Under the pieces are notes generated by a model that was given only the letters and a program-made list of their open reading frames with translations, was not told the origin of the DNA and made no database searches. Below, in pieces: positions 1 to 64,000 of a stretch of DNA of 64,000 nucleotides (the first letter of the stretch is position 1; every line of letters begins with the position of its first letter). This DNA comes from Plebeiibacterium marinum (lineage in GTDB: Bacteria; Bacteroidota; Bacteroidia; Bacteroidales; Marinilabiliaceae). The position numbers were made by a program, and so were the translations under genes. The stretch is from contig NZ_JAPDPI010000023.1 of assembly GCF_026013615.1 (NCBI RefSeq), forward strand, positions 1-64,000. Direction: 5' to 3'.

Positions 1-146
1 TAGTTAAGGTACTCAGAATAAAGAATGTTAATAAAATCTGCTCCTCCCATGGCGCCGCCCGGGTGTCCTGATTTTGCTTTTTCAACCATTGCTGCCGCTA
101 ATAACCTGATATTATCAGCCGCTTTGTTTGCTACATCTTGCATCAT
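1..146 (-). CDS. tkt: Transketolase, N-terminal fragment (runs off window start)
   Basis: Translating the minus strand from the ATG pair at 146/143 gives MMQDVANKAADNIRLLAAAM followed by VEKAKSGHPGGAMGGADFI and continues open to base 1. NIRLLA...KSGHPG...MG.AD is the conserved opening of transketolase; the His of SGHPG lies in the thiamine diphosphate/substrate site. The enzyme moves two-carbon units between pentose phosphates in the cytoplasm. The gene starts 6 bp after the rpiB stop, so it is the last visible gene of the arabinose operon and links xylulose-5-phosphate to central metabolism. Only about 48 residues are visible, so it cannot be said whether this is a full single-chain enzyme (about 660 residues) or the N-terminal half of a split one. 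Confidence 0.88.
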   Translation of the reverse strand, partial: MMQDVANKAADNIRLLAAAMVEKAKSGHPGGAMGGADFINILYSEYLN

Positions 147-152
147 TGTTTA

Positions 153-593
153 TTAGTTTGTTATTTCTATTTTTTCTATTCGTTTTTGATGTCTCCCACC
201 TTCAAAACCTGTTGCCAAAAACACTTCGATTATTTCAATCACCTCATCTTCATTCAAAAACCTTGCAGGCACGGTGCAAACATTAGCATCATTATGCTGT
301 CTGGCCAATTCTGCTATTTCCGGTTTCCAACAATAAGCCGACCGAACATCTTTATGACGATTCAGAGAAATATTAATACCATTTCCACTACCGCAAAACG
401 CCAATCCAACTTTTAATTCTTTATTTTCTATGGCATTTGCTAACTGGTGAGCATAGTCTGCATAATCGCAGCTTTCAGGAGAGACCGTACCAAAATCTTT
501 AGTAACAATACTTTTTTGATTCAGGTACTCAATAATTCTGTTCTTCATTTCATACCCTGCATGATCTGAAGCCAATCCAATAACCATTTCCAT
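153..593 (-). CDS. rpiB: Ribose-5-phosphate isomerase B
   Basis: A 146-residue protein of the RpiB/LacAB family, which interconverts ribose-5-phosphate and ribulose-5-phosphate in the cytoplasm. The opening IGLASDHAGYEMK carries the conserved Asp10-His11 pair, and FCGSGNGI around residues 66-73 holds the Cys67 that matches the catalytic cysteine of the family. The length is normal (about 145-150). An internal ATG at 587 would give MVIGLASDHAG, which resembles family starts more closely; the choice is open. It lies 66 bp after araB and 6 bp before tkt, so it most likely supplies ribose-5-phosphate for the transketolase steps needed when pentose is the carbon source. Confidence 0.93.
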   Translation of the reverse strand: MEMVIGLASDHAGYEMKNRIIEYLNQKSIVTKDFGTVSPESCDYADYAHQLANAIENKELKVGLAFCGSGNGINISLNRHKDVRSAYCWKPEIAELARQHNDANVCTVPARFLNEDEVIEIIEVFLATGFEGGRHQKRIEKIEITN

Positions 594-659
594 GATTCAA
601 AATATGGGAAGGAGAAAAACAGTATCCTTCTCCAATCCCATTAATCGTCTTAAATATAA

Positions 660-2297
660 TTACAGTTCTTCTTCTGTAAACTTTCCTAATTTTATATACT
701 TATCATACAATGACTTGTATGCCTCTACATTTTCAGGAATCGGATCATATTCTTTCTCAAATCCTTGTCCCATTGCCTTTTGTGCTTCTGCAATAGTGGC
801 ATGCGCCCCTGAAGCAACAGCAGCAAACATAGCAGCTCCTAAAGCAACACTCTGCTCAGAACGGGCAACTTTTATTGGCATTCCAAGTACATCAGCCAAA
901 GTTTGCATTACAAAATCTGATTTTTTTGCAACACCACCAATAGCAACAACCTGATCTACTTTTACTCCGTTATCAAGAAAACGCTGAACAATAGCTTTAG
1001 AACCATAAGCTGTAGCTTCTACTAAAGCACGGAAAATACGAGGAGCTGAAGATCCTAAGTTTAATCCGGTAATAGTACCTTTTACGTTTTGCGTAGCATC
1101 CGGAGTACGACGGCCATTTAACCAATCCGTAGCTAAAATAGTAGACTCTTCCAATGGAATTTTAATAGCCTCCTCTGATAACGCAGGGATAATTTTATCT
1201 TCAATTGCTTTAGCCTGATCTTTATCATCGATAAACTGCAATGGCCAGGCCAATACATTTTTAAACCATGCATATACATCACCAAAAGCAGACTGACCAG
1301 CCTCTAATCCAATCATACCAGGGATTACAGAACCATCAACTTGTCCACAAATACCAGGTATCAATTTATCACCCAACTCTTCTTCAGGCGACACCATAAT
1401 ATCACAAGTAGACGTACCCATGATTCGCACAAAAGTATTTGCTTCAATCTCGGCACCAACAGCCCCCATGTGTGCATCAAAAGCACTTACACCAACAATC
1501 ACATCAGTAGAAAGTCCTAATTTTTCAGCCCACTCAGCAGTTAAAGTTCCAAATGCCTCATCACTTGTATATGTTTCTTCAAATAAGTTCTCGCGCAATC
1601 CTTTTAATTCAGGGCCAAGTTCTACTAAAAACTCTTCAGGAGGAAGTCCATTCCAGTCTGTGTGCCACAACGCTTTGTGTCCTGCAGCACAACGGCTTCT
1701 CTTCAATTCTTTCAATCCTGTTTTACCAGTTAAAACAGCAGGCAACCAATCACAATACTCAATCCAGGAAACAGTTGCTCCCTTAACCGCATCATCTTTA
1801 CGCAAAGTGTGAAGAACTTTAGCCCACACCCACTCTGAAGAATAGATACCCCCTTCATACTTTGTAAAATCCACATCCCACTTACGTGCCAATTCATTAA
1901 TTTCATCAGCCTCTTTAACAGCAGTATGGTCTTTCCATAAAATAAACATGGCATTAGGATTCTCCTCAAACTCAGGCAACATGGCCAAAGGAGTTCCATT
2001 GGCATCAGTTAATGCAGGTGTACTACCAGTAGTATCAAAAGATATTCCCACAACACCTTCTGCTACTGAAGCATCACATTTAGCTAACGCCTCTGTAATA
2101 GTAGCTTCCATTACCTCCAAATAATCTTTTGGATGCTGACGATACTGATTTTGAGAAGGCACACAGTATTTACCTTCCATCCAACGAGGATAATATTTTA
2201 CAGAAGAAGCCATTTCTTCACCTGTGTTTACATCAACAATTAATGCCCTTGCTGAGTCAGATCCATAATCTAACCCTATTACATATTGCTTTTTCAT
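660..2297 (-). CDS. araB: L-ribulokinase (FGGY family)
   Basis: A carbohydrate kinase of 545 residues that phosphorylates L-ribulose with ATP. The N-terminus has the FGGY-family nucleotide-binding start IGLDYGSDSARALIVD. The C-terminal half has the second actin-like domain, with GGVAKKSDFVMQTLADVLG and the SEQSVALGAAMFAAVASG segment typical of AraB. E. coli AraB is 566 residues, so the length fits. The open frame extends three codons upstream to a TTG (2306), but the ATG at 2297 giving MKKQYVIGLDYG is preferred. It sits between araD and rpiB in the same orientation, with 81 and 66 bp gaps, as the second enzymatic step of the arabinose operon. Confidence 0.93.
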   Translation of the reverse strand: MKKQYVIGLDYGSDSARALIVDVNTGEEMASSVKYYPRWMEGKYCVPSQNQYRQHPKDYLEVMEATITEALAKCDASVAEGVVGISFDTTGSTPALTDANGTPLAMLPEFEENPNAMFILWKDHTAVKEADEINELARKWDVDFTKYEGGIYSSEWVWAKVLHTLRKDDAVKGATVSWIEYCDWLPAVLTGKTGLKELKRSRCAAGHKALWHTDWNGLPPEEFLVELGPELKGLRENLFEETYTSDEAFGTLTAEWAEKLGLSTDVIVGVSAFDAHMGAVGAEIEANTFVRIMGTSTCDIMVSPEEELGDKLIPGICGQVDGSVIPGMIGLEAGQSAFGDVYAWFKNVLAWPLQFIDDKDQAKAIEDKIIPALSEEAIKIPLEESTILATDWLNGRRTPDATQNVKGTITGLNLGSSAPRIFRALVEATAYGSKAIVQRFLDNGVKVDQVVAIGGVAKKSDFVMQTLADVLGMPIKVARSEQSVALGAAMFAAVASGAHATIAEAQKAMGQGFEKEYDPIPENVEAYKSLYDKYIKLGKFTEEEL

Positions 2298-2378
2298 TGT
2301 TTTCAATTTAATAATCGGAACCAGGAATAAGCATTTTGCCTACCCCGGTTCCTTATTCATCCTTACCCAATTCTATGT

Positions 2379-3062
2379 TTATTGACCGTAATAGGCATTA
2401 GCACCGTGCTTACGGTTAAAATGTTTCTCAGTCAAATGCTCGTTCATATCTGCATTTGGATTCACCTGAAGTGCAATGAAATCCATTTTTGCAATCTGCT
2501 CTAATACCACAGCATTATGAACTGCATCGTCAGCATTTTTTCCCCATGAAAAAGGCCCATGGTTTTTAACAATAACACCCGGCACATGATTTGGATTACG
2601 GTCAGCAAAAGCATCAATAATCACAGTACCAGTATCTTTTTCATATTCACCAGCAATTTCCTCCTGGGTCATTGACCTGGTGCAAGGAACATCTCCATAA
2701 AAATAATCAGCCTGCGTTGTTCCCAAAATAGGAATACTTTTCCCGGCCTGAGCCCAAGCCGTAGCATAAGTAGAATGGGTATGAACCACACCTCCAATTT
2801 CAGGAAAAGCCTTATATAGCTCAAGGTGAGTTGGGGTATCAGATGATGGTTTCATGTTGCCATCAACCACATTGCCATCCAAGTCTACCACAACCATATC
2901 AGAAGCTTTCATCACGTCATATTCCACTCCACTGGGCTTAATCACAACCAATCCCTTCTCTCTGTCAATGGCGCTAACATTTCCCCAGGTAAAAATAACC
3001 AGGCCATGTTTAACCAAATCCAGATTTGCCTTAAAAACTTTTTCTTTTAATTGCTCTAACAT
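2379..3062 (-). CDS. araD: L-ribulose-5-phosphate 4-epimerase
   Basis: A 227-residue class II aldolase-fold enzyme that converts L-ribulose-5-phosphate to D-xylulose-5-phosphate with a divalent metal. The motif [12 protein letters not shown] (around 72-83) contains the family Asp; [13 protein letters not shown] supplies the metal-binding His94 and His96, and [12 protein letters not shown] supplies the third His. These match the Asp76/His95/His97/His171 set of E. coli AraD with an offset of one. The frame also has a GTG one codon upstream (3065), but the ATG at 3062 is chosen. It follows the symporter gene by only 11 bp, so the two are almost certainly cotranscribed. Confidence 0.95.
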
Positions 3063-3073
3063 CACTTATTTTT

Positions 3074-4753
3074 TTACCAGAAATAAATATAAAAAGCTAC
3101 TGTAAATCCAAGAATTACGACAGTATGAAATACATCCCAGGCATTCCAGCTTGCTCTGGAAGCAGCTCTTTGCTCAGGAGTTGATGTGCCGAAAACCAAA
3201 CCTTGAATTTTCTCTGCACTTGGCGCTTTGGTATACATACTGACAATAACCACTACTGCAATACATACTAATAACATATATCCACAGAAGAACAACCAGT
3301 TGGTATCAAAAAATACTGCTTTAAACAAGCTGTCCTGAGCATTAGGCACAGAGTTATAATATACTTTAGCACCCAATCTGGTAATACCAATGATAAAACC
3401 AGACATTAAGCCCCAGTATCCACCCTTAGCAGATGCTCTTTTCCAGGTGATCCCCATCAAGAACGCTGCTGCGATTCCTGGAGCCAACACCGACTGAACA
3501 TCCTGTAAATATTCGTAAAGAACATCTCCAATACTACGCATGATAGGAATCCATAAAATTCCCAGGGTTACGATTACCACTGTAGCCATCTGACCAATTT
3601 TTACTAACTTATTCTCAGGCGTTTCAGGCTTGAATCGTTTATAGAAATCGATAGTAAACAACATTGCCGATGAATTAAACAAGGATGCTAATGAACTCAT
3701 CAATGCCGCTAATATACCACATACTACTAAACCTTTAACACCGGCAGGCAACAACTTAGCAACCAATGAAGGGAAAGCAGCATCAGCACTTGGCAATACA
3801 TATAATTCACCATTTAGCATTACATCTCCTTTTGCTCCCATAGCGTATGCAATCATACCTGGAATCAGGAATAAGAATACAGGTAATAACTTTAAATAAG
3901 CACCGAAAATAGTTCCACGACGAGCATGTGTTTCGTTTTTACCCGACAATACCCTTTGTACAATAAACTGGTCAGTACACCAATACCAGAAACCAATAAC
4001 TGCAGAACCAATTAACGCACCTAACCAAGGAAAATCTGGATCACCATTATCACGAATCAGATTTACCATGGTGTCACCATATTCATTCACTTTAGTAGCA
4101 CCACAAATTTCCAACATTTGTTCCCATCCACCAACAGCTTTTAATCCAAGCACAAGAATAATTAAAGAACCTCCTAACAGGATCGGAGTTTGAAGTACAG
4201 AAGTATACAATACCGATTTCATACCACCAAAAATGGTATATAAAGCAGTTAACAATACCAAGCCTATTGCAGAAATCCAGAAGAAATCAATTCCCCACAT
4301 TTCTTCAATACCAAAAACCTGCTGAAAAACCAAACCTCCGGCATAAACCGTAACAGCAACCTTTGTCAATACATAACTCACCAAAGAAATCAACGACAAT
4401 ACAGTCCTTGACTCTTTGTTATATCTTCGTTCAAGAAACTCAGGCATAGTCAATACCATACTCCTGGAATAAAATGGTACAAAAACCCATCCAAGGATCA
4501 AAATCATCCAGCCCTGGATTTCCCAGTGAGCCATTGCCATACCACTTGAAGCTCCGGCTCCCGCCAAACCGATCAAGTGTTCCGAACCAATATTGGAAGC
4601 AAAAATAGATGCCCCAATTGCAATCCAGGAAGCATCACGACCTCCTAAAAAGTAATCTTCTGAGTTTTTATTCTTTTGGCTAACTACCCATACAATAATG
4701 GCAATTAAAACAATAAAGAATACTCCAATAACAATCCAATCTAATGTAGTCAT
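3074..4753 (-). CDS. Sodium/solute symporter (SSS family), probable L-arabinose transporter
   Basis: A 559-residue inner-membrane protein with about 13-14 hydrophobic helices, beginning LDWIVIGVFFIVLIAIIVWV. Family signs are the N-terminal DYFLGGRDASWIAIGASIFASNIG segment (SglT-like) and SSLASLFNSSAMLFTIDFYKRF near the middle, a conserved SSS stretch. Such proteins import sugars with sodium. The substrate is inferred from context only: the gene lies between araA and araD, and Bacteroides arabinose operons carry an SSS transporter in the same setting. Galactose or glucose transport cannot be ruled out from sequence. Confidence 0.88.
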   Translation of the reverse strand: MTTLDWIVIGVFFIVLIAIIVWVVSQKNKNSEDYFLGGRDASWIAIGASIFASNIGSEHLIGLAGAGASSGMAMAHWEIQGWMILILGWVFVPFYSRSMVLTMPEFLERRYNKESRTVLSLISLVSYVLTKVAVTVYAGGLVFQQVFGIEEMWGIDFFWISAIGLVLLTALYTIFGGMKSVLYTSVLQTPILLGGSLIILVLGLKAVGGWEQMLEICGATKVNEYGDTMVNLIRDNGDPDFPWLGALIGSAVIGFWYWCTDQFIVQRVLSGKNETHARRGTIFGAYLKLLPVFLFLIPGMIAYAMGAKGDVMLNGELYVLPSADAAFPSLVAKLLPAGVKGLVVCGILAALMSSLASLFNSSAMLFTIDFYKRFKPETPENKLVKIGQMATVVIVTLGILWIPIMRSIGDVLYEYLQDVQSVLAPGIAAAFLMGITWKRASAKGGYWGLMSGFIIGITRLGAKVYYNSVPNAQDSLFKAVFFDTNWLFFCGYMLLVCIAVVVIVSMYTKAPSAEKIQGLVFGTSTPEQRAASRASWNAWDVFHTVVILGFTVAFYIYFW

Positions 4754-4819
4754 TTTGTCTAAACTGTTTAGTTAACAAAAATGGCGTGTGAAACCACACA
4801 CCATTTTTTTATATAGATA

Positions 4820-6322
4820 TTATATTCCTTTTGCTAAGTGATAATAAAGATCATTCCACTGAAGTTCTTTCTTGAATGCAGGGATAGTAGTGCTATTATC
4901 AATAACCACTGCTTCAATACCAGCTATTTCAGCATAATCAAGTAAATCCTCTACTGTTAAATCATACGAGAAACTAGTATGGTGAGTACCTCCTGCTAAA
5001 ATCCATGCAGCAGCTCCAACCTCAAAATTTGGTTGAGGAATCCAAAGAGCACTTGCAACCGGAAGTTTTGGAAGATCTTTTGATTCGATACAATCAACAG
5101 CATTAATAATCATACGGAAACGGCTTCCCATATCAACAATAGTAGCTGCTACTCCTGGTCCGGTTTTACTTGTAAACACTAAACGAGCAGGATCATTTTT
5201 GCCACCTATTCCTAAGGGATGAACTTCCAATTTTGGTTTACCATCAGCAATTAAAGGACAAACCTCTAACATGTGAGCCTGAAGAATAGAACTATTCTCA
5301 CCATCAAAGTTTAAAGTATAATCTTCTAAGAAAGAACATCCATTTGGCAATCCTTGTCCCATATACCACATTGTACGGCATAAAGCAGCTGTTTTCCAGT
5401 CGCCCTCAGCACCAAAACCATAACCATCAGCCATCAAACGCTGAGAAGCTAAACCTGGTAACTGATCTACACCTTCTAAATCATCAAAGTTTGTAGTAAA
5501 TGCTTTAGCTCCTTTTGCTTCAAGGTATCTGCGAAGTCCGATTTCAATACGTGCAGCTTTCACAACCTGGTCACGATCTTTTCCACCTTCTTTGCAGTTA
5601 TCAGCCAAATCATATTCAGCCTCATATATTTTTACCAATTCAGCAACATCCTCATCACTTACGTCATCCTGTACCTTTACAAAATCAGCAATTGGACTAT
5701 AATCAACATGATATCCGAATACTCTTTCAGCATCCACTTTATCTCCATCTGTTACAGCCACGTTGTTCATCTGATCACCAAAACGTACAATCAACATATC
5801 CTGAGAATCAGCCCAACCAGCAGCAACACGAGACCATCCTGCAACTTTTGATACGGTTTTAGGATCTTGCCAGTGTCCAACCACTACTTTTCTGTTCAAA
5901 CGCATACGTGCAGTAATGTGTCCAAACTCCCTATCCCCATGTGCACTTTGGTTCAGGTTCATGAAATCCATATCAATATCATCCCATGGAATCTCCTTAT
6001 TATATTGAGTATGTAAATGCAATAAAGGCTTATTCAATTCTTTTAGTCCATGAATCCACATTTTAGCAGGTGAAAAAGTATGCATCCATGTAATGATTCC
6101 AATACAGTTTTCAGCGCTATTAGCTTCTTTACAAATGTTATGTATTTCAGCAGAACCTGTTCCTGTTGGTTTACAAACAACTTTAACAGGAATTTCAGAT
6201 GAAGCATCAAATGCTGCTGCAATCTCTTTTGAATGTTCAGCTACCTGATCTAAAGTTTTTTGACCATACAAATGCTGACTTCCTGTCACAAACCAAACTT
6301 CTAATTGATTTAATGTTTTCAT
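4820..6322 (-). CDS. araA: L-arabinose isomerase
   Basis: A 500-residue isomerase that turns L-arabinose into L-ribulose using Mn2+. The N-terminus EVWFVTGSQHLYG is diagnostic. The metal ligands known from E. coli (two Glu, two His) are all present in context: GFGAEGDWKTAA, FLEDYTLNF, QAHMLEVCP and GGTHHTSFSYD. The length equals the E. coli enzyme. It is the first structural gene of the ara operon. The 161-bp gap to araR contains a perfect 15-bp inverted repeat (6432-6446), which suggests direct repression by AraR relieved by arabinose. Confidence 0.97.
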   Translation of the reverse strand: MKTLNQLEVWFVTGSQHLYGQKTLDQVAEHSKEIAAAFDASSEIPVKVVCKPTGTGSAEIHNICKEANSAENCIGIITWMHTFSPAKMWIHGLKELNKPLLHLHTQYNKEIPWDDIDMDFMNLNQSAHGDREFGHITARMRLNRKVVVGHWQDPKTVSKVAGWSRVAAGWADSQDMLIVRFGDQMNNVAVTDGDKVDAERVFGYHVDYSPIADFVKVQDDVSDEDVAELVKIYEAEYDLADNCKEGGKDRDQVVKAARIEIGLRRYLEAKGAKAFTTNFDDLEGVDQLPGLASQRLMADGYGFGAEGDWKTAALCRTMWYMGQGLPNGCSFLEDYTLNFDGENSSILQAHMLEVCPLIADGKPKLEVHPLGIGGKNDPARLVFTSKTGPGVAATIVDMGSRFRMIINAVDCIESKDLPKLPVASALWIPQPNFEVGAAAWILAGGTHHTSFSYDLTVEDLLDYAEIAGIEAVVIDNSTTIPAFKKELQWNDLYYHLAKGI

Positions 6323-6431
6323 AATTAAACTGATTTTTACTTCTACCTTTTATATATACTGCCCTACTATTTTGTATATACCTATTTTTCAATACATACC
6401 CCCATAATATTACAGCACATCATTAATTTTG

Positions 6432-6446
6432 TAGTACTTTGTACTA
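6432..6446. promoter_or_regulatory. Candidate AraR operator upstream of araA
   Basis: TAGTACTTTGTACTA is a perfect inverted repeat (6-bp arms, 3-bp spacer) 109 bp upstream of the araA start. The same TAGTA-N5-TACTA layout recurs at 7197-7211 and, with two changes, at 7370-7384. Assignment to AraR is inferred from placement around araA and araR only. Confidence 0.7.
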
Positions 6447-6483
6447 TTATTAACCCTAAAAAAAATGCAATCTTTATTGCATC

Positions 6484-7176
6484 TTATATTTTTACAATTC
6501 TATCGAAGGATTTTTCCTTAGCTCCTTCAATAAATTTAAAATAATAAGCACCACGCCTTGATTCCGTCGTATTTTTTTCATCGAGACGTTGCAGAACTTT
6601 TAAAGACAATACTTTTTTCCTAAAATTACCGGTATCCAATTCTTTCTGAAAAATTGCTTCGTATAACCTCCTTAGTTGCAACAGAGTAAACTTATCGGGA
6701 AGCAACTCACTTCCTACCAGTTCCATTCCTGCTTTTAACTGGAGTTTTTCCAGCGCCTTATTCACCATTTCCTTATGGTCAAAAATAAAATCAGGTAACG
6801 ACTTCATCGACCACCAATGTGCACCATTTTCACGAACCTTATCAGAATTATGCTTATCGATCCTTATCAATGCATAATAAATAATACTGACAACCCTGTC
6901 TTCCGTATCCCTTTCCGGTTCAGTGAAAACCTCCACTTGTTCAAGAAATATATCTTCTAATCCGGTAATATTTTTTAAAATCCGTCGGGCAGCTGTATCC
7001 GACGATTCTTTCTCGCCAACAAATCCTCCCATCAAAGACCACATTCCTTTTGCAGGTTCAAAACCCCGATGATAAAGTAACAATTTTAAATCACCATCTT
7101 CATAACCAAAAATCACGCAGTCAACAGCTACAAAATATTTTGAAAACTTGTTGTACTTTTCGCCCATGTAAAACAT
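6484..7176 (-). CDS. araR: AraR, Nudix-fold arabinose-responsive repressor (NrtR-like)
   Basis: A 230-residue protein with a Nudix domain (about 10-145) followed by a winged-helix domain (about 150-230, containing KFTLLQLRRLYEAIF and the basic FRKKVLSLKVLQRL). This is the architecture of the NrtR/AraR regulators, and Bacteroides AraR is a member that responds to L-arabinose. The Nudix box is in register (Gly51, Glu57, Arg65, Gly72), but the three Glu expected at 66, 69 and 70 are Ile, Asn and Ile, so hydrolysis is unlikely and the fold probably serves as the sugar sensor. The ATG at 7176 is used; a TTG precedes it and MGEK at 7167 is an alternative. It lies directly upstream of araA, and its own promoter carries two operator-like repeats. 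Confidence 0.88.
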   Translation of the reverse strand: MFYMGEKYNKFSKYFVAVDCVIFGYEDGDLKLLLYHRGFEPAKGMWSLMGGFVGEKESSDTAARRILKNITGLEDIFLEQVEVFTEPERDTEDRVVSIIYYALIRIDKHNSDKVRENGAHWWSMKSLPDFIFDHKEMVNKALEKLQLKAGMELVGSELLPDKFTLLQLRRLYEAIFQKELDTGNFRKKVLSLKVLQRLDEKNTTESRRGAYYFKFIEGAKEKSFDRIVKI

Positions 7177-7184
7177 CAATGCTA

Positions 7185-7192
7185 CAAATATA
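7185..7192 (-). promoter_or_regulatory. -7 promoter box of araR
   Basis: On the minus strand this reads TATATTTG, a full match to the Bacteroidota -7 consensus TAnnTTTG, 9 bp before the araR ATG. No clear -33 TTTG was found at the right distance. An operator-like repeat (7197-7211) starts 4 bp upstream, which would let AraR repress its own gene. Confidence 0.55.
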
Positions 7193-7196
7193 ATAA

Positions 7197-7211
7197 TAGT
7201 ATCTATTACTA
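7197..7211. promoter_or_regulatory. Candidate AraR operator at the araR promoter
   Basis: TAGTATCTATTACTA has the same TAGTA-N5-TACTA arrangement as the araA site; the symmetry extends to 8-bp arms (7194-7201 and 7207-7214). It lies just upstream of the araR -7 box, consistent with autoregulation. Confidence 0.6.
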
Positions 7212-7369
7212 TTATAATTTTTCAATTACTTTTTTTTGATTTTTTTACATTTCTTTAGAAATGTACATATGAAATTGCAGAAAAAACCTGTTTTTGTTAC
7301 TAATTTTAAGAAACTTACAAAGTTTAAACCTTTACACCTCAACTAAACACTTGTTTGCATAAATAATAA

Positions 7370-7384
7370 AAGTACAAAGTACAA
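7370..7384. promoter_or_regulatory. Third AraR operator-like site
   Basis: AAGTACAAAGTACAA matches the reverse complement of the araA site at 13 of 15 bases; the core AGTACAAAGTAC is identical. It lies 86 bp past the end of the diverged CE8 gene and about 190 bp upstream of araR, so it could act with the 7197-7211 site by looping, or mark a second upstream promoter. Confidence 0.55.
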
Positions 7385-7469
7385 TTATAATTAGAGATTA
7401 TCGGATATATATGAAAGAATGAAGTTTGTATGATTTGGTTACTAATAAGATTTGTTGCAGATTATGATG

Positions 7470-8684
7470 TTACTTAAGGTACCGAGGCTCAACCGTGGCT
7501 ATAATATTTTTTACATTACCGCTATAAACTTGCAAACATGAATATTCTTCAGCTTTCTTTGCAGTGTTTCCGGCAACCAATTTCAAACACTTACTACCTG
7601 ATCCTGAAACATATGAGTATAGAATTCCTGTTTTAGTAATAACTTTAAACTCTCCCTCTGGCATAACTATTTCATCAAACCATAAGCATAGAAGATCTTG
7701 CTGATACTCTACTTTTTTGATATTCAACTTTGATGTATCCATTGGATCCCAAAGTCTGTCAAAAGTCCACTCTGGAGTTATCCTATCCGGATGAAGAGAA
7801 ATTGAATCAAGGTTATTGGCAAACCATTTATAATTTCCGCCCTCTCTGGAACAATTATAAAAATAATACCTGTCGCCATAAATATATGGCCTGTTCTTAT
7901 AAGGCTTATCAGGATAGGTTACATGCTGTATACTCTTATCCCTCATGTATGAAGAGAACCTACAGTTTAATAAATAAAACTGCGCATCATAATGGTGACG
8001 GGCCAAATAAAAGCTATCCACCCCAAGAAAATCACAATTTCTTAAAACAAATTTCTGGTTTGGGTTAGTAGGTGCTGCATGCCAAATGGCTGCGGTGTTT
8101 TTTAACTCTTTAAATGTGGAATTTGAAATATAACACCAGCCCCTTGGACAAACAAAATCAACAGCCCCTTCAAAATAACAGTTGTCGTGATAATACATAC
8201 CCGTTTTATAATCCCACAACGAAACTGTATCTCCACCTTTACTTGTAACATTACAATTAACAATGATGGTGCGGGTACCATTCCCCAGAATAGTAAAGGC
8301 ATGTGGCCCTATCCTGGGCTGGGTATTTTTAATCGTCAGGTTATCCAAAACAATATCATCAGCTTCTATATTAATCACCGCAGGGCCAATATCATCTTTG
8401 TTTTCCTGCCAGTCCTCACGGAGCTGGGCATATTGTATAACTGTACTATCTCTGCTTTCACCTTTGATAGTAATATAGTCACACCTTATTTTAATCTTTT
8501 CGTTATAAACACCATTTTTAAGGTAAATAACAATCCGTTCATAATTATAGTATGGCAAACTGGCAATAGCTTCTGTCAAGGTTTTAAAATCACCGGAACC
8601 ATCTTTTGCCACTACAATATCATTTGCAGCCTTTAACGATATTGAGCCCAACATTAACAATCCTATAATTATCCTGAGAACCAT
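7470..8684 (-). CDS. Diverged pectinesterase-like protein (CE8 fold)
   Basis: A 404-residue secreted protein (signal peptide about 1-20, ending LKAA) with the right-handed beta-helix of pectin methylesterases. The opening IVVAKDGSGDFKTLTEAIASLP and GVYNEK are standard CE8. The active-site blocks are changed: the QDTL block reads GDTVSLW (Asp152 kept), DFIFG reads DFVCPRG (Asp176 kept), LGRPW reads LARHH (Arg229 kept, Trp lost), and the oxyanion Gln position appears to be His128 (GPHAF). The two Asp and the Arg of the catalytic set therefore survive. It may be an esterase with a different substrate. It is the last gene of the pectin operon, 2 bp after the esterase gene. Confidence 0.8.
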   Translation of the reverse strand: MVLRIIIGLLMLGSISLKAANDIVVAKDGSGDFKTLTEAIASLPYYNYERIVIYLKNGVYNEKIKIRCDYITIKGESRDSTVIQYAQLREDWQENKDDIGPAVINIEADDIVLDNLTIKNTQPRIGPHAFTILGNGTRTIIVNCNVTSKGGDTVSLWDYKTGMYYHDNCYFEGAVDFVCPRGWCYISNSTFKELKNTAAIWHAAPTNPNQKFVLRNCDFLGVDSFYLARHHYDAQFYLLNCRFSSYMRDKSIQHVTYPDKPYKNRPYIYGDRYYFYNCSREGGNYKWFANNLDSISLHPDRITPEWTFDRLWDPMDTSKLNIKKVEYQQDLLCLWFDEIVMPEGEFKVITKTGILYSYVSGSGSKCLKLVAGNTAKKAEEYSCLQVYSGNVKNIIATVEPRYLK

Positions 8685-8686
8685 AC

Positions 8687-9691
8687 TTAAAAAATTTTGT
8701 TCAAGAACTTAACCACATATTCCTTAGCCTCATCATACCACGGATAAAACAGCCAAAACGGATGTGGTGTATTCTTTATCTCATGCACTTGGCTATATAC
8801 ACCGTTTGAACTTAAAATATGGATAAATTTATCTCTTCCGGCATGAAAACGAGGAAGGGAACTATTAACAAAAAGAGTTGGCAAGGGATTGGCACAAACA
8901 TGATTTATAGGAGATGCCTCTTTCCATACCTGAGGATTTTCATTGAATGTTTCCCCAAAAAACATTGCAGCAGCAGATGGTTTGTGTGGATCCTGATCTT
9001 TTCCACTTTCAGAAGGATCTGTAAAATCCAACACCCCATCCATATCTATATACGCATGAACGGCAGAGCTGGAATTAGGAAAAACAGAGTTGGGATCATC
9101 AAACTTTGCCATACCACACGTTGTGGCGAGCAGTCCGGCAAGGGTTCCACCTGCTGAAGTTCCCAAAACTGCAATCTTTGATGTATCAATTTTATAAAGC
9201 GCTGCATTATGCTTTAAAAACCGTAATGCTTCCTTTAGGTCATATATTGCAGCAGGATACCTGGCTTCTTTTGACAAACGATACTCTACCGGAACTGCAA
9301 CATAATTATTATGTGCCAAAAACATGGCCAAAGGTTTCAAATGGGATTTATCTCCCGATCGCCACCCTCCTCCATGAATCATTAAAACAACCGGACGACT
9401 ACAACTATCTGTTCCTGGCTTCATAAAAATATCCATATGCAACATTCGGTTTCCCCGAACACGATACACCTGATTGGAAAGTCCAATAATTTTATCCGAT
9501 TTGGTTGATGTAACAGGTGAAGTATATGGATATTTCTTTTTTACTTTATTCCAGGCTGAATTTACAGTAAACGAGGTATCCCTTGGGTAATCGGTTTGTG
9601 CAAAATTATAATTGGCGACAAAAAGAAATAATATCAAAATACTACATCTAAAAACCTCCAACTCGTGCCTTATTTTACAACAAACCTCCAT
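8687..9691 (-). CDS. Secreted alpha/beta-hydrolase carbohydrate esterase
   Basis: A 334-residue serine esterase with an N-terminal hydrophobic signal (about 15-32, ending NYNFAQ). It has the oxyanion motif HGGGW (about 105), the nucleophile elbow GTSAGG and, near the end, KNTPHPFW supplying the catalytic His, as in the hormone-sensitive-lipase/BD-FAE type esterases. Enzymes of this type remove acetyl or feruloyl groups from plant polysaccharides. Its place between a CE12 acetylesterase (8 bp away) and a CE8-like gene (2 bp away) makes a pectin decoration the likely target. The exact ester cannot be read from sequence. The first part of the frame (MEVCCKIRHELE) is an unusually polar leader, but no later Met precedes the signal. 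Confidence 0.82.
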   Translation of the reverse strand: MEVCCKIRHELEVFRCSILILFLFVANYNFAQTDYPRDTSFTVNSAWNKVKKKYPYTSPVTSTKSDKIIGLSNQVYRVRGNRMLHMDIFMKPGTDSCSRPVVLMIHGGGWRSGDKSHLKPLAMFLAHNNYVAVPVEYRLSKEARYPAAIYDLKEALRFLKHNAALYKIDTSKIAVLGTSAGGTLAGLLATTCGMAKFDDPNSVFPNSSSAVHAYIDMDGVLDFTDPSESGKDQDPHKPSAAAMFFGETFNENPQVWKEASPINHVCANPLPTLFVNSSLPRFHAGRDKFIHILSSNGVYSQVHEIKNTPHPFWLFYPWYDEAKEYVVKFLNKIF

Positions 9692-9699
9692 ATATTTTC

Positions 9700-10443
9700 T
9701 TATTCTTCTTTATTTATAATATGTTCTGCCAGCTTCTGGTTGATTTTAGCCAGTTCAATAACTGCTAACCTGGCAACTTTTTCGGCACCTTCTGTGCAAA
9801 GGTGTGTATCATCTTTTCTTCCCTCAGGGAATTGATCATCCGGATCAGTCCACAAATACAATTCCTTTGATTCTTCAGTCCCCAATGCTTCCACCATGCT
9901 ATGCGTTAATTTTTGGAGGTCAACAACAGGTACTGTTAATTCCTCCGCCACCTTTTTCATGGCCTGTGGGTATTCACCATGGGTATCCACAAGTTTTCCA
10001 TCAACATCAAATTTTCTGCGGACTATCGAAGTGAACAAAATTGGAACAGCCCCTTTTTGTCGGGATTCCTTAACATACTTAACTAAATTGCTTGTATACT
10101 CTCCATAAGGCTCAGTATACCTATCGGGCGATTTAACTTTTTGATCATTATGCCCAAACTGGATAAAAACAAAATCCCCGGATTTTAAGCTATCCAATAC
10201 AACCTGCCACCTTCCTTCGCCTATAAAGCTTTTTGAGCTCCTTCCATTTACTGCATGGTTATCAACAACCACCAGCGAATCAAAATAGTTGGGAAGAACC
10301 ATACCCCAACCTGTTTCAGGAAACACTTCTGCTCTTTTTATGGCCATAGTTGAGTCGCCAATCATAAATATGGTAAAGGGCTTTTCTTTTTTACATGAGA
10401 ACAAAGCCCCCATTACAATCATCGCCAATAATATCTTTCTCAT
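9700..10443 (-). CDS. Rhamnogalacturonan acetylesterase-type lipoprotein (CE12, SGNH)
   Basis: A 247-residue lipoprotein (lipobox LFSC, Cys17) of the SGNH hydrolase family that removes acetyl groups from rhamnogalacturonan or related pectin. Block I is IGDSTMA with Ser31 as nucleophile; block II contains the Gly of AVNGRSSKSF; block III is FGHNDQK with the Asn; block V is DDTHLCTEGA with the Asp-His pair. The length agrees with CE12. It sits 27 bp after the GH28 gene and 8 bp before the esterase gene in the pectin operon. The lipid anchor suggests attachment to a membrane, facing the periplasm or the surface. Confidence 0.9.
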   Translation of the reverse strand: MRKILLAMIVMGALFSCKKEKPFTIFMIGDSTMAIKRAEVFPETGWGMVLPNYFDSLVVVDNHAVNGRSSKSFIGEGRWQVVLDSLKSGDFVFIQFGHNDQKVKSPDRYTEPYGEYTSNLVKYVKESRQKGAVPILFTSIVRRKFDVDGKLVDTHGEYPQAMKKVAEELTVPVVDLQKLTHSMVEALGTEESKELYLWTDPDDQFPEGRKDDTHLCTEGAEKVARLAVIELAKINQKLAEHIINKEE

Positions 10444-10470
10444 AATAGAATTTTTTCGGAAATAAATTTA

Positions 10471-12174
10471 TTACTTTTTTGATACTTTTACAGATTCTTT
10501 ATTGACCGATTCATCCAATACTAAAACTTGTTCTATGTCGGCTTTTGATGTAAATCCGATGGACACATTCTCTGTTACACTTCCACTTATGGAAACCATC
10601 GATTCATAAGAATCACCCAGATCTAAGCCTTCTATTTCAACATCTTTTGCATTTATAAAATTAACAGCTGGTTTAGCATCTGTAATAAGTTTCATATCCT
10701 TAATCCTTACCCCCTTAGCATCCATACACAACAAGCCATTGTTGGCCACCATATTAATATTTTCAAGGTATACATTCTCCAGGTTCATTTCGGGTAAACC
10801 TTGCAAATAAACAGCAGTATGAGCGCCTTTACATGTTACATTTTTAATACTAATATTTCTAAACTGAGGAGTTTCTTCCGTTACCTCACGTATCTCCTGT
10901 ACGGCATTGCCTTCCTTACTTTTTGCCAACATCTCTGAGACTGATAATCCTCCGTAATACATATTAAAAGAAATAGCATTTGCCGGAATATTAATCATAT
11001 CAACATCCGATATGTAAATATTTTCAACAATTCCTCCCCTGCCTCTTGTACTTTTGAACCTTAATCCTACATCTGTTCCAATAAAGGTACAACCAGAAAC
11101 ATGCATATTTTTAACTCCACTGGACATTTCACTACCAACAGTTACACCTCCGTGACCGTGATAGACTATACAGTTTTTCACAATCAGGTTTTCATTGGCA
11201 ATGCCCCTGTCCCTTCCATCTTTATCCTTTCCAGATTTAATGCAAATTGCATCATCGCCCACATCAAAAGTAGAATTGTATAGCAAAGTATTTTTACAAG
11301 ATTCAATATCAATTCCGTCACCATTTTGGGAATACCATGGATTTCTAACATCAATATTTCTAACCGTAAGGTTTTGGCACATCAATGGATGGATATTCCA
11401 GGCCGGAGAATTTTGGAATACAGGCCCATCCAACAGCACTTTATTACAATTAACCAAACTCACCATTACAGGCCTAAGAAAGTCTCTTATCGCAGTATAG
11501 TCTTCTAGTTTATCAAAGTTTTTAGGAACATTCATATCACTTATTTCCACTCCTTTTTTAAAACTCTCTGAAGGGTACCAGATTTTGCGTTTTTCATCAA
11601 CAAACCCACCTGTTGCCACCAACCTTTTCCATTGGCTTTCTGTGAGTTTTGATTTCTTCACCATTCTCCAAACATCACCGGATCCATCAAAAACCCCATC
11701 TCCTGTTATAGCAATATTCTCTAGGTCTTTACCATAAATTGGTGACTGGCATCGAACAGTATTCAGTCCTTCAAAACTTGTTTCAACCAATGGGTACAGA
11801 TCCTTATTTGTACTAAAGATCACCAACGCCCCGGCCTCTGCGTGCAAGTTCACATTGCTCTGCAATACAATAGGCCCTGTCAACCAAATTCCCCTTGGGA
11901 TCACAACCTTTCCTCCTCCATGGGAAACAACATTGTGAATGGCATCTGCAATAGCTTTTGTATTGAGTACCTGACCACCAGGCACTGCATTAAACTCTGT
12001 TATCGAAACTGTATATTCCGAAAACCCGGGCTCAATTACTTTTGGCATTTGGAATTCAACACCACTATAAATTTCATCTCCGATTTCTACTTTATCCTGA
12101 GCTGAATTACAAGCTACCAGAGTCAACAGAAACACGAATAACAAATTTTCAATTACTCTTCTACTGCTTAACAT
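10471..12174 (-). CDS. Polygalacturonase-type glycoside hydrolase GH28 lipoprotein
   Basis: A 567-residue beta-helix hydrolase acting on galacturonan or rhamnogalacturonan backbones. The GH28 signature residues are all visible: SQNGDGIDIESC (Asp), VGDDAICIKSG (paired Asp), YHGHGGVTVG (His) and LRFKSTRGRGG (RxK). The N-terminus has a lipobox (LTLVAC), so it is a lipoprotein. The ATG at 12174 (MLSSRRVIENL) gives a compact signal; an in-frame ATG at 12195 adds seven residues. The large insert after the N-terminal beta-helix turns (about 190-240) is common in Bacteroidota exo-acting GH28. It lies between the CE8 and CE12 genes of the operon. Confidence 0.9.
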   Translation of the reverse strand: MLSSRRVIENLLFVFLLTLVACNSAQDKVEIGDEIYSGVEFQMPKVIEPGFSEYTVSITEFNAVPGGQVLNTKAIADAIHNVVSHGGGKVVIPRGIWLTGPIVLQSNVNLHAEAGALVIFSTNKDLYPLVETSFEGLNTVRCQSPIYGKDLENIAITGDGVFDGSGDVWRMVKKSKLTESQWKRLVATGGFVDEKRKIWYPSESFKKGVEISDMNVPKNFDKLEDYTAIRDFLRPVMVSLVNCNKVLLDGPVFQNSPAWNIHPLMCQNLTVRNIDVRNPWYSQNGDGIDIESCKNTLLYNSTFDVGDDAICIKSGKDKDGRDRGIANENLIVKNCIVYHGHGGVTVGSEMSSGVKNMHVSGCTFIGTDVGLRFKSTRGRGGIVENIYISDVDMINIPANAISFNMYYGGLSVSEMLAKSKEGNAVQEIREVTEETPQFRNISIKNVTCKGAHTAVYLQGLPEMNLENVYLENINMVANNGLLCMDAKGVRIKDMKLITDAKPAVNFINAKDVEIEGLDLGDSYESMVSISGSVTENVSIGFTSKADIEQVLVLDESVNKESVKVSKK

Positions 12175-12279
12175 ACTATCTTTATTTATTAACATTTAAC
12201 TTATTAAGTCCATCATATACCAACTGTGCATCACACAAAGCTCCTTCTGGCTGAAAAACAGCCACTCTCTTTCATTTCC

Positions 12280-13251
12280 TTATTTAATAGTTGAACAATC
12301 CGGAATCCAACCCTTAAATATATTTTCTAATGTATAATCTTCTTTTTGCTTATCACTTAATTGCTTTGACCACCCCACACGCTTATCAGGGGTATATCCT
12401 TTTCCTGAGTTTTTATACTCAGCGTAAAATGCGGTTTCCTCTGCATCTTTTTTATTCCAGTTGTGCCAACCTTCATCCTTAATTACTTTACCCAATTGGC
12501 ATTCAATAAAAACTGTTTTAGCATAAAGCCTCCATGGCCTGCCCAAATAAACACTCTTATCTGGAGCATTTCCGTGGATTTTACATTTTATAAAAACAAA
12601 ACCATAAGGCGTTTCTTCTGTTGTTGATGCTGCGGTTACATAGCCTTTGCTTTTACAGAATATTTCACAATCCTCAAAAACAGCAGTTGACCATCCAAAA
12701 ATAAAATCGACAGTCCCTTCTATATAACAGTTTTTATAATATTGACGACTATTTTCACCATGAGGATATAATGTATCCTGATGCCCCAGAAAACGACAGT
12801 TGACAAAGCTTACCTTATCTCCATCTACCCTTACGGCCACTGCCTGTCCTACCGGGCCTGAAGAATTCTGAAATGTGATATCCCGGGCTGTAAATTCATC
12901 AGCAAATACAAAAAAACCAGACGAACCCGTTGTTCCCATTTCTTCACCAAAACTATTCTTTTTTGAAGCATAATCATCATACGTAATAATAGTCTCCTTA
13001 TTGTTCTCTCCAACAAGGGTTACTTTTGTTTTTGATGCAGGCAATATCAGTTTTTCCTTATATATGCCTTTTTTGACATATATGGTTGTTGTTGCCTTTC
13101 GAAAATCCGGCACAGCAAAAATAGCCTCCTGAACAGTCATAAAATCCCCGGATCCGTCTTTTGCTACAACAAAGTCGTAATTACTGGCATGACAAGAACA
13201 ACAACCTACAGTTAAAAACAAAACAATAAAAATTAAAACCTGCTTCATCAT
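12280..13251 (-). CDS. Pectin methylesterase (CE8)
   Basis: A 323-residue exported pectinesterase that removes methyl esters from homogalacturonan. The full catalytic set is present: GQAVAV (Gln136), HQDTLY (Asp159), VDFIFG (Asp182) and YLGRPW (Arg238), together with GIYKEK. The signal sequence ends in a Cys-rich stretch (TVGCCSCHA), so lipid attachment is possible but uncertain. It is 23 bp from the PL9 gene upstream and 84-105 bp from GH28 downstream. Demethylation would prepare the chain for the PL1, PL9 and GH28 enzymes of the same operon. Compare with the strongly changed CE8 relative at the end of the operon. Confidence 0.94.
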   Translation of the reverse strand: MMKQVLIFIVLFLTVGCCSCHASNYDFVVAKDGSGDFMTVQEAIFAVPDFRKATTTIYVKKGIYKEKLILPASKTKVTLVGENNKETIITYDDYASKKNSFGEEMGTTGSSGFFVFADEFTARDITFQNSSGPVGQAVAVRVDGDKVSFVNCRFLGHQDTLYPHGENSRQYYKNCYIEGTVDFIFGWSTAVFEDCEIFCKSKGYVTAASTTEETPYGFVFIKCKIHGNAPDKSVYLGRPWRLYAKTVFIECQLGKVIKDEGWHNWNKKDAEETAFYAEYKNSGKGYTPDKRVGWSKQLSDKQKEDYTLENIFKGWIPDCSTIK

Positions 13252-13274
13252 ATATTTTTATATGCAGCGATATG

Positions 13275-14789
13275 CTACTTTTTAATAATCTTATAATTAC
13301 CAGTACCTTTTGATGAGCTTACCGTCATAATGTAAAGCCCGGAATTAAGGCAAGAAACATCAATGGCGCTTACATGAACCCCGCTGTTCAAATCAACCAA
13401 AACTTCCTTTTCTACTTTTCCAGTTATTGAAACAAACCTGACATCAACAGATAATCCTACACTTACATCTGTTTGCAGGTTCAATTGAGATTGAACAGGA
13501 TGACCAATTATTACAGCATTGTATATATCCTGATTTTTTTGTTTCGTGAATATGCCGGATGCGTTATAATCAGACTCAAAGGCTCCAAGATCCGGCGCAT
13601 CGCCATAGTATGCATAACCAAGATCAATCCCTTCATCTATAAAAGAACTTGTGGATGACAATTTAAACAGATCCAGGTCAGGCAAACTTCCATCTGCATT
13701 TCTTGGCCCAGACACCCCTGTGGTATCCAAACTTACAAAATCACTATTATCAAAGGAAAAACCATTCCAGCTATTGTATTGGTCATCAACAAAACTTCCC
13801 AGACTAACTTTTCCATCTATGGCAATACAGTTAATCACCTCTGCAGTATTGCCCACATTCAATTCCATGGGAATTGAAAAATTATTTCCTTTATTTCTAT
13901 ATCCCGTACAATTATAAAACTTCATTGTCCCGGTATTATTATTTTGATCAAATCCTTTTGATTTATTATCAAACGACACACAATTTATCAATGTAAAATT
14001 GTGATCCATATCTTTCTTATCACTACCCCCAACCTTAAAACCATTTCCGTTAGCACTGGCACCACCATCTGTCCCGTCAAGAAAGTAACCGTTCATCCAG
14101 GTCCAGCAGTTTTCTAATATTGTATTTGGCTTAGTATCCACTTTCATGTATCCATCCCATCCATCGTCCACATTTAACCAGGCCCTGCAACCATAAAAAT
14201 AATTATTAACACCAACATCTATCTTACACGCAAATCCATCAGCATCGCCATAATCAGTTGGATCAGCATTTCCATAGCTGTCACAATTAATTATATTGTT
14301 GTTTGAGGCCCCATTTCCTAACTGTAACCCGGTATCCCTATTGGCAAAAAACACACAATTTTCAACTGTATTATAGTTTCCTGAAATATGCATTCCATTA
14401 TCACCGGCTTTAATAACCTTAATACCTTTGACTACCCAATAATCTCCGCTTAAACTAAATCCACGGTTTCCACTATCTAAACTCATAGATGAAAAATCGA
14501 CTACCACAGTTTCATCTTGATAAGCTTGCATTACAATAGGGTTTTCAGAAGTACCGTTACGACTTAAACTAATTTTTGCCGAATAACTATATGATCCTTC
14601 CAAAATTAAAATAGCATCACCTGCTACGGCCACAGAAACCGCCTTTGTAATTGAAGCAAACGCTCCCGAAACTGAAGTCCCTGAATTACTATCATTACCA
14701 CTTGTTGACACATAGTAATTGGTTGTATAGCCAAAATTCAGCACAAAAGCCCATAAAATAAAAGTAAATAGTACCTTAAAATTGTTCAT
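13275..14789 (-). CDS. PL9-type pectate lyase with type IX secretion tail
   Basis: A 504-residue secreted beta-helix lyase. After the signal peptide, YYVSTSGNDSNSGTSVSGAF is the PL9 opening. The centre has DADGFACKIDVG and NVDDGWDGYM, which fit the Ca2+-binding Asp cluster and catalytic Lys region of PL9 (Pel9A). Cleavage by beta-elimination of pectate or rhamnogalacturonan is expected. The C-terminal 80 residues (from about YNAVIIGHPVQSQLNLQ to the end) form a type IX sorting domain ending SGLYIMTVSS...YKIIKK, so the protein is probably exported by T9SS to the surface or medium. The gene follows a hairpin-containing 122-bp gap. Confidence 0.85.
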   Translation of the reverse strand: MNNFKVLFTFILWAFVLNFGYTTNYYVSTSGNDSNSGTSVSGAFASITKAVSVAVAGDAILILEGSYSYSAKISLSRNGTSENPIVMQAYQDETVVVDFSSMSLDSGNRGFSLSGDYWVVKGIKVIKAGDNGMHISGNYNTVENCVFFANRDTGLQLGNGASNNNIINCDSYGNADPTDYGDADGFACKIDVGVNNYFYGCRAWLNVDDGWDGYMKVDTKPNTILENCWTWMNGYFLDGTDGGASANGNGFKVGGSDKKDMDHNFTLINCVSFDNKSKGFDQNNNTGTMKFYNCTGYRNKGNNFSIPMELNVGNTAEVINCIAIDGKVSLGSFVDDQYNSWNGFSFDNSDFVSLDTTGVSGPRNADGSLPDLDLFKLSSTSSFIDEGIDLGYAYYGDAPDLGAFESDYNASGIFTKQKNQDIYNAVIIGHPVQSQLNLQTDVSVGLSVDVRFVSITGKVEKEVLVDLNSGVHVSAIDVSCLNSGLYIMTVSSSKGTGNYKIIKK

Positions 14790-14841
14790 TACTTTAATTA
14801 TTGAATTAATAATCTTTAAAGACCGGTTCTTTATATAAGCA

Positions 14842-14871
14842 ATAGATATGGCAAACCAATGCCATATCTAT
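14842..14871. other. Intergenic hairpin within the pectin operon
   Basis: A perfect 12-bp inverted repeat (ATAGATATGGCA / TGCCATATCTAT) with a 6-bp loop lies between the DUF4957-like gene and the PL9 gene. There is no U-run after it on the minus strand, so it is more likely an mRNA processing or stability element than a full terminator. Confidence 0.55.
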
Positions 14872-14911
14872 GTGCTTTCTATTTAAATTATTCAAATACT
14901 ACTTTAATATT

Positions 14912-16510
14912 TTAACGCCATCTCAAGGCTCCAATCGCATCATCAATTATTGCCTGAGTTGAAACTGAAAAATCATTATTTGCTGCATCTGCAAATCCCG
15001 GATCCAACTCTGAGTGTGTTCCTGAATTATCATAAACAGACTTGCTTGAATCTAAGAATCCTGGTGCATTAAAATAATTGTTTTTACTAAATGTAGCCAT
15101 ATCGGTATCGCTGTCTGAGGAGTAAATTGCAGTACTATTCACAAATAGGTTACGTTCCACATTCAACACTTCCGGACTATTTTGCCATCTCACATAGAAG
15201 AAACGTTTTCCTCCTGAAGCATTATTTTGTACATTATAAAATGTATTAGCTGTAACTGTAATCACAGGCGTATGAGCTCCATCATCAAAAGCATTTCCTT
15301 TTGCAAAACCATCTAAACGGAAGAAATCACGATTGTTGGCCGTAGCACAATTTACAAATGAGGTATTTGTAACTGTTATTGCTGCAGGGAACGATTTTCT
15401 AAAGTCGATAAAGTCTCCACCGTCATTTAAAATATCAGCAATCATACAATCATCGAAAGTAATTGACTCAACGGTAAATGCACCGCTTGAAGCCGACACC
15501 AACGATTTGTTATAATCATGGATATTACACGTTGTAAGAGTTATATTACCAACAGCTGTTGCACTACTTGAGTACTGAATTGCATGATCCAAAATCGTTT
15601 CTACTTCTAACTCATCTGTATATTTACCATCCATTTCAATGTTAGACAATTCTACATTTGCTGCACCATCTGCAATAACAAACTGAACATTAAGAACAGG
15701 CATATCCTCTGATGATAATCCCTTTAATACAATAGACTTGTCAATTGTAATCATACCTTTATAAGCAGTATACTCACCACCTTCAAGCAAGAATATCTCA
15801 CCATCAACAGCTCCGGCAATTGCAGCACTCAGGTCATCAGCAGCAGTTAAAGTTATACCCTCAGGTAACGTAGTAAAAGTAATATCACCACGTTGTTTTG
15901 GGTTAACTCCATTAAACATGATTACAGTATACTCGGTATCAAAATCTAATCCGGTAACAGTTGCTTCTCCTGCTGCAATTTCATCATCACTCAAATCTCT
16001 TCTCACATCACCAGGTGTTATCATAAAGTGTGTTACAGCACTTCCTGCCGGCCAGCTTAATATGGCTTCCTGCTTTCCAATATTTTCATCCGTTAAAGGA
16101 TTGAAAATATTCTCTTTACTGGTTTTAAATGCAATACCGCCCCATTTTGATTCATCCTGACCTTCGGTAGTACTAACAGCTTTAATCCTAACCGAGTATT
16201 GTTCTTCACTCTCCAGCTCTATAGTAACCGGAACTTCAGCAGGCAACACATCCTGGGTAACAACTAAACTTCCAAATAACATGCTATCATTATGAATTTC
16301 GAGCACATAATGATCAATATTCTGAGATACGGTCCATGTTACCTCAGCATTTAACTGGTTACGTACTTTTACATCCAGGTCAAGCGGAGTAAAAGCTCTT
16401 TCAAAGTTTAATTCTTCGATGATGGGATCGATATCATCATCACATGCTTGGAAAAACACAGCCAGTGCAAATGCCAATATTAATCCTGGTATTTTATATA
16501 ATTTATTCAT
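14912..16510 (-). CDS. DUF4957/DUF5123-like beta-helix surface lipoprotein
   Basis: A 532-residue lipoprotein (VFFQACDDD lipobox) found in the position usually held by a SusE/F-type protein. Two fibronectin-III-like beta domains (about 35-215) are followed by a right-handed beta-helix (about 220-510) with repeated motifs such as IDKSIVLKGLSSEDMPVLN and SNIEMDG. This is the DUF4957 plus DUF5123 arrangement known from pectin loci of Bacteroides. No catalytic lyase motif could be recognised, so it may bind pectin at the surface or be an uncharacterised lyase. It lies 38 bp after susD. Confidence 0.7.
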   Translation of the reverse strand: MNKLYKIPGLILAFALAVFFQACDDDIDPIIEELNFERAFTPLDLDVKVRNQLNAEVTWTVSQNIDHYVLEIHNDSMLFGSLVVTQDVLPAEVPVTIELESEEQYSVRIKAVSTTEGQDESKWGGIAFKTSKENIFNPLTDENIGKQEAILSWPAGSAVTHFMITPGDVRRDLSDDEIAAGEATVTGLDFDTEYTVIMFNGVNPKQRGDITFTTLPEGITLTAADDLSAAIAGAVDGEIFLLEGGEYTAYKGMITIDKSIVLKGLSSEDMPVLNVQFVIADGAANVELSNIEMDGKYTDELEVETILDHAIQYSSSATAVGNITLTTCNIHDYNKSLVSASSGAFTVESITFDDCMIADILNDGGDFIDFRKSFPAAITVTNTSFVNCATANNRDFFRLDGFAKGNAFDDGAHTPVITVTANTFYNVQNNASGGKRFFYVRWQNSPEVLNVERNLFVNSTAIYSSDSDTDMATFSKNNYFNAPGFLDSSKSVYDNSGTHSELDPGFADAANNDFSVSTQAIIDDAIGALRWR

Positions 16511-16548
16511 CTCATTATAATTTAAATTTTCAACGGTATTTGGAAATA

Positions 16549-18336
16549 CTAATAATCATAATCGTTTGTCAATGTGCCATTACTAGCATCAATAAACACT
16601 TGCCATATAGGCCAGAACTGTTTTTCGTCGGGATTATAGTAATACATTGATTCAATTCTTTCATCAGGTAGTTCTTCTACATCAACCCAGGTTGAATTAA
16701 ATTCGTATTCAGAAGACTTGTCTTCTGTTTCGCCTCGGTTTAAACCATATATTTCCAATGTTTCACCATCATCAGCAATATTATAATACAATTTTTCAGG
16801 AACATCAGCATACTCACCAATTCTCTCTCTTAGATTGTACATTTTTTGTTTGGCTTCATCAATTTTTGATTTCAACAAATTCCAACGAATAAGAGCCTGT
16901 TTACGAACCATTTCTCCACAAAACTCAAATGCATGCTCATCTACAATAGCATCAAACATATCTGCTTTGGTTGACAAACCATCTACATAAGCATCCACTT
17001 TTTCAGACCAATCAGCCTGGTCAAATGCCCTGCGACGAAGTTTTTTAAGATATGGAGCTGCAGCTGAAGCACCATTCAATTCATTTTCAAGTTCTGCTGC
17101 CATTAAAATAACTTCGGCATAACGCATATAGTTTTTGTTTATACCATCATCACTCGATGAAGTCTGACGAATCATCCACTCGTAACGCAACTTACCAAAA
17201 TATAAAGTTTCAATAGTACTAAGTTCTTGTGTGGCAAATCCATCTACTGCTTTAGCCCATTTGTAAGGAACGATAGATACATCGCGACGCTTATCTTTTA
17301 CATCATAATCGTAAAATAAGTGAGGATTAGGGCCTGCACTTCCTCCACGACCTGTTCCGGTATATTGATCAGAACTGGTATGTTTCACACCAAACGACGA
17401 CACATAACGCCCACGGTTATTGGCCCATGGAATTTCCCAAAGTGATTCACCGCCTGCATTAATATTGTCTTCACAGTTTTTACGGAACACGGTTTCAAAC
17501 TCATCTTCCAATTCAACCGAAAAACCTTCCTGTGCAATAACATCCTTACATTCCTGTAATGCTATCGGGTACATTTTCTCTACTGTCAAATCAGGATCTG
17601 TACTTCTTCTGATTCCATCAGGATATTGTGAGTAACCTGCAGCAACCATACACAAACGTGCTCTGTAAGCTTTAACAAATGCCTTATTAACGGTTTCAAC
17701 TGTAGTTGTTGCACTTGTTGCATTTGGCCAAGGCACTAATTCGGCAGCCTCATCAAGGTCACGGATAAGTTGTTTATAAACAGAATCGCGGCTTACCTTA
17801 GGCATATAAATTGTTTCTGAGGTAATTGGCTCAAAACGAGGCACCACATCTCCCCAGGCTTTTAACAAGTCACCGTAATAAATTGCTCTTAAAGTTAAGG
17901 CTTCACCCAATAACCTGGCTAATTCCTCATTGTTCTCTACATTACCATAGCTACGTAAACCTTTAATACAGATATTAGCCCGCTCAATACCCTGATAAAT
18001 CATTGCCCAGGCATTGTTTGATGAATTCATACGACCATTTTGTGGAGTGGCACTGTAAGCTACCAATGCAGCATCATCATTAAATTCACCTTCTGTTGAC
18101 TTGTAATGAAATTCGATATCGGTATTAAAACCATAATAGGGTACAAAACGTGCCCTGTGGCTATTGGTTTCAGTAAATGCAAACTTGATTCCATCCACGG
18201 CACCTTTGGCCAAATCCGGAGTCGAGAACAACACAGACTCATCAATAGTAGATTTTGCCGGTGTATCCAGATAGTCTTCACATGATGCAAATGACACCAA
18301 CAAGACTAAACTCAATATATATAGTAAACTCTTCAT
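16549..18336 (-). CDS. SusD-like pectin oligosaccharide-binding lipoprotein
   Basis: A 595-residue RagB/SusD family lipoprotein. The mature N-terminus SCEDYLDTPAKS is typical, and the C-terminal region ends with the KQFWPI...NDYDY pattern common to SusD proteins. It caps the SusC barrel on the cell surface and helps capture oligosaccharides. The open frame extends to a TTG at 18354, but the ATG at 18336 (MKSLLYILSLVLL) places the signal peptide correctly. It lies 18 bp after susC. The substrate is inferred from the surrounding pectin enzymes. Confidence 0.93.
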   Translation of the reverse strand: MKSLLYILSLVLLVSFASCEDYLDTPAKSTIDESVLFSTPDLAKGAVDGIKFAFTETNSHRARFVPYYGFNTDIEFHYKSTEGEFNDDAALVAYSATPQNGRMNSSNNAWAMIYQGIERANICIKGLRSYGNVENNEELARLLGEALTLRAIYYGDLLKAWGDVVPRFEPITSETIYMPKVSRDSVYKQLIRDLDEAAELVPWPNATSATTTVETVNKAFVKAYRARLCMVAAGYSQYPDGIRRSTDPDLTVEKMYPIALQECKDVIAQEGFSVELEDEFETVFRKNCEDNINAGGESLWEIPWANNRGRYVSSFGVKHTSSDQYTGTGRGGSAGPNPHLFYDYDVKDKRRDVSIVPYKWAKAVDGFATQELSTIETLYFGKLRYEWMIRQTSSSDDGINKNYMRYAEVILMAAELENELNGASAAAPYLKKLRRRAFDQADWSEKVDAYVDGLSTKADMFDAIVDEHAFEFCGEMVRKQALIRWNLLKSKIDEAKQKMYNLRERIGEYADVPEKLYYNIADDGETLEIYGLNRGETEDKSSEYEFNSTWVDVEELPDERIESMYYYNPDEKQFWPIWQVFIDASNGTLTNDYDY

Positions 18337-18354
18337 ATTACCTTTTTTAATCAA

Positions 18355-21300
18355 TTAGAAATTAAGATTCAAACCAAAGATTAACTGACGGCTCTTTGGA
18401 TATGCAGAATAATCTACACCTGGTGTCAGGGCGGTTTTTCTACGAGTAGACACTTCAGGATCGAAACCTGAATAATTTGTCAGGATAAACACATTATTAC
18501 AAGTTGCATAGAAACGAAGTCTGTTAACACCAATTTTTGACACTATTGATTTTGGCATGGTATAACCTAAAGTCAAAGTATTTAACCTTAAGAAAGATCC
18601 ATCTTCAACAGCCCAATCAGTAAAGGCATATCTGCTCATATAAGGAGACCACATGGTAGTATTGGCATTCATTGCAGCCAAAGTTTGCGGATCATTTACA
18701 ACTTCACCGGTTGACCAATCAATGTTATTCCATCTTTTTCCTTCAGCCATCATATCAATCATATTTCTGTATTGATATTTACTGGTTGATGTATATTGAA
18801 TTTTATTGGCATTGTAAATCTCGTTACCATAGCTATAGCTGAAAATTGCAGACAAATCAAATCCGTATGCTCTGGCTCCGATATTAAAACCACCTGTATG
18901 CAATGGATTAGCATCACCAATAATAGTGCGGTCTTCAAGAGTAACTTCATCATCCCCGGTTAAATCTTTTAGTTTCATTGATCCAGGTCTGATTTCACCA
19001 ATAATGCTGGAATTATTAGCTACACCTTCTTTAAGAATCCAGGTTTCACTGGCCTCGTCGTAACGATCAAAATCAGAAACTTCATATCTTCCATCAGAAA
19101 CATACCCTTGCATTTCTCCTACAGATCCTCCTTTATAAATCCAGAAATCATCGTTAATCTCTGTTGAAGCCCAATTAGAGTTGGCTCCAAAATCTTCCAT
19201 AATTCCTAAAGAATTAATTTTGTTTCTATTGAATCCAATATTAAAGCCAAAGTTTAATCCAAAATTCTTTTTGTCAACAGCAATCCAGTTTACAGCAAAC
19301 TCAATCCCTTTGTTCTCTGTTTCACCCATATTACGATACTGACTATTATAACCAATACCCGATACTGGAAATTCAATTAATAAGTCCTTTGTTGTATTAT
19401 AATAGGCCTCAATAGTACCTGTCAATCTGGTTCCCAACAATGCATAATCCAAACCTAAATTCCTTGTATAGGTAGTTTCCCACTTTAAGTCAGGGTTTGC
19501 AAGGTTTGATGAAGGACTCCAGTAATTTGAAATTTCATTCACACGTCCTTCCAAAGTTTTTGATTCAAATGATTGCACAATCTGGTTAGAAGGAATATTG
19601 TTGTTACCCGCAGAACCATAACTCAAGCGAAGTTTCAAGTCATCTAACCATCCAGATGTTGATTCCATAAAGTTTTCTCCTGAAATACGCCAAGCAACCG
19701 CTGCAGAAGGGAAATATCCCCACTGGTTTCCTTTGGCAAATTTACTCGAACCATCAGCCCTGAATGTAGCGGAGAAAATATACTTACTCTGGAAATTGTA
19801 GTTAACACGACCAAAGAATGACAATAAACGAGTATCCGGATTATAGAAATTATCCACAGATGCATTCTGTCCCTGCGAAGTAAGTTTAAACGCCTGGTTT
19901 GACGTAAACAAGGTAGGAAAGCCCTGAATAGTCGAAGTATTAGTAACTCTTTCTGAATGAATAATTTCCTGACCCAACAACGCCGAAAGGCTATGATCTC
20001 CATTGGATATCAAACCTTTAAAATCGTAATTCAAAGTATTTGTATTCCTGATTTGCTGTGTTTTTCTATCAATCAACCTAACAGCAGGTTGACCTGTATA
20101 TTCACCAGCCTGCTCTCTTGAATAATATGTTGACAAACCATAAAAACGGGCATCATTGTAGTAATAATTATCTAAACCAACCTCTGTTTTAAATTTCAGG
20201 TTGTCGATAATTTCCCAGGCAAAACTGGCACCTGCATTCAGGTTTCTTCTGTTTTGCTCCCTGTCGTTATCGGCAACAGCTACTAAAGGATCAACCAATT
20301 CACTTGAAGCCACTTCTTCATCAATATCAGACTCTAAGCCATTTAATGGAATTGGTGTATAGATAACACTGTGACGCAACCTGGCATCTGCCGATGAAGT
20401 TTCATTTTGCTCATTAGCCCCACTACCATTTATATCAGTATCTGAATAACGGATAGAGTAGTTAAACTCGATTTTATCATTTGGCGTATATTTCATTTTC
20501 AAAGAAAAGTTATTACGCTTAAAATCAGAACCCAGCATAATTGCCTTTTCATTGTAATGAGCAAAACCAAAAGCATAATTCATTTTTTCGGTACCTCCCG
20601 TAATGCTCAAGTCATTACTAAATACCTCTCCTGTTCTGCCATACACTTGTTTCTGCCAGTTATTACCCTTCATGCCCTGGTATAAATCTATATCCTGAAA
20701 CTCACCAAAGTAATCGGTATAAGAAGTCATGTTATCTTCACCTTTTGAAAGCAAAGTGTTTTCATACTGCCATTTTACGTAATCTTCCGGATCCAGGACA
20801 TCCAATGTTTTGGCTATTTTCTTTGCCCCGTAATAAGCATTATAGGAAACAGAAACTTTACCTTCTTTTCCTGATTTTGTTGTAATAATAATTACCCCGT
20901 TAGCACCCCTGGCACCATAAATAGCTGTTGACGAAGCATCTTTAAGTACGTCCATAGATTCAATATCTGAAGCAGGGATATCAGAAATAGATTCCACAGG
21001 GAAACCATCCACAATCAACAAAGGAGAATTGTCCTGGGTAATAGATCCACCACCACGAACGCGGATTTTAATTTCTGCATCCGGTGCACCATCTGTAGCA
21101 GTAACCTGTACCCCTGCCATTCTACCGGTAATAGCCTCGGCCGCAGAAGATACTGGTATAGCCTGTAAATCATCCCCTTTTACAGATGCTACAGAACCTG
21201 TTATGTCGCGTTTTTTAACAGTACCATAACCCACTGCCACAACCTCATCTAACTGCGTATGTGAATCAAGCATTACAATATTAATAGTGCTTCTGCCCGC

Positions 21301-21573
21301 TATTTTTATTTCCTGAGATTCCATCCCAATAAATGAAGCTATAATAACATCATTCTGAGAGTTGCTAACATCTAAACTATAGTTACCATCAATATCGGTA
21401 ATAGTACCGGTTGTAGTACCTTTTAACATTATGGTTACTCCTGGCAACGGTTCATTTGCAGAATCGGTCACCTTTCCTTTCAACTGTTGTGCTAAGCCAC
21501 TCATGCTACAAAGCAGTAACATTAAGGTAGCAAGCATAAACAATTTGCTACTTCTTAATCGATTTTCATTCAT
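18355..21573 (-). CDS. SusC-like TonB-dependent transporter (pectin locus)
   Basis: A 1,072-residue outer-membrane transporter. After the signal peptide there is a carboxypeptidase-regulatory-like domain (GKVTDSANEPLPGVTIMLKG), then the SusC plug (DEVVAVGYGTVKKRDITGSV; LLIVDGFPV; DVLKDASSTAIYGARGANGV) and a long beta-barrel ending in the aromatic residue expected for outer-membrane insertion (LIFGLNLNF). It imports oligosaccharides with energy from TonB. It lies between PL1 (10 bp upstream) and susD (18 bp downstream). Confidence 0.96.
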   Translation of the reverse strand: MNENRLRSSKLFMLATLMLLLCSMSGLAQQLKGKVTDSANEPLPGVTIMLKGTTTGTITDIDGNYSLDVSNSQNDVIIASFIGMESQEIKIAGRSTINIVMLDSHTQLDEVVAVGYGTVKKRDITGSVASVKGDDLQAIPVSSAAEAITGRMAGVQVTATDGAPDAEIKIRVRGGGSITQDNSPLLIVDGFPVESISDIPASDIESMDVLKDASSTAIYGARGANGVIIITTKSGKEGKVSVSYNAYYGAKKIAKTLDVLDPEDYVKWQYENTLLSKGEDNMTSYTDYFGEFQDIDLYQGMKGNNWQKQVYGRTGEVFSNDLSITGGTEKMNYAFGFAHYNEKAIMLGSDFKRNNFSLKMKYTPNDKIEFNYSIRYSDTDINGSGANEQNETSSADARLRHSVIYTPIPLNGLESDIDEEVASSELVDPLVAVADNDREQNRRNLNAGASFAWEIIDNLKFKTEVGLDNYYYNDARFYGLSTYYSREQAGEYTGQPAVRLIDRKTQQIRNTNTLNYDFKGLISNGDHSLSALLGQEIIHSERVTNTSTIQGFPTLFTSNQAFKLTSQGQNASVDNFYNPDTRLLSFFGRVNYNFQSKYIFSATFRADGSSKFAKGNQWGYFPSAAVAWRISGENFMESTSGWLDDLKLRLSYGSAGNNNIPSNQIVQSFESKTLEGRVNEISNYWSPSSNLANPDLKWETTYTRNLGLDYALLGTRLTGTIEAYYNTTKDLLIEFPVSGIGYNSQYRNMGETENKGIEFAVNWIAVDKKNFGLNFGFNIGFNRNKINSLGIMEDFGANSNWASTEINDDFWIYKGGSVGEMQGYVSDGRYEVSDFDRYDEASETWILKEGVANNSSIIGEIRPGSMKLKDLTGDDEVTLEDRTIIGDANPLHTGGFNIGARAYGFDLSAIFSYSYGNEIYNANKIQYTSTSKYQYRNMIDMMAEGKRWNNIDWSTGEVVNDPQTLAAMNANTTMWSPYMSRYAFTDWAVEDGSFLRLNTLTLGYTMPKSIVSKIGVNRLRFYATCNNVFILTNYSGFDPEVSTRRKTALTPGVDYSAYPKSRQLIFGLNLNF

Positions 21574-21583
21574 TTCACTAATT

Positions 21584-22906
21584 TTAAAGTAAACTGTTTA
21601 AATAGTATTCAATATTTGTATAGTCTTTATCCAAACCATAGTCCGATGCATCAGAACTATCATTTGGATCCAAACGGTTCCTGGTTTCCCACTCATCCGG
21701 CATCCCGTCTTTATCGGAATCCTTTTTCGCCTCAGCGCTTTTTATCACTATCCATCCGCCCACATCTTCAGGCTTATCAATTATCCCTTTCAATGCACTA
21801 TGTGCCACACCTTTTCTTACCTCTTCAACGATTCTCTTGTCGATAGCATCCCTGCGTTTGCTGGCTCCGGCACCATTCAGCACCTTTTCATAAGCCTTTT
21901 GTGCTGATTCAACTTTAAAGTCAGAAGCAGCAACCAGCGATTTTTTAAAATATTTACTAATGGTATCTATATCCAGCAGAACTCCTTTAAGATTACTTTT
22001 TGATATATCTTCATTTCCTTCCAAAAAGTTTTTACTAAACTGAAAATCTGCGTAGGGCGCATAAGGTTCGAGCAACCTTACTTTGGATGCTTTTTTAGTA
22101 GCAGGACCTGGCTTAAAGTAATTCCCTGATATAATATACCTTCCCTGCTCTCCTGCATAAATACACTTCGATTCCCAATTATACATCACATTGTTTACAA
22201 TCTCGGCATGCTCTGTTTCCGGTGTAGAAAGTTTTCTGCATCCCTGTAAACGAGGATTTCGGCTGGTATGGTGGGCCAACAAATTATGATGGAAGGTAGC
22301 TTTCATTCCACCCCATATCCCTCCATAACCATGCTTGCCTTTTGAATGAAAGCTTTGGTTCAGGCTTTCGCTGATAATACACCATTGTACCGTCATATTT
22401 TCATTATCGTACAATGAACAAACCTCATCAGTAGCCCAGCTCAAACTACAATGGTCTACAATAATATTCTTGTGTTTCATTCCGGTAAGGGCATCCAACT
22501 CTGTTTGGGCAGCATCGCCGGGCCTAACCCTTAAATACCTCACAATTACATTATTGGCATTAATCCTTAATCCATGTCCTCTTAAACAGATCCCCATACC
22601 CGGAGAGGTTTGCCCTGCAATGGTAATATCATCATTGTTTATTACCAGTTGCGATTTCAGGTCGATATAACCATTTACAGCAAATACTATGATCCGTGCA
22701 CCATGTTTTTGAATCCCGTCCCGTAAGCTACCTGGGCCATCATCATTCAGGTTGGTCACCGTATAAACTATACCGCCCCTTCCGCCTGTTGTATATTTAC
22801 CTGCTCCCTCTGCTCCCGGAAAAGCAGGAACACCTTTATTTTTACAAGCAAATGCTGTAGAAACAACAAGACTTAAGACAAGTACTATATTCAATAATCT
22901 CTTCAT
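21584..22906 (-). CDS. Pectate lyase, PL1 family
   Basis: A 440-residue exported beta-helix lyase. FPGAEGAGKYTTGGRGGIVY, TNLNDDGPGSLRDGI and DHCSLSWATDE are standard for the Bacteroidota branch of PL1; HHTSRNPRLQG carries the catalytic Arg. A C-terminal Ca2+-loop segment (DSDKDGMPDEWETRN) resembles the thrombospondin type 3/dockerin-like stretch often found after such domains. The signal peptide ends STAFACKNKG; the Cys makes a lipoprotein possible, but the lipobox is poor. It lies 10 bp before susC and 10 bp after GH105. It would generate unsaturated oligogalacturonides for import. Confidence 0.9.
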   Translation of the reverse strand: MKRLLNIVLVLSLVVSTAFACKNKGVPAFPGAEGAGKYTTGGRGGIVYTVTNLNDDGPGSLRDGIQKHGARIIVFAVNGYIDLKSQLVINNDDITIAGQTSPGMGICLRGHGLRINANNVIVRYLRVRPGDAAQTELDALTGMKHKNIIVDHCSLSWATDEVCSLYDNENMTVQWCIISESLNQSFHSKGKHGYGGIWGGMKATFHHNLLAHHTSRNPRLQGCRKLSTPETEHAEIVNNVMYNWESKCIYAGEQGRYIISGNYFKPGPATKKASKVRLLEPYAPYADFQFSKNFLEGNEDISKSNLKGVLLDIDTISKYFKKSLVAASDFKVESAQKAYEKVLNGAGASKRRDAIDKRIVEEVRKGVAHSALKGIIDKPEDVGGWIVIKSAEAKKDSDKDGMPDEWETRNRLDPNDSSDASDYGLDKDYTNIEYYLNSLL

Positions 22907-22916
22907 ATTAAAAACT

Positions 22917-24104
22917 TTATCGATCTAACTCTATTGCTGCCAGAATAAAGGGAGCTACCCCCTTGGTATCATTAGTAACCTTCGTTTCTGTTATGTAATA
23001 TTCAAAAGAACCATCCCTATACGGATTCCCACCTAATCCACAACCTCCGCATATGTCTTTCATCTCAATCTTACCATCTGTACCTTCCGTAATCAAATGA
23101 TTAATGATTCCATCAAAAGTTTCGTTGGCAAGGTTTAAATAGGCCTGATTTAAATACCCTTTATTTGCCCCTTTGGCAAAAACATAAGCAAACATAGCCG
23201 ATCCGGAACCTTCCAGATAATTGCCTTCGCGATTTCCCTGATCTAAAACCTGATACCAAAGCGCCGACTCGCTATCTCTTACTTTCAGCAAAGCTTCACA
23301 GGTGTTATTAAGAATTGCAATCAACTCTTCCCTGTCGGGGTGACGATCAGGCAAAAAATCCAAAACATCAACAATAGCCATAACATACCAGCCCATAGCC
23401 CTGCTCCAGAAATGAGGCGATAAGCCTGTTTCCGGATCACTCCATTTTTGCTGTTTGCTTTCATCCCATGCATGATATAGCAAGCCCGATTTTTCATCAC
23501 GCGTTTTACTATAAATCAGTTTAATCTGGTGAGTAACCACATCAAACCACTGAGGTTCATTAAACTCTTTGGCATATTGTGCTAAAAAAGGAGAAGCCAT
23601 ATAAATACCATCCAGCCACATTTGGTATGGGTATCTCTTTTTATGCCAATACCCATCACTTTTTGTTTTTGGATGCTCTTTCATTTGAAGCACCAATTGG
23701 TCTATAACCTTTTTATATTTTTCATTTCCGGTGCGTTTATATAATGTAATTACATTTTTTCCCGGGTTTACACGGTCAATGTTATAATCGCTGAGTTTAT
23801 ATTTATATATACTGCCATCTTCACGAACAAAATAATCAATATAGGCTTGCATATATTCTGAATACTTAGGATCCAAATCCCCTAAACGATCGATTGCCTG
23901 TCCTAAAAAAGCATAATCATATTCCCATTTAACTTTTTGTGGGTTTAAATAATAAACAAGGCTATCATATTCCTGCATTACGGCATCAGCCATTTTAACC
24001 GACCATTTCCGGGTTGTTTTTTGATGTTGTTGAGATTTGTTAGATGGCGTATTATTACATCCTAACAAAATCACTAAAACTATTATGTATATTATCTGTT
24101 TCAT
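22917..24104 (-). CDS. Unsaturated (rhamno)galacturonyl hydrolase, GH105 lipoprotein
   Basis: A 395-residue (alpha/alpha)6-barrel enzyme that removes the unsaturated uronic acid left by pectate or rhamnogalacturonan lyases. YPYQMWLDGIYMASPFLAQY contains the catalytic Asp, and SPHFWSRAMGWYVMAI is a GH88/GH105 signature. The lipobox LLGC (Cys16) marks a lipoprotein. The ATG at 24104 (MKQIIYIIVL) is used; the frame also reaches a GTG at 24113. It is the first gene of the pectin operon and divergent from the HTCS gene, with 246 bp between them. No clear TAnnTTTG box was found for this direction. Confidence 0.9.
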   Translation of the reverse strand: MKQIIYIIVLVILLGCNNTPSNKSQQHQKTTRKWSVKMADAVMQEYDSLVYYLNPQKVKWEYDYAFLGQAIDRLGDLDPKYSEYMQAYIDYFVREDGSIYKYKLSDYNIDRVNPGKNVITLYKRTGNEKYKKVIDQLVLQMKEHPKTKSDGYWHKKRYPYQMWLDGIYMASPFLAQYAKEFNEPQWFDVVTHQIKLIYSKTRDEKSGLLYHAWDESKQQKWSDPETGLSPHFWSRAMGWYVMAIVDVLDFLPDRHPDREELIAILNNTCEALLKVRDSESALWYQVLDQGNREGNYLEGSGSAMFAYVFAKGANKGYLNQAYLNLANETFDGIINHLITEGTDGKIEMKDICGGCGLGGNPYRDGSFEYYITETKVTNDTKGVAPFILAAIELDR

Positions 24105-24326
24105 AAAAAACACCTTTACTTCCGATAACGTTTTTAATTATATTTTAACATTTATAAAATTATGACATCCCTATTTTACCCAAGGGTACATTTCATCATT
24201 TTATGGTAGACAAATTGTTACTATTTAGGGTAGTCATTTGTTCTAAACCTTGATTTTCAACACTTTCTATATATTACAAAAATTCTTATTTTACCAATTA
24301 TTCGTAATTAAATGAGTTAATAATGC

Positions 24327-24334
24327 TATATTTG
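24327..24334 (+). promoter_or_regulatory. -7 promoter box of the HTCS gene
   Basis: TATATTTG matches TAnnTTTG fully. It ends 16 bp before the ATG, so the predicted transcript would have a leader of only about 10 nt. A weak -33 (TTCG, 24301-24304) lies 22 bp upstream. Confidence 0.5.
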
Positions 24335-24350
24335 TTTTGAAGCAAATAGT

Positions 24351-27300
24351 ATGGAAAATCTTAAAAAATATATATTTCTTGTTTTACTGCTCTTATCGCC
24401 TTTGTTTTCAAAAGGGCAGGATATTTACCGATTTGAACATTTTGACACTGAAGATGGCTTATCGCAAGGTACCGTATCCAGTATGTTATGCGACAAAAAA
24501 GGTTTTCTATGGATTGGAACCAGGGATGGGCTGAACAGGTATGATGGAAATAATTTTAAGGTATACATACAAAATACATTTGCCAACAACCGCATTATTA
24601 AATTATGGCAGGATAGCTTAGACTATATTTGGCTTGAAACATATGACCATTATTTGCACGCATTTAATCCACGAAAGGAAATATTTAAAAGCGTACCTGA
24701 CTATAAAGCACCGGATTACAACAAGATAAAGGAATCATCTTGTTTCCGGCAATACTCCAACAATGAAATTTGGATAGGCACATCGGGAAGGGGAATATAT
24801 TATTTAAAACACGACCCGAAACAAGACACGTACAATAATACTCAGATTAGTGATAAAGGAAGGTACACTATTACCAATAACACAGTCAGGTTTATTATAG
24901 TAGATCAGGACTCTTCGGTATGGGTAGGTGCACAGAAAGGGATTAACCTGTTAACAAAAAAAGATTTTAGAAACAACACCTTTAATTTTCAGCACCTTTT
25001 TATTAACTACTCATTTAACTCTGCTGTTGAAACAGATAAAGAAATATGGTTTTCTACTGAAAGCAATGGTATTATTACATACGACAAAAAAACCGGATCC
25101 TATCATTTCCTCAATGCTTTCAACGCTCCTTATATATCAACAAACAACATTTTAAAACTAATAAAATCGCAAAATGGCAAAATATTTATTGCTTTAAAAG
25201 ACCAGGGGGTAATAGCATTTGACACACATTCCAACCAATGGGAAAACATTGAAATACATGGCAATAATGTAGATCAGATATATTTTGACCGATACAACAA
25301 TGCCTGGGTAACATCGGATCAATATGGCGTTACCCGGGTTGATATGAACAGTTATGAATCTGAAACCTATTTAATAAAAAAGCACAAAGCCATTACTGAT
25401 TTAGAAAGGCATGTATTTTATGAAGATAAGGATTCAAATTTATGGGTTGGATTGCATGGCGGGGCGTTGTCTTTTTACGACAGACAACGCAATACCTTTG
25501 TAAATTATTCCAACGACCCAAACAATAACTACTCCATTTCTTCAGACATAGTGCATTGTATTACAGAAGACAAAACAGGATTGATGTGGGTGGGTACAGG
25601 TCAATACAAAGGGGGATTAGAAAAAATCATTAAACGCAACCCTGCTTTTCAACACCTGCTGCTAAAGGAAAATATAAGCCAGATAACTGATAATCTGGTC
25701 AGATCCATCTCTGAAGATCGCAATGGTTGCATTTGGTGTGGAACAAAAAGCGGAGAACTTTTTATACTTGACAAGCAACTAAATATAGTCCATCAATACG
25801 GATATAAAAACCCACTGTTTAAAGATATTCTGAACACAAATATTTACTCTATATTTTTCGACAACAACAATTATATTTGGCTGGGAAGCAAAGGACAGGG
25901 ATTGTTTGTAAGCACCTCCCCCTTACCCAACAACATAAACCAATACCAAAATATTGAATTTATAAACTACAAAGCGGAACAAAACGACCCTAGCTCACTA
26001 TGCAACAACAACATATACAGCTTTGAGCAGGATTATATGAACAACATCTGGATCGGAACATTCGGCAATGGGATAAGTATTACAACCCCTGAAGACATAA
26101 CTTCTCTCAAGTTCAAAAACCTTAACTCATCCAATAGCCAGTTATCCAATAACCTGGTACGTCAGGTTAAAACAGACTCTGATTCAAACATATGGGTAGC
26201 TACGTCTTTCGGGTTAAATGTATTGTTTGCAGACAGCCTTTCATCAAATAATTTTTCGTTTAAAAAATATTTAAAAAACATTGAATCAGTTAATTCAATA
26301 ACCTATAATGATATTATAGAAATATTTGAAGATTCAGAAAAACAAATATGGTTTGGGACATCCGGAGGGGGAGTTAGCAGAATAAAGCTACCCCTTACCG
26401 ATTCAATTCAGTTTACAAATCTTACAACCAAGGATGGCCTCTCTAACAACGCTATTTTTGGGATACAGGAAGATGAAAACCAAAGTATCTGGTTTAGTAC
26501 CGAATATGGATTAAACCGCTACGATAAACACAATCAAAACTTTGAAATTTTTAACGAATCCAACGGACTGTCGTTCAATGGATTTTCAGAAAACACCTCC
26601 TATAAACAAAAAAATGGCTATTTACTTTTTGGAGGTGCAAACGGCATTGAAATAATAAAGCCACAGTTACTTCAAATCCCGGATATACAAAACAACATTG
26701 AGTTAACCAATTTTCAATTATTTAATAAAGATGTTGTAATAGGCGACAAAAATTCTCCGCTAATGCAGAGTATCACTTTTACTGAACAAATAAAACTTAC
26801 CTACAAGCAATCGAGTTTTAGTATTGAATATTCAACACTTGATTATTTAGATCCCGGAAAAATCCAATATGCATTTATGCTGGAAGGATTTGAAGATCAA
26901 TGGAATTATGTTGGCAACCAAACCAAAGCAACTTACACCAACCTACCTCCGGGAAACTATACATTTTTAGTTAAGAATACAGACCGTAAGGGACAATGGA
27001 AAACCACTCCGCAAAAACTTATGGTAGAAATCCTACCCCCCTGGTGGAAAACCATTTGGGCCTATATTTTATATGCCCTTTTACTTATCGGATTACTCCT
27101 GATTGTAAGAACCATAGTTACACAAATAAACAAATACCGTAATGACTTAATACTGGAGAAAAAAATTAACGAATTAAAACTCCGTTTCTTCACCAATATA
27201 TCACATGAAATCAGGACTCCTCTAACCCTGATATTAGGGCCATTAGAAGATATTCTGGAAGAAAATTCCCTTTCTGACAACATCAAACAACAAATGATAT

Positions 27301-28712
27301 TGATGCGCAAGAACACCAAAAGGATGCTTCATCTTGTAAACCAATTACTCGATTTCAGGAGAATACAAAACAATAAGTTAAACCTGAAGGTACAAGAAAT
27401 ATATCTAAACGAATTTGTACAAAACATATACAACAGCTTTATCCCTTTGGCAAAACATAATGGGATTACGTTCAAATTTCACCCTTATAATGCCGATATC
27501 CCTATTTGGGCAGACCCCATTCAGTTAGATACTATTTTATATAACCTGATCAGCAACGCACTTAAATATACACCACGGGGAAAAAGTGTAGCCATCACGC
27601 TATCTGAAGACAATGATTTAAATCTTGCAAAAATTAATGTAAGTGATGAAGGCCCGGGTATACCTAACGAACATATTTCCGACATCTTTACCCGCTATGT
27701 GATCCTGAACAACAAAAATAATATGAGCAGCGGCATTGGTCTATCTCTTGCTTTTGAACTGGCAAAGCTACATGGAGGAAATATAGATCTGAAATCAGAA
27801 CCTGGACAAGGAAGTTCATTCTGCCTGACCTTGCCATTAGACAAGGAAAAGATTATTCAACAGGCCAATGTTACAGCTATACAGGATGGGCAGAAGATTC
27901 AGATAGAAAGCCACTCCGAAGAAATAACGTATACACCTGATTATCTGAACAAAAACGCCATAGACAAAAACAAAGCCACTATTTTAATAGTTGAAGACAA
28001 CGCTCCAATTTTAAGCTACATAAAAAGCAAATTATTAAAAAATTACAATTGCCTGGTTGCCAACAATGGTATAGAAGGCCTGGAAATTGCTGAAAGAAAC
28101 AATCCGGATATTATTGTTACTGACATAATGATGCCACAGATGGATGGTACTGAAATGACTAAAAAATTAAAAGAGAATTTTAGCACTTGCCATATCCCTG
28201 TAATCATGATGACGGCAAAAAGCGATATTCAGGATAAAATTTCGGGTTATGAAACAGGTGCTGAAGCATATATTACAAAACCTTTAAATTCGAGCTATTT
28301 AAAAGCTGTTATAGAAAGCCTTATAAAACAACGAAAGCTTGTAATATCAAAATTCAGGGATAACAAAACCGTTGATCCCAAAACCCTAAAGGTGAATTCA
28401 AAGGATGAGGAGTTTCTTCAAAACCTCTTAAAATTTGTTGAAGAAAACTATTCTATGGATTTAAGTATAGAGAAAGTAACAGAATATTGCTGCGTTAGCC
28501 GCACTGTTCTCTATAACAAAGTTAAAGGACTCACAGGATTAAGTCCACTTGAGTTTATACGCCAGATCAAACTAAAAATTGCACATGAGTTTCTTGTAAA
28601 AGGATACCCGGTTGCAGATGCCGCATTCAAAATTGGGTATACTGACGTAAAATACTTTTCACGCCAGTTTAAAATGATGTATGGGTATCCCCCCAGCAAG
28701 TTAAAGAAATAA
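24351..28712 (+). CDS. Hybrid two-component system regulator (HTCS), pectin-responsive
   Basis: A 1,453-residue single-chain sensor-regulator. In order: signal peptide (1-22); two seven-bladed Reg_prop beta-propellers in the periplasm (to about 790; repeated LWIGT/IWFGT blades); Y_Y_Y domain (about 797-885); one membrane helix (about 903-925); HisKA with FFTNISHEIRTPL (His952); HATPase (NLISNALKYTPRG, DEGPGIP, GIGLSLAF); receiver domain with DIIVTDIMMPQMDG (Asp1258); and an AraC-type DNA-binding domain (about 1355-1453). All phosphorelay residues are intact. It is divergent from the pectin operon, so it most likely senses an unsaturated or saturated pectin oligosaccharide and activates that operon. 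Confidence 0.95.
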   Translation: MENLKKYIFLVLLLLSPLFSKGQDIYRFEHFDTEDGLSQGTVSSMLCDKKGFLWIGTRDGLNRYDGNNFKVYIQNTFANNRIIKLWQDSLDYIWLETYDHYLHAFNPRKEIFKSVPDYKAPDYNKIKESSCFRQYSNNEIWIGTSGRGIYYLKHDPKQDTYNNTQISDKGRYTITNNTVRFIIVDQDSSVWVGAQKGINLLTKKDFRNNTFNFQHLFINYSFNSAVETDKEIWFSTESNGIITYDKKTGSYHFLNAFNAPYISTNNILKLIKSQNGKIFIALKDQGVIAFDTHSNQWENIEIHGNNVDQIYFDRYNNAWVTSDQYGVTRVDMNSYESETYLIKKHKAITDLERHVFYEDKDSNLWVGLHGGALSFYDRQRNTFVNYSNDPNNNYSISSDIVHCITEDKTGLMWVGTGQYKGGLEKIIKRNPAFQHLLLKENISQITDNLVRSISEDRNGCIWCGTKSGELFILDKQLNIVHQYGYKNPLFKDILNTNIYSIFFDNNNYIWLGSKGQGLFVSTSPLPNNINQYQNIEFINYKAEQNDPSSLCNNNIYSFEQDYMNNIWIGTFGNGISITTPEDITSLKFKNLNSSNSQLSNNLVRQVKTDSDSNIWVATSFGLNVLFADSLSSNNFSFKKYLKNIESVNSITYNDIIEIFEDSEKQIWFGTSGGGVSRIKLPLTDSIQFTNLTTKDGLSNNAIFGIQEDENQSIWFSTEYGLNRYDKHNQNFEIFNESNGLSFNGFSENTSYKQKNGYLLFGGANGIEIIKPQLLQIPDIQNNIELTNFQLFNKDVVIGDKNSPLMQSITFTEQIKLTYKQSSFSIEYSTLDYLDPGKIQYAFMLEGFEDQWNYVGNQTKATYTNLPPGNYTFLVKNTDRKGQWKTTPQKLMVEILPPWWKTIWAYILYALLLIGLLLIVRTIVTQINKYRNDLILEKKINELKLRFFTNISHEIRTPLTLILGPLEDILEENSLSDNIKQQMILMRKNTKRMLHLVNQLLDFRRIQNNKLNLKVQEIYLNEFVQNIYNSFIPLAKHNGITFKFHPYNADIPIWADPIQLDTILYNLISNALKYTPRGKSVAITLSEDNDLNLAKINVSDEGPGIPNEHISDIFTRYVILNNKNNMSSGIGLSLAFELAKLHGGNIDLKSEPGQGSSFCLTLPLDKEKIIQQANVTAIQDGQKIQIESHSEEITYTPDYLNKNAIDKNKATILIVEDNAPILSYIKSKLLKNYNCLVANNGIEGLEIAERNNPDIIVTDIMMPQMDGTEMTKKLKENFSTCHIPVIMMTAKSDIQDKISGYETGAEAYITKPLNSSYLKAVIESLIKQRKLVISKFRDNKTVDPKTLKVNSKDEEFLQNLLKFVEENYSMDLSIEKVTEYCCVSRTVLYNKVKGLTGLSPLEFIRQIKLKIAHEFLVKGYPVADAAFKIGYTDVKYFSRQFKMMYGYPPSKLKK

Positions 28713-28760
28713 TTTTGTACCTATTTAGTAATGCCACAACCCCACATTTTGATTATTACA

Positions 28761-28788
28761 AAAATAATGTGTGCGTACACATTATTTT
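28761..28788. promoter_or_regulatory. Operator-like palindrome upstream of uxaC
   Basis: A 12-bp perfect inverted repeat (AAAATAATGTGT / ACACATTATTTT) flanks GCGT. The even spacing with CG at the centre resembles LacI-family operators. It ends 3 bp before the uxaC -7 box, so binding should block transcription. The regulator is not in the window. Confidence 0.75.
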
Positions 28789-28791
28789 CAT

Positions 28792-28799
28792 TATCTTTG
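28792..28799 (+). promoter_or_regulatory. -7 promoter box of uxaC
   Basis: TATCTTTG matches TAnnTTTG fully, 56 bp before the uxaC ATG. The position of the -33 box would fall inside the palindrome at 28761-28788. Confidence 0.65.
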
Positions 28800-28855
28800 C
28801 AAATACAAATAAACCAGAAGTTTCTTTGACATTAAAAATTAAAACATAGAGTACT

Positions 28856-30256
28856 ATGAAAACAATTATCACTGATGACTTTTTATTATCGAACGATGTA
28901 GCAAAAAAGCTTTATCACGATTACGCAGCAAAGCTCCCTATTATTGATTATCACTGCCATATTCCACCCCAACAAATAGCTGACGATGTAAATTTTAAAA
29001 ACCTGACTCAAATATGGCTATATGGCGACCATTATAAGTGGCGTGCCATGCGTACCAACGGAATTCCGGAAAATGAAATTACAGGAGACGTAAGTGACTG
29101 GGACAAGTTTAACAACTGGGCAAAAACAGTACCCTATACATTACGTAACCCATTATATCACTGGACACACCTTGAATTAAACAAGCCCTTTGGAATTAAA
29201 AAACTTTTGAATGCAAATACTGCAGAAGAGGTTTGGAATGAATGTAACGAAAAACTTCAAACTCCGGAATTTTCATGTAAAGGATTAATCAAACAAGCAA
29301 ATGTTGAAATCATCTGTACTACTGATGATCCTGTTGATTCACTGGAATACCACAAAAAAATAAAGGAATCGGGTTTTGAAACAAAAGTACTTCCAACATG
29401 GAGAGCTGATAAAGCAATGGCCATTGATAACCTTAACGACTTTAATGCTTATGTAAACACTTTAGCTCAAGTTGCAGGTGTAACAATTGAATCATATGAT
29501 GACTTATTAAAAGCGCTGCAAATCCGTCAGGATTTCTTTGCCGAAATGGGATGTAAATTGTCTGACCATGGTTTAGACCGATTCTTCTGCGATGATTACA
29601 CCATTGATGAAATTAAAGCAATTTTTTCTAAAGCAAGAAAAGGAGAAGCTTTAACCTCAGAGGAAATTAACAAATACAAATCGGCTGTTTTATACCAGTT
29701 GGCTGTAATGGATCATGCTAAAGGATGGACACAGCAATTCCACATTGGCGCTATCCGAAACAACAACACCTTTATGTACAACAAATTGGGTGCTGATACC
29801 GGATTTGATTCCATTGGTGATGATTTGGTTGCCAAGGATATGTCGAAATTTTTAAATAGCCTTGCCACAGAAGAAAAACTTACTAAAACAATTCTGTACA
29901 ACTTAAATCCAGCCCATAACGAAGTTTATGCAACAATGCTGGGTAATTTTCAGGACGGAAGTATTGCAGGAAAGATACAATGGGGCTCTGGATGGTGGTT
30001 CCTTGACCAAAAAGATGGAATGGAAAAACAAATGAATGCACTTTCAAACCTTGGTCTGTTAAGCCGTTTTGTTGGTATGCTGACGGATTCAAGAAGCTTT
30101 TTGAGTTATAGCCGCCATGAATACTTCAGGAGAATACTATGTAACCTGTTAGGACAAGACGTTGAAAAAGGATTAATTCCAAACGACATGGAGCTCTTAA
30201 AGGAATATGTTGAAGGTATCTGCTATTACAATGCAAAAAATTACTTTAACTTCTAG
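28856..30256 (+). CDS. uxaC: Uronate isomerase
   Basis: A 466-residue amidohydrolase-fold enzyme that turns D-galacturonate into D-tagaturonate (and D-glucuronate into D-fructuronate) in the cytoplasm. IIDYHCHIPPQQIADD holds the HxH metal motif; IWLYGDHYKWRAMRTNGI, FHIGAIRNNN and MLTDSRSFLSYSRHEYFRR are typical of UxaC. Length and start are standard. It is a single-gene unit: its own promoter and operator lie upstream and a strong terminator follows. It connects the pectin locus to hexuronate catabolism; the next enzymes (UxaA/UxaB type) are not in the window. Confidence 0.96.
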   Translation: MKTIITDDFLLSNDVAKKLYHDYAAKLPIIDYHCHIPPQQIADDVNFKNLTQIWLYGDHYKWRAMRTNGIPENEITGDVSDWDKFNNWAKTVPYTLRNPLYHWTHLELNKPFGIKKLLNANTAEEVWNECNEKLQTPEFSCKGLIKQANVEIICTTDDPVDSLEYHKKIKESGFETKVLPTWRADKAMAIDNLNDFNAYVNTLAQVAGVTIESYDDLLKALQIRQDFFAEMGCKLSDHGLDRFFCDDYTIDEIKAIFSKARKGEALTSEEINKYKSAVLYQLAVMDHAKGWTQQFHIGAIRNNNTFMYNKLGADTGFDSIGDDLVAKDMSKFLNSLATEEKLTKTILYNLNPAHNEVYATMLGNFQDGSIAGKIQWGSGWWFLDQKDGMEKQMNALSNLGLLSRFVGMLTDSRSFLSYSRHEYFRRILCNLLGQDVEKGLIPNDMELLKEYVEGICYYNAKNYFNF

Positions 30257-30296
30257 TCCTTTCTTGATTTATCATTGACATTATTTAAAAATAGGT

Positions 30297-30332
30297 ACAG
30301 CGCCGGCTAATAATAGCCGGCGCTGTTTTTTT
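30297..30332 (+). terminator. Rho-independent terminator after uxaC
   Basis: A 13-bp perfect GC-rich stem (ACAGCGCCGGCTA / TAGCCGGCGCTGT) with an ATAA loop is followed by a run of seven T (30326-30332). It starts 41 bp after the uxaC stop and isolates uxaC from the efflux operon. Confidence 0.95.
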
Positions 30333-30402
30333 ATACAGTATAATTCAGAAAAAAAGACTTATTCATCACAATTGGATGTTAAAAACCATTAAATGTCATT
30401 GT

Positions 30403-30427
30403 CAACAGTTGCAAATATCAACTGTTG
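30403..30427. promoter_or_regulatory. Candidate MarR-type operator upstream of the regulator gene
   Basis: A 9-bp perfect inverted repeat, CAACAGTTG / CAACTGTTG, with spacer CAAATAT. The same 25-bp layout recurs at 30983-31007 (20 of 25 bases identical). A TATTTTG box (30433-30439) lies just downstream, so the site overlaps the expected promoter. Confidence 0.75.
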
Positions 30428-30529
30428 TGCTTTATTTTGCATTTGTTTTTAAGTTGCTCTGGATATTATTTTAATAAAAACATATAATACATTACATATC
30501 AATATGTATCAAATTTAAATGACAACAAA

Positions 30530-30970
30530 ATGAAATTGAATGTTAAACCATTAGGAATGACCATAGGATCCATAAAAGGAGTATTTCCCAAGTTGATGGC
30601 TGATATGCTTAAACAAAAAGGAATAGAGTACAGCTTCGATCAAATGGTTGTTTTATTGGTTGTAAAATACTGCGTAAAAACAGCCCCAGTACAACAAGAC
30701 ATTGCAGAAATCATGAAAAAGGACAAATCAGTTGTACTACGAATGATTGATGTACTGGAAAAAGATGGCTTATTAATACGTAGTACTGATCCTAACGACC
30801 GTAGAAGAAACATTATTACGCTTACAGAAAAAGGATATGAATACACAGAACTTTTCACCGAATGTGATCAGGAAATTACAATAAATCTAATGGAAGGATT
30901 AAATGAAACAGATGTAGCTGTTTTCTTTAAAGTATTTGATCATATTCAAAATAAACTGGGATTAAAATAA
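30530..30970 (+). CDS. MarR-family transcriptional regulator of the efflux operon
   Basis: A 146-residue winged-helix repressor. The recognition region QDIAEIMKKDKSVVLRMIDVLEKDGLLIR is followed by the wing STDPNDRRRNIITLTEKG, the standard MarR pattern. N- and C-terminal helices would form the dimer interface. It sits directly before an RND efflux operon and between two copies of a 25-bp operator, so it probably represses itself and the pump genes until a small ligand binds. The ligand cannot be told from sequence. Confidence 0.92.
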   Translation: MKLNVKPLGMTIGSIKGVFPKLMADMLKQKGIEYSFDQMVVLLVVKYCVKTAPVQQDIAEIMKKDKSVVLRMIDVLEKDGLLIRSTDPNDRRRNIITLTEKGYEYTELFTECDQEITINLMEGLNETDVAVFFKVFDHIQNKLGLK

Positions 30971-30982
30971 AAAAATTTACCT

Positions 30983-31007
30983 CAATAGTTGCAAATGTAT
31001 ACTATTG
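30983..31007. promoter_or_regulatory. Second MarR-type operator, before the membrane fusion gene
   Basis: CAATAGTTG...ACTATTG (arms CAATAGT / ACTATTG) shares 20 of 25 bases with the site at 30403-30427. It lies between the regulator stop and the membrane fusion protein start at 31044, so the pump genes may have their own controlled promoter. Confidence 0.7.
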
Positions 31008-31043
31008 TTAAAAACAACGATAAAAATAAATAATAAATATACT

Positions 31044-32108
31044 ATGAATTTACAGAAGATTATGACAGGAGCCTTAGGGCTTCTACTAATGGTTTCTTGT
31101 GGAAAAAAAGAACAGACAACAAGCGCTGTGAAATCCACAAAAACCTACCCTGTTGCAGAATTGGTTGCAAAAAATGTTGAATTGCATTCGGTATACCCAA
31201 CCGTGCTACAAGGACAAGTTGATATTGAAATTAAACCAAGAGTGGATGGTTTTATTGAAGCCGTTTTTGTTGATGAAGGCTCGGTAGTTACCAAAGGAAC
31301 CCCTTTATTTAAAATCAACTCGCCCTCATCAATTCAGGCTTTAGAAACAGCTCAGGCCGGATATAATACTGCTCAGCTTGATGTGGAACGTATGCGCCCA
31401 TTGGCTGAAAAAGGGATTATCAGTGAGGTATTGCTAAAGACGTATGAAAATGCCTTTAACTCTGCCAAGGCTAATTTAGATAAGGCCAAAGCTTCATTAA
31501 GCTGGACCACAGTAACGAGTCCGATCAACGGAACCATAGGAACCTTACCCTATCGTATAGGAACACTGGTAAACAGCTCAAGTATATTAACAAGCATTGC
31601 GAACACCGAAAAGGTGGTTGCTTATTTTTCGATGAATGAAAAAGAGTTATTAGAGTATATGCGCAAATGGGAAGGCGATACTCAGGCCGAAAAGATTGAT
31701 AAAATGCCGTCTGTAAAATTAATATTAGCAGATGGAAGTGAATATGAAGAAGCCGGGCGCATCGAAACCATTTCGGGTGTTGTAGATGCCAGTACCGGAG
31801 CTGTAAATTTCAGGGCAGTATTTAGTAATCCCCATGGTTTGTTACGGAGCGGAACAAGCGGGAAAGTGGTTATTCCTACATTACTTAAAAATGTTGTGGT
31901 TGTACCTCAAAAAGCAACCTTTGCTCAACAAAACAAAGTACTGGTTTACACTCTGGATGGGAATAAAACAGCACAAAAAGTGATCACCGTAGAATCCACC
32001 CCTGACGGCAAAAGCTATGCTGTATTAAATGGGGTGAATGCCGGAGATAAAATAGTTGTTGACGGTATTTCAACACTCAAAAATGGAATGGAAATCCAGA
32101 TTCAATAA
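31044..32108 (+). CDS. RND efflux periplasmic adaptor (membrane fusion protein)
   Basis: A 354-residue lipoprotein (LLLMVSC lipobox) of the AcrA/HlyD family that joins the pump to the outer membrane channel. The lipoyl/barrel-sandwich half (VDGFIEAVFVDEGSVVTKGTPLFKIN) and its partner half (VTSPINGTIGTLPYRIGTLV) flank a short coiled-coil hairpin (about 85-145). The open frame begins at a TTG (31005), but the ATG at 31044 gives a proper lipoprotein signal. It is followed by the RND gene after 83 bp that contain an imperfect hairpin. Confidence 0.93.
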   Translation: MNLQKIMTGALGLLLMVSCGKKEQTTSAVKSTKTYPVAELVAKNVELHSVYPTVLQGQVDIEIKPRVDGFIEAVFVDEGSVVTKGTPLFKINSPSSIQALETAQAGYNTAQLDVERMRPLAEKGIISEVLLKTYENAFNSAKANLDKAKASLSWTTVTSPINGTIGTLPYRIGTLVNSSSILTSIANTEKVVAYFSMNEKELLEYMRKWEGDTQAEKIDKMPSVKLILADGSEYEEAGRIETISGVVDASTGAVNFRAVFSNPHGLLRSGTSGKVVIPTLLKNVVVVPQKATFAQQNKVLVYTLDGNKTAQKVITVESTPDGKSYAVLNGVNAGDKIVVDGISTLKNGMEIQIQ

Positions 32109-32118
32109 TTAGTATAAA

Positions 32119-32170
32119 TGACTGCTCTTAAAACTGGCATAACACTATTGTCAGAGTTTTATAACAGTCA
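32119..32170. other. Imperfect hairpin between adaptor and RND pump genes
   Basis: TGACTG (32119-32124) pairs with CAGTCA (32165-32170) and TAAAACT (32129-32135) with AGTTTTA (32155-32161). There is no U-run, so it may adjust mRNA stability between the two genes rather than terminate. Confidence 0.4.
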
Positions 32171-32191
32171 CTAAATTAAAAGAAAAAGCTA

Positions 32192-35100
32192 ATGTTAAAA
32201 ACATTTATAGAACGTCCCGTACTATCTACGGTAATATCTATATTATTTGTAGTGTTGGGCGTTATTGGTATTGCTACCCTGCCGGTAGAACAATACCCAA
32301 ATATTGCCCCTCCAACAGTTAGGGTACAAACAACCTATAGTGGGGCCAATGCCGAAGCGGTATTAAAAAGTGTAATTGTACCCCTTGAAGAATCTATTAA
32401 TGGTGTTGAAGGAATGACGTATATGACTTCAACGGCATCAAATGGTGGTTCAGCACAAATAGAGGTATATTTTAAACAGGGAATTGATGCTGATATTGCT
32501 ACAGTTAACGTACAAAACAGGGTTTCTCAGGCAACCTCTTTATTACCTTCGGAAGTAACACAGGTTGGAGTTACTGTGCAAAAGCAACAAAGTAGTACCA
32601 TATTGTTTATTGCGGTATCTTCTACTAATCCGGATTATGATGGTGAGTTTATTCAAAACTATGCCAATATTAATATTATTCCTCAAATTAAGAGGGTTAC
32701 TGGTGTTGGTAGTGCAACTGTTTATGGGGCACGAAATTATTCTATGCGTATCTGGCTTAAGCCTGATGTTTTGGCTGCATATAAAATGAATCCAACAGAA
32801 GTTATTGCGGCATTACAGGACCAAAATATTGAGGCAGCACCTGGTGAATTGGGTGCCAATAGTAATCAAACATTTCAATATTCTTTAAAATATACCGGGC
32901 GTTTAACAACCGAAGAGCAGTTTGAAGATATTATTATCCGTTCTTCAAATTCTCAGATATTAAGACTTAAAGATGTTGCTGATGTTGAATTAGGTTCTTT
33001 ATCTTATTCCGTAAATACTTTAAACCAAGGTAATCCGGCCATCGTTATGGGTGTTTCGCAAACTGCGGGATCAAATGCCCAGGATGTTATCAGCGAAGTT
33101 AAAGAAGAATTGGTAAAGGCTGCAGAGTCGTTTCCTGATGGTATGAAATATACTTTTGAAATGGATGCCAGTAGTTTCTTAAATGCCTCTATCGAAAAAG
33201 TGTTGCATACCTTATTTGAAGCATTTATTCTCGTATTTATTGTAGTGTTTTTATTCCTGCAAAATTTCAGGGCTACTTTAATTCCAGCCATTGCGGTTCC
33301 TGTTGCAATTATTGGAACCTTCTTTTTCCTGTTGGTTTTTGGTTTCTCCATAAACCTGTTAACCTTGTTTGCACTGGTGCTTGCCATTGGTATTGTGGTA
33401 GATGATGCCATTGTGGTGGTTGAGGCTGTTCACTCACATATGGATGCAGGAGAAAAAGATCCCCGTAAAGCAACTCTAAGTGCATTAAGCGAAATTGCAC
33501 CTGCTATTGTATCTATTACTTTGGTAATGGCGGCTGTATTTATTCCGGTAAGTTTTATTGGAGGAACCAGTGGGGTTTTCTTTAAGCAATTTGGTTTAAC
33601 TCTGGCCATCTCTATTGTTATTTCAGCTATAAATGCATTAACGCTAAGTCCTGCATTATGTGCTATATTCTTAAAAGCCCATCATATTCCTGAAGCAAAG
33701 GATCGCAATTTTATGCAACGTTTTTACTATGTGTTTAATGTTGGATTTGATGCTGTTACCAAAAAATATGGTAAAACATTAAACTTCATGGGTAAAAAGA
33801 GCCACCGATGGATTACTGTTGTTATTATTGGTGTATTCAGCTATATCTTTTACTTCCTTATCAATATGATACCTGCCGGATTTGTTCCTCAGGAAGATAG
33901 TGGAGGTGTAATGGGTTTTGTTACTTTGGCTCCGGGATCTTCGTTGGAAAGAACCGATAGCATAGTTGAAAAAGTAGTAGAAATAGCCAATGAAATCCCT
34001 CATGTACGCACCGTAACCAACCTGACAGGAATAAGCTTTTTAAGCGGTGCTGGTAGTTCTTACGGATCAATGATTATTAAAATGGATGATTGGAACGAGA
34101 GGGATATTACTACCGATGATGTAGCTGCCATCCTGAAACAAAGAACCGACAGTATAGCCAATGCCTCGTTTATGTTCTTTGGTATGCCAACGCTCCAGGG
34201 TTTTGGTATGAGTAGTGGTGTTGAATTAAAAATGCAGGATAAAACAGGTGGTGATATTAATAAATTCTATGAGGTTACTAATGATTTCCTTGATAAAATC
34301 AGGGCGAGTGGTACTTCCATGATGATCATGAATACTTTCGATCCCCGTTTCCCTCAAAAGGAAATTCATGTGGATATTGCCAAGGTTAAGGATGCCGGCA
34401 TGACCTTGAGTACTGTTATGACTACCTTGCAGGCTTATATTGGAAGTATGTATGTATCTAACTTTAACCTGTATGGTAAGCAGTTTCGCGTTATGGTACA
34501 GGCTGCTCCTGAATATCGTTCTAAATTAGAAGATTTAAGTTATCTGCAGGTAAAAACAGGCAGCGGATCAATGGCTCCCATCTCTGAATTTATCACTATT
34601 GAAGATGTAACAGGCCCTCAGGCGTTAACCCGTTTTAACCTGTATTCTTCAATGTCGGTAACTATTATCCCTAACTATTACGAAGGGAAAAGTTCGGGTG
34701 ATGTGTTGAAGTTTATTGAAACTATCGATATGCCTGATGGTTACGGGTACGACTTTTCAGGTATGACCCGTGAAGAGGTTAACAGCAGCAGCACAACGGC
34801 TATCATATTTGTGCTTTGTTTGGTGTTTGTGTACTTATTACTGGCCGCGCTTTATGAAAGTTATATTTTACCATTGGCTGTAATATTTTCTCTCCCTGTT
34901 GGTTTGGCCGGAGTGTTTATGTTCATCTTTGTAGCTATGGTCAGCGGTACAGGTATTATGAATAACATTTATGTACAGATTTCATTGATCATGCTAATCG
35001 GTCTGCTGGCTAAAAATGCCATTTTGATTGTAGAATACGCATTACAGCGACGAAAACAGGGCATGAGTATTGTAAAAGCTGCTATTACTGGTGCTGTGGC

Positions 35101-35353
35101 CCGTTTACGACCAATTTTAATGACCTCGTTTGCATTTATATTTGGGCTATTACCCCTGGCTTTGGCAAAAGGTGCCGGTGCTATTGGTAACAAATCGATT
35201 GGTATTAGTGCCATCGGGGGTATGCTTGTGGGTACTCTAATTGGGGTTATAATCATTCCAACCCTGTTTATCATATTCCAAAGTTTACAAGAAAGGGTAA
35301 GTAAGCATAAGATAGTTACTATTGATGACGAGGAAATTAAAGAAATTCAATAA
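32192..35353 (+). CDS. RND efflux pump, AcrB/HAE1 type
   Basis: A 1,053-residue inner-membrane proton antiporter. It has the HAE1 opening (FIERPVLSTVISILFVVLGVIGI), the two large periplasmic loops and 12 helices. The proton-relay Asp pair is in TM4 (AIGIVVDDAIVVVEAV) and the Lys in TM10 (IGLLAKNAILIVEYAL). Length matches AcrB (1,049). Hydrophobic or amphiphilic compounds such as drugs, bile-like detergents or plant phenolics are plausible substrates; the sequence does not decide. The outer membrane gene starts 4 bp after its stop. Confidence 0.95.
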   Translation: MLKTFIERPVLSTVISILFVVLGVIGIATLPVEQYPNIAPPTVRVQTTYSGANAEAVLKSVIVPLEESINGVEGMTYMTSTASNGGSAQIEVYFKQGIDADIATVNVQNRVSQATSLLPSEVTQVGVTVQKQQSSTILFIAVSSTNPDYDGEFIQNYANINIIPQIKRVTGVGSATVYGARNYSMRIWLKPDVLAAYKMNPTEVIAALQDQNIEAAPGELGANSNQTFQYSLKYTGRLTTEEQFEDIIIRSSNSQILRLKDVADVELGSLSYSVNTLNQGNPAIVMGVSQTAGSNAQDVISEVKEELVKAAESFPDGMKYTFEMDASSFLNASIEKVLHTLFEAFILVFIVVFLFLQNFRATLIPAIAVPVAIIGTFFFLLVFGFSINLLTLFALVLAIGIVVDDAIVVVEAVHSHMDAGEKDPRKATLSALSEIAPAIVSITLVMAAVFIPVSFIGGTSGVFFKQFGLTLAISIVISAINALTLSPALCAIFLKAHHIPEAKDRNFMQRFYYVFNVGFDAVTKKYGKTLNFMGKKSHRWITVVIIGVFSYIFYFLINMIPAGFVPQEDSGGVMGFVTLAPGSSLERTDSIVEKVVEIANEIPHVRTVTNLTGISFLSGAGSSYGSMIIKMDDWNERDITTDDVAAILKQRTDSIANASFMFFGMPTLQGFGMSSGVELKMQDKTGGDINKFYEVTNDFLDKIRASGTSMMIMNTFDPRFPQKEIHVDIAKVKDAGMTLSTVMTTLQAYIGSMYVSNFNLYGKQFRVMVQAAPEYRSKLEDLSYLQVKTGSGSMAPISEFITIEDVTGPQALTRFNLYSSMSVTIIPNYYEGKSSGDVLKFIETIDMPDGYGYDFSGMTREEVNSSSTTAIIFVLCLVFVYLLLAALYESYILPLAVIFSLPVGLAGVFMFIFVAMVSGTGIMNNIYVQISLIMLIGLLAKNAILIVEYALQRRKQGMSIVKAAITGAVARLRPILMTSFAFIFGLLPLALAKGAGAIGNKSIGISAIGGMLVGTLIGVIIIPTLFIIFQSLQERVSKHKIVTIDDEEIKEIQ

Positions 35354-35357
35354 TACG

Positions 35358-36776
35358 ATGCAAAAGAGATTAAAATATACAGGCAAAAGTGCCATTCTGA
35401 TAGCTGTTTTTATAGCTATTGGAATGAGCTCATGCCGTACAAGCAAAAATGTATCTGATTTAAATGTAGATACAAAGGATTTAATCAGAGATGAGAATTT
35501 AAACACCTCTGATTCGACTACCATAGCTGATATTCCATGGCAGGAATATTTTAGCGATGACATACTAAAGCAATTGATTCAGGAAGCTTTAGATAATAAC
35601 CTGGATATGAAAGTAGCTATTGAACGCATAAAACAGGCGGAGGCGAATTTTTCGATGGCCAAGGCTGCCAAGTTACCAACATTAAGTATTGCTGCCCAGG
35701 ATGATTTTACTTTATACAGCAATAACGGAAGTTCAACAAAGGTTTTAGGCTACAATGCAAATACACTTTCATTGGGTTTAACTACTTCCTGGGAAGTGGA
35801 TGCATGGGGTAAATTAAAGAGTACAAAAAAGGCCCGTTATGCCTCTTTGTTAAACACAATGGAGTATAAAAACCTGGTTCAAACCAATATTATTGCCGGT
35901 GTAGCTCAATTATACTATACTTTACTGTCATTAGATGAGCAACTCAGGGTAACTAAAGAAACCATCGGATTGCTTTCTGAAAGTGCTGAAACAATGCAAG
36001 CCTTAAAAGATGCAGGACAAACCAATGGTGCTGCCGTTGAGCAAAGTAAGGCTTTATTATACAACACTCAGCTATCTGTATATGCCATAGAAGATCAGAT
36101 CCAACAACAAGAAAATTCTCTATGTGTTTTATTGGGAAAAACGCCGGGAACAGTCACTCGCAGTGCCATCAATCAACAAACGGTTCCGGCTGAGTTAAAG
36201 TACGGGGTTCCGGCTCAATTATTGTCAAAACGCCCCGATGTATTGAGTGCTGAACTTTCTTTCAGAGCGGCCTTTGAAGCAACAAATGCAGCACAGGCCA
36301 GCTTGTACCCTGGTATTAATTTAAGTAGTGGATCTATAGGTTTTAATGGTACAGAGCTTTCTGATTTCTTTAAACCTGAAAATATAGCCGCAAATTTTGT
36401 GGCTGGAATAGCACAGCCTGTTTTTTATAAAAAACAACTGCGAGGAAGTTTAGCCATTGCTAAGTCCCAACAGGAAGAAGCATTGTTAACTTTTAAAAAT
36501 ACAGTACTGGAAGCAGGCCAGGAAGTGTCCGACATCCTCTTTAGCTTTAAATCATCAGTAAATAAAAACGGTTTGCGCAACAAACAAATTATCGCATTAA
36601 CCAATGCTGTTGATTTTACACAGGAACTATTAAAAGCAGGCGAAGCCAATTACGTTGAGGTATTAAGTGCTCAGCAAAATTTACTCTCAGCTCAATTAAG
36701 CCAGGTATCAGATAAGTTAGAGCAACTAAATTATTCAGTGGCATTATATAAAGCCTTAGGCGGAGGCAAGAACTGA
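35358..36776 (+). CDS. Outer membrane efflux factor (NodT/TolC-like lipoprotein)
   Basis: A 472-residue TolC-type channel subunit. The lipobox IGMSSC gives a lipid anchor, as in the NodT/OprM branch. IPWQEYFSDDILKQLIQEAL and the twofold coiled-coil repeat (AIERIKQAEANFSMAKAAKLPTLS; LSKRPDVLSAELSFRAAFEA) are family marks. The open frame extends upstream into the RND gene (TTG 35322, ATG 35325), but the ATG at 35358 directly after the RND stop is preferred. It completes a tripartite pump with the two genes before it. Confidence 0.93.
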   Translation: MQKRLKYTGKSAILIAVFIAIGMSSCRTSKNVSDLNVDTKDLIRDENLNTSDSTTIADIPWQEYFSDDILKQLIQEALDNNLDMKVAIERIKQAEANFSMAKAAKLPTLSIAAQDDFTLYSNNGSSTKVLGYNANTLSLGLTTSWEVDAWGKLKSTKKARYASLLNTMEYKNLVQTNIIAGVAQLYYTLLSLDEQLRVTKETIGLLSESAETMQALKDAGQTNGAAVEQSKALLYNTQLSVYAIEDQIQQQENSLCVLLGKTPGTVTRSAINQQTVPAELKYGVPAQLLSKRPDVLSAELSFRAAFEATNAAQASLYPGINLSSGSIGFNGTELSDFFKPENIAANFVAGIAQPVFYKKQLRGSLAIAKSQQEEALLTFKNTVLEAGQEVSDILFSFKSSVNKNGLRNKQIIALTNAVDFTQELLKAGEANYVEVLSAQQNLLSAQLSQVSDKLEQLNYSVALYKALGGGKN

Positions 36777-36867
36777 TTTATTATTAGATATTGCTTACAA
36801 TAGATCGTTAGACTTCTGATAAGAGACGTAAGAGTTGTTCTCAAGATATTTAATGATCAAATTAATA

Positions 36868-36909
36868 ATCCAACCATCGTGCACTTTCCAATGTGCACGA
36901 TGGTTGGAT
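36868..36909. terminator. Strong hairpin, probable (bidirectional) terminator of the efflux operon
   Basis: Perfect 17-bp arms (ATCCAACCATCGTGCAC / GTGCACGATGGTTGGAT) with an 8-bp loop, 92 bp after the outer membrane factor stop. The U-run after it is weak (ACTTTATCATTT), so termination efficiency is uncertain. Confidence 0.6.
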
Positions 36910-36988
36910 ACTTTATCATTTCCAAATAGTTTCTTCCTGCAAGGTTTTAACTTGTTCTTTTAATAGCTGATCAGGGATCTTAGGCTTA

Positions 36989-37035
36989 AAACCTTCCAGG
37001 TTTACTTACATAATGTAAATAAACCAGGAAGGTTT
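36989..37035. repeat. 47-bp near-perfect palindrome
   Basis: The arms of 23 bases (from AAACCTTCC to GGAAGGTTT) match at 21 of 23 positions around base 37012. It lacks a T-run and is not next to a start codon. Confidence 0.75.
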
Positions 37036-37044
37036 GGATACTGG

Positions 37045-37134
37045 TTCTACCAAGTTACTGCCCCCTTCTACCAAGGCATTGACCTGTTCTACCTGCTCAC
37101 AAGGCCGTTCTACCCATCAATATAGGGTTCTACC
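37045..37134. repeat. Five TTCTACC units at 20-21 bp spacing
   Basis: TTCTACC occurs at 37045, 37066, 37087, 37108 and 37128. Three of the units share TTCTACCAAG. The steps are 21, 21, 21 and 20 bp, close to two turns of B-DNA. Confidence 0.85.
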
Positions 37135-37241
37135 AAGCTTCATGGTTTTTGCTGAAGGTTAATAATCTGTAAGATTTATACGCGAATGGAACGGATCTGA
37201 TTTTCACGATGTCTATACAGATCCGATCCTCATGTAAATAG

Positions 37242-37412
37242 GTGCTGCAAAAAAACTGCTAAAATTTTTGTTGGCCCTCCCACACCCCTATGCCTAAAGG
37301 AAGTTACTTCCGAACTGTGCGTTGGAGTTTACTCCTTTAGAGCTTGTCCCGATCAAACGGGAGGAATCAAAGGGGTGAGCTTAGGAACCATGAGTTTTCT
37401 GGTAGAAACTAA
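37242..37412. repeat. Fold-back intergenic repeat, copy 1
   Basis: This segment resembles 59161-59315 over its whole length. Shared blocks include ACTGCT, CACACCCCT, TGCGTTGGA/GCGCGTTGGA, ATCAAAGGGGTGAGC and GAGTTTTCT. The ends are inverted (TGCAAAAAAACT against AGTTTTCTGGTA, imperfect), as are the inner CACCCCT (37283-37289) and AGGGGTG (37371-37377). Confidence 0.85.
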
Positions 37413-37481
37413 ACCCTGGCACATTTAATCTGATATAACGTATCATACCTATTTTTTTTATTTAGTTCCTGCAAGCTCTAT

Positions 37482-40400
37482 TTACTTCTTAATAACTTTA
37501 AATCCAGTTATCTTAACCTTATCAACATCAAGGTTTATAAAATAAATCCCTCTTTGCAACTGTTCAACAGGTAAAACGATATCTTCCCCACCCTTATATA
37601 TTTGGTTTAACACCTCTTTACCCGTAGCTGTAACTAATGACAATTGTACTTCTGCATAATCCGGTCCCAAATCAATATGTAAAAGATCCTGAACCGGATT
37701 TGGGTAAATATTCATAGAAGAAATGCTGTTCTCGTAAACTGAAGTAGCTGCCTCCACACTAAGAACTCCGTTGGTAAAATCCCATTGCATTCCATCTCCG
37801 GGAATGGCCGGCACAATTTCCTCGAAACTACCGGTATGGCCTGATGCAGAAAAGAGCGTAAAGGAGTCACCAATCTTTAATTCTCCGGTAATGTTCAAAT
37901 TCAATATACCATTATATAAAACGCCGGAAGTAGAAGACACTTTATCATTTGAGGTGTTTGTTGCGTCCAGATCCATATTAACATAACTACCGCTATTCAG
38001 GGTTAAACCTGCCACAGATAAAGTGGAGATGCCTCCATCCCCGGGTTCGAGCCCTGCACCTGCCTGAACCGTTACCCTACTGTACAAGCGCCCTTGTCCA
38101 GCCAGCATACCCCCTTCTACTGTGGTTGCGGCGGTAGAGGTATTTGTTCCGTTCACGATAAGTTTACCATCAGTAATACGCGTTGATCCGGAATAAATAT
38201 TATAACCTGTCAATCTCCAATAACCGGTTCCCTCTTTTATTATGGAAGTCCTTCCGTTGTAGTTTCGGTTAGAACATTCATTATTAATTACACCATGAAA
38301 TGTTTCATTGGTACCTGCACCACCTACAACCCAGGTCATTGTAGCCGAATTATTTTGCTTGTCGGCTCCTGCCAGCATTGTTCCGGAGGTTCCGGACAAA
38401 CCGCCCAACCACATGGTACTGGCATTTTTCCAGCATATAATCTTTGTTGTTCCGGAGGTGACTACCCTGGCGTTGGGAATACCTTTGGTATTGTTTAATA
38501 AAAACTGGTTACCATCACTTGTTGTTCCCAGACCATTTGCATTTATGGTTCCACTAAATAACGACCAGTCTCCTTGTATATACTCCCTGACATAATAGAT
38601 ATCGTAATCCAATGTTCCTTCTCCACTTACATTACCCTTCAGGTAGCAAGTACGGTCCACTTGAAAATAACTATGCTTACCGGCAGCTACTTCCATTCCA
38701 AAAGTATAAGTTTCGTAATTGGCACTTTCACCACCTGACAGTTTTAACCTGCCTCCATTCATTACAACCTTGCCAGAAGTTCCCATTCCTGCAGTATTTG
38801 TCAGGGCAGTCATTCCATTTAATTCCAGAGTACCCTGAGACACCGTTGTTTCTCCTGCGTATGGATTTTCGTTAGTTAAAAATAAATTTCCTGCTCCGGC
38901 TTTGGTTAAACCTCCCTGTCCGCCAATATTGCCTGTTATGGTAACTGTGGCATCTGCTTCCTGAACAGAAAACGCTGTTGTTCCATCCAGGGCAACACTT
39001 CTGTCGGTGGATACTGTAGTACCGGTATAATTGATCATTCCCCCTAACCATACCCAATTGAAATCGTAATTTTGGGAGGCTCCTATAGAACTTCTTGCCC
39101 CACCATTGGCCAGCCTGCTAATTTGCAGCACCCCATCATGTATTACCGTTGCCCCTGTGTACGAGTTATTGGTAGCCAAAGTTAAAGTTCCTGTACCGGT
39201 TTTATTTACAGAAGCACCTCCTGCTATACGATAACTACCCGAAAAAGTATAATCGTTATCCGCATCAACAACCATAGCCGAAGGCTCTACTTGCTCAGCC
39301 AGAGTAACACTCTGATCTCCTTCCATATTCCCAAACAACACGGCACTGTTCTCTGAATATGTAGTTGATTCACCTGAAGCCAGCCAGTTAGCGGTTGTTT
39401 CATCCCAATTATAATTAACGGTGGCATTCCAGCTAAAGTCTTCAACAAAACTCTCAATATCCAACACTTCCACTGGTACCGGCAAGGTTTTACATGTTAA
39501 TGTTTCTGAGTATTCTGACTCTATAGAGGAGTTATAAGCCTTTACCCTAAAAGTACCCTGCTCTTCAGGAGATAAATCTGTTACAGTAAAAGTATAAACA
39601 TTTGCTACAGTAGAACCAATTGGGGTGAACACTCCAGAAACCTCACGTTCGATAATATACCCTTCTTCCTGTTCGGTATAATCATACCATTCAAGCGTTA
39701 AGGAGGTTTGGGTGGATGAGGCCAGCCGTAAATTCAAAGGTTTCCTGAGATAGGCCTGTGTATTTTCCTGGCTGATACTATTAATATAGTTTTCAATATT
39801 TGCATAACCGTTTGAAGCTATTGCCATGGCATCTGCAGAAGATGAAGCATTTAAGCCATTGTTATTTTCCCATTCATCAGGAATACCATCATTATCACTA
39901 TCTACACGGGCTGTTCCCGACCATAAAAGCCAGCTTTCGGGGGCTCCAAAAGGAAGCTCCTCCTCTGATGTAATGATCTTACCATTATTACCCAATGACT
40001 TAACCTCATTTACAACATAATAATCCACATAATCGCGACAAGGCAATGAAGCACCTACTCCAGGCAAGACAGACTCAAAAACTTCATCAGCCCCAACAGT
40101 TGGCAACAATGGGTAATCATAAGGCTCATCCTGGAAATCAGGACCTCCGGAATAATCACTGAATGGCACTTCCGATCCATTCAAAGAACCATCTTTATTA
40201 CCATCATACCAGTTATCATCTGCATACAGATGAAAGTTTTCATTTGCACCACTCAGGGGAACACTACCATCATCAGGCCCCTTAATAAAATAGTTACTCA
40301 CGCAATTGGCGTAAGAATGCCCCTCCGAATCGCCTCCCATGATATAAGCAGCACTTCTCCAATTGTAAACAAGGTTATTCACATACTGATTAACACCTTT

Positions 40401-41054
40401 AACCTTATTATTCCGGGTGTCATTATCCACATACAGATTGCGATATAAAGTAACGCCTCCATTGGTTTGAATCAACCCTCCGGCAGAGTGGCTCATCAGC
40501 CCCTGGGCTATAATACAGTTTTGAATAGTAATGTTGGCAGGTTCAGTTCCTTTCCCATCCCAATTAATAGAAAAGGTTTCATCGCGTCCCCAGGATATGG
40601 AACAATGGTCGAAAATCATATTGACACCATTGGCCACACCCAAAGCATCTTTACCACTATCGCCATATTTTTCGCCCATACGAAACTTCATATAACGGCA
40701 TATACTATTATTTGCACCGGAAAAAGACACCCTGTTACCATAAACGGTAATACCCTCGCCAGGAGCTGTTTGCCCCGCAAGGTAAATATTTGACTTTACA
40801 ATTAGGGTGGAGCCAATTTTTATAACTCCTCCCACATCAAATACAACTATTCGATTACTCTGACTAACCGCATCTCTTAAAGATCCCGTTCCTGAATCAT
40901 TAAGGTTTGTAACATGATATACCGATCCATATCGGCCTCCTACGGCATATTTTCCGAACCCTTCGGCTCCGGGAAAAGCCAATTGCTGGCCATTTATTTG
41001 CATTGCCAATTGAGAAATAAGCAATGCAACGACTAAAAAGTAGATTTTATTCAT
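37482..41054 (-). CDS. Multidomain PL1-type lyase with type IX secretion tail
   Basis: A 1,190-residue secreted protein. Domains in order: signal peptide (1-22); PL1-type beta-helix (about 25-370; FPGAEGFGKYAVGGRYGSVY, DHCSISWGRDE, and TRNNKVKG where PL1 usually has RNPRLQG); Ca2+-loop DSDNDGIPDEWE; fibronectin-III-like domain (about 430-520); a long region with autotransporter-type strand repeats (GTGTLTLATNNSYTGATVI, GAGNLFLTNENPYAGETTV, YWRLTGYNIYSGSTRI); and a type IX sorting domain (IYPNPVQDLLHI to FKVIKK). The first Arg of the catalytic block is kept, but the following Pro and Arg are Asn and Lys, so activity or substrate may be altered. It stands alone between two loci; its promoter may be at 41088-41095. 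Confidence 0.85.
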   Translation of the reverse strand: MNKIYFLVVALLISQLAMQINGQQLAFPGAEGFGKYAVGGRYGSVYHVTNLNDSGTGSLRDAVSQSNRIVVFDVGGVIKIGSTLIVKSNIYLAGQTAPGEGITVYGNRVSFSGANNSICRYMKFRMGEKYGDSGKDALGVANGVNMIFDHCSISWGRDETFSINWDGKGTEPANITIQNCIIAQGLMSHSAGGLIQTNGGVTLYRNLYVDNDTRNNKVKGVNQYVNNLVYNWRSAAYIMGGDSEGHSYANCVSNYFIKGPDDGSVPLSGANENFHLYADDNWYDGNKDGSLNGSEVPFSDYSGGPDFQDEPYDYPLLPTVGADEVFESVLPGVGASLPCRDYVDYYVVNEVKSLGNNGKIITSEEELPFGAPESWLLWSGTARVDSDNDGIPDEWENNNGLNASSSADAMAIASNGYANIENYINSISQENTQAYLRKPLNLRLASSTQTSLTLEWYDYTEQEEGYIIEREVSGVFTPIGSTVANVYTFTVTDLSPEEQGTFRVKAYNSSIESEYSETLTCKTLPVPVEVLDIESFVEDFSWNATVNYNWDETTANWLASGESTTYSENSAVLFGNMEGDQSVTLAEQVEPSAMVVDADNDYTFSGSYRIAGGASVNKTGTGTLTLATNNSYTGATVIHDGVLQISRLANGGARSSIGASQNYDFNWVWLGGMINYTGTTVSTDRSVALDGTTAFSVQEADATVTITGNIGGQGGLTKAGAGNLFLTNENPYAGETTVSQGTLELNGMTALTNTAGMGTSGKVVMNGGRLKLSGGESANYETYTFGMEVAAGKHSYFQVDRTCYLKGNVSGEGTLDYDIYYVREYIQGDWSLFSGTINANGLGTTSDGNQFLLNNTKGIPNARVVTSGTTKIICWKNASTMWLGGLSGTSGTMLAGADKQNNSATMTWVVGGAGTNETFHGVINNECSNRNYNGRTSIIKEGTGYWRLTGYNIYSGSTRITDGKLIVNGTNTSTAATTVEGGMLAGQGRLYSRVTVQAGAGLEPGDGGISTLSVAGLTLNSGSYVNMDLDATNTSNDKVSSTSGVLYNGILNLNITGELKIGDSFTLFSASGHTGSFEEIVPAIPGDGMQWDFTNGVLSVEAATSVYENSISSMNIYPNPVQDLLHIDLGPDYAEVQLSLVTATGKEVLNQIYKGGEDIVLPVEQLQRGIYFINLDVDKVKITGFKVIKK

Positions 41055-41087
41055 TTATTGATTTGTTTAACTATAGCTGATTGTTAT

Positions 41088-41095
41088 CAAAATTA
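41088..41095 (-). promoter_or_regulatory. -7 promoter box of the multidomain lyase gene
   Basis: On the minus strand this reads TAATTTTG, a full match to TAnnTTTG, 33 bp before the start at 41054. No -33 box was recognised at the usual spacing. Confidence 0.45.
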
Positions 41096-41300
41096 GCTTT
41101 TCACCCTAACGATTGATATAAACCATAGTACAAATCAATGGAATTTTGTACGTATATAGTGTTGGTATAAAATATTATTACTGGCCGACCAGTTTTACAT
41201 GAAGAGAACAGGGATAAGAATTTCCCCATTTGGTAGTTGGAGGGTGCAGGTTTGGATAAAATCAAGTTTCTAAAATAAAAGAAATGATAATCTATCAGTA

Positions 41301-42701
41301 TTACTCTTTAATTGCAGCAACAATAGCTTCGGCTATATCCGGGAATATCCATATATAATCATTTCTGTTAATGATGCCAAACTCACCTGAATTGCCATTA
41401 TCCCACCAAACCGGACAAATACCTCTACTTACACATCCACTGGCAAAGTACCCGGCATGTTGCACCCTATCGTCCAAATTATTGTGATGCAAACTGCCCC
41501 ACTCTCCCATTACCACAGCAACACCATTAGCTATAAACTTTTGATATACTCTATCCAGTTCAGCATCCATGGCTTGTTTTTCTTCTTCCGTACCCCATTC
41601 GGTAACATAATCATTGGAAGCAAGCGCAAAATTGTATGGATAATAATTATGTACTGATACAATAAGGTTTGAAGAAGAGGGTAACTCAAGACCATCTATG
41701 GCTACCTGTGCTGAAGATGCAGCATATGGTGAAACCATGATATAGCGTTCCTGATTATTACCTCCTGTTGCCCTAATGGCCTCCACATTGGCCTGATGGA
41801 ATTGATTGATACAATCGCGTCCCTCGGCCGTGCCCCCGGTCCATTCGGCAGATGAACCTATTAGTCGTGGTTCATTCAGACTTTCAAATATCAGGTGCTC
41901 ATCATAATCTTTAAAACGGGTGGCTATTTGAGTCCATACTTTCCCCAATTGACCTTTTACCAGATTAAGCTTTTCGTAAGAAGGGATAATCCACTCTTCA
42001 TCGTGATGTATGTTTACGATTGCATACATATTATTATCCAATGCATAATTTACTACCTCCTCAACCCTGTCGAGCCACTCGCTCTCAATTAAATAATCAG
42101 GTTCGCTACCCATATGGTATTGCCAGGTAACCGGAATGCGCAAAGTTTTGAATCCCTTAAGGCATATTGCATCAATCAATTCTTTTGTAGCTTTGGGATT
42201 TCCCCAGGCCGTTTCGTCATCGCCTTTTGCATCCAGGGTATTCCCCAAATTCCAGCCTACCCCCATATTTGAAACAAATTCCATTGCCTGCTCATTAATA
42301 AGCGGTGCTGTTTTGGTGGTAAATGATATTTCAACAGCTTCCTCTAAAGGGACATTAAAAGTATTGATAACTCCACCCTTTGGTATCACAATAGTATAAT
42401 TTGTATTGTATTCCAGATTGATATTAAAAATCAGTTTGGTGAACCTGGATTCTACCGAAGCCGGAGTATTGTTAACCGTAATCCCATGATCAGGTGCTAA
42501 GGAAACCACCTCATCAAAAACAATTTCAATAATGGAAGACAAGTTAACATTGTGATCATTATTGGCCGGGATGCTTGATTTAAATACAGGTGCCGGCTTT
42601 GATGCCCCTTCTGAACTTGAACATGCTGTACAACCAGCAATTACCCATAAAATGACAATAATATGTTTTATGCTTTTCATATACCTTAATATAATTTTCA
42701 T
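41301..42701 (-). CDS. GH5 (subfamily 4-like) endo-beta-glucanase/mannanase lipoprotein
   Basis: A 466-residue lipoprotein (IAGC lipobox) with an N-terminal Ig-like Big_5 domain (about 35-130) and a GH5 barrel. GVGWNLGNTLDA, LRIPVTWQYHMG, VNIHHDEEW, FESLNEPR (acid/base Glu), SVHNYYPYNFAL and MGEWGS (nucleophile Glu) fit subfamily GH5_4. That group acts on beta-1,4-glucan, xyloglucan or glucomannan. The ATG at 42701 overlaps the stop of the preceding GH5_8 gene (ATGA); an ATG at 42680 (MKSIKHII) gives a shorter signal. It is the last gene of the mannan operon. Its Big_5 domain closely resembles that of the GH26 at 44880. Confidence 0.87.
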   Translation of the reverse strand: MKIILRYMKSIKHIIVILWVIAGCTACSSSEGASKPAPVFKSSIPANNDHNVNLSSIIEIVFDEVVSLAPDHGITVNNTPASVESRFTKLIFNINLEYNTNYTIVIPKGGVINTFNVPLEEAVEISFTTKTAPLINEQAMEFVSNMGVGWNLGNTLDAKGDDETAWGNPKATKELIDAICLKGFKTLRIPVTWQYHMGSEPDYLIESEWLDRVEEVVNYALDNNMYAIVNIHHDEEWIIPSYEKLNLVKGQLGKVWTQIATRFKDYDEHLIFESLNEPRLIGSSAEWTGGTAEGRDCINQFHQANVEAIRATGGNNQERYIMVSPYAASSAQVAIDGLELPSSSNLIVSVHNYYPYNFALASNDYVTEWGTEEEKQAMDAELDRVYQKFIANGVAVVMGEWGSLHHNNLDDRVQHAGYFASGCVSRGICPVWWDNGNSGEFGIINRNDYIWIFPDIAEAIVAAIKE

Positions 42702-43681
42702 TCAAAAACTGATGCTATTTTAGAGCTTGCTTTAATCCCATTATCTGAATTCAATAATTCTTCACCCCACCAGGTCAACGTTTCCCAATCCTGAAAAAGT
42801 ACCATATCAAGCCAGTTATTTTCTTCATTATTCCCAGTCCAGGACCAAGCCAGATAACCCATTCCCAAATTATTACATGTTTGTATAATCTGATTATGGT
42901 TTACCTTGCAATTTAAGTTATTGTCGCCACTATTGTAATTATATCCAAACTCTCCTACAATAACAGGAACCGACATCTGATTTAAATTAGATAAGTCGTC
43001 TCTTATTTTTGCTTCATCATTCCACGAACCATACATATGAATCGAAAACAACAGGTTATGTTCCGCATCGCTATCTATTAAATCTTGTCCATATAATATC
43101 ACTGGTTCGCTATTTTGTCCCCATCCCGGGGCATCAATCACAATTGTTGATTTATATCCTTCATGACGTAGTAAAGAAACACATTTTTTATATGCATCTC
43201 TCCAATATTCTGCTGTTATATAATGGTCGCCCCATTCGTTAGCAATATTTAGCAAGATGTGTTTTTCATACTTTTTAATGATGTTTTTCATTTGGGGCCG
43301 TACAAAATACCTGGCCAGTTGATAAAGCTTTGTGCCTGTAGAGTCGCCGGTAGCATCATGCAGCTCAACCATCGGAATCATTTTTAACCGGATGCACTTT
43401 TGCAAAACACTATCCAATCCTGATGGATCTAACTGACTCTCCCATACAATTCTTACGCAATTTATATTGTAAGCAGCAATTTTATCAAGGGCTTGGTAGG
43501 ATTGATTATAATGCCAGGCAAAGGGAACATTTACCCCTTGCATCACAAATGCATTTCCGTTGGCATCTAAAAGCTGATTCCCGACTGTTTTGAACCCTTT
43601 TATTTGCTCCTTTTGCTGACAAGAAAATAATACAAATATTAATCCTGTCAGAAAAGCAAAAATATTTAAACTATATCTCAT
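42698..43681 (-). CDS. GH5_8-like beta-mannanase lipoprotein
   Basis: A 327-residue lipoprotein (FVLFSC lipobox) whose catalytic domain resembles the GH5_8 mannanases of bacilli. GNAFVMQGVNVPFAWHYN, YNINCVRIVWES, VELHDATGD, LNIANEWGD (acid/base Glu), DAPGWGQNSEP, SIHMYGSW, VIVGEFGYN (nucleophile Glu) and LAWSWTGNNE are all close to that group. It should cut beta-1,4-mannan or glucomannan endo-wise. The gene overlaps both neighbours by a few bases (GH5_4 by 4, the epimerase by 11), which shows tight coupling. Confidence 0.9.
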   Translation of the reverse strand: MRYSLNIFAFLTGLIFVLFSCQQKEQIKGFKTVGNQLLDANGNAFVMQGVNVPFAWHYNQSYQALDKIAAYNINCVRIVWESQLDPSGLDSVLQKCIRLKMIPMVELHDATGDSTGTKLYQLARYFVRPQMKNIIKKYEKHILLNIANEWGDHYITAEYWRDAYKKCVSLLRHEGYKSTIVIDAPGWGQNSEPVILYGQDLIDSDAEHNLLFSIHMYGSWNDEAKIRDDLSNLNQMSVPVIVGEFGYNYNSGDNNLNCKVNHNQIIQTCNNLGMGYLAWSWTGNNEENNWLDMVLFQDWETLTWWGEELLNSDNGIKASSKIASVFE

Positions 43682-44870
43682 GCTTAATTCTTCTAATTGA
43701 TTCTATTAACGCCCTGGAATTGTGATATGGGCATTTCCAAAAACCTACCTTTGGCGGAACAGGGTCGGCAATACCTTCTTTATTTACTTTCCAGAACCAC
43801 TCACCTTTTTCCTTATCTTTTATATGGTTTAGAATAAAAGTCCAGCTATTTTTTGCTGCTTCAAGGTATTTCATATCAAAAGAGTTCTGGTAAGCATCTA
43901 AAAATCCCACCATCGCTTCTGCCTGAGGCCACCAATGCTTATCCGTATCCAAATGGTTCTTTTCCTTCTCGTAAAAAATTCCACCATCCATATCTAAGCC
44001 TTCCTGTATGGTAACATCTGCCATTTTTAGCGAGATATCTTTCATAATGGTTATTAATTCCTCATCTTTAATAACCTGAACTGCCTCATTTAACAACCAG
44101 GCTCCTTCAATATCGTGGCCATAAGAAACTATATCCGACTTCACTGCCCAGTCTACATCAAAAAACAGATTAAAATGATACGAACTACCATCGATTATTC
44201 TATCCCGAAAAGTTTTTAAAAGATCTTTGATTTGCAATTTTAATCCCTCATCTGGCCATACCCGATAAAGGTTGGTATAGGGTTCAATAATATGCAGGTG
44301 GGTATTCATAGATTTTGGCTCATTGGCATCCTTGGCACTTAAACGCATATCCTCCATGGGCAACCAACTACACGAAAGAGCTTCAATATATCCACCATAC
44401 ACCTCATCTTTAAAGTTGTTTTCAATCAAATTATACAGTTCAATTGCATACTCAAGGCTCTGCTTATTTTCTGAAGCCATATAATATTCAGAAAAACCAT
44501 AAATACCAAAGCCCTGGGCATAGGCTTGTTTATGACTGTCTTTAACTTCTCCTTTATAATCTACAGACCAAACCAGTCCTCCATTCTCTTTGTCCCAAAA
44601 ATTGGCAACTAAGTAGTCATAGGCCTTTTCGGCCATCTCCAGATAAACAGGATTTTTATATAAGTTATAGGCAGCGGAAAAAGTCCATAGCAAACGCGTG
44701 TTTAATACAGCACTTTTATCTGCCTTGTCGTTACGACACCCATTACCATCTATCTCACCTATAAAGCCACCATGATTACCATCCTGAACGTTAGAAATCC
44801 AAAAGTCCAAAATACTTTGTAATTCTTCCTGTAGTTGCGGAACAACATTATTTTTTAATTCCTCTATCAT
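43671..44870 (-). CDS. Mannobiose/cellobiose 2-epimerase (AGE family)
   Basis: A 399-residue (alpha/alpha)6-barrel epimerase without a signal peptide, hence cytoplasmic. It has the AGE-family marks SAVLNTRLLWTFSAAY, YAQGFGIYGFSEYY, MNTHLHIIEPY, YGHDIEGAWLL and KHWWPQAEAMVGF; the His residues of the last three blocks form the catalytic set in cellobiose 2-epimerase. In mannan loci this enzyme turns beta-1,4-mannobiose into mannosyl-glucose, the substrate of the GH130 enzyme found at 59395 in this locus. It lies 9 bp after the GH26 gene and overlaps GH5_8 by 11 bp. Confidence 0.92.
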   Translation of the reverse strand: MIEELKNNVVPQLQEELQSILDFWISNVQDGNHGGFIGEIDGNGCRNDKADKSAVLNTRLLWTFSAAYNLYKNPVYLEMAEKAYDYLVANFWDKENGGLVWSVDYKGEVKDSHKQAYAQGFGIYGFSEYYMASENKQSLEYAIELYNLIENNFKDEVYGGYIEALSCSWLPMEDMRLSAKDANEPKSMNTHLHIIEPYTNLYRVWPDEGLKLQIKDLLKTFRDRIIDGSSYHFNLFFDVDWAVKSDIVSYGHDIEGAWLLNEAVQVIKDEELITIMKDISLKMADVTIQEGLDMDGGIFYEKEKNHLDTDKHWWPQAEAMVGFLDAYQNSFDMKYLEAAKNSWTFILNHIKDKEKGEWFWKVNKEGIADPVPPKVGFWKCPYHNSRALIESIRRIKHEI

Positions 44871-44879
44871 GGCAATTCC

Positions 44880-46259
44880 TTATTTTAACGATGGCATCAT
44901 ATCCCGGGTAATTACAAAATCCTGTTGCATTGCATTTTGCCACCATGAAGCATTGGCATGTTCATGAGCTGTTTCCTGAAAGTCAGCCTCGCCCGGATCA
45001 TTAGTCCTTGCATAATCATACCAGGGCATAAAATACGACCACTGAGCACCTTTGCCCCACTGGCTGGACATCTCCGACACAGAACCCATTTCACTAAGGG
45101 TGACTATTTTATCAGTATAAATCTTCTGTATTTCAGTAAATTGTGAAGCTATTTCCTCAGCATCACCGGTATTGTATATATCCCGACCAATGATATCAAC
45201 ATATTCATCACCCGGATAAAATGCATCATCGTTAGTCTGCGTTGTCCATACCCAAATCAAATTATTTAACCCTTTATCTTTAAAATAGCTAAACATCAAT
45301 TTCCAAAGATCCTTGTAAACACTTGCACCGCTATCGCCCCACCAAAACCAGGCTTTTCCATTGGCATAATTATATATATTACCAGAAGCCTCATGCAAAG
45401 GACGCCATATGACAGGTATGTTTTTTTCTTTTAGCAGAAGCAGATAACCGGCCAGTTTTTCCAGGTCGGCCATTGCCACTTCATTTTCCCAGGTTCCATC
45501 CACTAAAATATTTTCTGCACTAAAGATGGTTTCTTCCGGTTTATAAGTAAAGTTATTGGTATCCGTATCTCCTTGGTAACGCGGTACAATCCAATGCCAA
45601 TTGGCACAAACAATACCATTGTTACTCCACCAATCCTCAACAAAGGATGTTTGTGAATAATCAATCCAGTTGGCCGGGGAGGCAGGAAGATGCACATAAT
45701 CCACCGTTGTCATTGCCGGGTACTTTCCGGTTTGTTCTTTTACCCATTCTGCTTCATTGCAATTCCATGCAACATTGGCATGGACTGCCGAAATGGTTTT
45801 TACCCCATAATTATCCTTTAAAAAACCATATACATTAATCGCTTCTGGCGATGGATTTTGAGTTACCAGACTTGTTTTAATATTTATTATTGTTTCTTCT
45901 ATTGTGGAAAAAGACAGCTGAATTTTACCGGCCAATGGCACATTAAAAGTATTTATTACAGCACCTGCCGGAATAATGATTTCGTATGTTGTGTTATACT
46001 CCAAACTGACATCTAACTTAAGTTTTGTTAGAGACGATGATACATCAGCAAGTTCCCCATTAATGGTAATCCCATGATTTTGAACCAAAGAAATTACTTC
46101 ATCAAATACGATTTCCACCTGAGTATCCAATGTAATACCTGTAGCCCCATTTTCGGGAGTGCTTGTTTTTAACATTGGTGGTTCATGTTCCTCACCCCCA
46201 CTTTCACCTGTGCAACTTGCAAGCACAAGAAATATCAATAAACCCAATATTTTATTCAT
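44880..46259 (-). CDS. GH26 beta-mannanase lipoprotein with Ig-like domain
   Basis: A 459-residue lipoprotein (VLASC lipobox, Cys16). A Big_5 Ig-like domain (about 28-120) precedes a GH26 barrel: HANVAWNCNEAEW, CANWHWIVPRYQ, PVIWRPLHEASGN (acid/base Glu), WFWWGDSGA, LIWVWTTQTNDD, DEYVDIIGRDIYN and VTLSEMGSVSE (nucleophile Glu). It should cut beta-1,4-mannosidic bonds, probably at the cell surface. The open frame starts at 46301, but the ATG at 46259 gives a correct lipoprotein signal. A hairpin (46348-46387) separates it from the glycan-binding protein gene. Confidence 0.92.
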   Translation of the reverse strand: MNKILGLLIFLVLASCTGESGGEEHEPPMLKTSTPENGATGITLDTQVEIVFDEVISLVQNHGITINGELADVSSSLTKLKLDVSLEYNTTYEIIIPAGAVINTFNVPLAGKIQLSFSTIEETIINIKTSLVTQNPSPEAINVYGFLKDNYGVKTISAVHANVAWNCNEAEWVKEQTGKYPAMTTVDYVHLPASPANWIDYSQTSFVEDWWSNNGIVCANWHWIVPRYQGDTDTNNFTYKPEETIFSAENILVDGTWENEVAMADLEKLAGYLLLLKEKNIPVIWRPLHEASGNIYNYANGKAWFWWGDSGASVYKDLWKLMFSYFKDKGLNNLIWVWTTQTNDDAFYPGDEYVDIIGRDIYNTGDAEEIASQFTEIQKIYTDKIVTLSEMGSVSEMSSQWGKGAQWSYFMPWYDYARTNDPGEADFQETAHEHANASWWQNAMQQDFVITRDMMPSLK

Positions 46260-46347
46260 AAATATTCTTTTGAAATTAAGACCTGCAATAACCTGCAGCA
46301 ATAATTTTTAACCTTTAAACCAGGATCAAGCTTTTAAAATTTTGTAA

Positions 46348-46387
46348 TAGCTAAAACGAGGTTGTAAACACAACCCCGCTTAAGCTA
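46348..46387. other. Intergenic hairpin upstream of the GH26 gene
   Basis: GGTTGT/ACAACC around an AAAC loop is extended by outer TAGCT/AGCTA pairing. It lies 76 bp after the stop of the IPT protein gene (minus strand). No U-run follows, so partial attenuation or mRNA processing within the operon is more likely than full termination. Confidence 0.4.
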
Positions 46388-46463
46388 AAACTCAAAAACA
46401 ATTCTATTTATTTAGGATTAAATCTTAGATTGGCAATCATTATACCTTGAAAATTCAAGAGGA

Positions 46464-48725
46464 TTATTTAAGCGCCACCTTAGTCAAAGTCAGGTTTGCT
46501 CCTGTTATCACAAGGCCTCCATTTGCAACCAGGTCATCAATGTCAGCTTGTGTCAGTGTGTAGGTTGCCTGCGTATCAGATGGGCCAAAATCAATTTGAC
46601 CAGAGCCCTCGGTAGGCAGATTTCCCCAACTATCACCATGACGAAGCGATAGACAACCCCAATCATTACCTTCATTCATTGTGAATGAGAAGTACAGTGT
46701 CTGACCTGCTGTAACGGTTGACCAATCATAATTTCCCCAGGCCAAATCCTGATTTCCCTGCCAGTTACCCAAATCGAATAAACCTTCCCAAATAGGTTTT
46801 GGTGCAGAGAAGTCCTTTACCCAGGAAATAGATGAAATAATCATACCATCGCCCTGAAGGATAATTGAATAACCCCAATCGCTAAATGGGAACAATGAAA
46901 CTGGCAGATCAATATAATCAGAAGATGCCAGGATGGCTAAATTCTCATCAGTTGTACCATCATAAACATTACCCCAATGACCATGGAATATTTTCATTTG
47001 AGGATTATCGTTGGTCTTGGTGTATCGGATGCGCACATATGAATCAGCCGGAGCACCAGAAAAGTCAACATTCAATTCATAATTCGCACTCCAATTGGTC
47101 AGCTCAACAGGAGTATTATACAATACCGTTTCAACCAAACCTGAGGCTTCAACTTTTATCGTATAATCCACATTTGTTGTGCCCGACACCAAGGTAATTT
47201 TATTATCCCCTACATTAGTTCCTACAGCAGCATAAAGTACTGTCCCAACCAATAAATATGGTGTATCCTGATCGTTAAGAAGCACATTGGTAAGATTTTC
47301 GCCATTAACAACAGCACACTCCAATAATTCTCCAACAGTTGTTGATTCTGAAGCAAATTCAGAAACAGCACAAAAGGTAAATGTGTTAATTGTAATACTT
47401 CCTGCAGCAACAGTTTCTCCATTGTCCATTACCATGGTTACACTGCCCGTCTCTGCCTCAAGGGGAACTACCACATTAAAACCATCGCCGGAAGCAGTTG
47501 CTTCAGCTTCCAGGTCACCAAACATAACTGATTTCACTCTGCCTCCTAAAGTCGATACAATACTTAATTCATCCAGCGGTGTAGCATCGGATGGGAAAGT
47601 GGCAACAGGCTTAGTTGTCACAAAACCATCAACCGTAATTGCAGTACCATTGGCGGTGGCTAATGTAATTGCACCGCTTTGGGCAGCTTCTGATACTTCC
47701 AGATTTATCTTTCCATCTGTTATTGTTACAGGAGTAGCCTCTGCCCCTGTAAATGTAGCAGTGGTCACTAAATCCAAATCTGTTCCTGCAAAAACAACCA
47801 TCTCACCAACACCATAGGAATCCTTTATTTCATCAATGGCGGCAGTAGGTTCAATAAGAGCGATATCACCAACTTCAATTTCAATGCCTGATGGTAACAC
47901 AGATGTTACTGCTCCACTTTTTGCGTTGGTTGGTACTGTCATCACTATGCTTGTAGCACTTTGACTTTCAAACTCAGTTACATTAACATCTCCACCCAAA
48001 GCAAAGCCAGTTACCAGATCAAGATCTGTTCCTGTAATAGTTAGTGCAGTACCTGGCTTAACCGGATTTGGTGTTACTTCGGAAACAACCGGAATTACAA
48101 TATTAAGCTCCTCTTCAGAATAAATAATGATAGGATCTTCAGCTCCATTAGATACTGCAATTTTACCAGTTTGAGCTTCTGCAGGTACAATTAATTTTAT
48201 CTCCTTACGGGATTTACTAACAAAATCAACACTATCCACAACTACCCTATCGGTAAAAATAACCTCAGCAACTCTGTTTAAATAATCCCCTGTTAAAGTT
48301 AATTCAGCACCCGGTTTAATACTTGAAACCGCAAATGCTTCCAGAGATATTGGTTCACTAAAACCAATTGGAGTCTGAGTAGTAATGGTACCTTCTGAAT
48401 AATTCAATACCAGAAGTCCTTCGATTGCTTCCTGCGGAACAATTAGCTTAATACTTTTGGCTGTATGCTCAGTAAAGTCAGCACTAGTTAACTCTATTCC
48501 ATCAGGAATTATGATAGAAGTAACATCATCTAAATTATTACCTATAAACCTTAGTTCTGCACCACGCTGAATAGGCATAGGGCCATAACTTAACAGCTCG
48601 GTTTCATTACTTACTCCATCATCATCATCCTCGCACGATGTCAGAGTAAGTGTTAGTCCAAATAATCCTATAAAAAACACAAGGATAGCAGACTCTATCT
48701 TATTTATATATTTTGTTTTCTTCAT
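46464..48725 (-). CDS. Surface glycan-binding lipoprotein with serial IPT/TIG domains
   Basis: A 753-residue lipoprotein (LTSCEDDDD; the acidic run after Cys fits a surface-export signal). At least five or six Ig-like IPT/TIG repeats follow, visible as recurring PGTALTITGTDLDLVT, RGAELRFIGNNLDDVT, PGAELTLTGDYLNRVA and GEMVVFAGTDLDLVT segments, each ending with a VPxxAxxG motif. The last 220 residues form a separate aromatic-rich beta domain (FHGHWGNVYDG, LGNWQGNQDLAWGNYDWS) likely to bind glycan. It takes the SusE/SGBP position after susC-susD and should hold mannan at the surface. No catalytic motif was seen. Confidence 0.83.
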   Translation of the reverse strand: MKKTKYINKIESAILVFFIGLFGLTLTLTSCEDDDDGVSNETELLSYGPMPIQRGAELRFIGNNLDDVTSIIIPDGIELTSADFTEHTAKSIKLIVPQEAIEGLLVLNYSEGTITTQTPIGFSEPISLEAFAVSSIKPGAELTLTGDYLNRVAEVIFTDRVVVDSVDFVSKSRKEIKLIVPAEAQTGKIAVSNGAEDPIIIYSEEELNIVIPVVSEVTPNPVKPGTALTITGTDLDLVTGFALGGDVNVTEFESQSATSIVMTVPTNAKSGAVTSVLPSGIEIEVGDIALIEPTAAIDEIKDSYGVGEMVVFAGTDLDLVTTATFTGAEATPVTITDGKINLEVSEAAQSGAITLATANGTAITVDGFVTTKPVATFPSDATPLDELSIVSTLGGRVKSVMFGDLEAEATASGDGFNVVVPLEAETGSVTMVMDNGETVAAGSITINTFTFCAVSEFASESTTVGELLECAVVNGENLTNVLLNDQDTPYLLVGTVLYAAVGTNVGDNKITLVSGTTNVDYTIKVEASGLVETVLYNTPVELTNWSANYELNVDFSGAPADSYVRIRYTKTNDNPQMKIFHGHWGNVYDGTTDENLAILASSDYIDLPVSLFPFSDWGYSIILQGDGMIISSISWVKDFSAPKPIWEGLFDLGNWQGNQDLAWGNYDWSTVTAGQTLYFSFTMNEGNDWGCLSLRHGDSWGNLPTEGSGQIDFGPSDTQATYTLTQADIDDLVANGGLVITGANLTLTKVALK

Positions 48726-48746
48726 AATTAATTTTACTTAGGATTA

Positions 48747-50012
48747 CTACAAGGGAACAATTCTGATATTATCAATACACATATGAACTGTACAATCTGA
48801 ACCATCAACACCTCCATGGTATACAAAGAATGTAAGACCTCCTAACATATCCGTTGTCAAAGTAGCCTCAGATGCCTTACCATCTTTATCGTAAACAAAT
48901 TCACTTAATGGTACTGTAACTGTTGTCCAACCATCCGTCATATAACTACCCGAACTAACCCAAGGCATCCATAATCCACGGGGGAAGTCTTTACTCAGAT
49001 ATGTTTTTGTTGCATCATCATTTGCAACATATTCATTATTCCCTGAAACTGAATAAGGGGTAAATATCATTTGCAAAGCAGCAGAGCTCCATGACTCAGG
49101 AATATTGACTTCAAATTTTAAAGCTGCGGCACTCAAATCCCCATCATAGAAAGGAACATCAGCTCTACCATTAGATTGATTCCAAAGGTTGAAAGCAAAC
49201 TTATCCTCATCCCAAAGATCGCCAGCCTTCCCTGGCATTTCTCCATAAAAGCGAACATAATTACCGTTGATACCTACAGGATCTGAATTGGCAATAACTC
49301 CAGACCTCCAGCCTCCGGAAGCGTCCAGGTTGTCCCAATCTAAAATATAATTCCTGTCGTCGCGGAAAAAGAAAGAAGAGCGAGCTGATCCGTAGATCGT
49401 TTTTACGGTAACTTGCCCAACACTTGCCCCGGAAGGAACTTTCACCACAACTTCATCATAATCATCACTTACACTAACCACTTCTCCTTCCAGCTCTCCC
49501 GGAAAGAACACCTGTAAAGGAACATTAGGGTCATTGATAAAGTAGTTACCATAGATAACAGCCTCTTCTCCATCTGCTACAAATTCGCAAAGCATTGACT
49601 TGGGAGCAGGTGCAGGAACTACCACATTAAAATCATAAGATACCGTATCTTTCCCGGCCACCATGTATATCTTGTCTGAAACCACATCCGGAATTTCATT
49701 TGGGATGGTAACAAACAAGGTATTATAAGTAATAAAACTGGTATTTAAATACGCTTCTTTATCGTTAAACCACATTTCTTTTATACTGGTAAGATTCTCA
49801 CCAATTAAAACTATTGTTTGGTTCAGCGATGCACTTGCTATTAAGGAATCTGATTTCTCCGGGTCTGATACTCTTATGTAATCAACAGTAGGAACCCCTC
49901 CTGTTATTTCATATTCATCTGGATATTCTTCGCATGATTGAAAAATCACTCCGATGCTTGATATTGCCATAACAACCAATGCTACGAATATGCGTTTTAT
50001 ATTATTTTCCAT
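48747..50012 (-). CDS. Surface glycan-binding protein (IPT domains plus C-terminal binding domain)
   Basis: A 421-residue lipoprotein (IFQSCEEYPDEY). Two IPT/TIG-type domains (about 40-215) lead to a C-terminal domain of about 200 residues (NYILDWDNLDASGGWRSGV; LWDEDKFAFNLWNQSNG; PRGLWMPWVSSG; FFVYHGGVDGSDCTV) of the SGBP_B xyloglucan-binding-domain type, found across many Bacteroidota loci. Several Trp in that domain could stack on sugar rings. It lies 70 bp after susD and 21 bp before the IPT protein gene. The ligand is inferred to be mannan or glucomannan from context. Confidence 0.88.
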   Translation of the reverse strand: MENNIKRIFVALVVMAISSIGVIFQSCEEYPDEYEITGGVPTVDYIRVSDPEKSDSLIASASLNQTIVLIGENLTSIKEMWFNDKEAYLNTSFITYNTLFVTIPNEIPDVVSDKIYMVAGKDTVSYDFNVVVPAPAPKSMLCEFVADGEEAVIYGNYFINDPNVPLQVFFPGELEGEVVSVSDDYDEVVVKVPSGASVGQVTVKTIYGSARSSFFFRDDRNYILDWDNLDASGGWRSGVIANSDPVGINGNYVRFYGEMPGKAGDLWDEDKFAFNLWNQSNGRADVPFYDGDLSAAALKFEVNIPESWSSAALQMIFTPYSVSGNNEYVANDDATKTYLSKDFPRGLWMPWVSSGSYMTDGWTTVTVPLSEFVYDKDGKASEATLTTDMLGGLTFFVYHGGVDGSDCTVHMCIDNIRIVPL

Positions 50013-50082
50013 TTGTATAATTTTTATTTCTATAGGATAGATAAGATTGTATTGTTTTTCCTACCTAAACCATATTAAGAAA

Positions 50083-51780
50083 TTAATAACCTATTGAACT
50101 AAAATCAAAATCTACCGGCTCATTCATCAAGCCCGGATTTAAAGACAGATCCACTTCCGGGAAAGGAATGGTAAAGTCATCATCCGTAATTCCGGTAGCT
50201 TTAAGACTGTTTATTTCAAGATTAGATGCATCATCATAAGTATATAAATCATCCAAACCAGCCCAGTAACCCCTTTCCTGACTTGTGATCATTGTTTTTG
50301 CTTTTTCAGGCATATAATAATGGAGTCGTACAATATCGTACCATCTATCGCCTTCCAATGCCAGTTCTAATCTGCGTTCCTTATAAATATCATCAAAACT
50401 AAAACTTGCAGCTGGCTCGTAAAAGCTATGCAAAGCCCTTTCTCTAACCGCATTGTATGCAGCTAATGCCCCGGCATCTGTAGTTGAGCTATTGTTGCCT
50501 AAAACAGCTTCTGCGTAAACCAGGTATACATCTGCTAAACGAAGAATGTGTGTACTCAATGGGGTATGCATCCTGTCTAAAGCATCATAGCCTTGGGCCT
50601 CAGCATCAGCCAAGCGACCAACAATATGCTTGGCACAGTTTGATCCTGTTCCACTGGCAAAAGCTAAAGCACCTTCATATTGTCCATCGGCATCATTATC
50701 CCAGTTATAATCAAAACCACCAAATTCTACCCAGAAATAATCATAATGGTCACCCACCATCATTATTGTGGCTTTACGGCGTGTATCGAGGTTATTTCGT
50801 ATTAAGCTACCGGCACTTTCATCAAAAGCCGTTTGCAGGTCGATGGTTGGATATACCCAGTTACCCCATGACTGAACCGCATCAGAAAAATTTGTCATGG
50901 ACAAATCTGATTGTAAAGAGTTTTGACTAGTCCATTGCGACCCAACTGTCCAGTGCCATGCAATCAGGCTCTCATCTGAAAAATTGCTTTTTAGCTGGAA
51001 GATATCTTCGTAATTAGGTTCCAAAACACGGCCACTCTCATCGATAACCATTTTTGCATAATTTGCCGCATTAGTAAGGTCACTTTCGTTACGCGACCCG
51101 CTCATACCATAACCCGATTTTGTCAGGTATACTTTTGCTAACAAACCGCAGGCACTGTACTTATCTATTCTACCGGTCCTGTTTTTTTCCGGCAATAAAT
51201 CTATGGCATCTTCAAGTAAATAAATGATATACTGGTATACATCTTCCACTTTGTTTCTTCTTAAGGTAGTTGATGTATTATTGGCAATAATTTCAGCATT
51301 ATCGTGAATAATGGGCACGGCACCAAAACAACGTACCAGGTAAAAATACGACATGGCTTTCCATACCATTGCCTCACCTTTTACCGTGTTTTTAACCGTT
51401 TGAGAAACATCGGCGCTTGATTTCATATCCACATTTTCAATAACACCATTGCAATAAGCATTTACCGACCATAACGAAGCGGATGCATTGGCAATATCAG
51501 CATCGGAATTGTTTAACGTAAAGTTGGTATAACCATCACCACTATCGAAAATGATGTTTCCTGCCAATACATCACCAATTTTCATAAACCCACGTTGAAA
51601 ATCGTACCAGGGCGAATTGTAGATAGAGTTTACAGCCTGATATATCTGTTCATCGTTTTGATAAAAGGTATCGATGGTATAGGAATCTTCAGCCGGTTTG
51701 TCTAAAAAATCATCACATGAAACCGTTAATCCAACACCAATAAAAACTATTAATAATTTTATTATATTATATTTTTTCAT
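50083..51780 (-). CDS. SusD-like lipoprotein (mannan locus)
   Basis: A 565-residue RagB/SusD protein. The mature start SCDDFLDKPAEDSYT is typical, as are the TPR-like helices (AMVWKAMSYFYLVRCFGAVP) and the C-terminal RRLELALEGDRWYDIVRL and EVDLSLNPGLMN motifs. It acts as the surface lid of the SusC transporter encoded 12 bp upstream. The substrate is taken from the neighbouring mannan enzymes. Confidence 0.94.
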   Translation of the reverse strand: MKKYNIIKLLIVFIGVGLTVSCDDFLDKPAEDSYTIDTFYQNDEQIYQAVNSIYNSPWYDFQRGFMKIGDVLAGNIIFDSGDGYTNFTLNNSDADIANASASLWSVNAYCNGVIENVDMKSSADVSQTVKNTVKGEAMVWKAMSYFYLVRCFGAVPIIHDNAEIIANNTSTTLRRNKVEDVYQYIIYLLEDAIDLLPEKNRTGRIDKYSACGLLAKVYLTKSGYGMSGSRNESDLTNAANYAKMVIDESGRVLEPNYEDIFQLKSNFSDESLIAWHWTVGSQWTSQNSLQSDLSMTNFSDAVQSWGNWVYPTIDLQTAFDESAGSLIRNNLDTRRKATIMMVGDHYDYFWVEFGGFDYNWDNDADGQYEGALAFASGTGSNCAKHIVGRLADAEAQGYDALDRMHTPLSTHILRLADVYLVYAEAVLGNNSSTTDAGALAAYNAVRERALHSFYEPAASFSFDDIYKERRLELALEGDRWYDIVRLHYYMPEKAKTMITSQERGYWAGLDDLYTYDDASNLEINSLKATGITDDDFTIPFPEVDLSLNPGLMNEPVDFDFSSIGY

Positions 51781-51792
51781 CGTAATTACTTT

Positions 51793-54700
51793 TTAGAATG
51801 AAACATTTAAACCGAAAGTAAATACCTGAGGTGAAGGATATCGGCCATTATCCAATCCAAAAACATTAGGGCTTTGTGTACTCGCCCCTACTTCCGGGTC
51901 AAATCCTGAATAGTCTGTAAATGTTACCAGATTCTCTATACTTGCGTAAATTCTTGCATTACTTAACCTGACTTTTTCAATCAAGGTTTTAGGGAAAGTA
52001 TATCCTAACGTGATATTCTTGATTCTGATAAATGAACCATCCTCAATATACCTGTCCGAAATACGGTCATTATCATTTTGGTCCTGTCCGGTTGCCCTTG
52101 GGATGTTTGTATTCGGATTAATCAAACGTACATTCGAAACATCGTTTAAACTAGTTCCTTCAATGCTTGGATCTATAACCTCTAACCTTGCTCTGTTATT
52201 TACAACAGCTAACTGGTTAGAAAATTCACTTTTCATATTTGACAAGCTGATGGCGGTATAATTCATTACATCGTTTCCATATGAACCATTGATAAACACG
52301 GCCAAATCAAAGTTTTTATAAGAAAAGGTATTGTTTAACCCAAAAGTAAAATCAGGCATTGGAGAACCTATGTTAGTACGATCGTAAGAATCTATGATTC
52401 CATCAGGCTTACCATCGGGCCCGCTAATATCTTTAAACTTTAAATCGCCTATATAAGTAGTGTTGGTGATATGGAATGATTCCCCATCGCTTGGGTACCC
52501 TACCTGTACAGGACTACTCTTTAAATCCTCCAGACTTTGAAAAACCCCGTCTGTTACATATCCATAAAAATTAAAAAGAGGATCGCCCACTTCTGTCAGT
52601 GATACCACATCGCTCCATTGTCCGTAACCTTCCAAATGAGCAGATGGAGTTCCATCTAAAGCCACCAATTTGTTTCTGTTAAAAGAAATTTGAAAATCGG
52701 TATCCCAGGTAAACGCCTTTTTAATATTATGCGTTGTTAAAGAAATCTCTAAACCTTTGTTTTCAATTTCACCAAAGTTACCCCATGGAGCTGCGAGTGC
52801 ACTTGATGAGTTTCCTCTTGTACCCATATACGAAGGCAACTGCATATCCATTAACATATCATTCGAAATCTTTTTATATACTTCAACAACAACATCAGCT
52901 ACATCCATTATCGACAAGTCTAAACCAATATTGTACTGTTCCTGCTTTTCCCATTTGATATATGGGTTTGAAATATTTGTCTGGCGGTATCCTGCACCTA
53001 AGCCTGTTTCCATTTTAGAGATACTGGCACCCCATAAATAACCATCAATATCCTGGTTTCCTACTTGTCCCCAACCGAAACGTAGTTTTGCATTACGTAA
53101 AACAGGTTCTGACCATTTCATAAATGATTCGTTACTCAATCTCCATGAAGCAGCGAATGAGTTAAAACCGGCCCACCTGTTCTCCGGTCCAAAATTTGAA
53201 GAACCATCACGACGATAGGTGTAAGTTAGCATATACCTATTGTCATAATTATAATTGAAACGTCCAAAAACCGAGGCATTAGACATACTGTTAAAGCCGT
53301 AATTAATTTGTGGCGTTCCGTCGCCGAGAGCCGGGTTTTGAATATCGTTACTTGGTAAGTTTGTGTTATAAACACTTTCATAATCCAATGAAGACTCAAA
53401 CATATCCTGACCAACCATAGCTGTACCGCTATGCTTACCAAATGATTTTGAATAGGTCATGTAGTTTTTAATCTGCCAGAAAGTGTATTTGTTATTCTGT
53501 GCACGCATTGAATTTATTGACCGATCCCAATTACCATAGGTAACAGCAGGCCTGAACACTTCTGCTTTAGAATAATTCAGATTTAAAGTTCCTTCGGTAT
53601 GAAATTTCAAATCTTTCAGGATATCAAAATCAAAAAATACAGTACTACCAAAAGCCGTTTTTTCCAGGAGATTATCATCATCCAAAGCTAACCCAATAGC
53701 ATTTGGGTTTGAGGGCTGCCTGTCTCTAAAAATAGTGGCATAATTACCATCCATATCATAAATAGGCATATCAGGTGTAGTTTGCAGTGCAATACGGATA
53801 ATACCCGATTCAGAATCTGCAAGCCCAAGTCTTTCATCGGTTTGAGAATATTTAATATTCACCCCCATTTTCAGCCAGCTTTTCAGCTCTGCATCCAGGT
53901 TGGTACTAAACGACATACGCTCAAACTCTGTCCCGATAACGGTTCCTTCCTGATTCATATATCCACCCGAAACATAGTATTTCAATTTTTCGCCACCACC
54001 ACTGGCACTGATTTGATGTTGCTGAACTGCTGCCAGTTGAAAGATGGCATCCTGCCAGTTGGTTCCTTTGCCTAATAAAGACGGATCCTGAAATTCAGCT
54101 CGTGGATCATTAGAATTTAAATCTGAGGCTACTTCATTACTGTACTCGGCAAACTCCCTAAGATTCAAAATATCAATCCTGGTATCCTGGTGCTGAACAC
54201 CGTAAGAACCTCCATAAGTAAACTTGGCATCACCTTTCTTACCTCTTTTTGTAGTAATCATGATAACTCCGTTTGCCCCCATTGATCCGTAAATAGCAGT
54301 TGCTGAAGCATCTTTAAGGATCTCCATAGAAACAATATCATTAGGGTTAATTGTTGACAGTGGAGAAACCCCTGTTGTTGGTGAGTTACCCAATGCATCT
54401 CCCAAACCCAAATCATGACCACTTGAAGTATTACTGGTCATTGGCACTCCATCAATAACATAGAGCGGTTCTGCACCTGCATTAATGGTACTCTGGCCAC
54501 GCACCCGAATACTCACTGCACCACCAGGCTGACCCGTAGTAGAAACTGCAGAAACCCCGGCAGCTCTTCCTTTTAGTGCCTGATCAATGTTAGCAATACC
54601 GGCTCCTTTTAGTTTTTCTGCCGACAACGAAACCGATGCTCCCGAAAGGTCACTCTTTTTCATAGTTCCATATCCAACCACAACCACCTCGTCAAGCCCC

Positions 54701-55002
54701 TCAACATCGGGCACCATCTGTACATTTATTACTGTTTGGTTACCAACTTCAATTTCCCTGGCTTTAAAGCCGATAAAAGAAAAGGTTAACTTCACCTTCT
54801 CCTGAGGAATCACCAGGCTGTAATTACCGTCAATATCAGTAATTGTACCTGTAGTTGTGCCTCCTATCTGGATAGATACTCCCGGTAAGGGTTCATTTGT
54901 ATCATCCTTTACCGTACCAGTTATTGTCCTGTTTTGCCCTATCATCACCTGGGCTACAAAAAACATAACAACAACGGTAAAGAGTCGTAGATTTGTTTTC
55001 AT
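51793..55002 (-). CDS. SusC-like TonB-dependent transporter (mannan locus)
   Basis: A 1,069-residue outer-membrane transporter: signal peptide, carboxypeptidase-regulatory-like domain (GTVKDDTNEPLPGVSIQIGG), SusC plug (DEVVVVGYGTMKKSDLSGA; LYVIDGVPM; EILKDASATAIYGSMGANGV) and a beta-barrel ending TFGLNVSF. The open frame begins at 55053, but the ATG at 55002 (MKTNLRLFTVVVMFF) places the signal correctly. A TAnnTTTG match upstream (55077-55084) suggests an internal promoter in the operon. It should import mannan or glucomannan oligosaccharides. Confidence 0.95.
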   Translation of the reverse strand: MKTNLRLFTVVVMFFVAQVMIGQNRTITGTVKDDTNEPLPGVSIQIGGTTTGTITDIDGNYSLVIPQEKVKLTFSFIGFKAREIEVGNQTVINVQMVPDVEGLDEVVVVGYGTMKKSDLSGASVSLSAEKLKGAGIANIDQALKGRAAGVSAVSTTGQPGGAVSIRVRGQSTINAGAEPLYVIDGVPMTSNTSSGHDLGLGDALGNSPTTGVSPLSTINPNDIVSMEILKDASATAIYGSMGANGVIMITTKRGKKGDAKFTYGGSYGVQHQDTRIDILNLREFAEYSNEVASDLNSNDPRAEFQDPSLLGKGTNWQDAIFQLAAVQQHQISASGGGEKLKYYVSGGYMNQEGTVIGTEFERMSFSTNLDAELKSWLKMGVNIKYSQTDERLGLADSESGIIRIALQTTPDMPIYDMDGNYATIFRDRQPSNPNAIGLALDDDNLLEKTAFGSTVFFDFDILKDLKFHTEGTLNLNYSKAEVFRPAVTYGNWDRSINSMRAQNNKYTFWQIKNYMTYSKSFGKHSGTAMVGQDMFESSLDYESVYNTNLPSNDIQNPALGDGTPQINYGFNSMSNASVFGRFNYNYDNRYMLTYTYRRDGSSNFGPENRWAGFNSFAASWRLSNESFMKWSEPVLRNAKLRFGWGQVGNQDIDGYLWGASISKMETGLGAGYRQTNISNPYIKWEKQEQYNIGLDLSIMDVADVVVEVYKKISNDMLMDMQLPSYMGTRGNSSSALAAPWGNFGEIENKGLEISLTTHNIKKAFTWDTDFQISFNRNKLVALDGTPSAHLEGYGQWSDVVSLTEVGDPLFNFYGYVTDGVFQSLEDLKSSPVQVGYPSDGESFHITNTTYIGDLKFKDISGPDGKPDGIIDSYDRTNIGSPMPDFTFGLNNTFSYKNFDLAVFINGSYGNDVMNYTAISLSNMKSEFSNQLAVVNNRARLEVIDPSIEGTSLNDVSNVRLINPNTNIPRATGQDQNDNDRISDRYIEDGSFIRIKNITLGYTFPKTLIEKVRLSNARIYASIENLVTFTDYSGFDPEVGASTQSPNVFGLDNGRYPSPQVFTFGLNVSF

Positions 55003-55076
55003 ATAAATTGATTTAATTTGATAATTATTTAAACTAATTGTGCACACATTCATTACATGTTAAAAGAACCATTATT

Positions 55077-55084
55077 CAAAAATA
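55077..55084 (-). promoter_or_regulatory. Possible internal promoter (-7 box) before susC
   Basis: On the minus strand this reads TATTTTTG, matching TAnnTTTG, 75 bp before the susC start. No clear -33 box was found, so the call rests on one element. Confidence 0.4.
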
Positions 55085-55116
55085 TGTTACTTAATGTAAA
55101 GCATTGTGTTGATTTG

Positions 55117-57711
55117 TTAACTTGTTATGTACCTAAAGTTAACCCGCTTCGTATCCACTGAATATAAAGACTTTACAACCCTAACTTTCTTTATTCCCCC
55201 AGGTAACAAATCAAAATAATTGTCATCAAGGATGAGTCCGGACCTGTTATCATACAAGTATAAACCCCTTACCAACGTATTTGATTTAACTACAAGATAA
55301 AGTCCTTCTGCTGATTCTTCAAATGAAATATCTATTTCCGGTGATTGAAGCTTCTGTTCTTTCGCAGTTGTAAAAAAATGGGTTTTTGTACTTATTTCTT
55401 TCCCGTCTTCGCTTAGGGTCAGAGCCAAAACACAAGACTCCTTTGTAAAACCGTCTATTGATTCTGGGTTAAAAGATTCTAATTGAGTGCTTGTATTTTC
55501 CATTATATCAACATTTCGCACTTCACTATACAATATGTTTCCCTTAAAATCCATGAGCTGAATATTCATTTCTGCTTTTTTGTTTTCCTGAAGATCAGAA
55601 ACAACATATAACTCCACCTCATGTCCTTTATTTACTGCACTGATCATTACTGGCTCAAAAGCCTTTTTTACGGCATAATGAACTGCTTTCCATTTATGAT
55701 AATAATCGGTACTGCTCCAGCTGGCCACAGGCCAACAGTCGTTTATCTGCCAATAAAGCGATCCCATGCAATAGGGCATTGCCCTGCGGTGCGCCTCAAT
55801 AGCCATTCGTATACCATGGGCTTGCAAAACCTGGCTCATATATAAAAACTCCTCAAAATTATCAGGGACTTTGTAATACCAACTCAGGTATTCTTTAATG
55901 CGCAAGTTTCCAATACCGCTCCGCTGATGGGCAGCCATTACCTCTGATTCAATATCATAGTCTTCAGGCTTTGCGTAAGTCTGTACCGATTCAAAATCAG
56001 GAAACGACTGAAAGCCATATTCACTCATAAAGCGCGACTTGTATTTGTCGAAATCTTCAAATGGGTGCAATGCATGCCAAACTCCCCAATAGTGCGTATC
56101 TCCTGATGTGGATTCATAGCTGGCGTGATTATTGGGTTCATAACCTGACTGAGGTGAAGAAGGCCAATAATCCGTTTCTGTTAAACTATCCACTACCTGA
56201 GGTAGTATATCGTGAAAAATATCAGTATAAGCCCGGTGTATTTCTTCTTGCTGTTCTTTATTATAACGTTTTTTCCAGCCCCATCCTCCTTGTCCGTAAT
56301 GATGCCAGGCTGTATTTATTTCATTATTACCACACCATAGAACGATTGAAGGGTGGTTGTGTAATCGTGTTACATTATCAATTGCCTCCTGCTCTATATT
56401 CTTCAACATGGCCTCATTTCCCGGATACATGGAACAAGCAAACATAAAATCTTGCCAAACCATAATACCATTACGGTCGCATAATTCATAAAAATAATCA
56501 TCCTCATATATGCCACCTCCCCATATACGCAACATATTCATATTTGCATCAGCAGCATCGGCAACCACTTTTTCGTAATCAGATTTTGTAACACGAGGTA
56601 AAAAACTATCGTTAGGAATATAATTGGCTCCCTTTGCAAATACTCTTACCCCATTTAATTCAAACAAAAAAGTCTCGCCTTTATCATCTGCCTCCCTAAC
56701 CAACTTAACAGAACGCAACCCGGCAGATACCTTCTTATTTGATACCACCATCCCACCAACGACAACCTGCACATTAAAATCATACATTGTGGGATTTCCC
56801 AAACCATTACTCCACCACAATTTCGGATTGACAATTTCAAAAGGTACTGAAACCAAATTCATTCCTTTTTTTAACAGCACCTTTTTTACAGCAACAGCAC
56901 TTTTCTCTTTATCACTGTTTATTACCAATTCTGCTTCAAAACCATCGTTGGCATCTATATTGATTTCGGCAGTTAATTTGGCAAGCTGCTTTGTTACTGA
57001 GGGTTGCCTGATATAAACGGATTCAATATTTAAGTCATCCCAGCATCTTAGTTCTACCGGACGCCAGATACCCGAAGTTACAAACCGGGGGCCCCAATCC
57101 CATCCATAATGATAACCTGCCTTTCGTGTAAATACCGATATCTTTTTATCTCCCAATCCTCCATTCTCCGATTGGTCGTTTGTTGCCGGGTATGCATAAG
57201 GAGAAGCATTGTACAACTCCAGCCCCTTTTTAACGGGGGAATGCAAATATACCTTCAACAGATTTTCTCCTTCCATCAGCATTTTTTTTACATCTACCGA
57301 CCATTCCCTATGCATATTAAATGCCTCTAATATGAGTTTCCCATTAATAAACACATCCGCATAAGTATCCAATCCATAAAAATGTAAAACTACCTTATCT
57401 TTATCCAGTATATTTTTACCAACCGTAAATGTCTTCTGATAAACCCAGTCTTTTTTATCTATCCATTGCAAATCCTTTTCATTGGTCCTGTAAAAAGGAT
57501 CTTCAATCTGGTTATTATTCAATAAATCGGTATGGATTGTACCTGGCACAATAGCAGAACCTTTATGCTCTCCCTCAACGTCCTCATACGTCCAGCCCTT
57601 ATTGAGCCTTACTACAGTGTAATTATCAATCGGTTTTTGCTGACAAGCACATATGCCCATAACCCAACATATAAATATCCCAAAATTCTTTATGCTCCTA
57701 TATATGTTCAT
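55117..57711 (-). CDS. GH2 beta-mannosidase lipoprotein
   Basis: An 864-residue GH2 enzyme that removes beta-mannose from the non-reducing end of manno-oligosaccharides. The start RLNKGWTYEDVEGE and VPGTIHTDLLNNNQIEDPFYRTNE match known beta-mannosidases. The jelly-roll, Ig-like and barrel domains are followed by the acid/base WCGNNEINTAW and the nucleophile FMSEYGFQSFPDF. The leader contains MGICAC, a lipobox. The open frame begins at 57756 inside the MFS gene; the ATG at 57711 (MNIYRSIKNFG) is preferred. Transporter and mannosidase genes are 13 bp apart. Confidence 0.93.
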   Translation of the reverse strand: MNIYRSIKNFGIFICWVMGICACQQKPIDNYTVVRLNKGWTYEDVEGEHKGSAIVPGTIHTDLLNNNQIEDPFYRTNEKDLQWIDKKDWVYQKTFTVGKNILDKDKVVLHFYGLDTYADVFINGKLILEAFNMHREWSVDVKKMLMEGENLLKVYLHSPVKKGLELYNASPYAYPATNDQSENGGLGDKKISVFTRKAGYHYGWDWGPRFVTSGIWRPVELRCWDDLNIESVYIRQPSVTKQLAKLTAEINIDANDGFEAELVINSDKEKSAVAVKKVLLKKGMNLVSVPFEIVNPKLWWSNGLGNPTMYDFNVQVVVGGMVVSNKKVSAGLRSVKLVREADDKGETFLFELNGVRVFAKGANYIPNDSFLPRVTKSDYEKVVADAADANMNMLRIWGGGIYEDDYFYELCDRNGIMVWQDFMFACSMYPGNEAMLKNIEQEAIDNVTRLHNHPSIVLWCGNNEINTAWHHYGQGGWGWKKRYNKEQQEEIHRAYTDIFHDILPQVVDSLTETDYWPSSPQSGYEPNNHASYESTSGDTHYWGVWHALHPFEDFDKYKSRFMSEYGFQSFPDFESVQTYAKPEDYDIESEVMAAHQRSGIGNLRIKEYLSWYYKVPDNFEEFLYMSQVLQAHGIRMAIEAHRRAMPYCMGSLYWQINDCWPVASWSSTDYYHKWKAVHYAVKKAFEPVMISAVNKGHEVELYVVSDLQENKKAEMNIQLMDFKGNILYSEVRNVDIMENTSTQLESFNPESIDGFTKESCVLALTLSEDGKEISTKTHFFTTAKEQKLQSPEIDISFEESAEGLYLVVKSNTLVRGLYLYDNRSGLILDDNYFDLLPGGIKKVRVVKSLYSVDTKRVNFRYITS

Positions 57712-57724
57712 CTTGCACTGAATT

Positions 57725-59107
57725 TTATACCTTATTAATCCTTTCGTTAAGTTCATCCTTAACTTTCTTCATATAACTCTCGTTTAATTTGTATACCAAC
57801 AAAAAAACAACAGAAAGGCCTGCTGCCACAGCAGGTACAACGCTCATCATAAACCTGATTCCGGTTTGGGATTCTGCTGTTACATTGTTAGGAGAATATC
57901 CTACAGAAGCCAATATATATCCGGTTAGAGCAATACCCAAAGTGCTTCCCAGTTTTTGCGACATACTAATTGAAGAAAAAATAAGACCTGTAGCCCTGCG
58001 TCCGGATTTCCATTCTGAGTAATCAGCAATATCGCCAAACATAGCAAGCATTAACGGAATTGGTAAACCTGCGGCAATACCTACAACAACCTGAAGCAAC
58101 AATAACATATAAATATCATTTGGCGATATTGGGTAATATAATAAACTGGCAACTAATGATATGATCATAAATACCATATAAGCTTTCTTTTTTCCCAATG
58201 TCTTTGCCATCCAGGTTGCCATAAAAACCCCCAGTATATTTGCCCCTGTCCACACCGGAACCAAAATGCCGGTTAAAGCCTTATAATCAAGATGCCATAC
58301 ATTGCCAAATAGCATTAACTCCTGCTCCCCAAAATAATACTTTAAATAATAAACCGCAGCTCCTTCCCTCAACTGGTTAAATATCACAGTAAAAACACCA
58401 ACTGCTAAAAGGATAAACCATTGTTTATTATGCAACAAATCTTTCAGGTCTTCTTTTATCGATGATTTTTCTTGCTTTAAAGGTTTTACACGTTCCCTTG
58501 TTAAAAAGAAGGTCAACAAGAAAAACACTACAGACAATACGCCAAATATTCCTACTGCCATTTGCCAGCCCAACTGTTCATTATCCCCTCCGAGCACACC
58601 TGCCATTTTAAGCAAGGTTGCCTGAACCAAAATACCACCTCCAAATGCAAATGCATAACGATATGAGGCCAACGAAGTTCTTTGAACTGAATCGGAAGTT
58701 ATAACCCCTATCAGTGATGAATACGGAACATTTACTACTGTATAAATCATCATCATTAGCGAATAACTGACATAAGCATAAATAAGCTTACCGTTTTCGG
58801 CAAATCCCGGGGTTGTAAATGTAAGAACTCCTATAATTGCAAAAGGGACTGAAAACCACAGCAGGTAAGGCCGAAACTGCCCCCATTTTGTTTTTGTACG
58901 GTCGGCAATTGCCCCCATAATCAAATCATTAAGCGCATCCCAAAAGCGGGTAATCAAAATCATGGTACCTGCCGCAGCTGCCGAAATACCAAACACATCT
59001 GTATAAAAGAATATCAAAAAAGTTGTAAACAACTTATAGAACATGGAAGATGCTGCATCTCCAAAACCATATCCTATTTTTTCTTTAAAGGAAACTTTAT
59101 TTATCAT
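57725..59107 (-). CDS. GPH-family sugar:cation symporter (MFS)
   Basis: A 460-residue inner-membrane transporter with 12 predicted helices of the MelB/GPH family. VSFKEKIGYGFGDAASSMFY, FWDALNDLIMGAIADRTKTKWGQFRPYLLW and FGDIADYSEWKSGRRATGLIFS are family signatures. In mannan loci of Bacteroides such a protein carries mannobiose or mannosyl-glucose into the cytoplasm, where the epimerase and GH130 act. It lies 13 bp before GH2. A 287-bp gap with a fold-back repeat separates it from GH130. Confidence 0.9.
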   Translation of the reverse strand: MINKVSFKEKIGYGFGDAASSMFYKLFTTFLIFFYTDVFGISAAAAGTMILITRFWDALNDLIMGAIADRTKTKWGQFRPYLLWFSVPFAIIGVLTFTTPGFAENGKLIYAYVSYSLMMMIYTVVNVPYSSLIGVITSDSVQRTSLASYRYAFAFGGGILVQATLLKMAGVLGGDNEQLGWQMAVGIFGVLSVVFFLLTFFLTRERVKPLKQEKSSIKEDLKDLLHNKQWFILLAVGVFTVIFNQLREGAAVYYLKYYFGEQELMLFGNVWHLDYKALTGILVPVWTGANILGVFMATWMAKTLGKKKAYMVFMIISLVASLLYYPISPNDIYMLLLLQVVVGIAAGLPIPLMLAMFGDIADYSEWKSGRRATGLIFSSISMSQKLGSTLGIALTGYILASVGYSPNNVTAESQTGIRFMMSVVPAVAAGLSVVFLLVYKLNESYMKKVKDELNERINKV

Positions 59108-59160
59108 AGATTTTATTTTAGATTTTAAACTCTTTCAATTGCTACCGCATAATATAATTA

Positions 59161-59315
59161 GTGCTTGCAAGAAAACTGCTGAAATTTATGTTAGCCCACC
59201 CACACCCCTCAGTCCCCTAAAGGGGAAGTTGCTCCCGCACAGCGCGTTGGAATTTTCCCTTTTAGGGGATCAAAGGGGTGAGCGTAGGAATCACGAGTTT
59301 TCTTGCAGAAATTAA
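59161..59315. repeat. Fold-back intergenic repeat, copy 2
   Basis: Matches 37242-37412 along its length. The ends form a perfect 12-bp inverted repeat (TGCAAGAAAACT, 59166-59177; AGTTTTCTTGCA, 59296-59307). Inside, CACCCCT (59203-59209) faces AGGGGTG (59274-59280), and a 15-bp segment (59213-59227) pairs with 59255-59269 at 14 of 15 positions, so the whole element can fold into one long hairpin. It lies between the GH130 and transporter genes. Confidence 0.88.
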
Positions 59316-59394
59316 TCATGCGGTTACCATACCTTTATCACACAAAAAATTAGTGCGGCAGCAATTAACCTGATATTGCACCAACCTGATAGAT

Positions 59395-60606
59395 TTAATC
59401 AAGCAAATGCATAAAATCTTTATTCTGATCAACCAGCTTGTTAATAGTTTCTACACTCAAATGCGAATGCAGCTGATCCTGAGGTGAATTGATACAATAA
59501 TCTACCAGCTGATCAATTGTAGTTGTAGCCACATGCATGCGTGTGTCTGATGAAGCGTAATAGATAAAAACTTTCCTCTGCCCCTCAGGCAGGCTGGCAT
59601 CTTCATCAACAATCCAACCATTGGAAAAAACCACATTGGAGACATCCCCTACCCGCTCATCTTTTAAGGGTGCGATAAAATGACCATGAGGTTTATGCGT
59701 AATAACCCAGGGTTTCTCCAGATCAGTCATAAACATATACAGCGTATACCTTAACCCTGCCGCAGTATTCCGCACGCCATGAGCCAATTGCAGCCATCCT
59801 TTATCGGTACGTATTGGCGCCGGCCCCAATCCATTTTTTACTTCGTAAATAGTGTGATAGGTTTTCGCATCAACAATTACCTCTTCCTTAACTTCTGGAT
59901 GCTCTATGGAATCGGACAACCCAAATCCAATCCCCCCTCCATTTCCGGTATCAATAAACCCATCTTGCGGGCGGGTATAAAATGCATATTTGCCCTCTAT
60001 TAAATGTGGGAAAAGTACCACATTACGTTGTTGACCTGTCGTTGATATTAAATCAGGCAAACGTTGCCAGTTTACCAAATCCTTTGTCCGTGCAATACCT
60101 GCTGCAGCTACAGCGCTACTGGTGTCACCCTCCGGGGCTTCGGGATCTTTTCGTTCGGTACAAAACACCCCGTAAATCCAACCATCATCGTGTTGGGTTA
60201 AGCGCATATCATATACATTGGTATCCGGATTCTCTGTTTGAGGCAGTGTTATGGGTTTATCCCAAAACTTAAACCCATCAATTCCGTTATCACTTTCGGC
60301 AATAGCAAAAAAGGATTTCCGGTCGTTACCTTCAACCCTGACAGCCAATAAATATTTTCCATTCAATTTAATTGCACCGGCATTAAATGCAGCATTAAAC
60401 CCAATACGCTCCATTAAAAATGGATTATTCTGCTTATTTAAATCATAGCGCCAATGCAAAGGCACATGATTGCGCGTTAGCACAGGATTTTTGTACTTGC
60501 AATATATTCCATTACTACTGAATAGTTCTTCATTTGGTTTTTGAACCAATTCTTCATGTTCTTTTTTAATCTTTTCTAAACGGGTATTGAAAATATCTTT
60601 GTTCAT
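59395..60606 (-). CDS. Mannosyl-glucose phosphorylase (GH130 subfamily 1)
   Basis: A 403-residue five-bladed propeller enzyme that phosphorolyses 4-O-beta-D-mannosyl-D-glucose to mannose-1-phosphate and glucose. The proton-donor region DTNVYDMRLTQHDDGW contains Asp133, in line with Asp131 of the Bacteroides fragilis enzyme; the phosphate-binding part includes QQRNVVLFPH, THKPHGHFI and YYASSDTRMHVATTTI. No signal peptide, so cytoplasmic. The gene works with the epimerase at 43671. It follows the GH26 gene by 20 bp. Confidence 0.93.
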   Translation of the reverse strand: MNKDIFNTRLEKIKKEHEELVQKPNEELFSSNGIYCKYKNPVLTRNHVPLHWRYDLNKQNNPFLMERIGFNAAFNAGAIKLNGKYLLAVRVEGNDRKSFFAIAESDNGIDGFKFWDKPITLPQTENPDTNVYDMRLTQHDDGWIYGVFCTERKDPEAPEGDTSSAVAAAGIARTKDLVNWQRLPDLISTTGQQRNVVLFPHLIEGKYAFYTRPQDGFIDTGNGGGIGFGLSDSIEHPEVKEEVIVDAKTYHTIYEVKNGLGPAPIRTDKGWLQLAHGVRNTAAGLRYTLYMFMTDLEKPWVITHKPHGHFIAPLKDERVGDVSNVVFSNGWIVDEDASLPEGQRKVFIYYASSDTRMHVATTTIDQLVDYCINSPQDQLHSHLSVETINKLVDQNKDFMHLLD

Positions 60607-60626
60607 AACTGTATTTTAAGTTTACA

Positions 60627-61724
60627 TCAATGACTACTATTTTTAAACTGCACCAAATCATTTAACAACCAAACATCCTTTCTGGAAAGAAACTCTTTTG
60701 CATATTTAGCCGAAGCATGTTCCGGATAAGGAAAAAAGAAATGTTTTAAAGGATCGTTACGCCATACTAAGGCATAACTGATATTTGCAGCTACAATACT
60801 GTCGCTCAGCACCCGCCCTAGTTTACTTGTATACCAGGTTGGATCCGGTATGTTTTCATACCCACTTTCTGTTAAAGCAGATACTTTTCCCTTTTCGTTG
60901 GCATATTCAATTACAATATGTAATTTTTTTACGGCCTCATCAAGCAATCCTTCAGTATACAGGTCGTAATAATTATCCATTCCTATAACATCTACATACT
61001 CATCTCCCGGATACCAGGTAAGGTATTCCTCTCGGGTATAAAAGTTCCTGTCGGGAGAATAAGCAACCAGCATCTGGTCAAGCCCTTTTTCGTTGCGTAA
61101 ATATTCCACGGTAAAGCGGAATAATTCCTTAAACTCTTCAGGAGTGCAACAGGTGCTACCCCACCAAAACCATGTTCCATCCATTTCGTGCCAGGGGCGA
61201 AAAATAAAAGGAACTTTAACTCCGTTGGTAGCAATTACACTGTTTAAAAAATCAGCCAGTGCATCTAAATCTTCCTTAAATGCCTCATGAAACTCACCTC
61301 CAGGAATAATCTTATCAACAACCCGTTTATCAGTATTCCAGGAATCAACACGGTCAATAACCGAAAAGGGATGCCAGCTAAAGGTATTTATTCCCCCTTG
61401 CCCATAAGCTTTTACTGCGTACTTTCGGATATTATCAAAGGTAATTGTATCAAGATTGGCTTCCACACCTTTTTCAATACCTCCTAACTCCCAACCAAAC
61501 ACAGCCGGATAATCACCAGCAACCCTTTTTACATCTGAATTCCCTTCAACATCCTTCCAATAGTAACCATATGCATAAGTGTCCTGATGTCCAAATAAAA
61601 CACCATTCCCTTTAACGGCTTTCAGTACTTCCAGCATTTTTTCTTTCTCAGTCACTTTAGCTTTTGGCGCTTTGCATCCTACAACTACGACCATAATAAA
61701 AGCAATACAAACAACAATTCTCAT
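60627..61724 (-). CDS. GH26 beta-mannanase/mannobiohydrolase lipoprotein
   Basis: A 365-residue lipoprotein (VVVVGC lipobox) made almost only of a GH26 barrel: GVLFGHQDTYAYGYYW, NTFSWHPFSV, PFIFRPWHEMDGTWFWWG (acid/base Glu), DEYVDVIGMDNYYDL and SALTESGYENIP (nucleophile Glu). The close match to short Bacteroides GH26 enzymes suggests a periplasmic or surface enzyme releasing mannobiose. It lacks the Ig-like domain of the other GH26. The open frame starts at 61754, but the ATG at 61724 (MRIVVCIAFI) is used. It is 13 bp after the acetylesterase gene and 20 bp before GH130. Confidence 0.92.
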   Translation of the reverse strand: MRIVVCIAFIMVVVVGCKAPKAKVTEKEKMLEVLKAVKGNGVLFGHQDTYAYGYYWKDVEGNSDVKRVAGDYPAVFGWELGGIEKGVEANLDTITFDNIRKYAVKAYGQGGINTFSWHPFSVIDRVDSWNTDKRVVDKIIPGGEFHEAFKEDLDALADFLNSVIATNGVKVPFIFRPWHEMDGTWFWWGSTCCTPEEFKELFRFTVEYLRNEKGLDQMLVAYSPDRNFYTREEYLTWYPGDEYVDVIGMDNYYDLYTEGLLDEAVKKLHIVIEYANEKGKVSALTESGYENIPDPTWYTSKLGRVLSDSIVAANISYALVWRNDPLKHFFFPYPEHASAKYAKEFLSRKDVWLLNDLVQFKNSSH

Positions 61725-61737
61725 AATAATTAATATA

Positions 61738-62583
61738 TTACTCGTTATCAACATTATACCCTAATATCCCCAACATCATTAAGGCGTACCTTCTTCCTAA
61801 TTCTCTATAACCTTCGGAGCTAAAGTGAACCTTGTCACCCTGATCTGTACACCCACCAGAGGATACAACATGAGCTGTTTTAACAACATCGGGCAACGTT
61901 GCTATAATCTCATTCATACTGGCACATTTACCTTCCTGATCTTTATGCACAACCTCTCCTACAATTATCGGCACCTGTTTTGGCTTTAAATGCAAATCCT
62001 TCATCATATCCTTATAAATCTTTTTTACATACCCGGGCCATTTTTCATCATCAGTATTTGTTTCTCCCTGATGCAATAATATTCCCTTTATAACGCCGTC
62101 CTTTTGCGCCAGTTTTGCCAAATCAATTAAGTGCTTGTATGGATTGCCACCGTACGATTTAATCTTTTCCACAAACCATTTATCAGTGTATGTCGAATCA
62201 TAGTCCTGATACAAATCCTTATCAAACAACCTGATGTCACAACCTCCAACAGCCACATGAACCACCCCAATGGTTATGTCTTCCGGCAAATTTTGAATCA
62301 TTGTCCTACCAAAATAGTCAGCTGGCGAAAGCCCCGAGAAACATTGGCATAAAGGAGCTACTGCAGGATACCAGTTCCCTTTCATTCTGTTTAAATTAGG
62401 ACAATCAACAGATTGCAGCACTTTAAATCTTGATTCAGCAATTTTATCTTCCTCTTCTATTTTCCCCTGTCCTTCCATATTCGATTGTCCGAAACACAGA
62501 TAAATATGAAAATCAGAATTTTGCGAAAACCCGGCAAATGGTATTAAAACCAAAGCCAACAATACTATTACTTTTATATTCAT
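61738..62583 (-). CDS. SGNH acetylesterase (sialate O-acetylesterase/CE6-like)
   Basis: A 281-residue exported esterase. After the signal peptide (MNIKVIVLLALVLIPFAGFS), YLCFGQSNMEGQG contains the nucleophile Ser, VAVGGCDI and LLHQGETN are inner blocks, and GDKVHFSSEGYRELGRRYA supplies the Asp-His pair. The family contains acetylesterases acting on sialic acids, xylan and mannan. In this operon, between GH94 and GH26, removal of acetyl groups from mannan or glucomannan is the most likely task. No lipobox was seen. Confidence 0.82.
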   Translation of the reverse strand: MNIKVIVLLALVLIPFAGFSQNSDFHIYLCFGQSNMEGQGKIEEEDKIAESRFKVLQSVDCPNLNRMKGNWYPAVAPLCQCFSGLSPADYFGRTMIQNLPEDITIGVVHVAVGGCDIRLFDKDLYQDYDSTYTDKWFVEKIKSYGGNPYKHLIDLAKLAQKDGVIKGILLHQGETNTDDEKWPGYVKKIYKDMMKDLHLKPKQVPIIVGEVVHKDQEGKCASMNEIIATLPDVVKTAHVVSSGGCTDQGDKVHFSSEGYRELGRRYALMMLGILGYNVDNE

Positions 62584-62618
62584 AACTTGTATTTTTAAAA
62601 TAATATGGAATGGTGCGT

Positions 62619-64000
62619 TTAATACATGATAACCTCAACCTGATACACCCCTCCGGCTTTTTGAAGAGGAATCAGGTTACCATCTACCTTATTTCCATTT
62701 ATGCTTAACGCCTTCACCCCATGTCCCCGTTCTCCATTTACAATATTAATTTTATAGGTAGCTCCCCTAAATTTGCGTGTAAACTGATATTCCTCCATCG
62801 CCTTTGGCAAACATGGATCTACAAGAAGCCCTTCATATTCTGGCCTGACACCTAAAATAAATTGGGTGATGGCATAAAAGTTCCATGCCGCGGTTCCTGT
62901 TAACCAGGAGTTTTTAGCCTCACCTGGAATATATGCATCTTTACCTGCAATCATTTGTGCATACACATAGGGTTCTGTCCTGTGCAAATCACTGATTTCT
63001 TCCAAATAGGCCGGACAAATTTTTTGGTAATACTCCCATGCCCTATCCCCTCTTCCAATCCGGGTTTCACCGATCATAATCCAAGGGTTGTTATGACAAA
63101 ATATCCCGGCATTCTCCTTATATCCTTTAGGATAGGTTGAAATTTCGCCGTATTCTACTACATACCTGGTAAAAGCAGGATTATTTAGCACAATACCATA
63201 TTCGCAATCCAAACGCTCTTTTACGGCATCTAAAGATTTTTCACACATCCCCTCATCCTTACCTATACCAGCCATGGTACACCAACCTTGAGATTCTATA
63301 AATATCTTACCCTCCTCATTTTCATCAGAGCCCACTTTGTTACCATAAAAATCATAGGCTCGCAAAAACCATTCTCCATCCCATCCTTTTGATTTAACAG
63401 CCTCAGCCATCTTGTTGACTTCAGATTTTGCCCTGGCAGCCTCATCGGTTTTACCCAACTTTTCACAAAGCTCCACATAATCGGTTCCGTATACCACAAA
63501 CAACCCGGCAATCATAACCGACTCTGCCTTTGAGCCTTTCGTATTATTTTCAGTAGTTTGAAACGACTCGTTGGGATTTGTAGAAAAACAGTTCAGGTTT
63601 AAACAATCGTTCCAATCTGCCCTACCTATCAATGGCAAACCATTTGGTCCCAAATTTTTGATTACATGATTAAAAGAAATGGTTAAATGATCAAATAAGG
63701 ATTGCGCTATACTTTCATCATTATCAAACGGAACCATTTCATCCAATATCGAAAAATCACCGGTTTCCTTAATATAACTAACGGTGCCCAGTATCAGCCA
63801 AAGCGGATCATCATTAAAACCGCCACCAATGGCATCATTGCCTCTTTTGGTTAAAGGCTGGTATTGATGGTAACATCCTCCATCAGGAAACTGTGTTGAA
63901 GCAATATCAATAATCCGCTCCCGGGCACGTTCAGGTACCTGGTGCACAAAACCTATCAGATCCTGATTGCTATCCCTGAATCCCATTCCCCGGCCAATAC
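62619..64000 (-). CDS. GH94 cellobiose phosphorylase-type enzyme, C-terminal part (runs off window end)
   Basis: About 459 residues are visible and the frame stays open to the window end; [20 protein letters not shown] is the usual mid-protein GH94 block, so the start is beyond base 64000. FNDDPLWLI holds the catalytic Asp; [35 protein letters not shown] and [20 protein letters not shown] are standard. Full cellobiose phosphorylases have about 810-820 residues. No lyase or hydrolase role is expected; phosphorolysis of cellobiose or a related beta-glucosyl disaccharide to glucose-1-phosphate is likely. It would handle glucose-containing pieces of glucomannan. Confidence 0.88.

Follow-up and report, generated by a model that had tools for sequence, protein, structure and literature searches.

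Two related segments in unrelated gaps

Two short segments of the window, that is, of the whole 64,000-nucleotide stretch of Plebeiibacterium marinum DNA analysed here, resemble one another and lie in unrelated gaps, which raises the question of what kind of repeat they represent and how it came to occupy both places. A sequence-only reading had described them as alike from end to end, with a perfect 12-bp inverted pair and the capacity to form one long hairpin in copy 2, and had proposed either a mobile element or a REP-like structural repeat. We conclude, with a probability of about 0.9, that both segments represent a non-autonomous DNA transposon (MITE) that is served in trans by an ISNCY-family transposase and inserts at TANNTA sites.

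The two copies aligned over their full length, and copy 1 was recovered with 71% identity (E 3.4e-21) when the genome was searched with copy 2. The 12-bp perfect pair described for copy 2 was confirmed as an inner pair formed by TGCAAGAAAACT (59166-59177) and AGTTTTCTTGCA (59296-59307). Both elements (Table 1) are short, bear terminal inverted repeats (TIRs) and contain no ORF reaching 100 aa. Their interior, which carries no gene, is self-complementary, and its arms hold small palindromes (CCCCTAAAGGGG), with other hairpins in their stead in some copies. Folded as RNA, copy 2 indeed gave a single long hairpin of -69 kcal/mol (z -7.3 relative to dinucleotide shuffles), and copy 1 gave a weaker fold (-50.9, z -2.3). 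Gene annotation agreed with the settings described earlier: copy 1 is flanked by convergent genes for an outer-membrane efflux protein and a secreted protein with a Por_Secre_tail domain, while copy 2 lies in the mannan operon between GH130 and MFS_2 genes, with GH26 and GH2 genes adjoining.

Table 1. Features of the two MITE copies in the window
Feature	Position	Strand	Remarks
Copy 1 of MITE	37241..37409	+	169 bp; ends degenerate (GGTGCTGCAAAAAAACT / AGTTTTCTGGTAGAAAC); one hairpin module swapped in
Copy 1 left flank TAAATA	37235..37240	.	Target-duplication position, matches right flank at 4/6
Copy 1 right flank TAAACC	37410..37415	.	
Copy 1 hairpin module AGAGCTTGTCCCGATCAAACGGGAGG	37339..37364	+	Absent from copy 2; same place in L009, L014, L018
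Copy 2 of MITE, subfamily A	59161..59312	+	152 bp, between GH130 and MFS_2 genes
Copy 2 left target duplication TAATTA	59155..59160	.	
Copy 2 right target duplication TAATCA	59313..59318	.	5/6 match
Copy 2 left terminal inverted repeat GTGCTTGCAAGAAAACT	59161..59177	+	
Copy 2 right terminal inverted repeat	59296..59312	-	AGTTTTCTTGCAGAAAT as read on +

A dispersed family with a 6-bp target duplication

Copy 2 gave at least 65 matches (E up to 1) in its own genome, merging to at least 40 distinct places on 27 contigs, and the TIR core occurred 84 times as against 7 times for the reversed pattern used as a control. The repeat is thus present in several dispersed copies; 40 of the 84 first-look candidates were scored. 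Family members sit between genes and at assembled contig ends. In a crude ORF scan, none of 33 elements was spanned by an ORF of at least 100 aa and three were entered by one. A search of plasmid and phage collections with copy 2 gave no match at E up to 1e-5.

Comparison of the flanks showed an exact 6-bp TANNTA duplication in 14 of the 33 readable elements of this genome, where 1.47 were expected from swapping flanks between copies. The flanks matched at five or more of the six bases in 23 elements and at fewer in the remaining 10; copy 1, which matches at four, fell outside the 33 scored because of its worn ends. Sites departing from TANNTA were also duplicated with the departure included (TATCTG/TATCTG and CATTTA/CATTTA), and the recurrence of such departures on both sides indicates that the duplication is 6 bp long. 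Across all genomes examined the duplication was exact in 53 of 101 elements (7.1 expected), many of which are closely related and hence not independent. An automatic scan of 29 named loci, which rewarded matching flanks and gave no reward for TANNTA, placed this motif on both sides of GT-ends in 14 loci, exactly in 8; two of the 14, both exact, were copies already counted. The family therefore has a target-site duplication of fixed length, 6 bp, with the pattern TANNTA.

Insertion sequences of relatives as the presumed mover

A search for a transposase in the draft genome itself gave no match, either at E up to 1e-10 (six candidates scored) or at E up to 1e-5 (five scored), and the mover was therefore taken from relatives. 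We cut out eight insertion sequences from related genomes, seven of 1.82-1.84 kb and one of 1.12 kb, with ends the same as or close to those of the MITE; in two of them, from G008 and G033, the ends depart from those of the MITE at several bases. The TANNTA duplication was exact in seven of the eight, the exception being TAAATA/TATATA. All four intact transposases scored above the cut-off of 325 for the ISNCY model NF033593 (378.7-407.1 bits), and a sequence search of the PDB with the transposase gave no match at E up to 0.1. One genome of the same genus (G003) carries insertion-sequence copies with intact frames together with many MITEs. An autonomous partner whose ends resemble those of the MITE and which makes the same duplication, a check that had been proposed for the mobile-element interpretation, was thus found in relatives but not in the draft genome. 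A 1.5-kb TIR pair in the genome (L052) was considered as an autonomous element and rejected; of its two ORFs, one gave a weak, sub-threshold DUF308 match and the other nothing.

The MITE interior does not correspond to an internally deleted form of any of the insertion sequences found, and likeness to insertion-sequence DNA just inside the TIR was weak (7 of 40 comparisons at p <=0.03). According to the mechanism we propose, an ISNCY-family insertion sequence would provide a DDE-type transposase in trans. This enzyme would recognise the ends GTnYYnGCAAGAAAACT and insert the element into TANNTA with a stagger of 6 bp, which duplicates that motif. We infer that an ISNCY-type transposase moved the copies in the window, and that movement in this genome either lies in the past or relies on a transposase that the draft assembly lacks.

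The same gene junction without the element

A second genome of the genus (G004) has the same GH26-GH130-MFS_2 order, with a GH130 that is 84% identical, a gap of 27 nt and no element. The GH130/MFS_2 gap in the window is 287 nt and still 129 nt once the element is subtracted, so that the comparison is not exact to the base. A protein query for another gene junction found a match in one of eight genomes of the genus, and a tandem array in G003 (L144) was unusable as an empty site, its fourth unit diverging at the site. Dispersed copies, shared TIRs, 6-bp duplications, the absence from G004 and the insertion sequences of relatives together support the earlier interpretation of the repeat as a MITE.

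Alternative explanations

Copy 2 might be a MITE by origin and now act as a putative regulatory spacer: transcripts running on from GH130 into the transporter gene would fold, and be cut or slow the polymerase, and the hairpin would be predicted to shift the ratio of the two gene products. Both genes lie on the - strand with the element between them, and the hairpin is very stable, but we found no terminator-like site inside the element, and the operon in G004 lacks it. A promoter-like site is present in the interval between the element and the transporter gene (59138-59110, - strand), in a search that found two sites against 2.1 in shuffles. We regard such a role as rather unlikely.

We also considered whether the copies are a structured, conserved RNA or an operon attenuator recurring by chance, an explanation in which the strength of the copy 2 hairpin would be expected. 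Among 11 family copies, 15 cells were altered on both sides as against 7.5 in shuffles, and both the covariation score and the percentage paired exceeded all 500 shuffles; the six pairs changed on both sides, however, were equalled in 145 of the 500. Folding showed no strand preference, the chosen orientation being better in 8 of 15 (A) and 7 of 15 (B), and no Rfam match reached gathering scores in the window. Six microRNA-model matches from an Rfam search of nine loci (E up to 0.1) were below gathering scores, confined to L127 and taken as chance. The copies lie in unrelated places, and G004 lacks the element between the same genes. The sequence-only reading had named the absence of further copies, or a conserved RNA in the same place, as grounds for abandoning its proposal; what we found was further copies and a relative without the element, and a conserved RNA is very improbable.

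The other alternative offered earlier, a REP/BIME-like structural repeat that owes its spread to a Y1 (RAYT) transposase and functions as a hairpin of DNA or RNA, would account for many intergenic fold-back copies, but is hardly credible because the copies make target duplications (exact in 14 of 33 against 1.5 expected) and their ends are like those of a DDE-transposase insertion sequence, whereas REP/RAYT repeats, which have a linked Y1 transposase, are not known to produce target duplications.

Comparison with known systems

The repeat in the window resembles ISNCY-family insertion sequences (NF033593), its presumed mover, closely in its TIR and has the TANNTA duplication in common with them; it differs from them in having no transposase gene and an unrelated interior. 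The IS1202 family, which according to PMC10132070 is placed under ISNCY in ISfinder, is described there as having a large DDE transposase, one subgroup with short target duplications and one that adjoins dif-like sites. For the type studied in that paper the outer ends are 5'-TGT and ACA-3', and IS1202 duplications measure 3-5, over 15 or 0 bp; the insertion sequences of the relatives have 5'-GTnYYnGCAAG ends and a 6-bp TANNTA duplication, and on these ends we rejected IS1202, as defined in that paper, for the partner.

Similar pairings are described in other reports. BrickBuilt, MITE239, MITE700 and MITEPgRS of Porphyromonas gingivalis are likewise MITE-like elements of a Bacteroidota species whose TIRs match full-size insertion sequences in the same genome, but these are of the IS5 family with other TIR sequences, and BrickBuilt duplications vary in length (PMC4596501). 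MITECca01 of Cardinium, also a Bacteroidota MITE (~240 bp), has ends in common with its parent ISCca4, which belongs to the IS982 family (PMC9769881). The 187-nt MITE of Microcystis resembles the present family as a multi-copy, mainly intergenic stem-loop whose link to an insertion sequence lies in common ends and duplications of the same length, but has an ISL3-family parent and 8-nt duplications (PMC11448079). Our literature search found no report joining ISNCY with a MITE in Bacteroidetes, or on a Marinilabiliaceae MITE, a Bacteroidales miniature inverted-repeat with target site duplication or a TANNTA-linked insertion sequence.

A second lineage and its implications

Elements with these ends form a wider group. 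Three unrelated interiors measure 153, 153 and 152 bp, a constancy of length that is tempered by other unrelated elements of 145, 172 and 238 bp; a fixed helical phasing of the lengths was an idea formed by eye and was dropped. A second MITE lineage, found in related genomes, accounts for 53 of the 101 elements and has an interior unrelated to that of the window's family; only 32 of its 53 elements are 152-153 bp long. Its main stem has changes on both sides in 10 of 21 pairs, one strand folds better in 15 of 16 non-redundant elements, and an internal copy of the end is altered such that G-U pairs contribute to its pairing with the right end. These features hint at a function of the folded strand in this lineage, with no such hint in the family of the window. 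We consider it possible, if doubtful, that an ISNCY-driven group keeps its ends, TANNTA and often a length of 152-153 bp while swapping its interior, with the fold of one lineage under selection.

For the repeat family, the analysis supplies a likely mover and a rule for its targets, TANNTA with a 6-bp duplication. Were the fold under selection, members of the second lineage would amount to RNA genes that move, or else their movement would require a folded single strand. With its near-constant length and one-strand folding, the second lineage opens a testable question, namely whether there are bacterial MITEs with a function of an RNA or a folded strand that is under selection.

The window repeats and their family

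Copy 1 and copy 2 align over their whole lengths. Copy 2 terminates in GTGCTTGCAAGAAAACT and AGTTTTCTTGCAGAAAT, ends that contain a perfect 12-bp pair, and is predicted to fold into a single long hairpin (-69 kcal/mol, z -7.3). Copy 1 is more degraded, with degenerate ends and a weaker fold (z -2.3), and carries an additional hairpin, TCCCGATCAAACGGGA, in one arm. A larger inverted repeat, found by eye, encloses copy 2 and is perhaps an older hairpin or element.

Positions of the repeats and of related features
Feature	Record	Positions or loci	Length	Neighbours or sequence
Copy 1	Window	37241-37409	169 bp	Outer-membrane efflux protein; secreted protein with Por_Secre_tail domain (Pfam)
Copy 2 (subfamily A)	Window	59161-59312	152 bp	GH130 and MFS_2 sugar transporter; GH26 and GH2 genes adjoining (Pfam)
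Inverted repeat enclosing copy 2	Window	59137-59149 / 59354-59366		AATTGCTACCGCA / TGCGGCAGCAATT, 12/13 match
Element with possible passenger frames	Own genome (G000), contig C172, L052	2451-3952	1.5 kb	Flanks TTTATA/TATATA
Second-lineage elements	Relatives	L138-L157, L275-L304, L335-L353
Tandem repeat with MITE	G003, L144	C3:3220500-3228000	1591 bp

A search of the own genome with copy 2 (E up to 1; 40 of 84 first-look candidates scored) produced at least 65 match rows. Several of these are fragments of a single copy or its opposite strand, and merging rows within 400 bp left at least 40 distinct places on 27 contigs. There are 84 occurrences of the 11-base core of the terminal inverted repeat (TIR) and 7 of the reversed pattern. 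Element counts refer to the 33 elements of the own genome that measure 60-300 bp and have two readable ends; contig-end copies, single ends, the worn copy 1 and the elements of 410 bp and 1.5 kb are left out. Eleven were 150-154 bp long, 14 were 172-184 bp, one was 199 bp and seven were 98-142 bp. Subfamilies A and B are homologous, their interior likeness being reached in 0 of 200 shuffles, and share a plan in which palindromes of the CCCCTAAAGGGG type and a centre of the CGCACTGTGCG type lie between the ends; in the longer copies inspected, AGAGCyTGTCCCGA...GGGAGG hairpins replace one or both arm palindromes. A crude ORF scan found no frame of 100 aa spanning an element (0/33), and frames running into three of them. 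The 1.5-kb element has MITE-like ends and lacks a transposase; its two ORFs are of 192 aa (weak DUF308) and 67 aa, and it may be a relative of the MITE that carries passenger genes.

Target duplication and the GH130/MFS_2 junction

Element flanks tend towards TANNTA. Exact 6-bp duplications flanked 14 of the 33 own-genome elements, compared with 1.47 expected when flanks were swapped among copies, and at least five of the six bases matched in 23; a looser list gave 14/39 (1.7 expected). Across all genomes examined, 53 of 101 elements, many of them closely related, had exact duplications (7.1 expected). Sites departing from TANNTA, such as TATCTG and CATTTA, were duplicated together with their departure, so the duplication is 6 bp rather than 2 bp between fixed TA ends.

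Among 14 loci fetched, a full GH130 gene adjoined MFS_2, besides the window itself, only in the same-genus relative G004, where GH26 (partial in the stretch), GH130 and MFS_2 lie in the window's order (identity 84% over 403 aligned positions for GH130, 50% for MFS_2). The GH130-MFS_2 gap there is 27 nt and lacks the element; in the window it is 287 nt, or 129 nt minus the element and one duplication. This junction is one case, and is too diverged for an exact empty site.

A candidate mover in relatives

A TIR search of the own genome and 60 relatives, with the reversed pattern as control, gave an excess in G000 (120/9), G003 (182/8), G011 (43/8), G046 (42/4), G032 (18/2), G035 (13/3) and G029 (16/6). 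In G035, broken transposase frames lie between two TIRs 1.84 kb apart, and related genes are present in the same-genus G003 and G008, among others. Eight insertion sequences were excised from relatives, seven of 1.82-1.84 kb and one of 1.12 kb; a further copy in G003, lying 9 kb off between identical flanks, was excluded. Their ends in G003 are, for example, GTCCTTGCAAGAAAAC / GTCTCGGCAAGAAAACTC, those in G008 and G033 being more diverged. Seven of the eight had an exact TANNTA duplication, the exception being TAAATA/TATATA. An automatic scan of 29 named loci placed TANNTA on either side of 14 elements, eight of them with exact duplications. Two of the 14 were the G008 and G035 copies already excised; at the remaining 15 loci the scan gave no such flanks, a shifted register having visibly been chosen in four.

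Four intact transposases scored 378.7-407.1 bits (cut-off 325) with NF033593, the NCBIfam model of ISNCY-family transposases. With Pfam DDE_Tnp_1, one passed (27.9 vs 23), one fell narrowly below (22.9) and two did not reach E 0.01. No transposase match was found in the 187-contig draft of the own genome (98% completeness). At least nine of these contigs have a copy at one end, so a mover may be present but unassembled.

In three insertion-sequence copies (L122, L172, L173), the transposase frame is broken near the same lysine-rich stretch, perhaps by chance, at a hot spot or by slippage. Transposase relatives also occur in five records named Candidatus Brocadia (L229, L239, L241, L254, L257), one of which (L229) has similar ends, TAGTGTCTGAACGAAAAC. 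These suggest transfer of the insertion sequence across phyla.

Other interiors between similar ends

A second lineage of MITEs, found in G003, G011, G029, G035, G020, G061 and G070, shares the target and has very similar ends around another interior. It accounts for 53 of the 101 elements, 32 of the 53 being 152-153 bp. Two 152-bp elements in G046 have a third interior, and the cores of the three interiors show no mutual likeness (p 0.42-1.0). Lengths of 145, 172 and 238 bp also occur, in further unrelated elements bounded by such ends.

In the second lineage, an internal near-copy of the right end (pseudo-end) pairs with the right end. Among 16 non-redundant sequences, 10 of the 21 pairs in this stem had both-side changes, compared with 5.3 in shuffles (0/500 reached 10) and 1-4 in slid versions, although such an excess can arise among related sequences without structure. 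For the number of further pair types, 83/500 shuffles reached the observed value. Fifteen of the 16 elements folded better on one strand (43/44 before near-identical elements were dropped), with RNA and DNA parameters alike, so that the result does not separate RNA from folded single-stranded DNA. Copying between palindrome arms could alternatively keep the pairs, though a bias towards G-U pairs on one strand would not be expected from it. In the family found in the window, paired change was weaker and folding showed no strand preference (8/15 and 7/15 better in the chosen orientation).

In G003, two 254-bp elements (L142, L151) carry the same ~101-bp insert at the same place; their surroundings differ, and the composite therefore seems to have moved as one unit. 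In the G003 tandem repeat, the MITE is in three units, and the fourth diverges at the MITE site.

Nature of the family and age of its movement

The sequence-only reading had proposed a MITE-like or REP-like repeat. Taken together, these results indicate that the window repeats belong to a MITE family, probably moved by an insertion sequence of ISNCY type that relatives carry. This kind of element is already known; in a limited search of the open-access literature, no description of the family, of its mover or of the TANNTA rule was found. The closest pair among 32 own-genome elements is 95.4% identical; in G003, where intact transposase frames are present, the closest pair among 16 reaches 99.3%. 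These values fit movement that would be past in the own genome and recent in G003.
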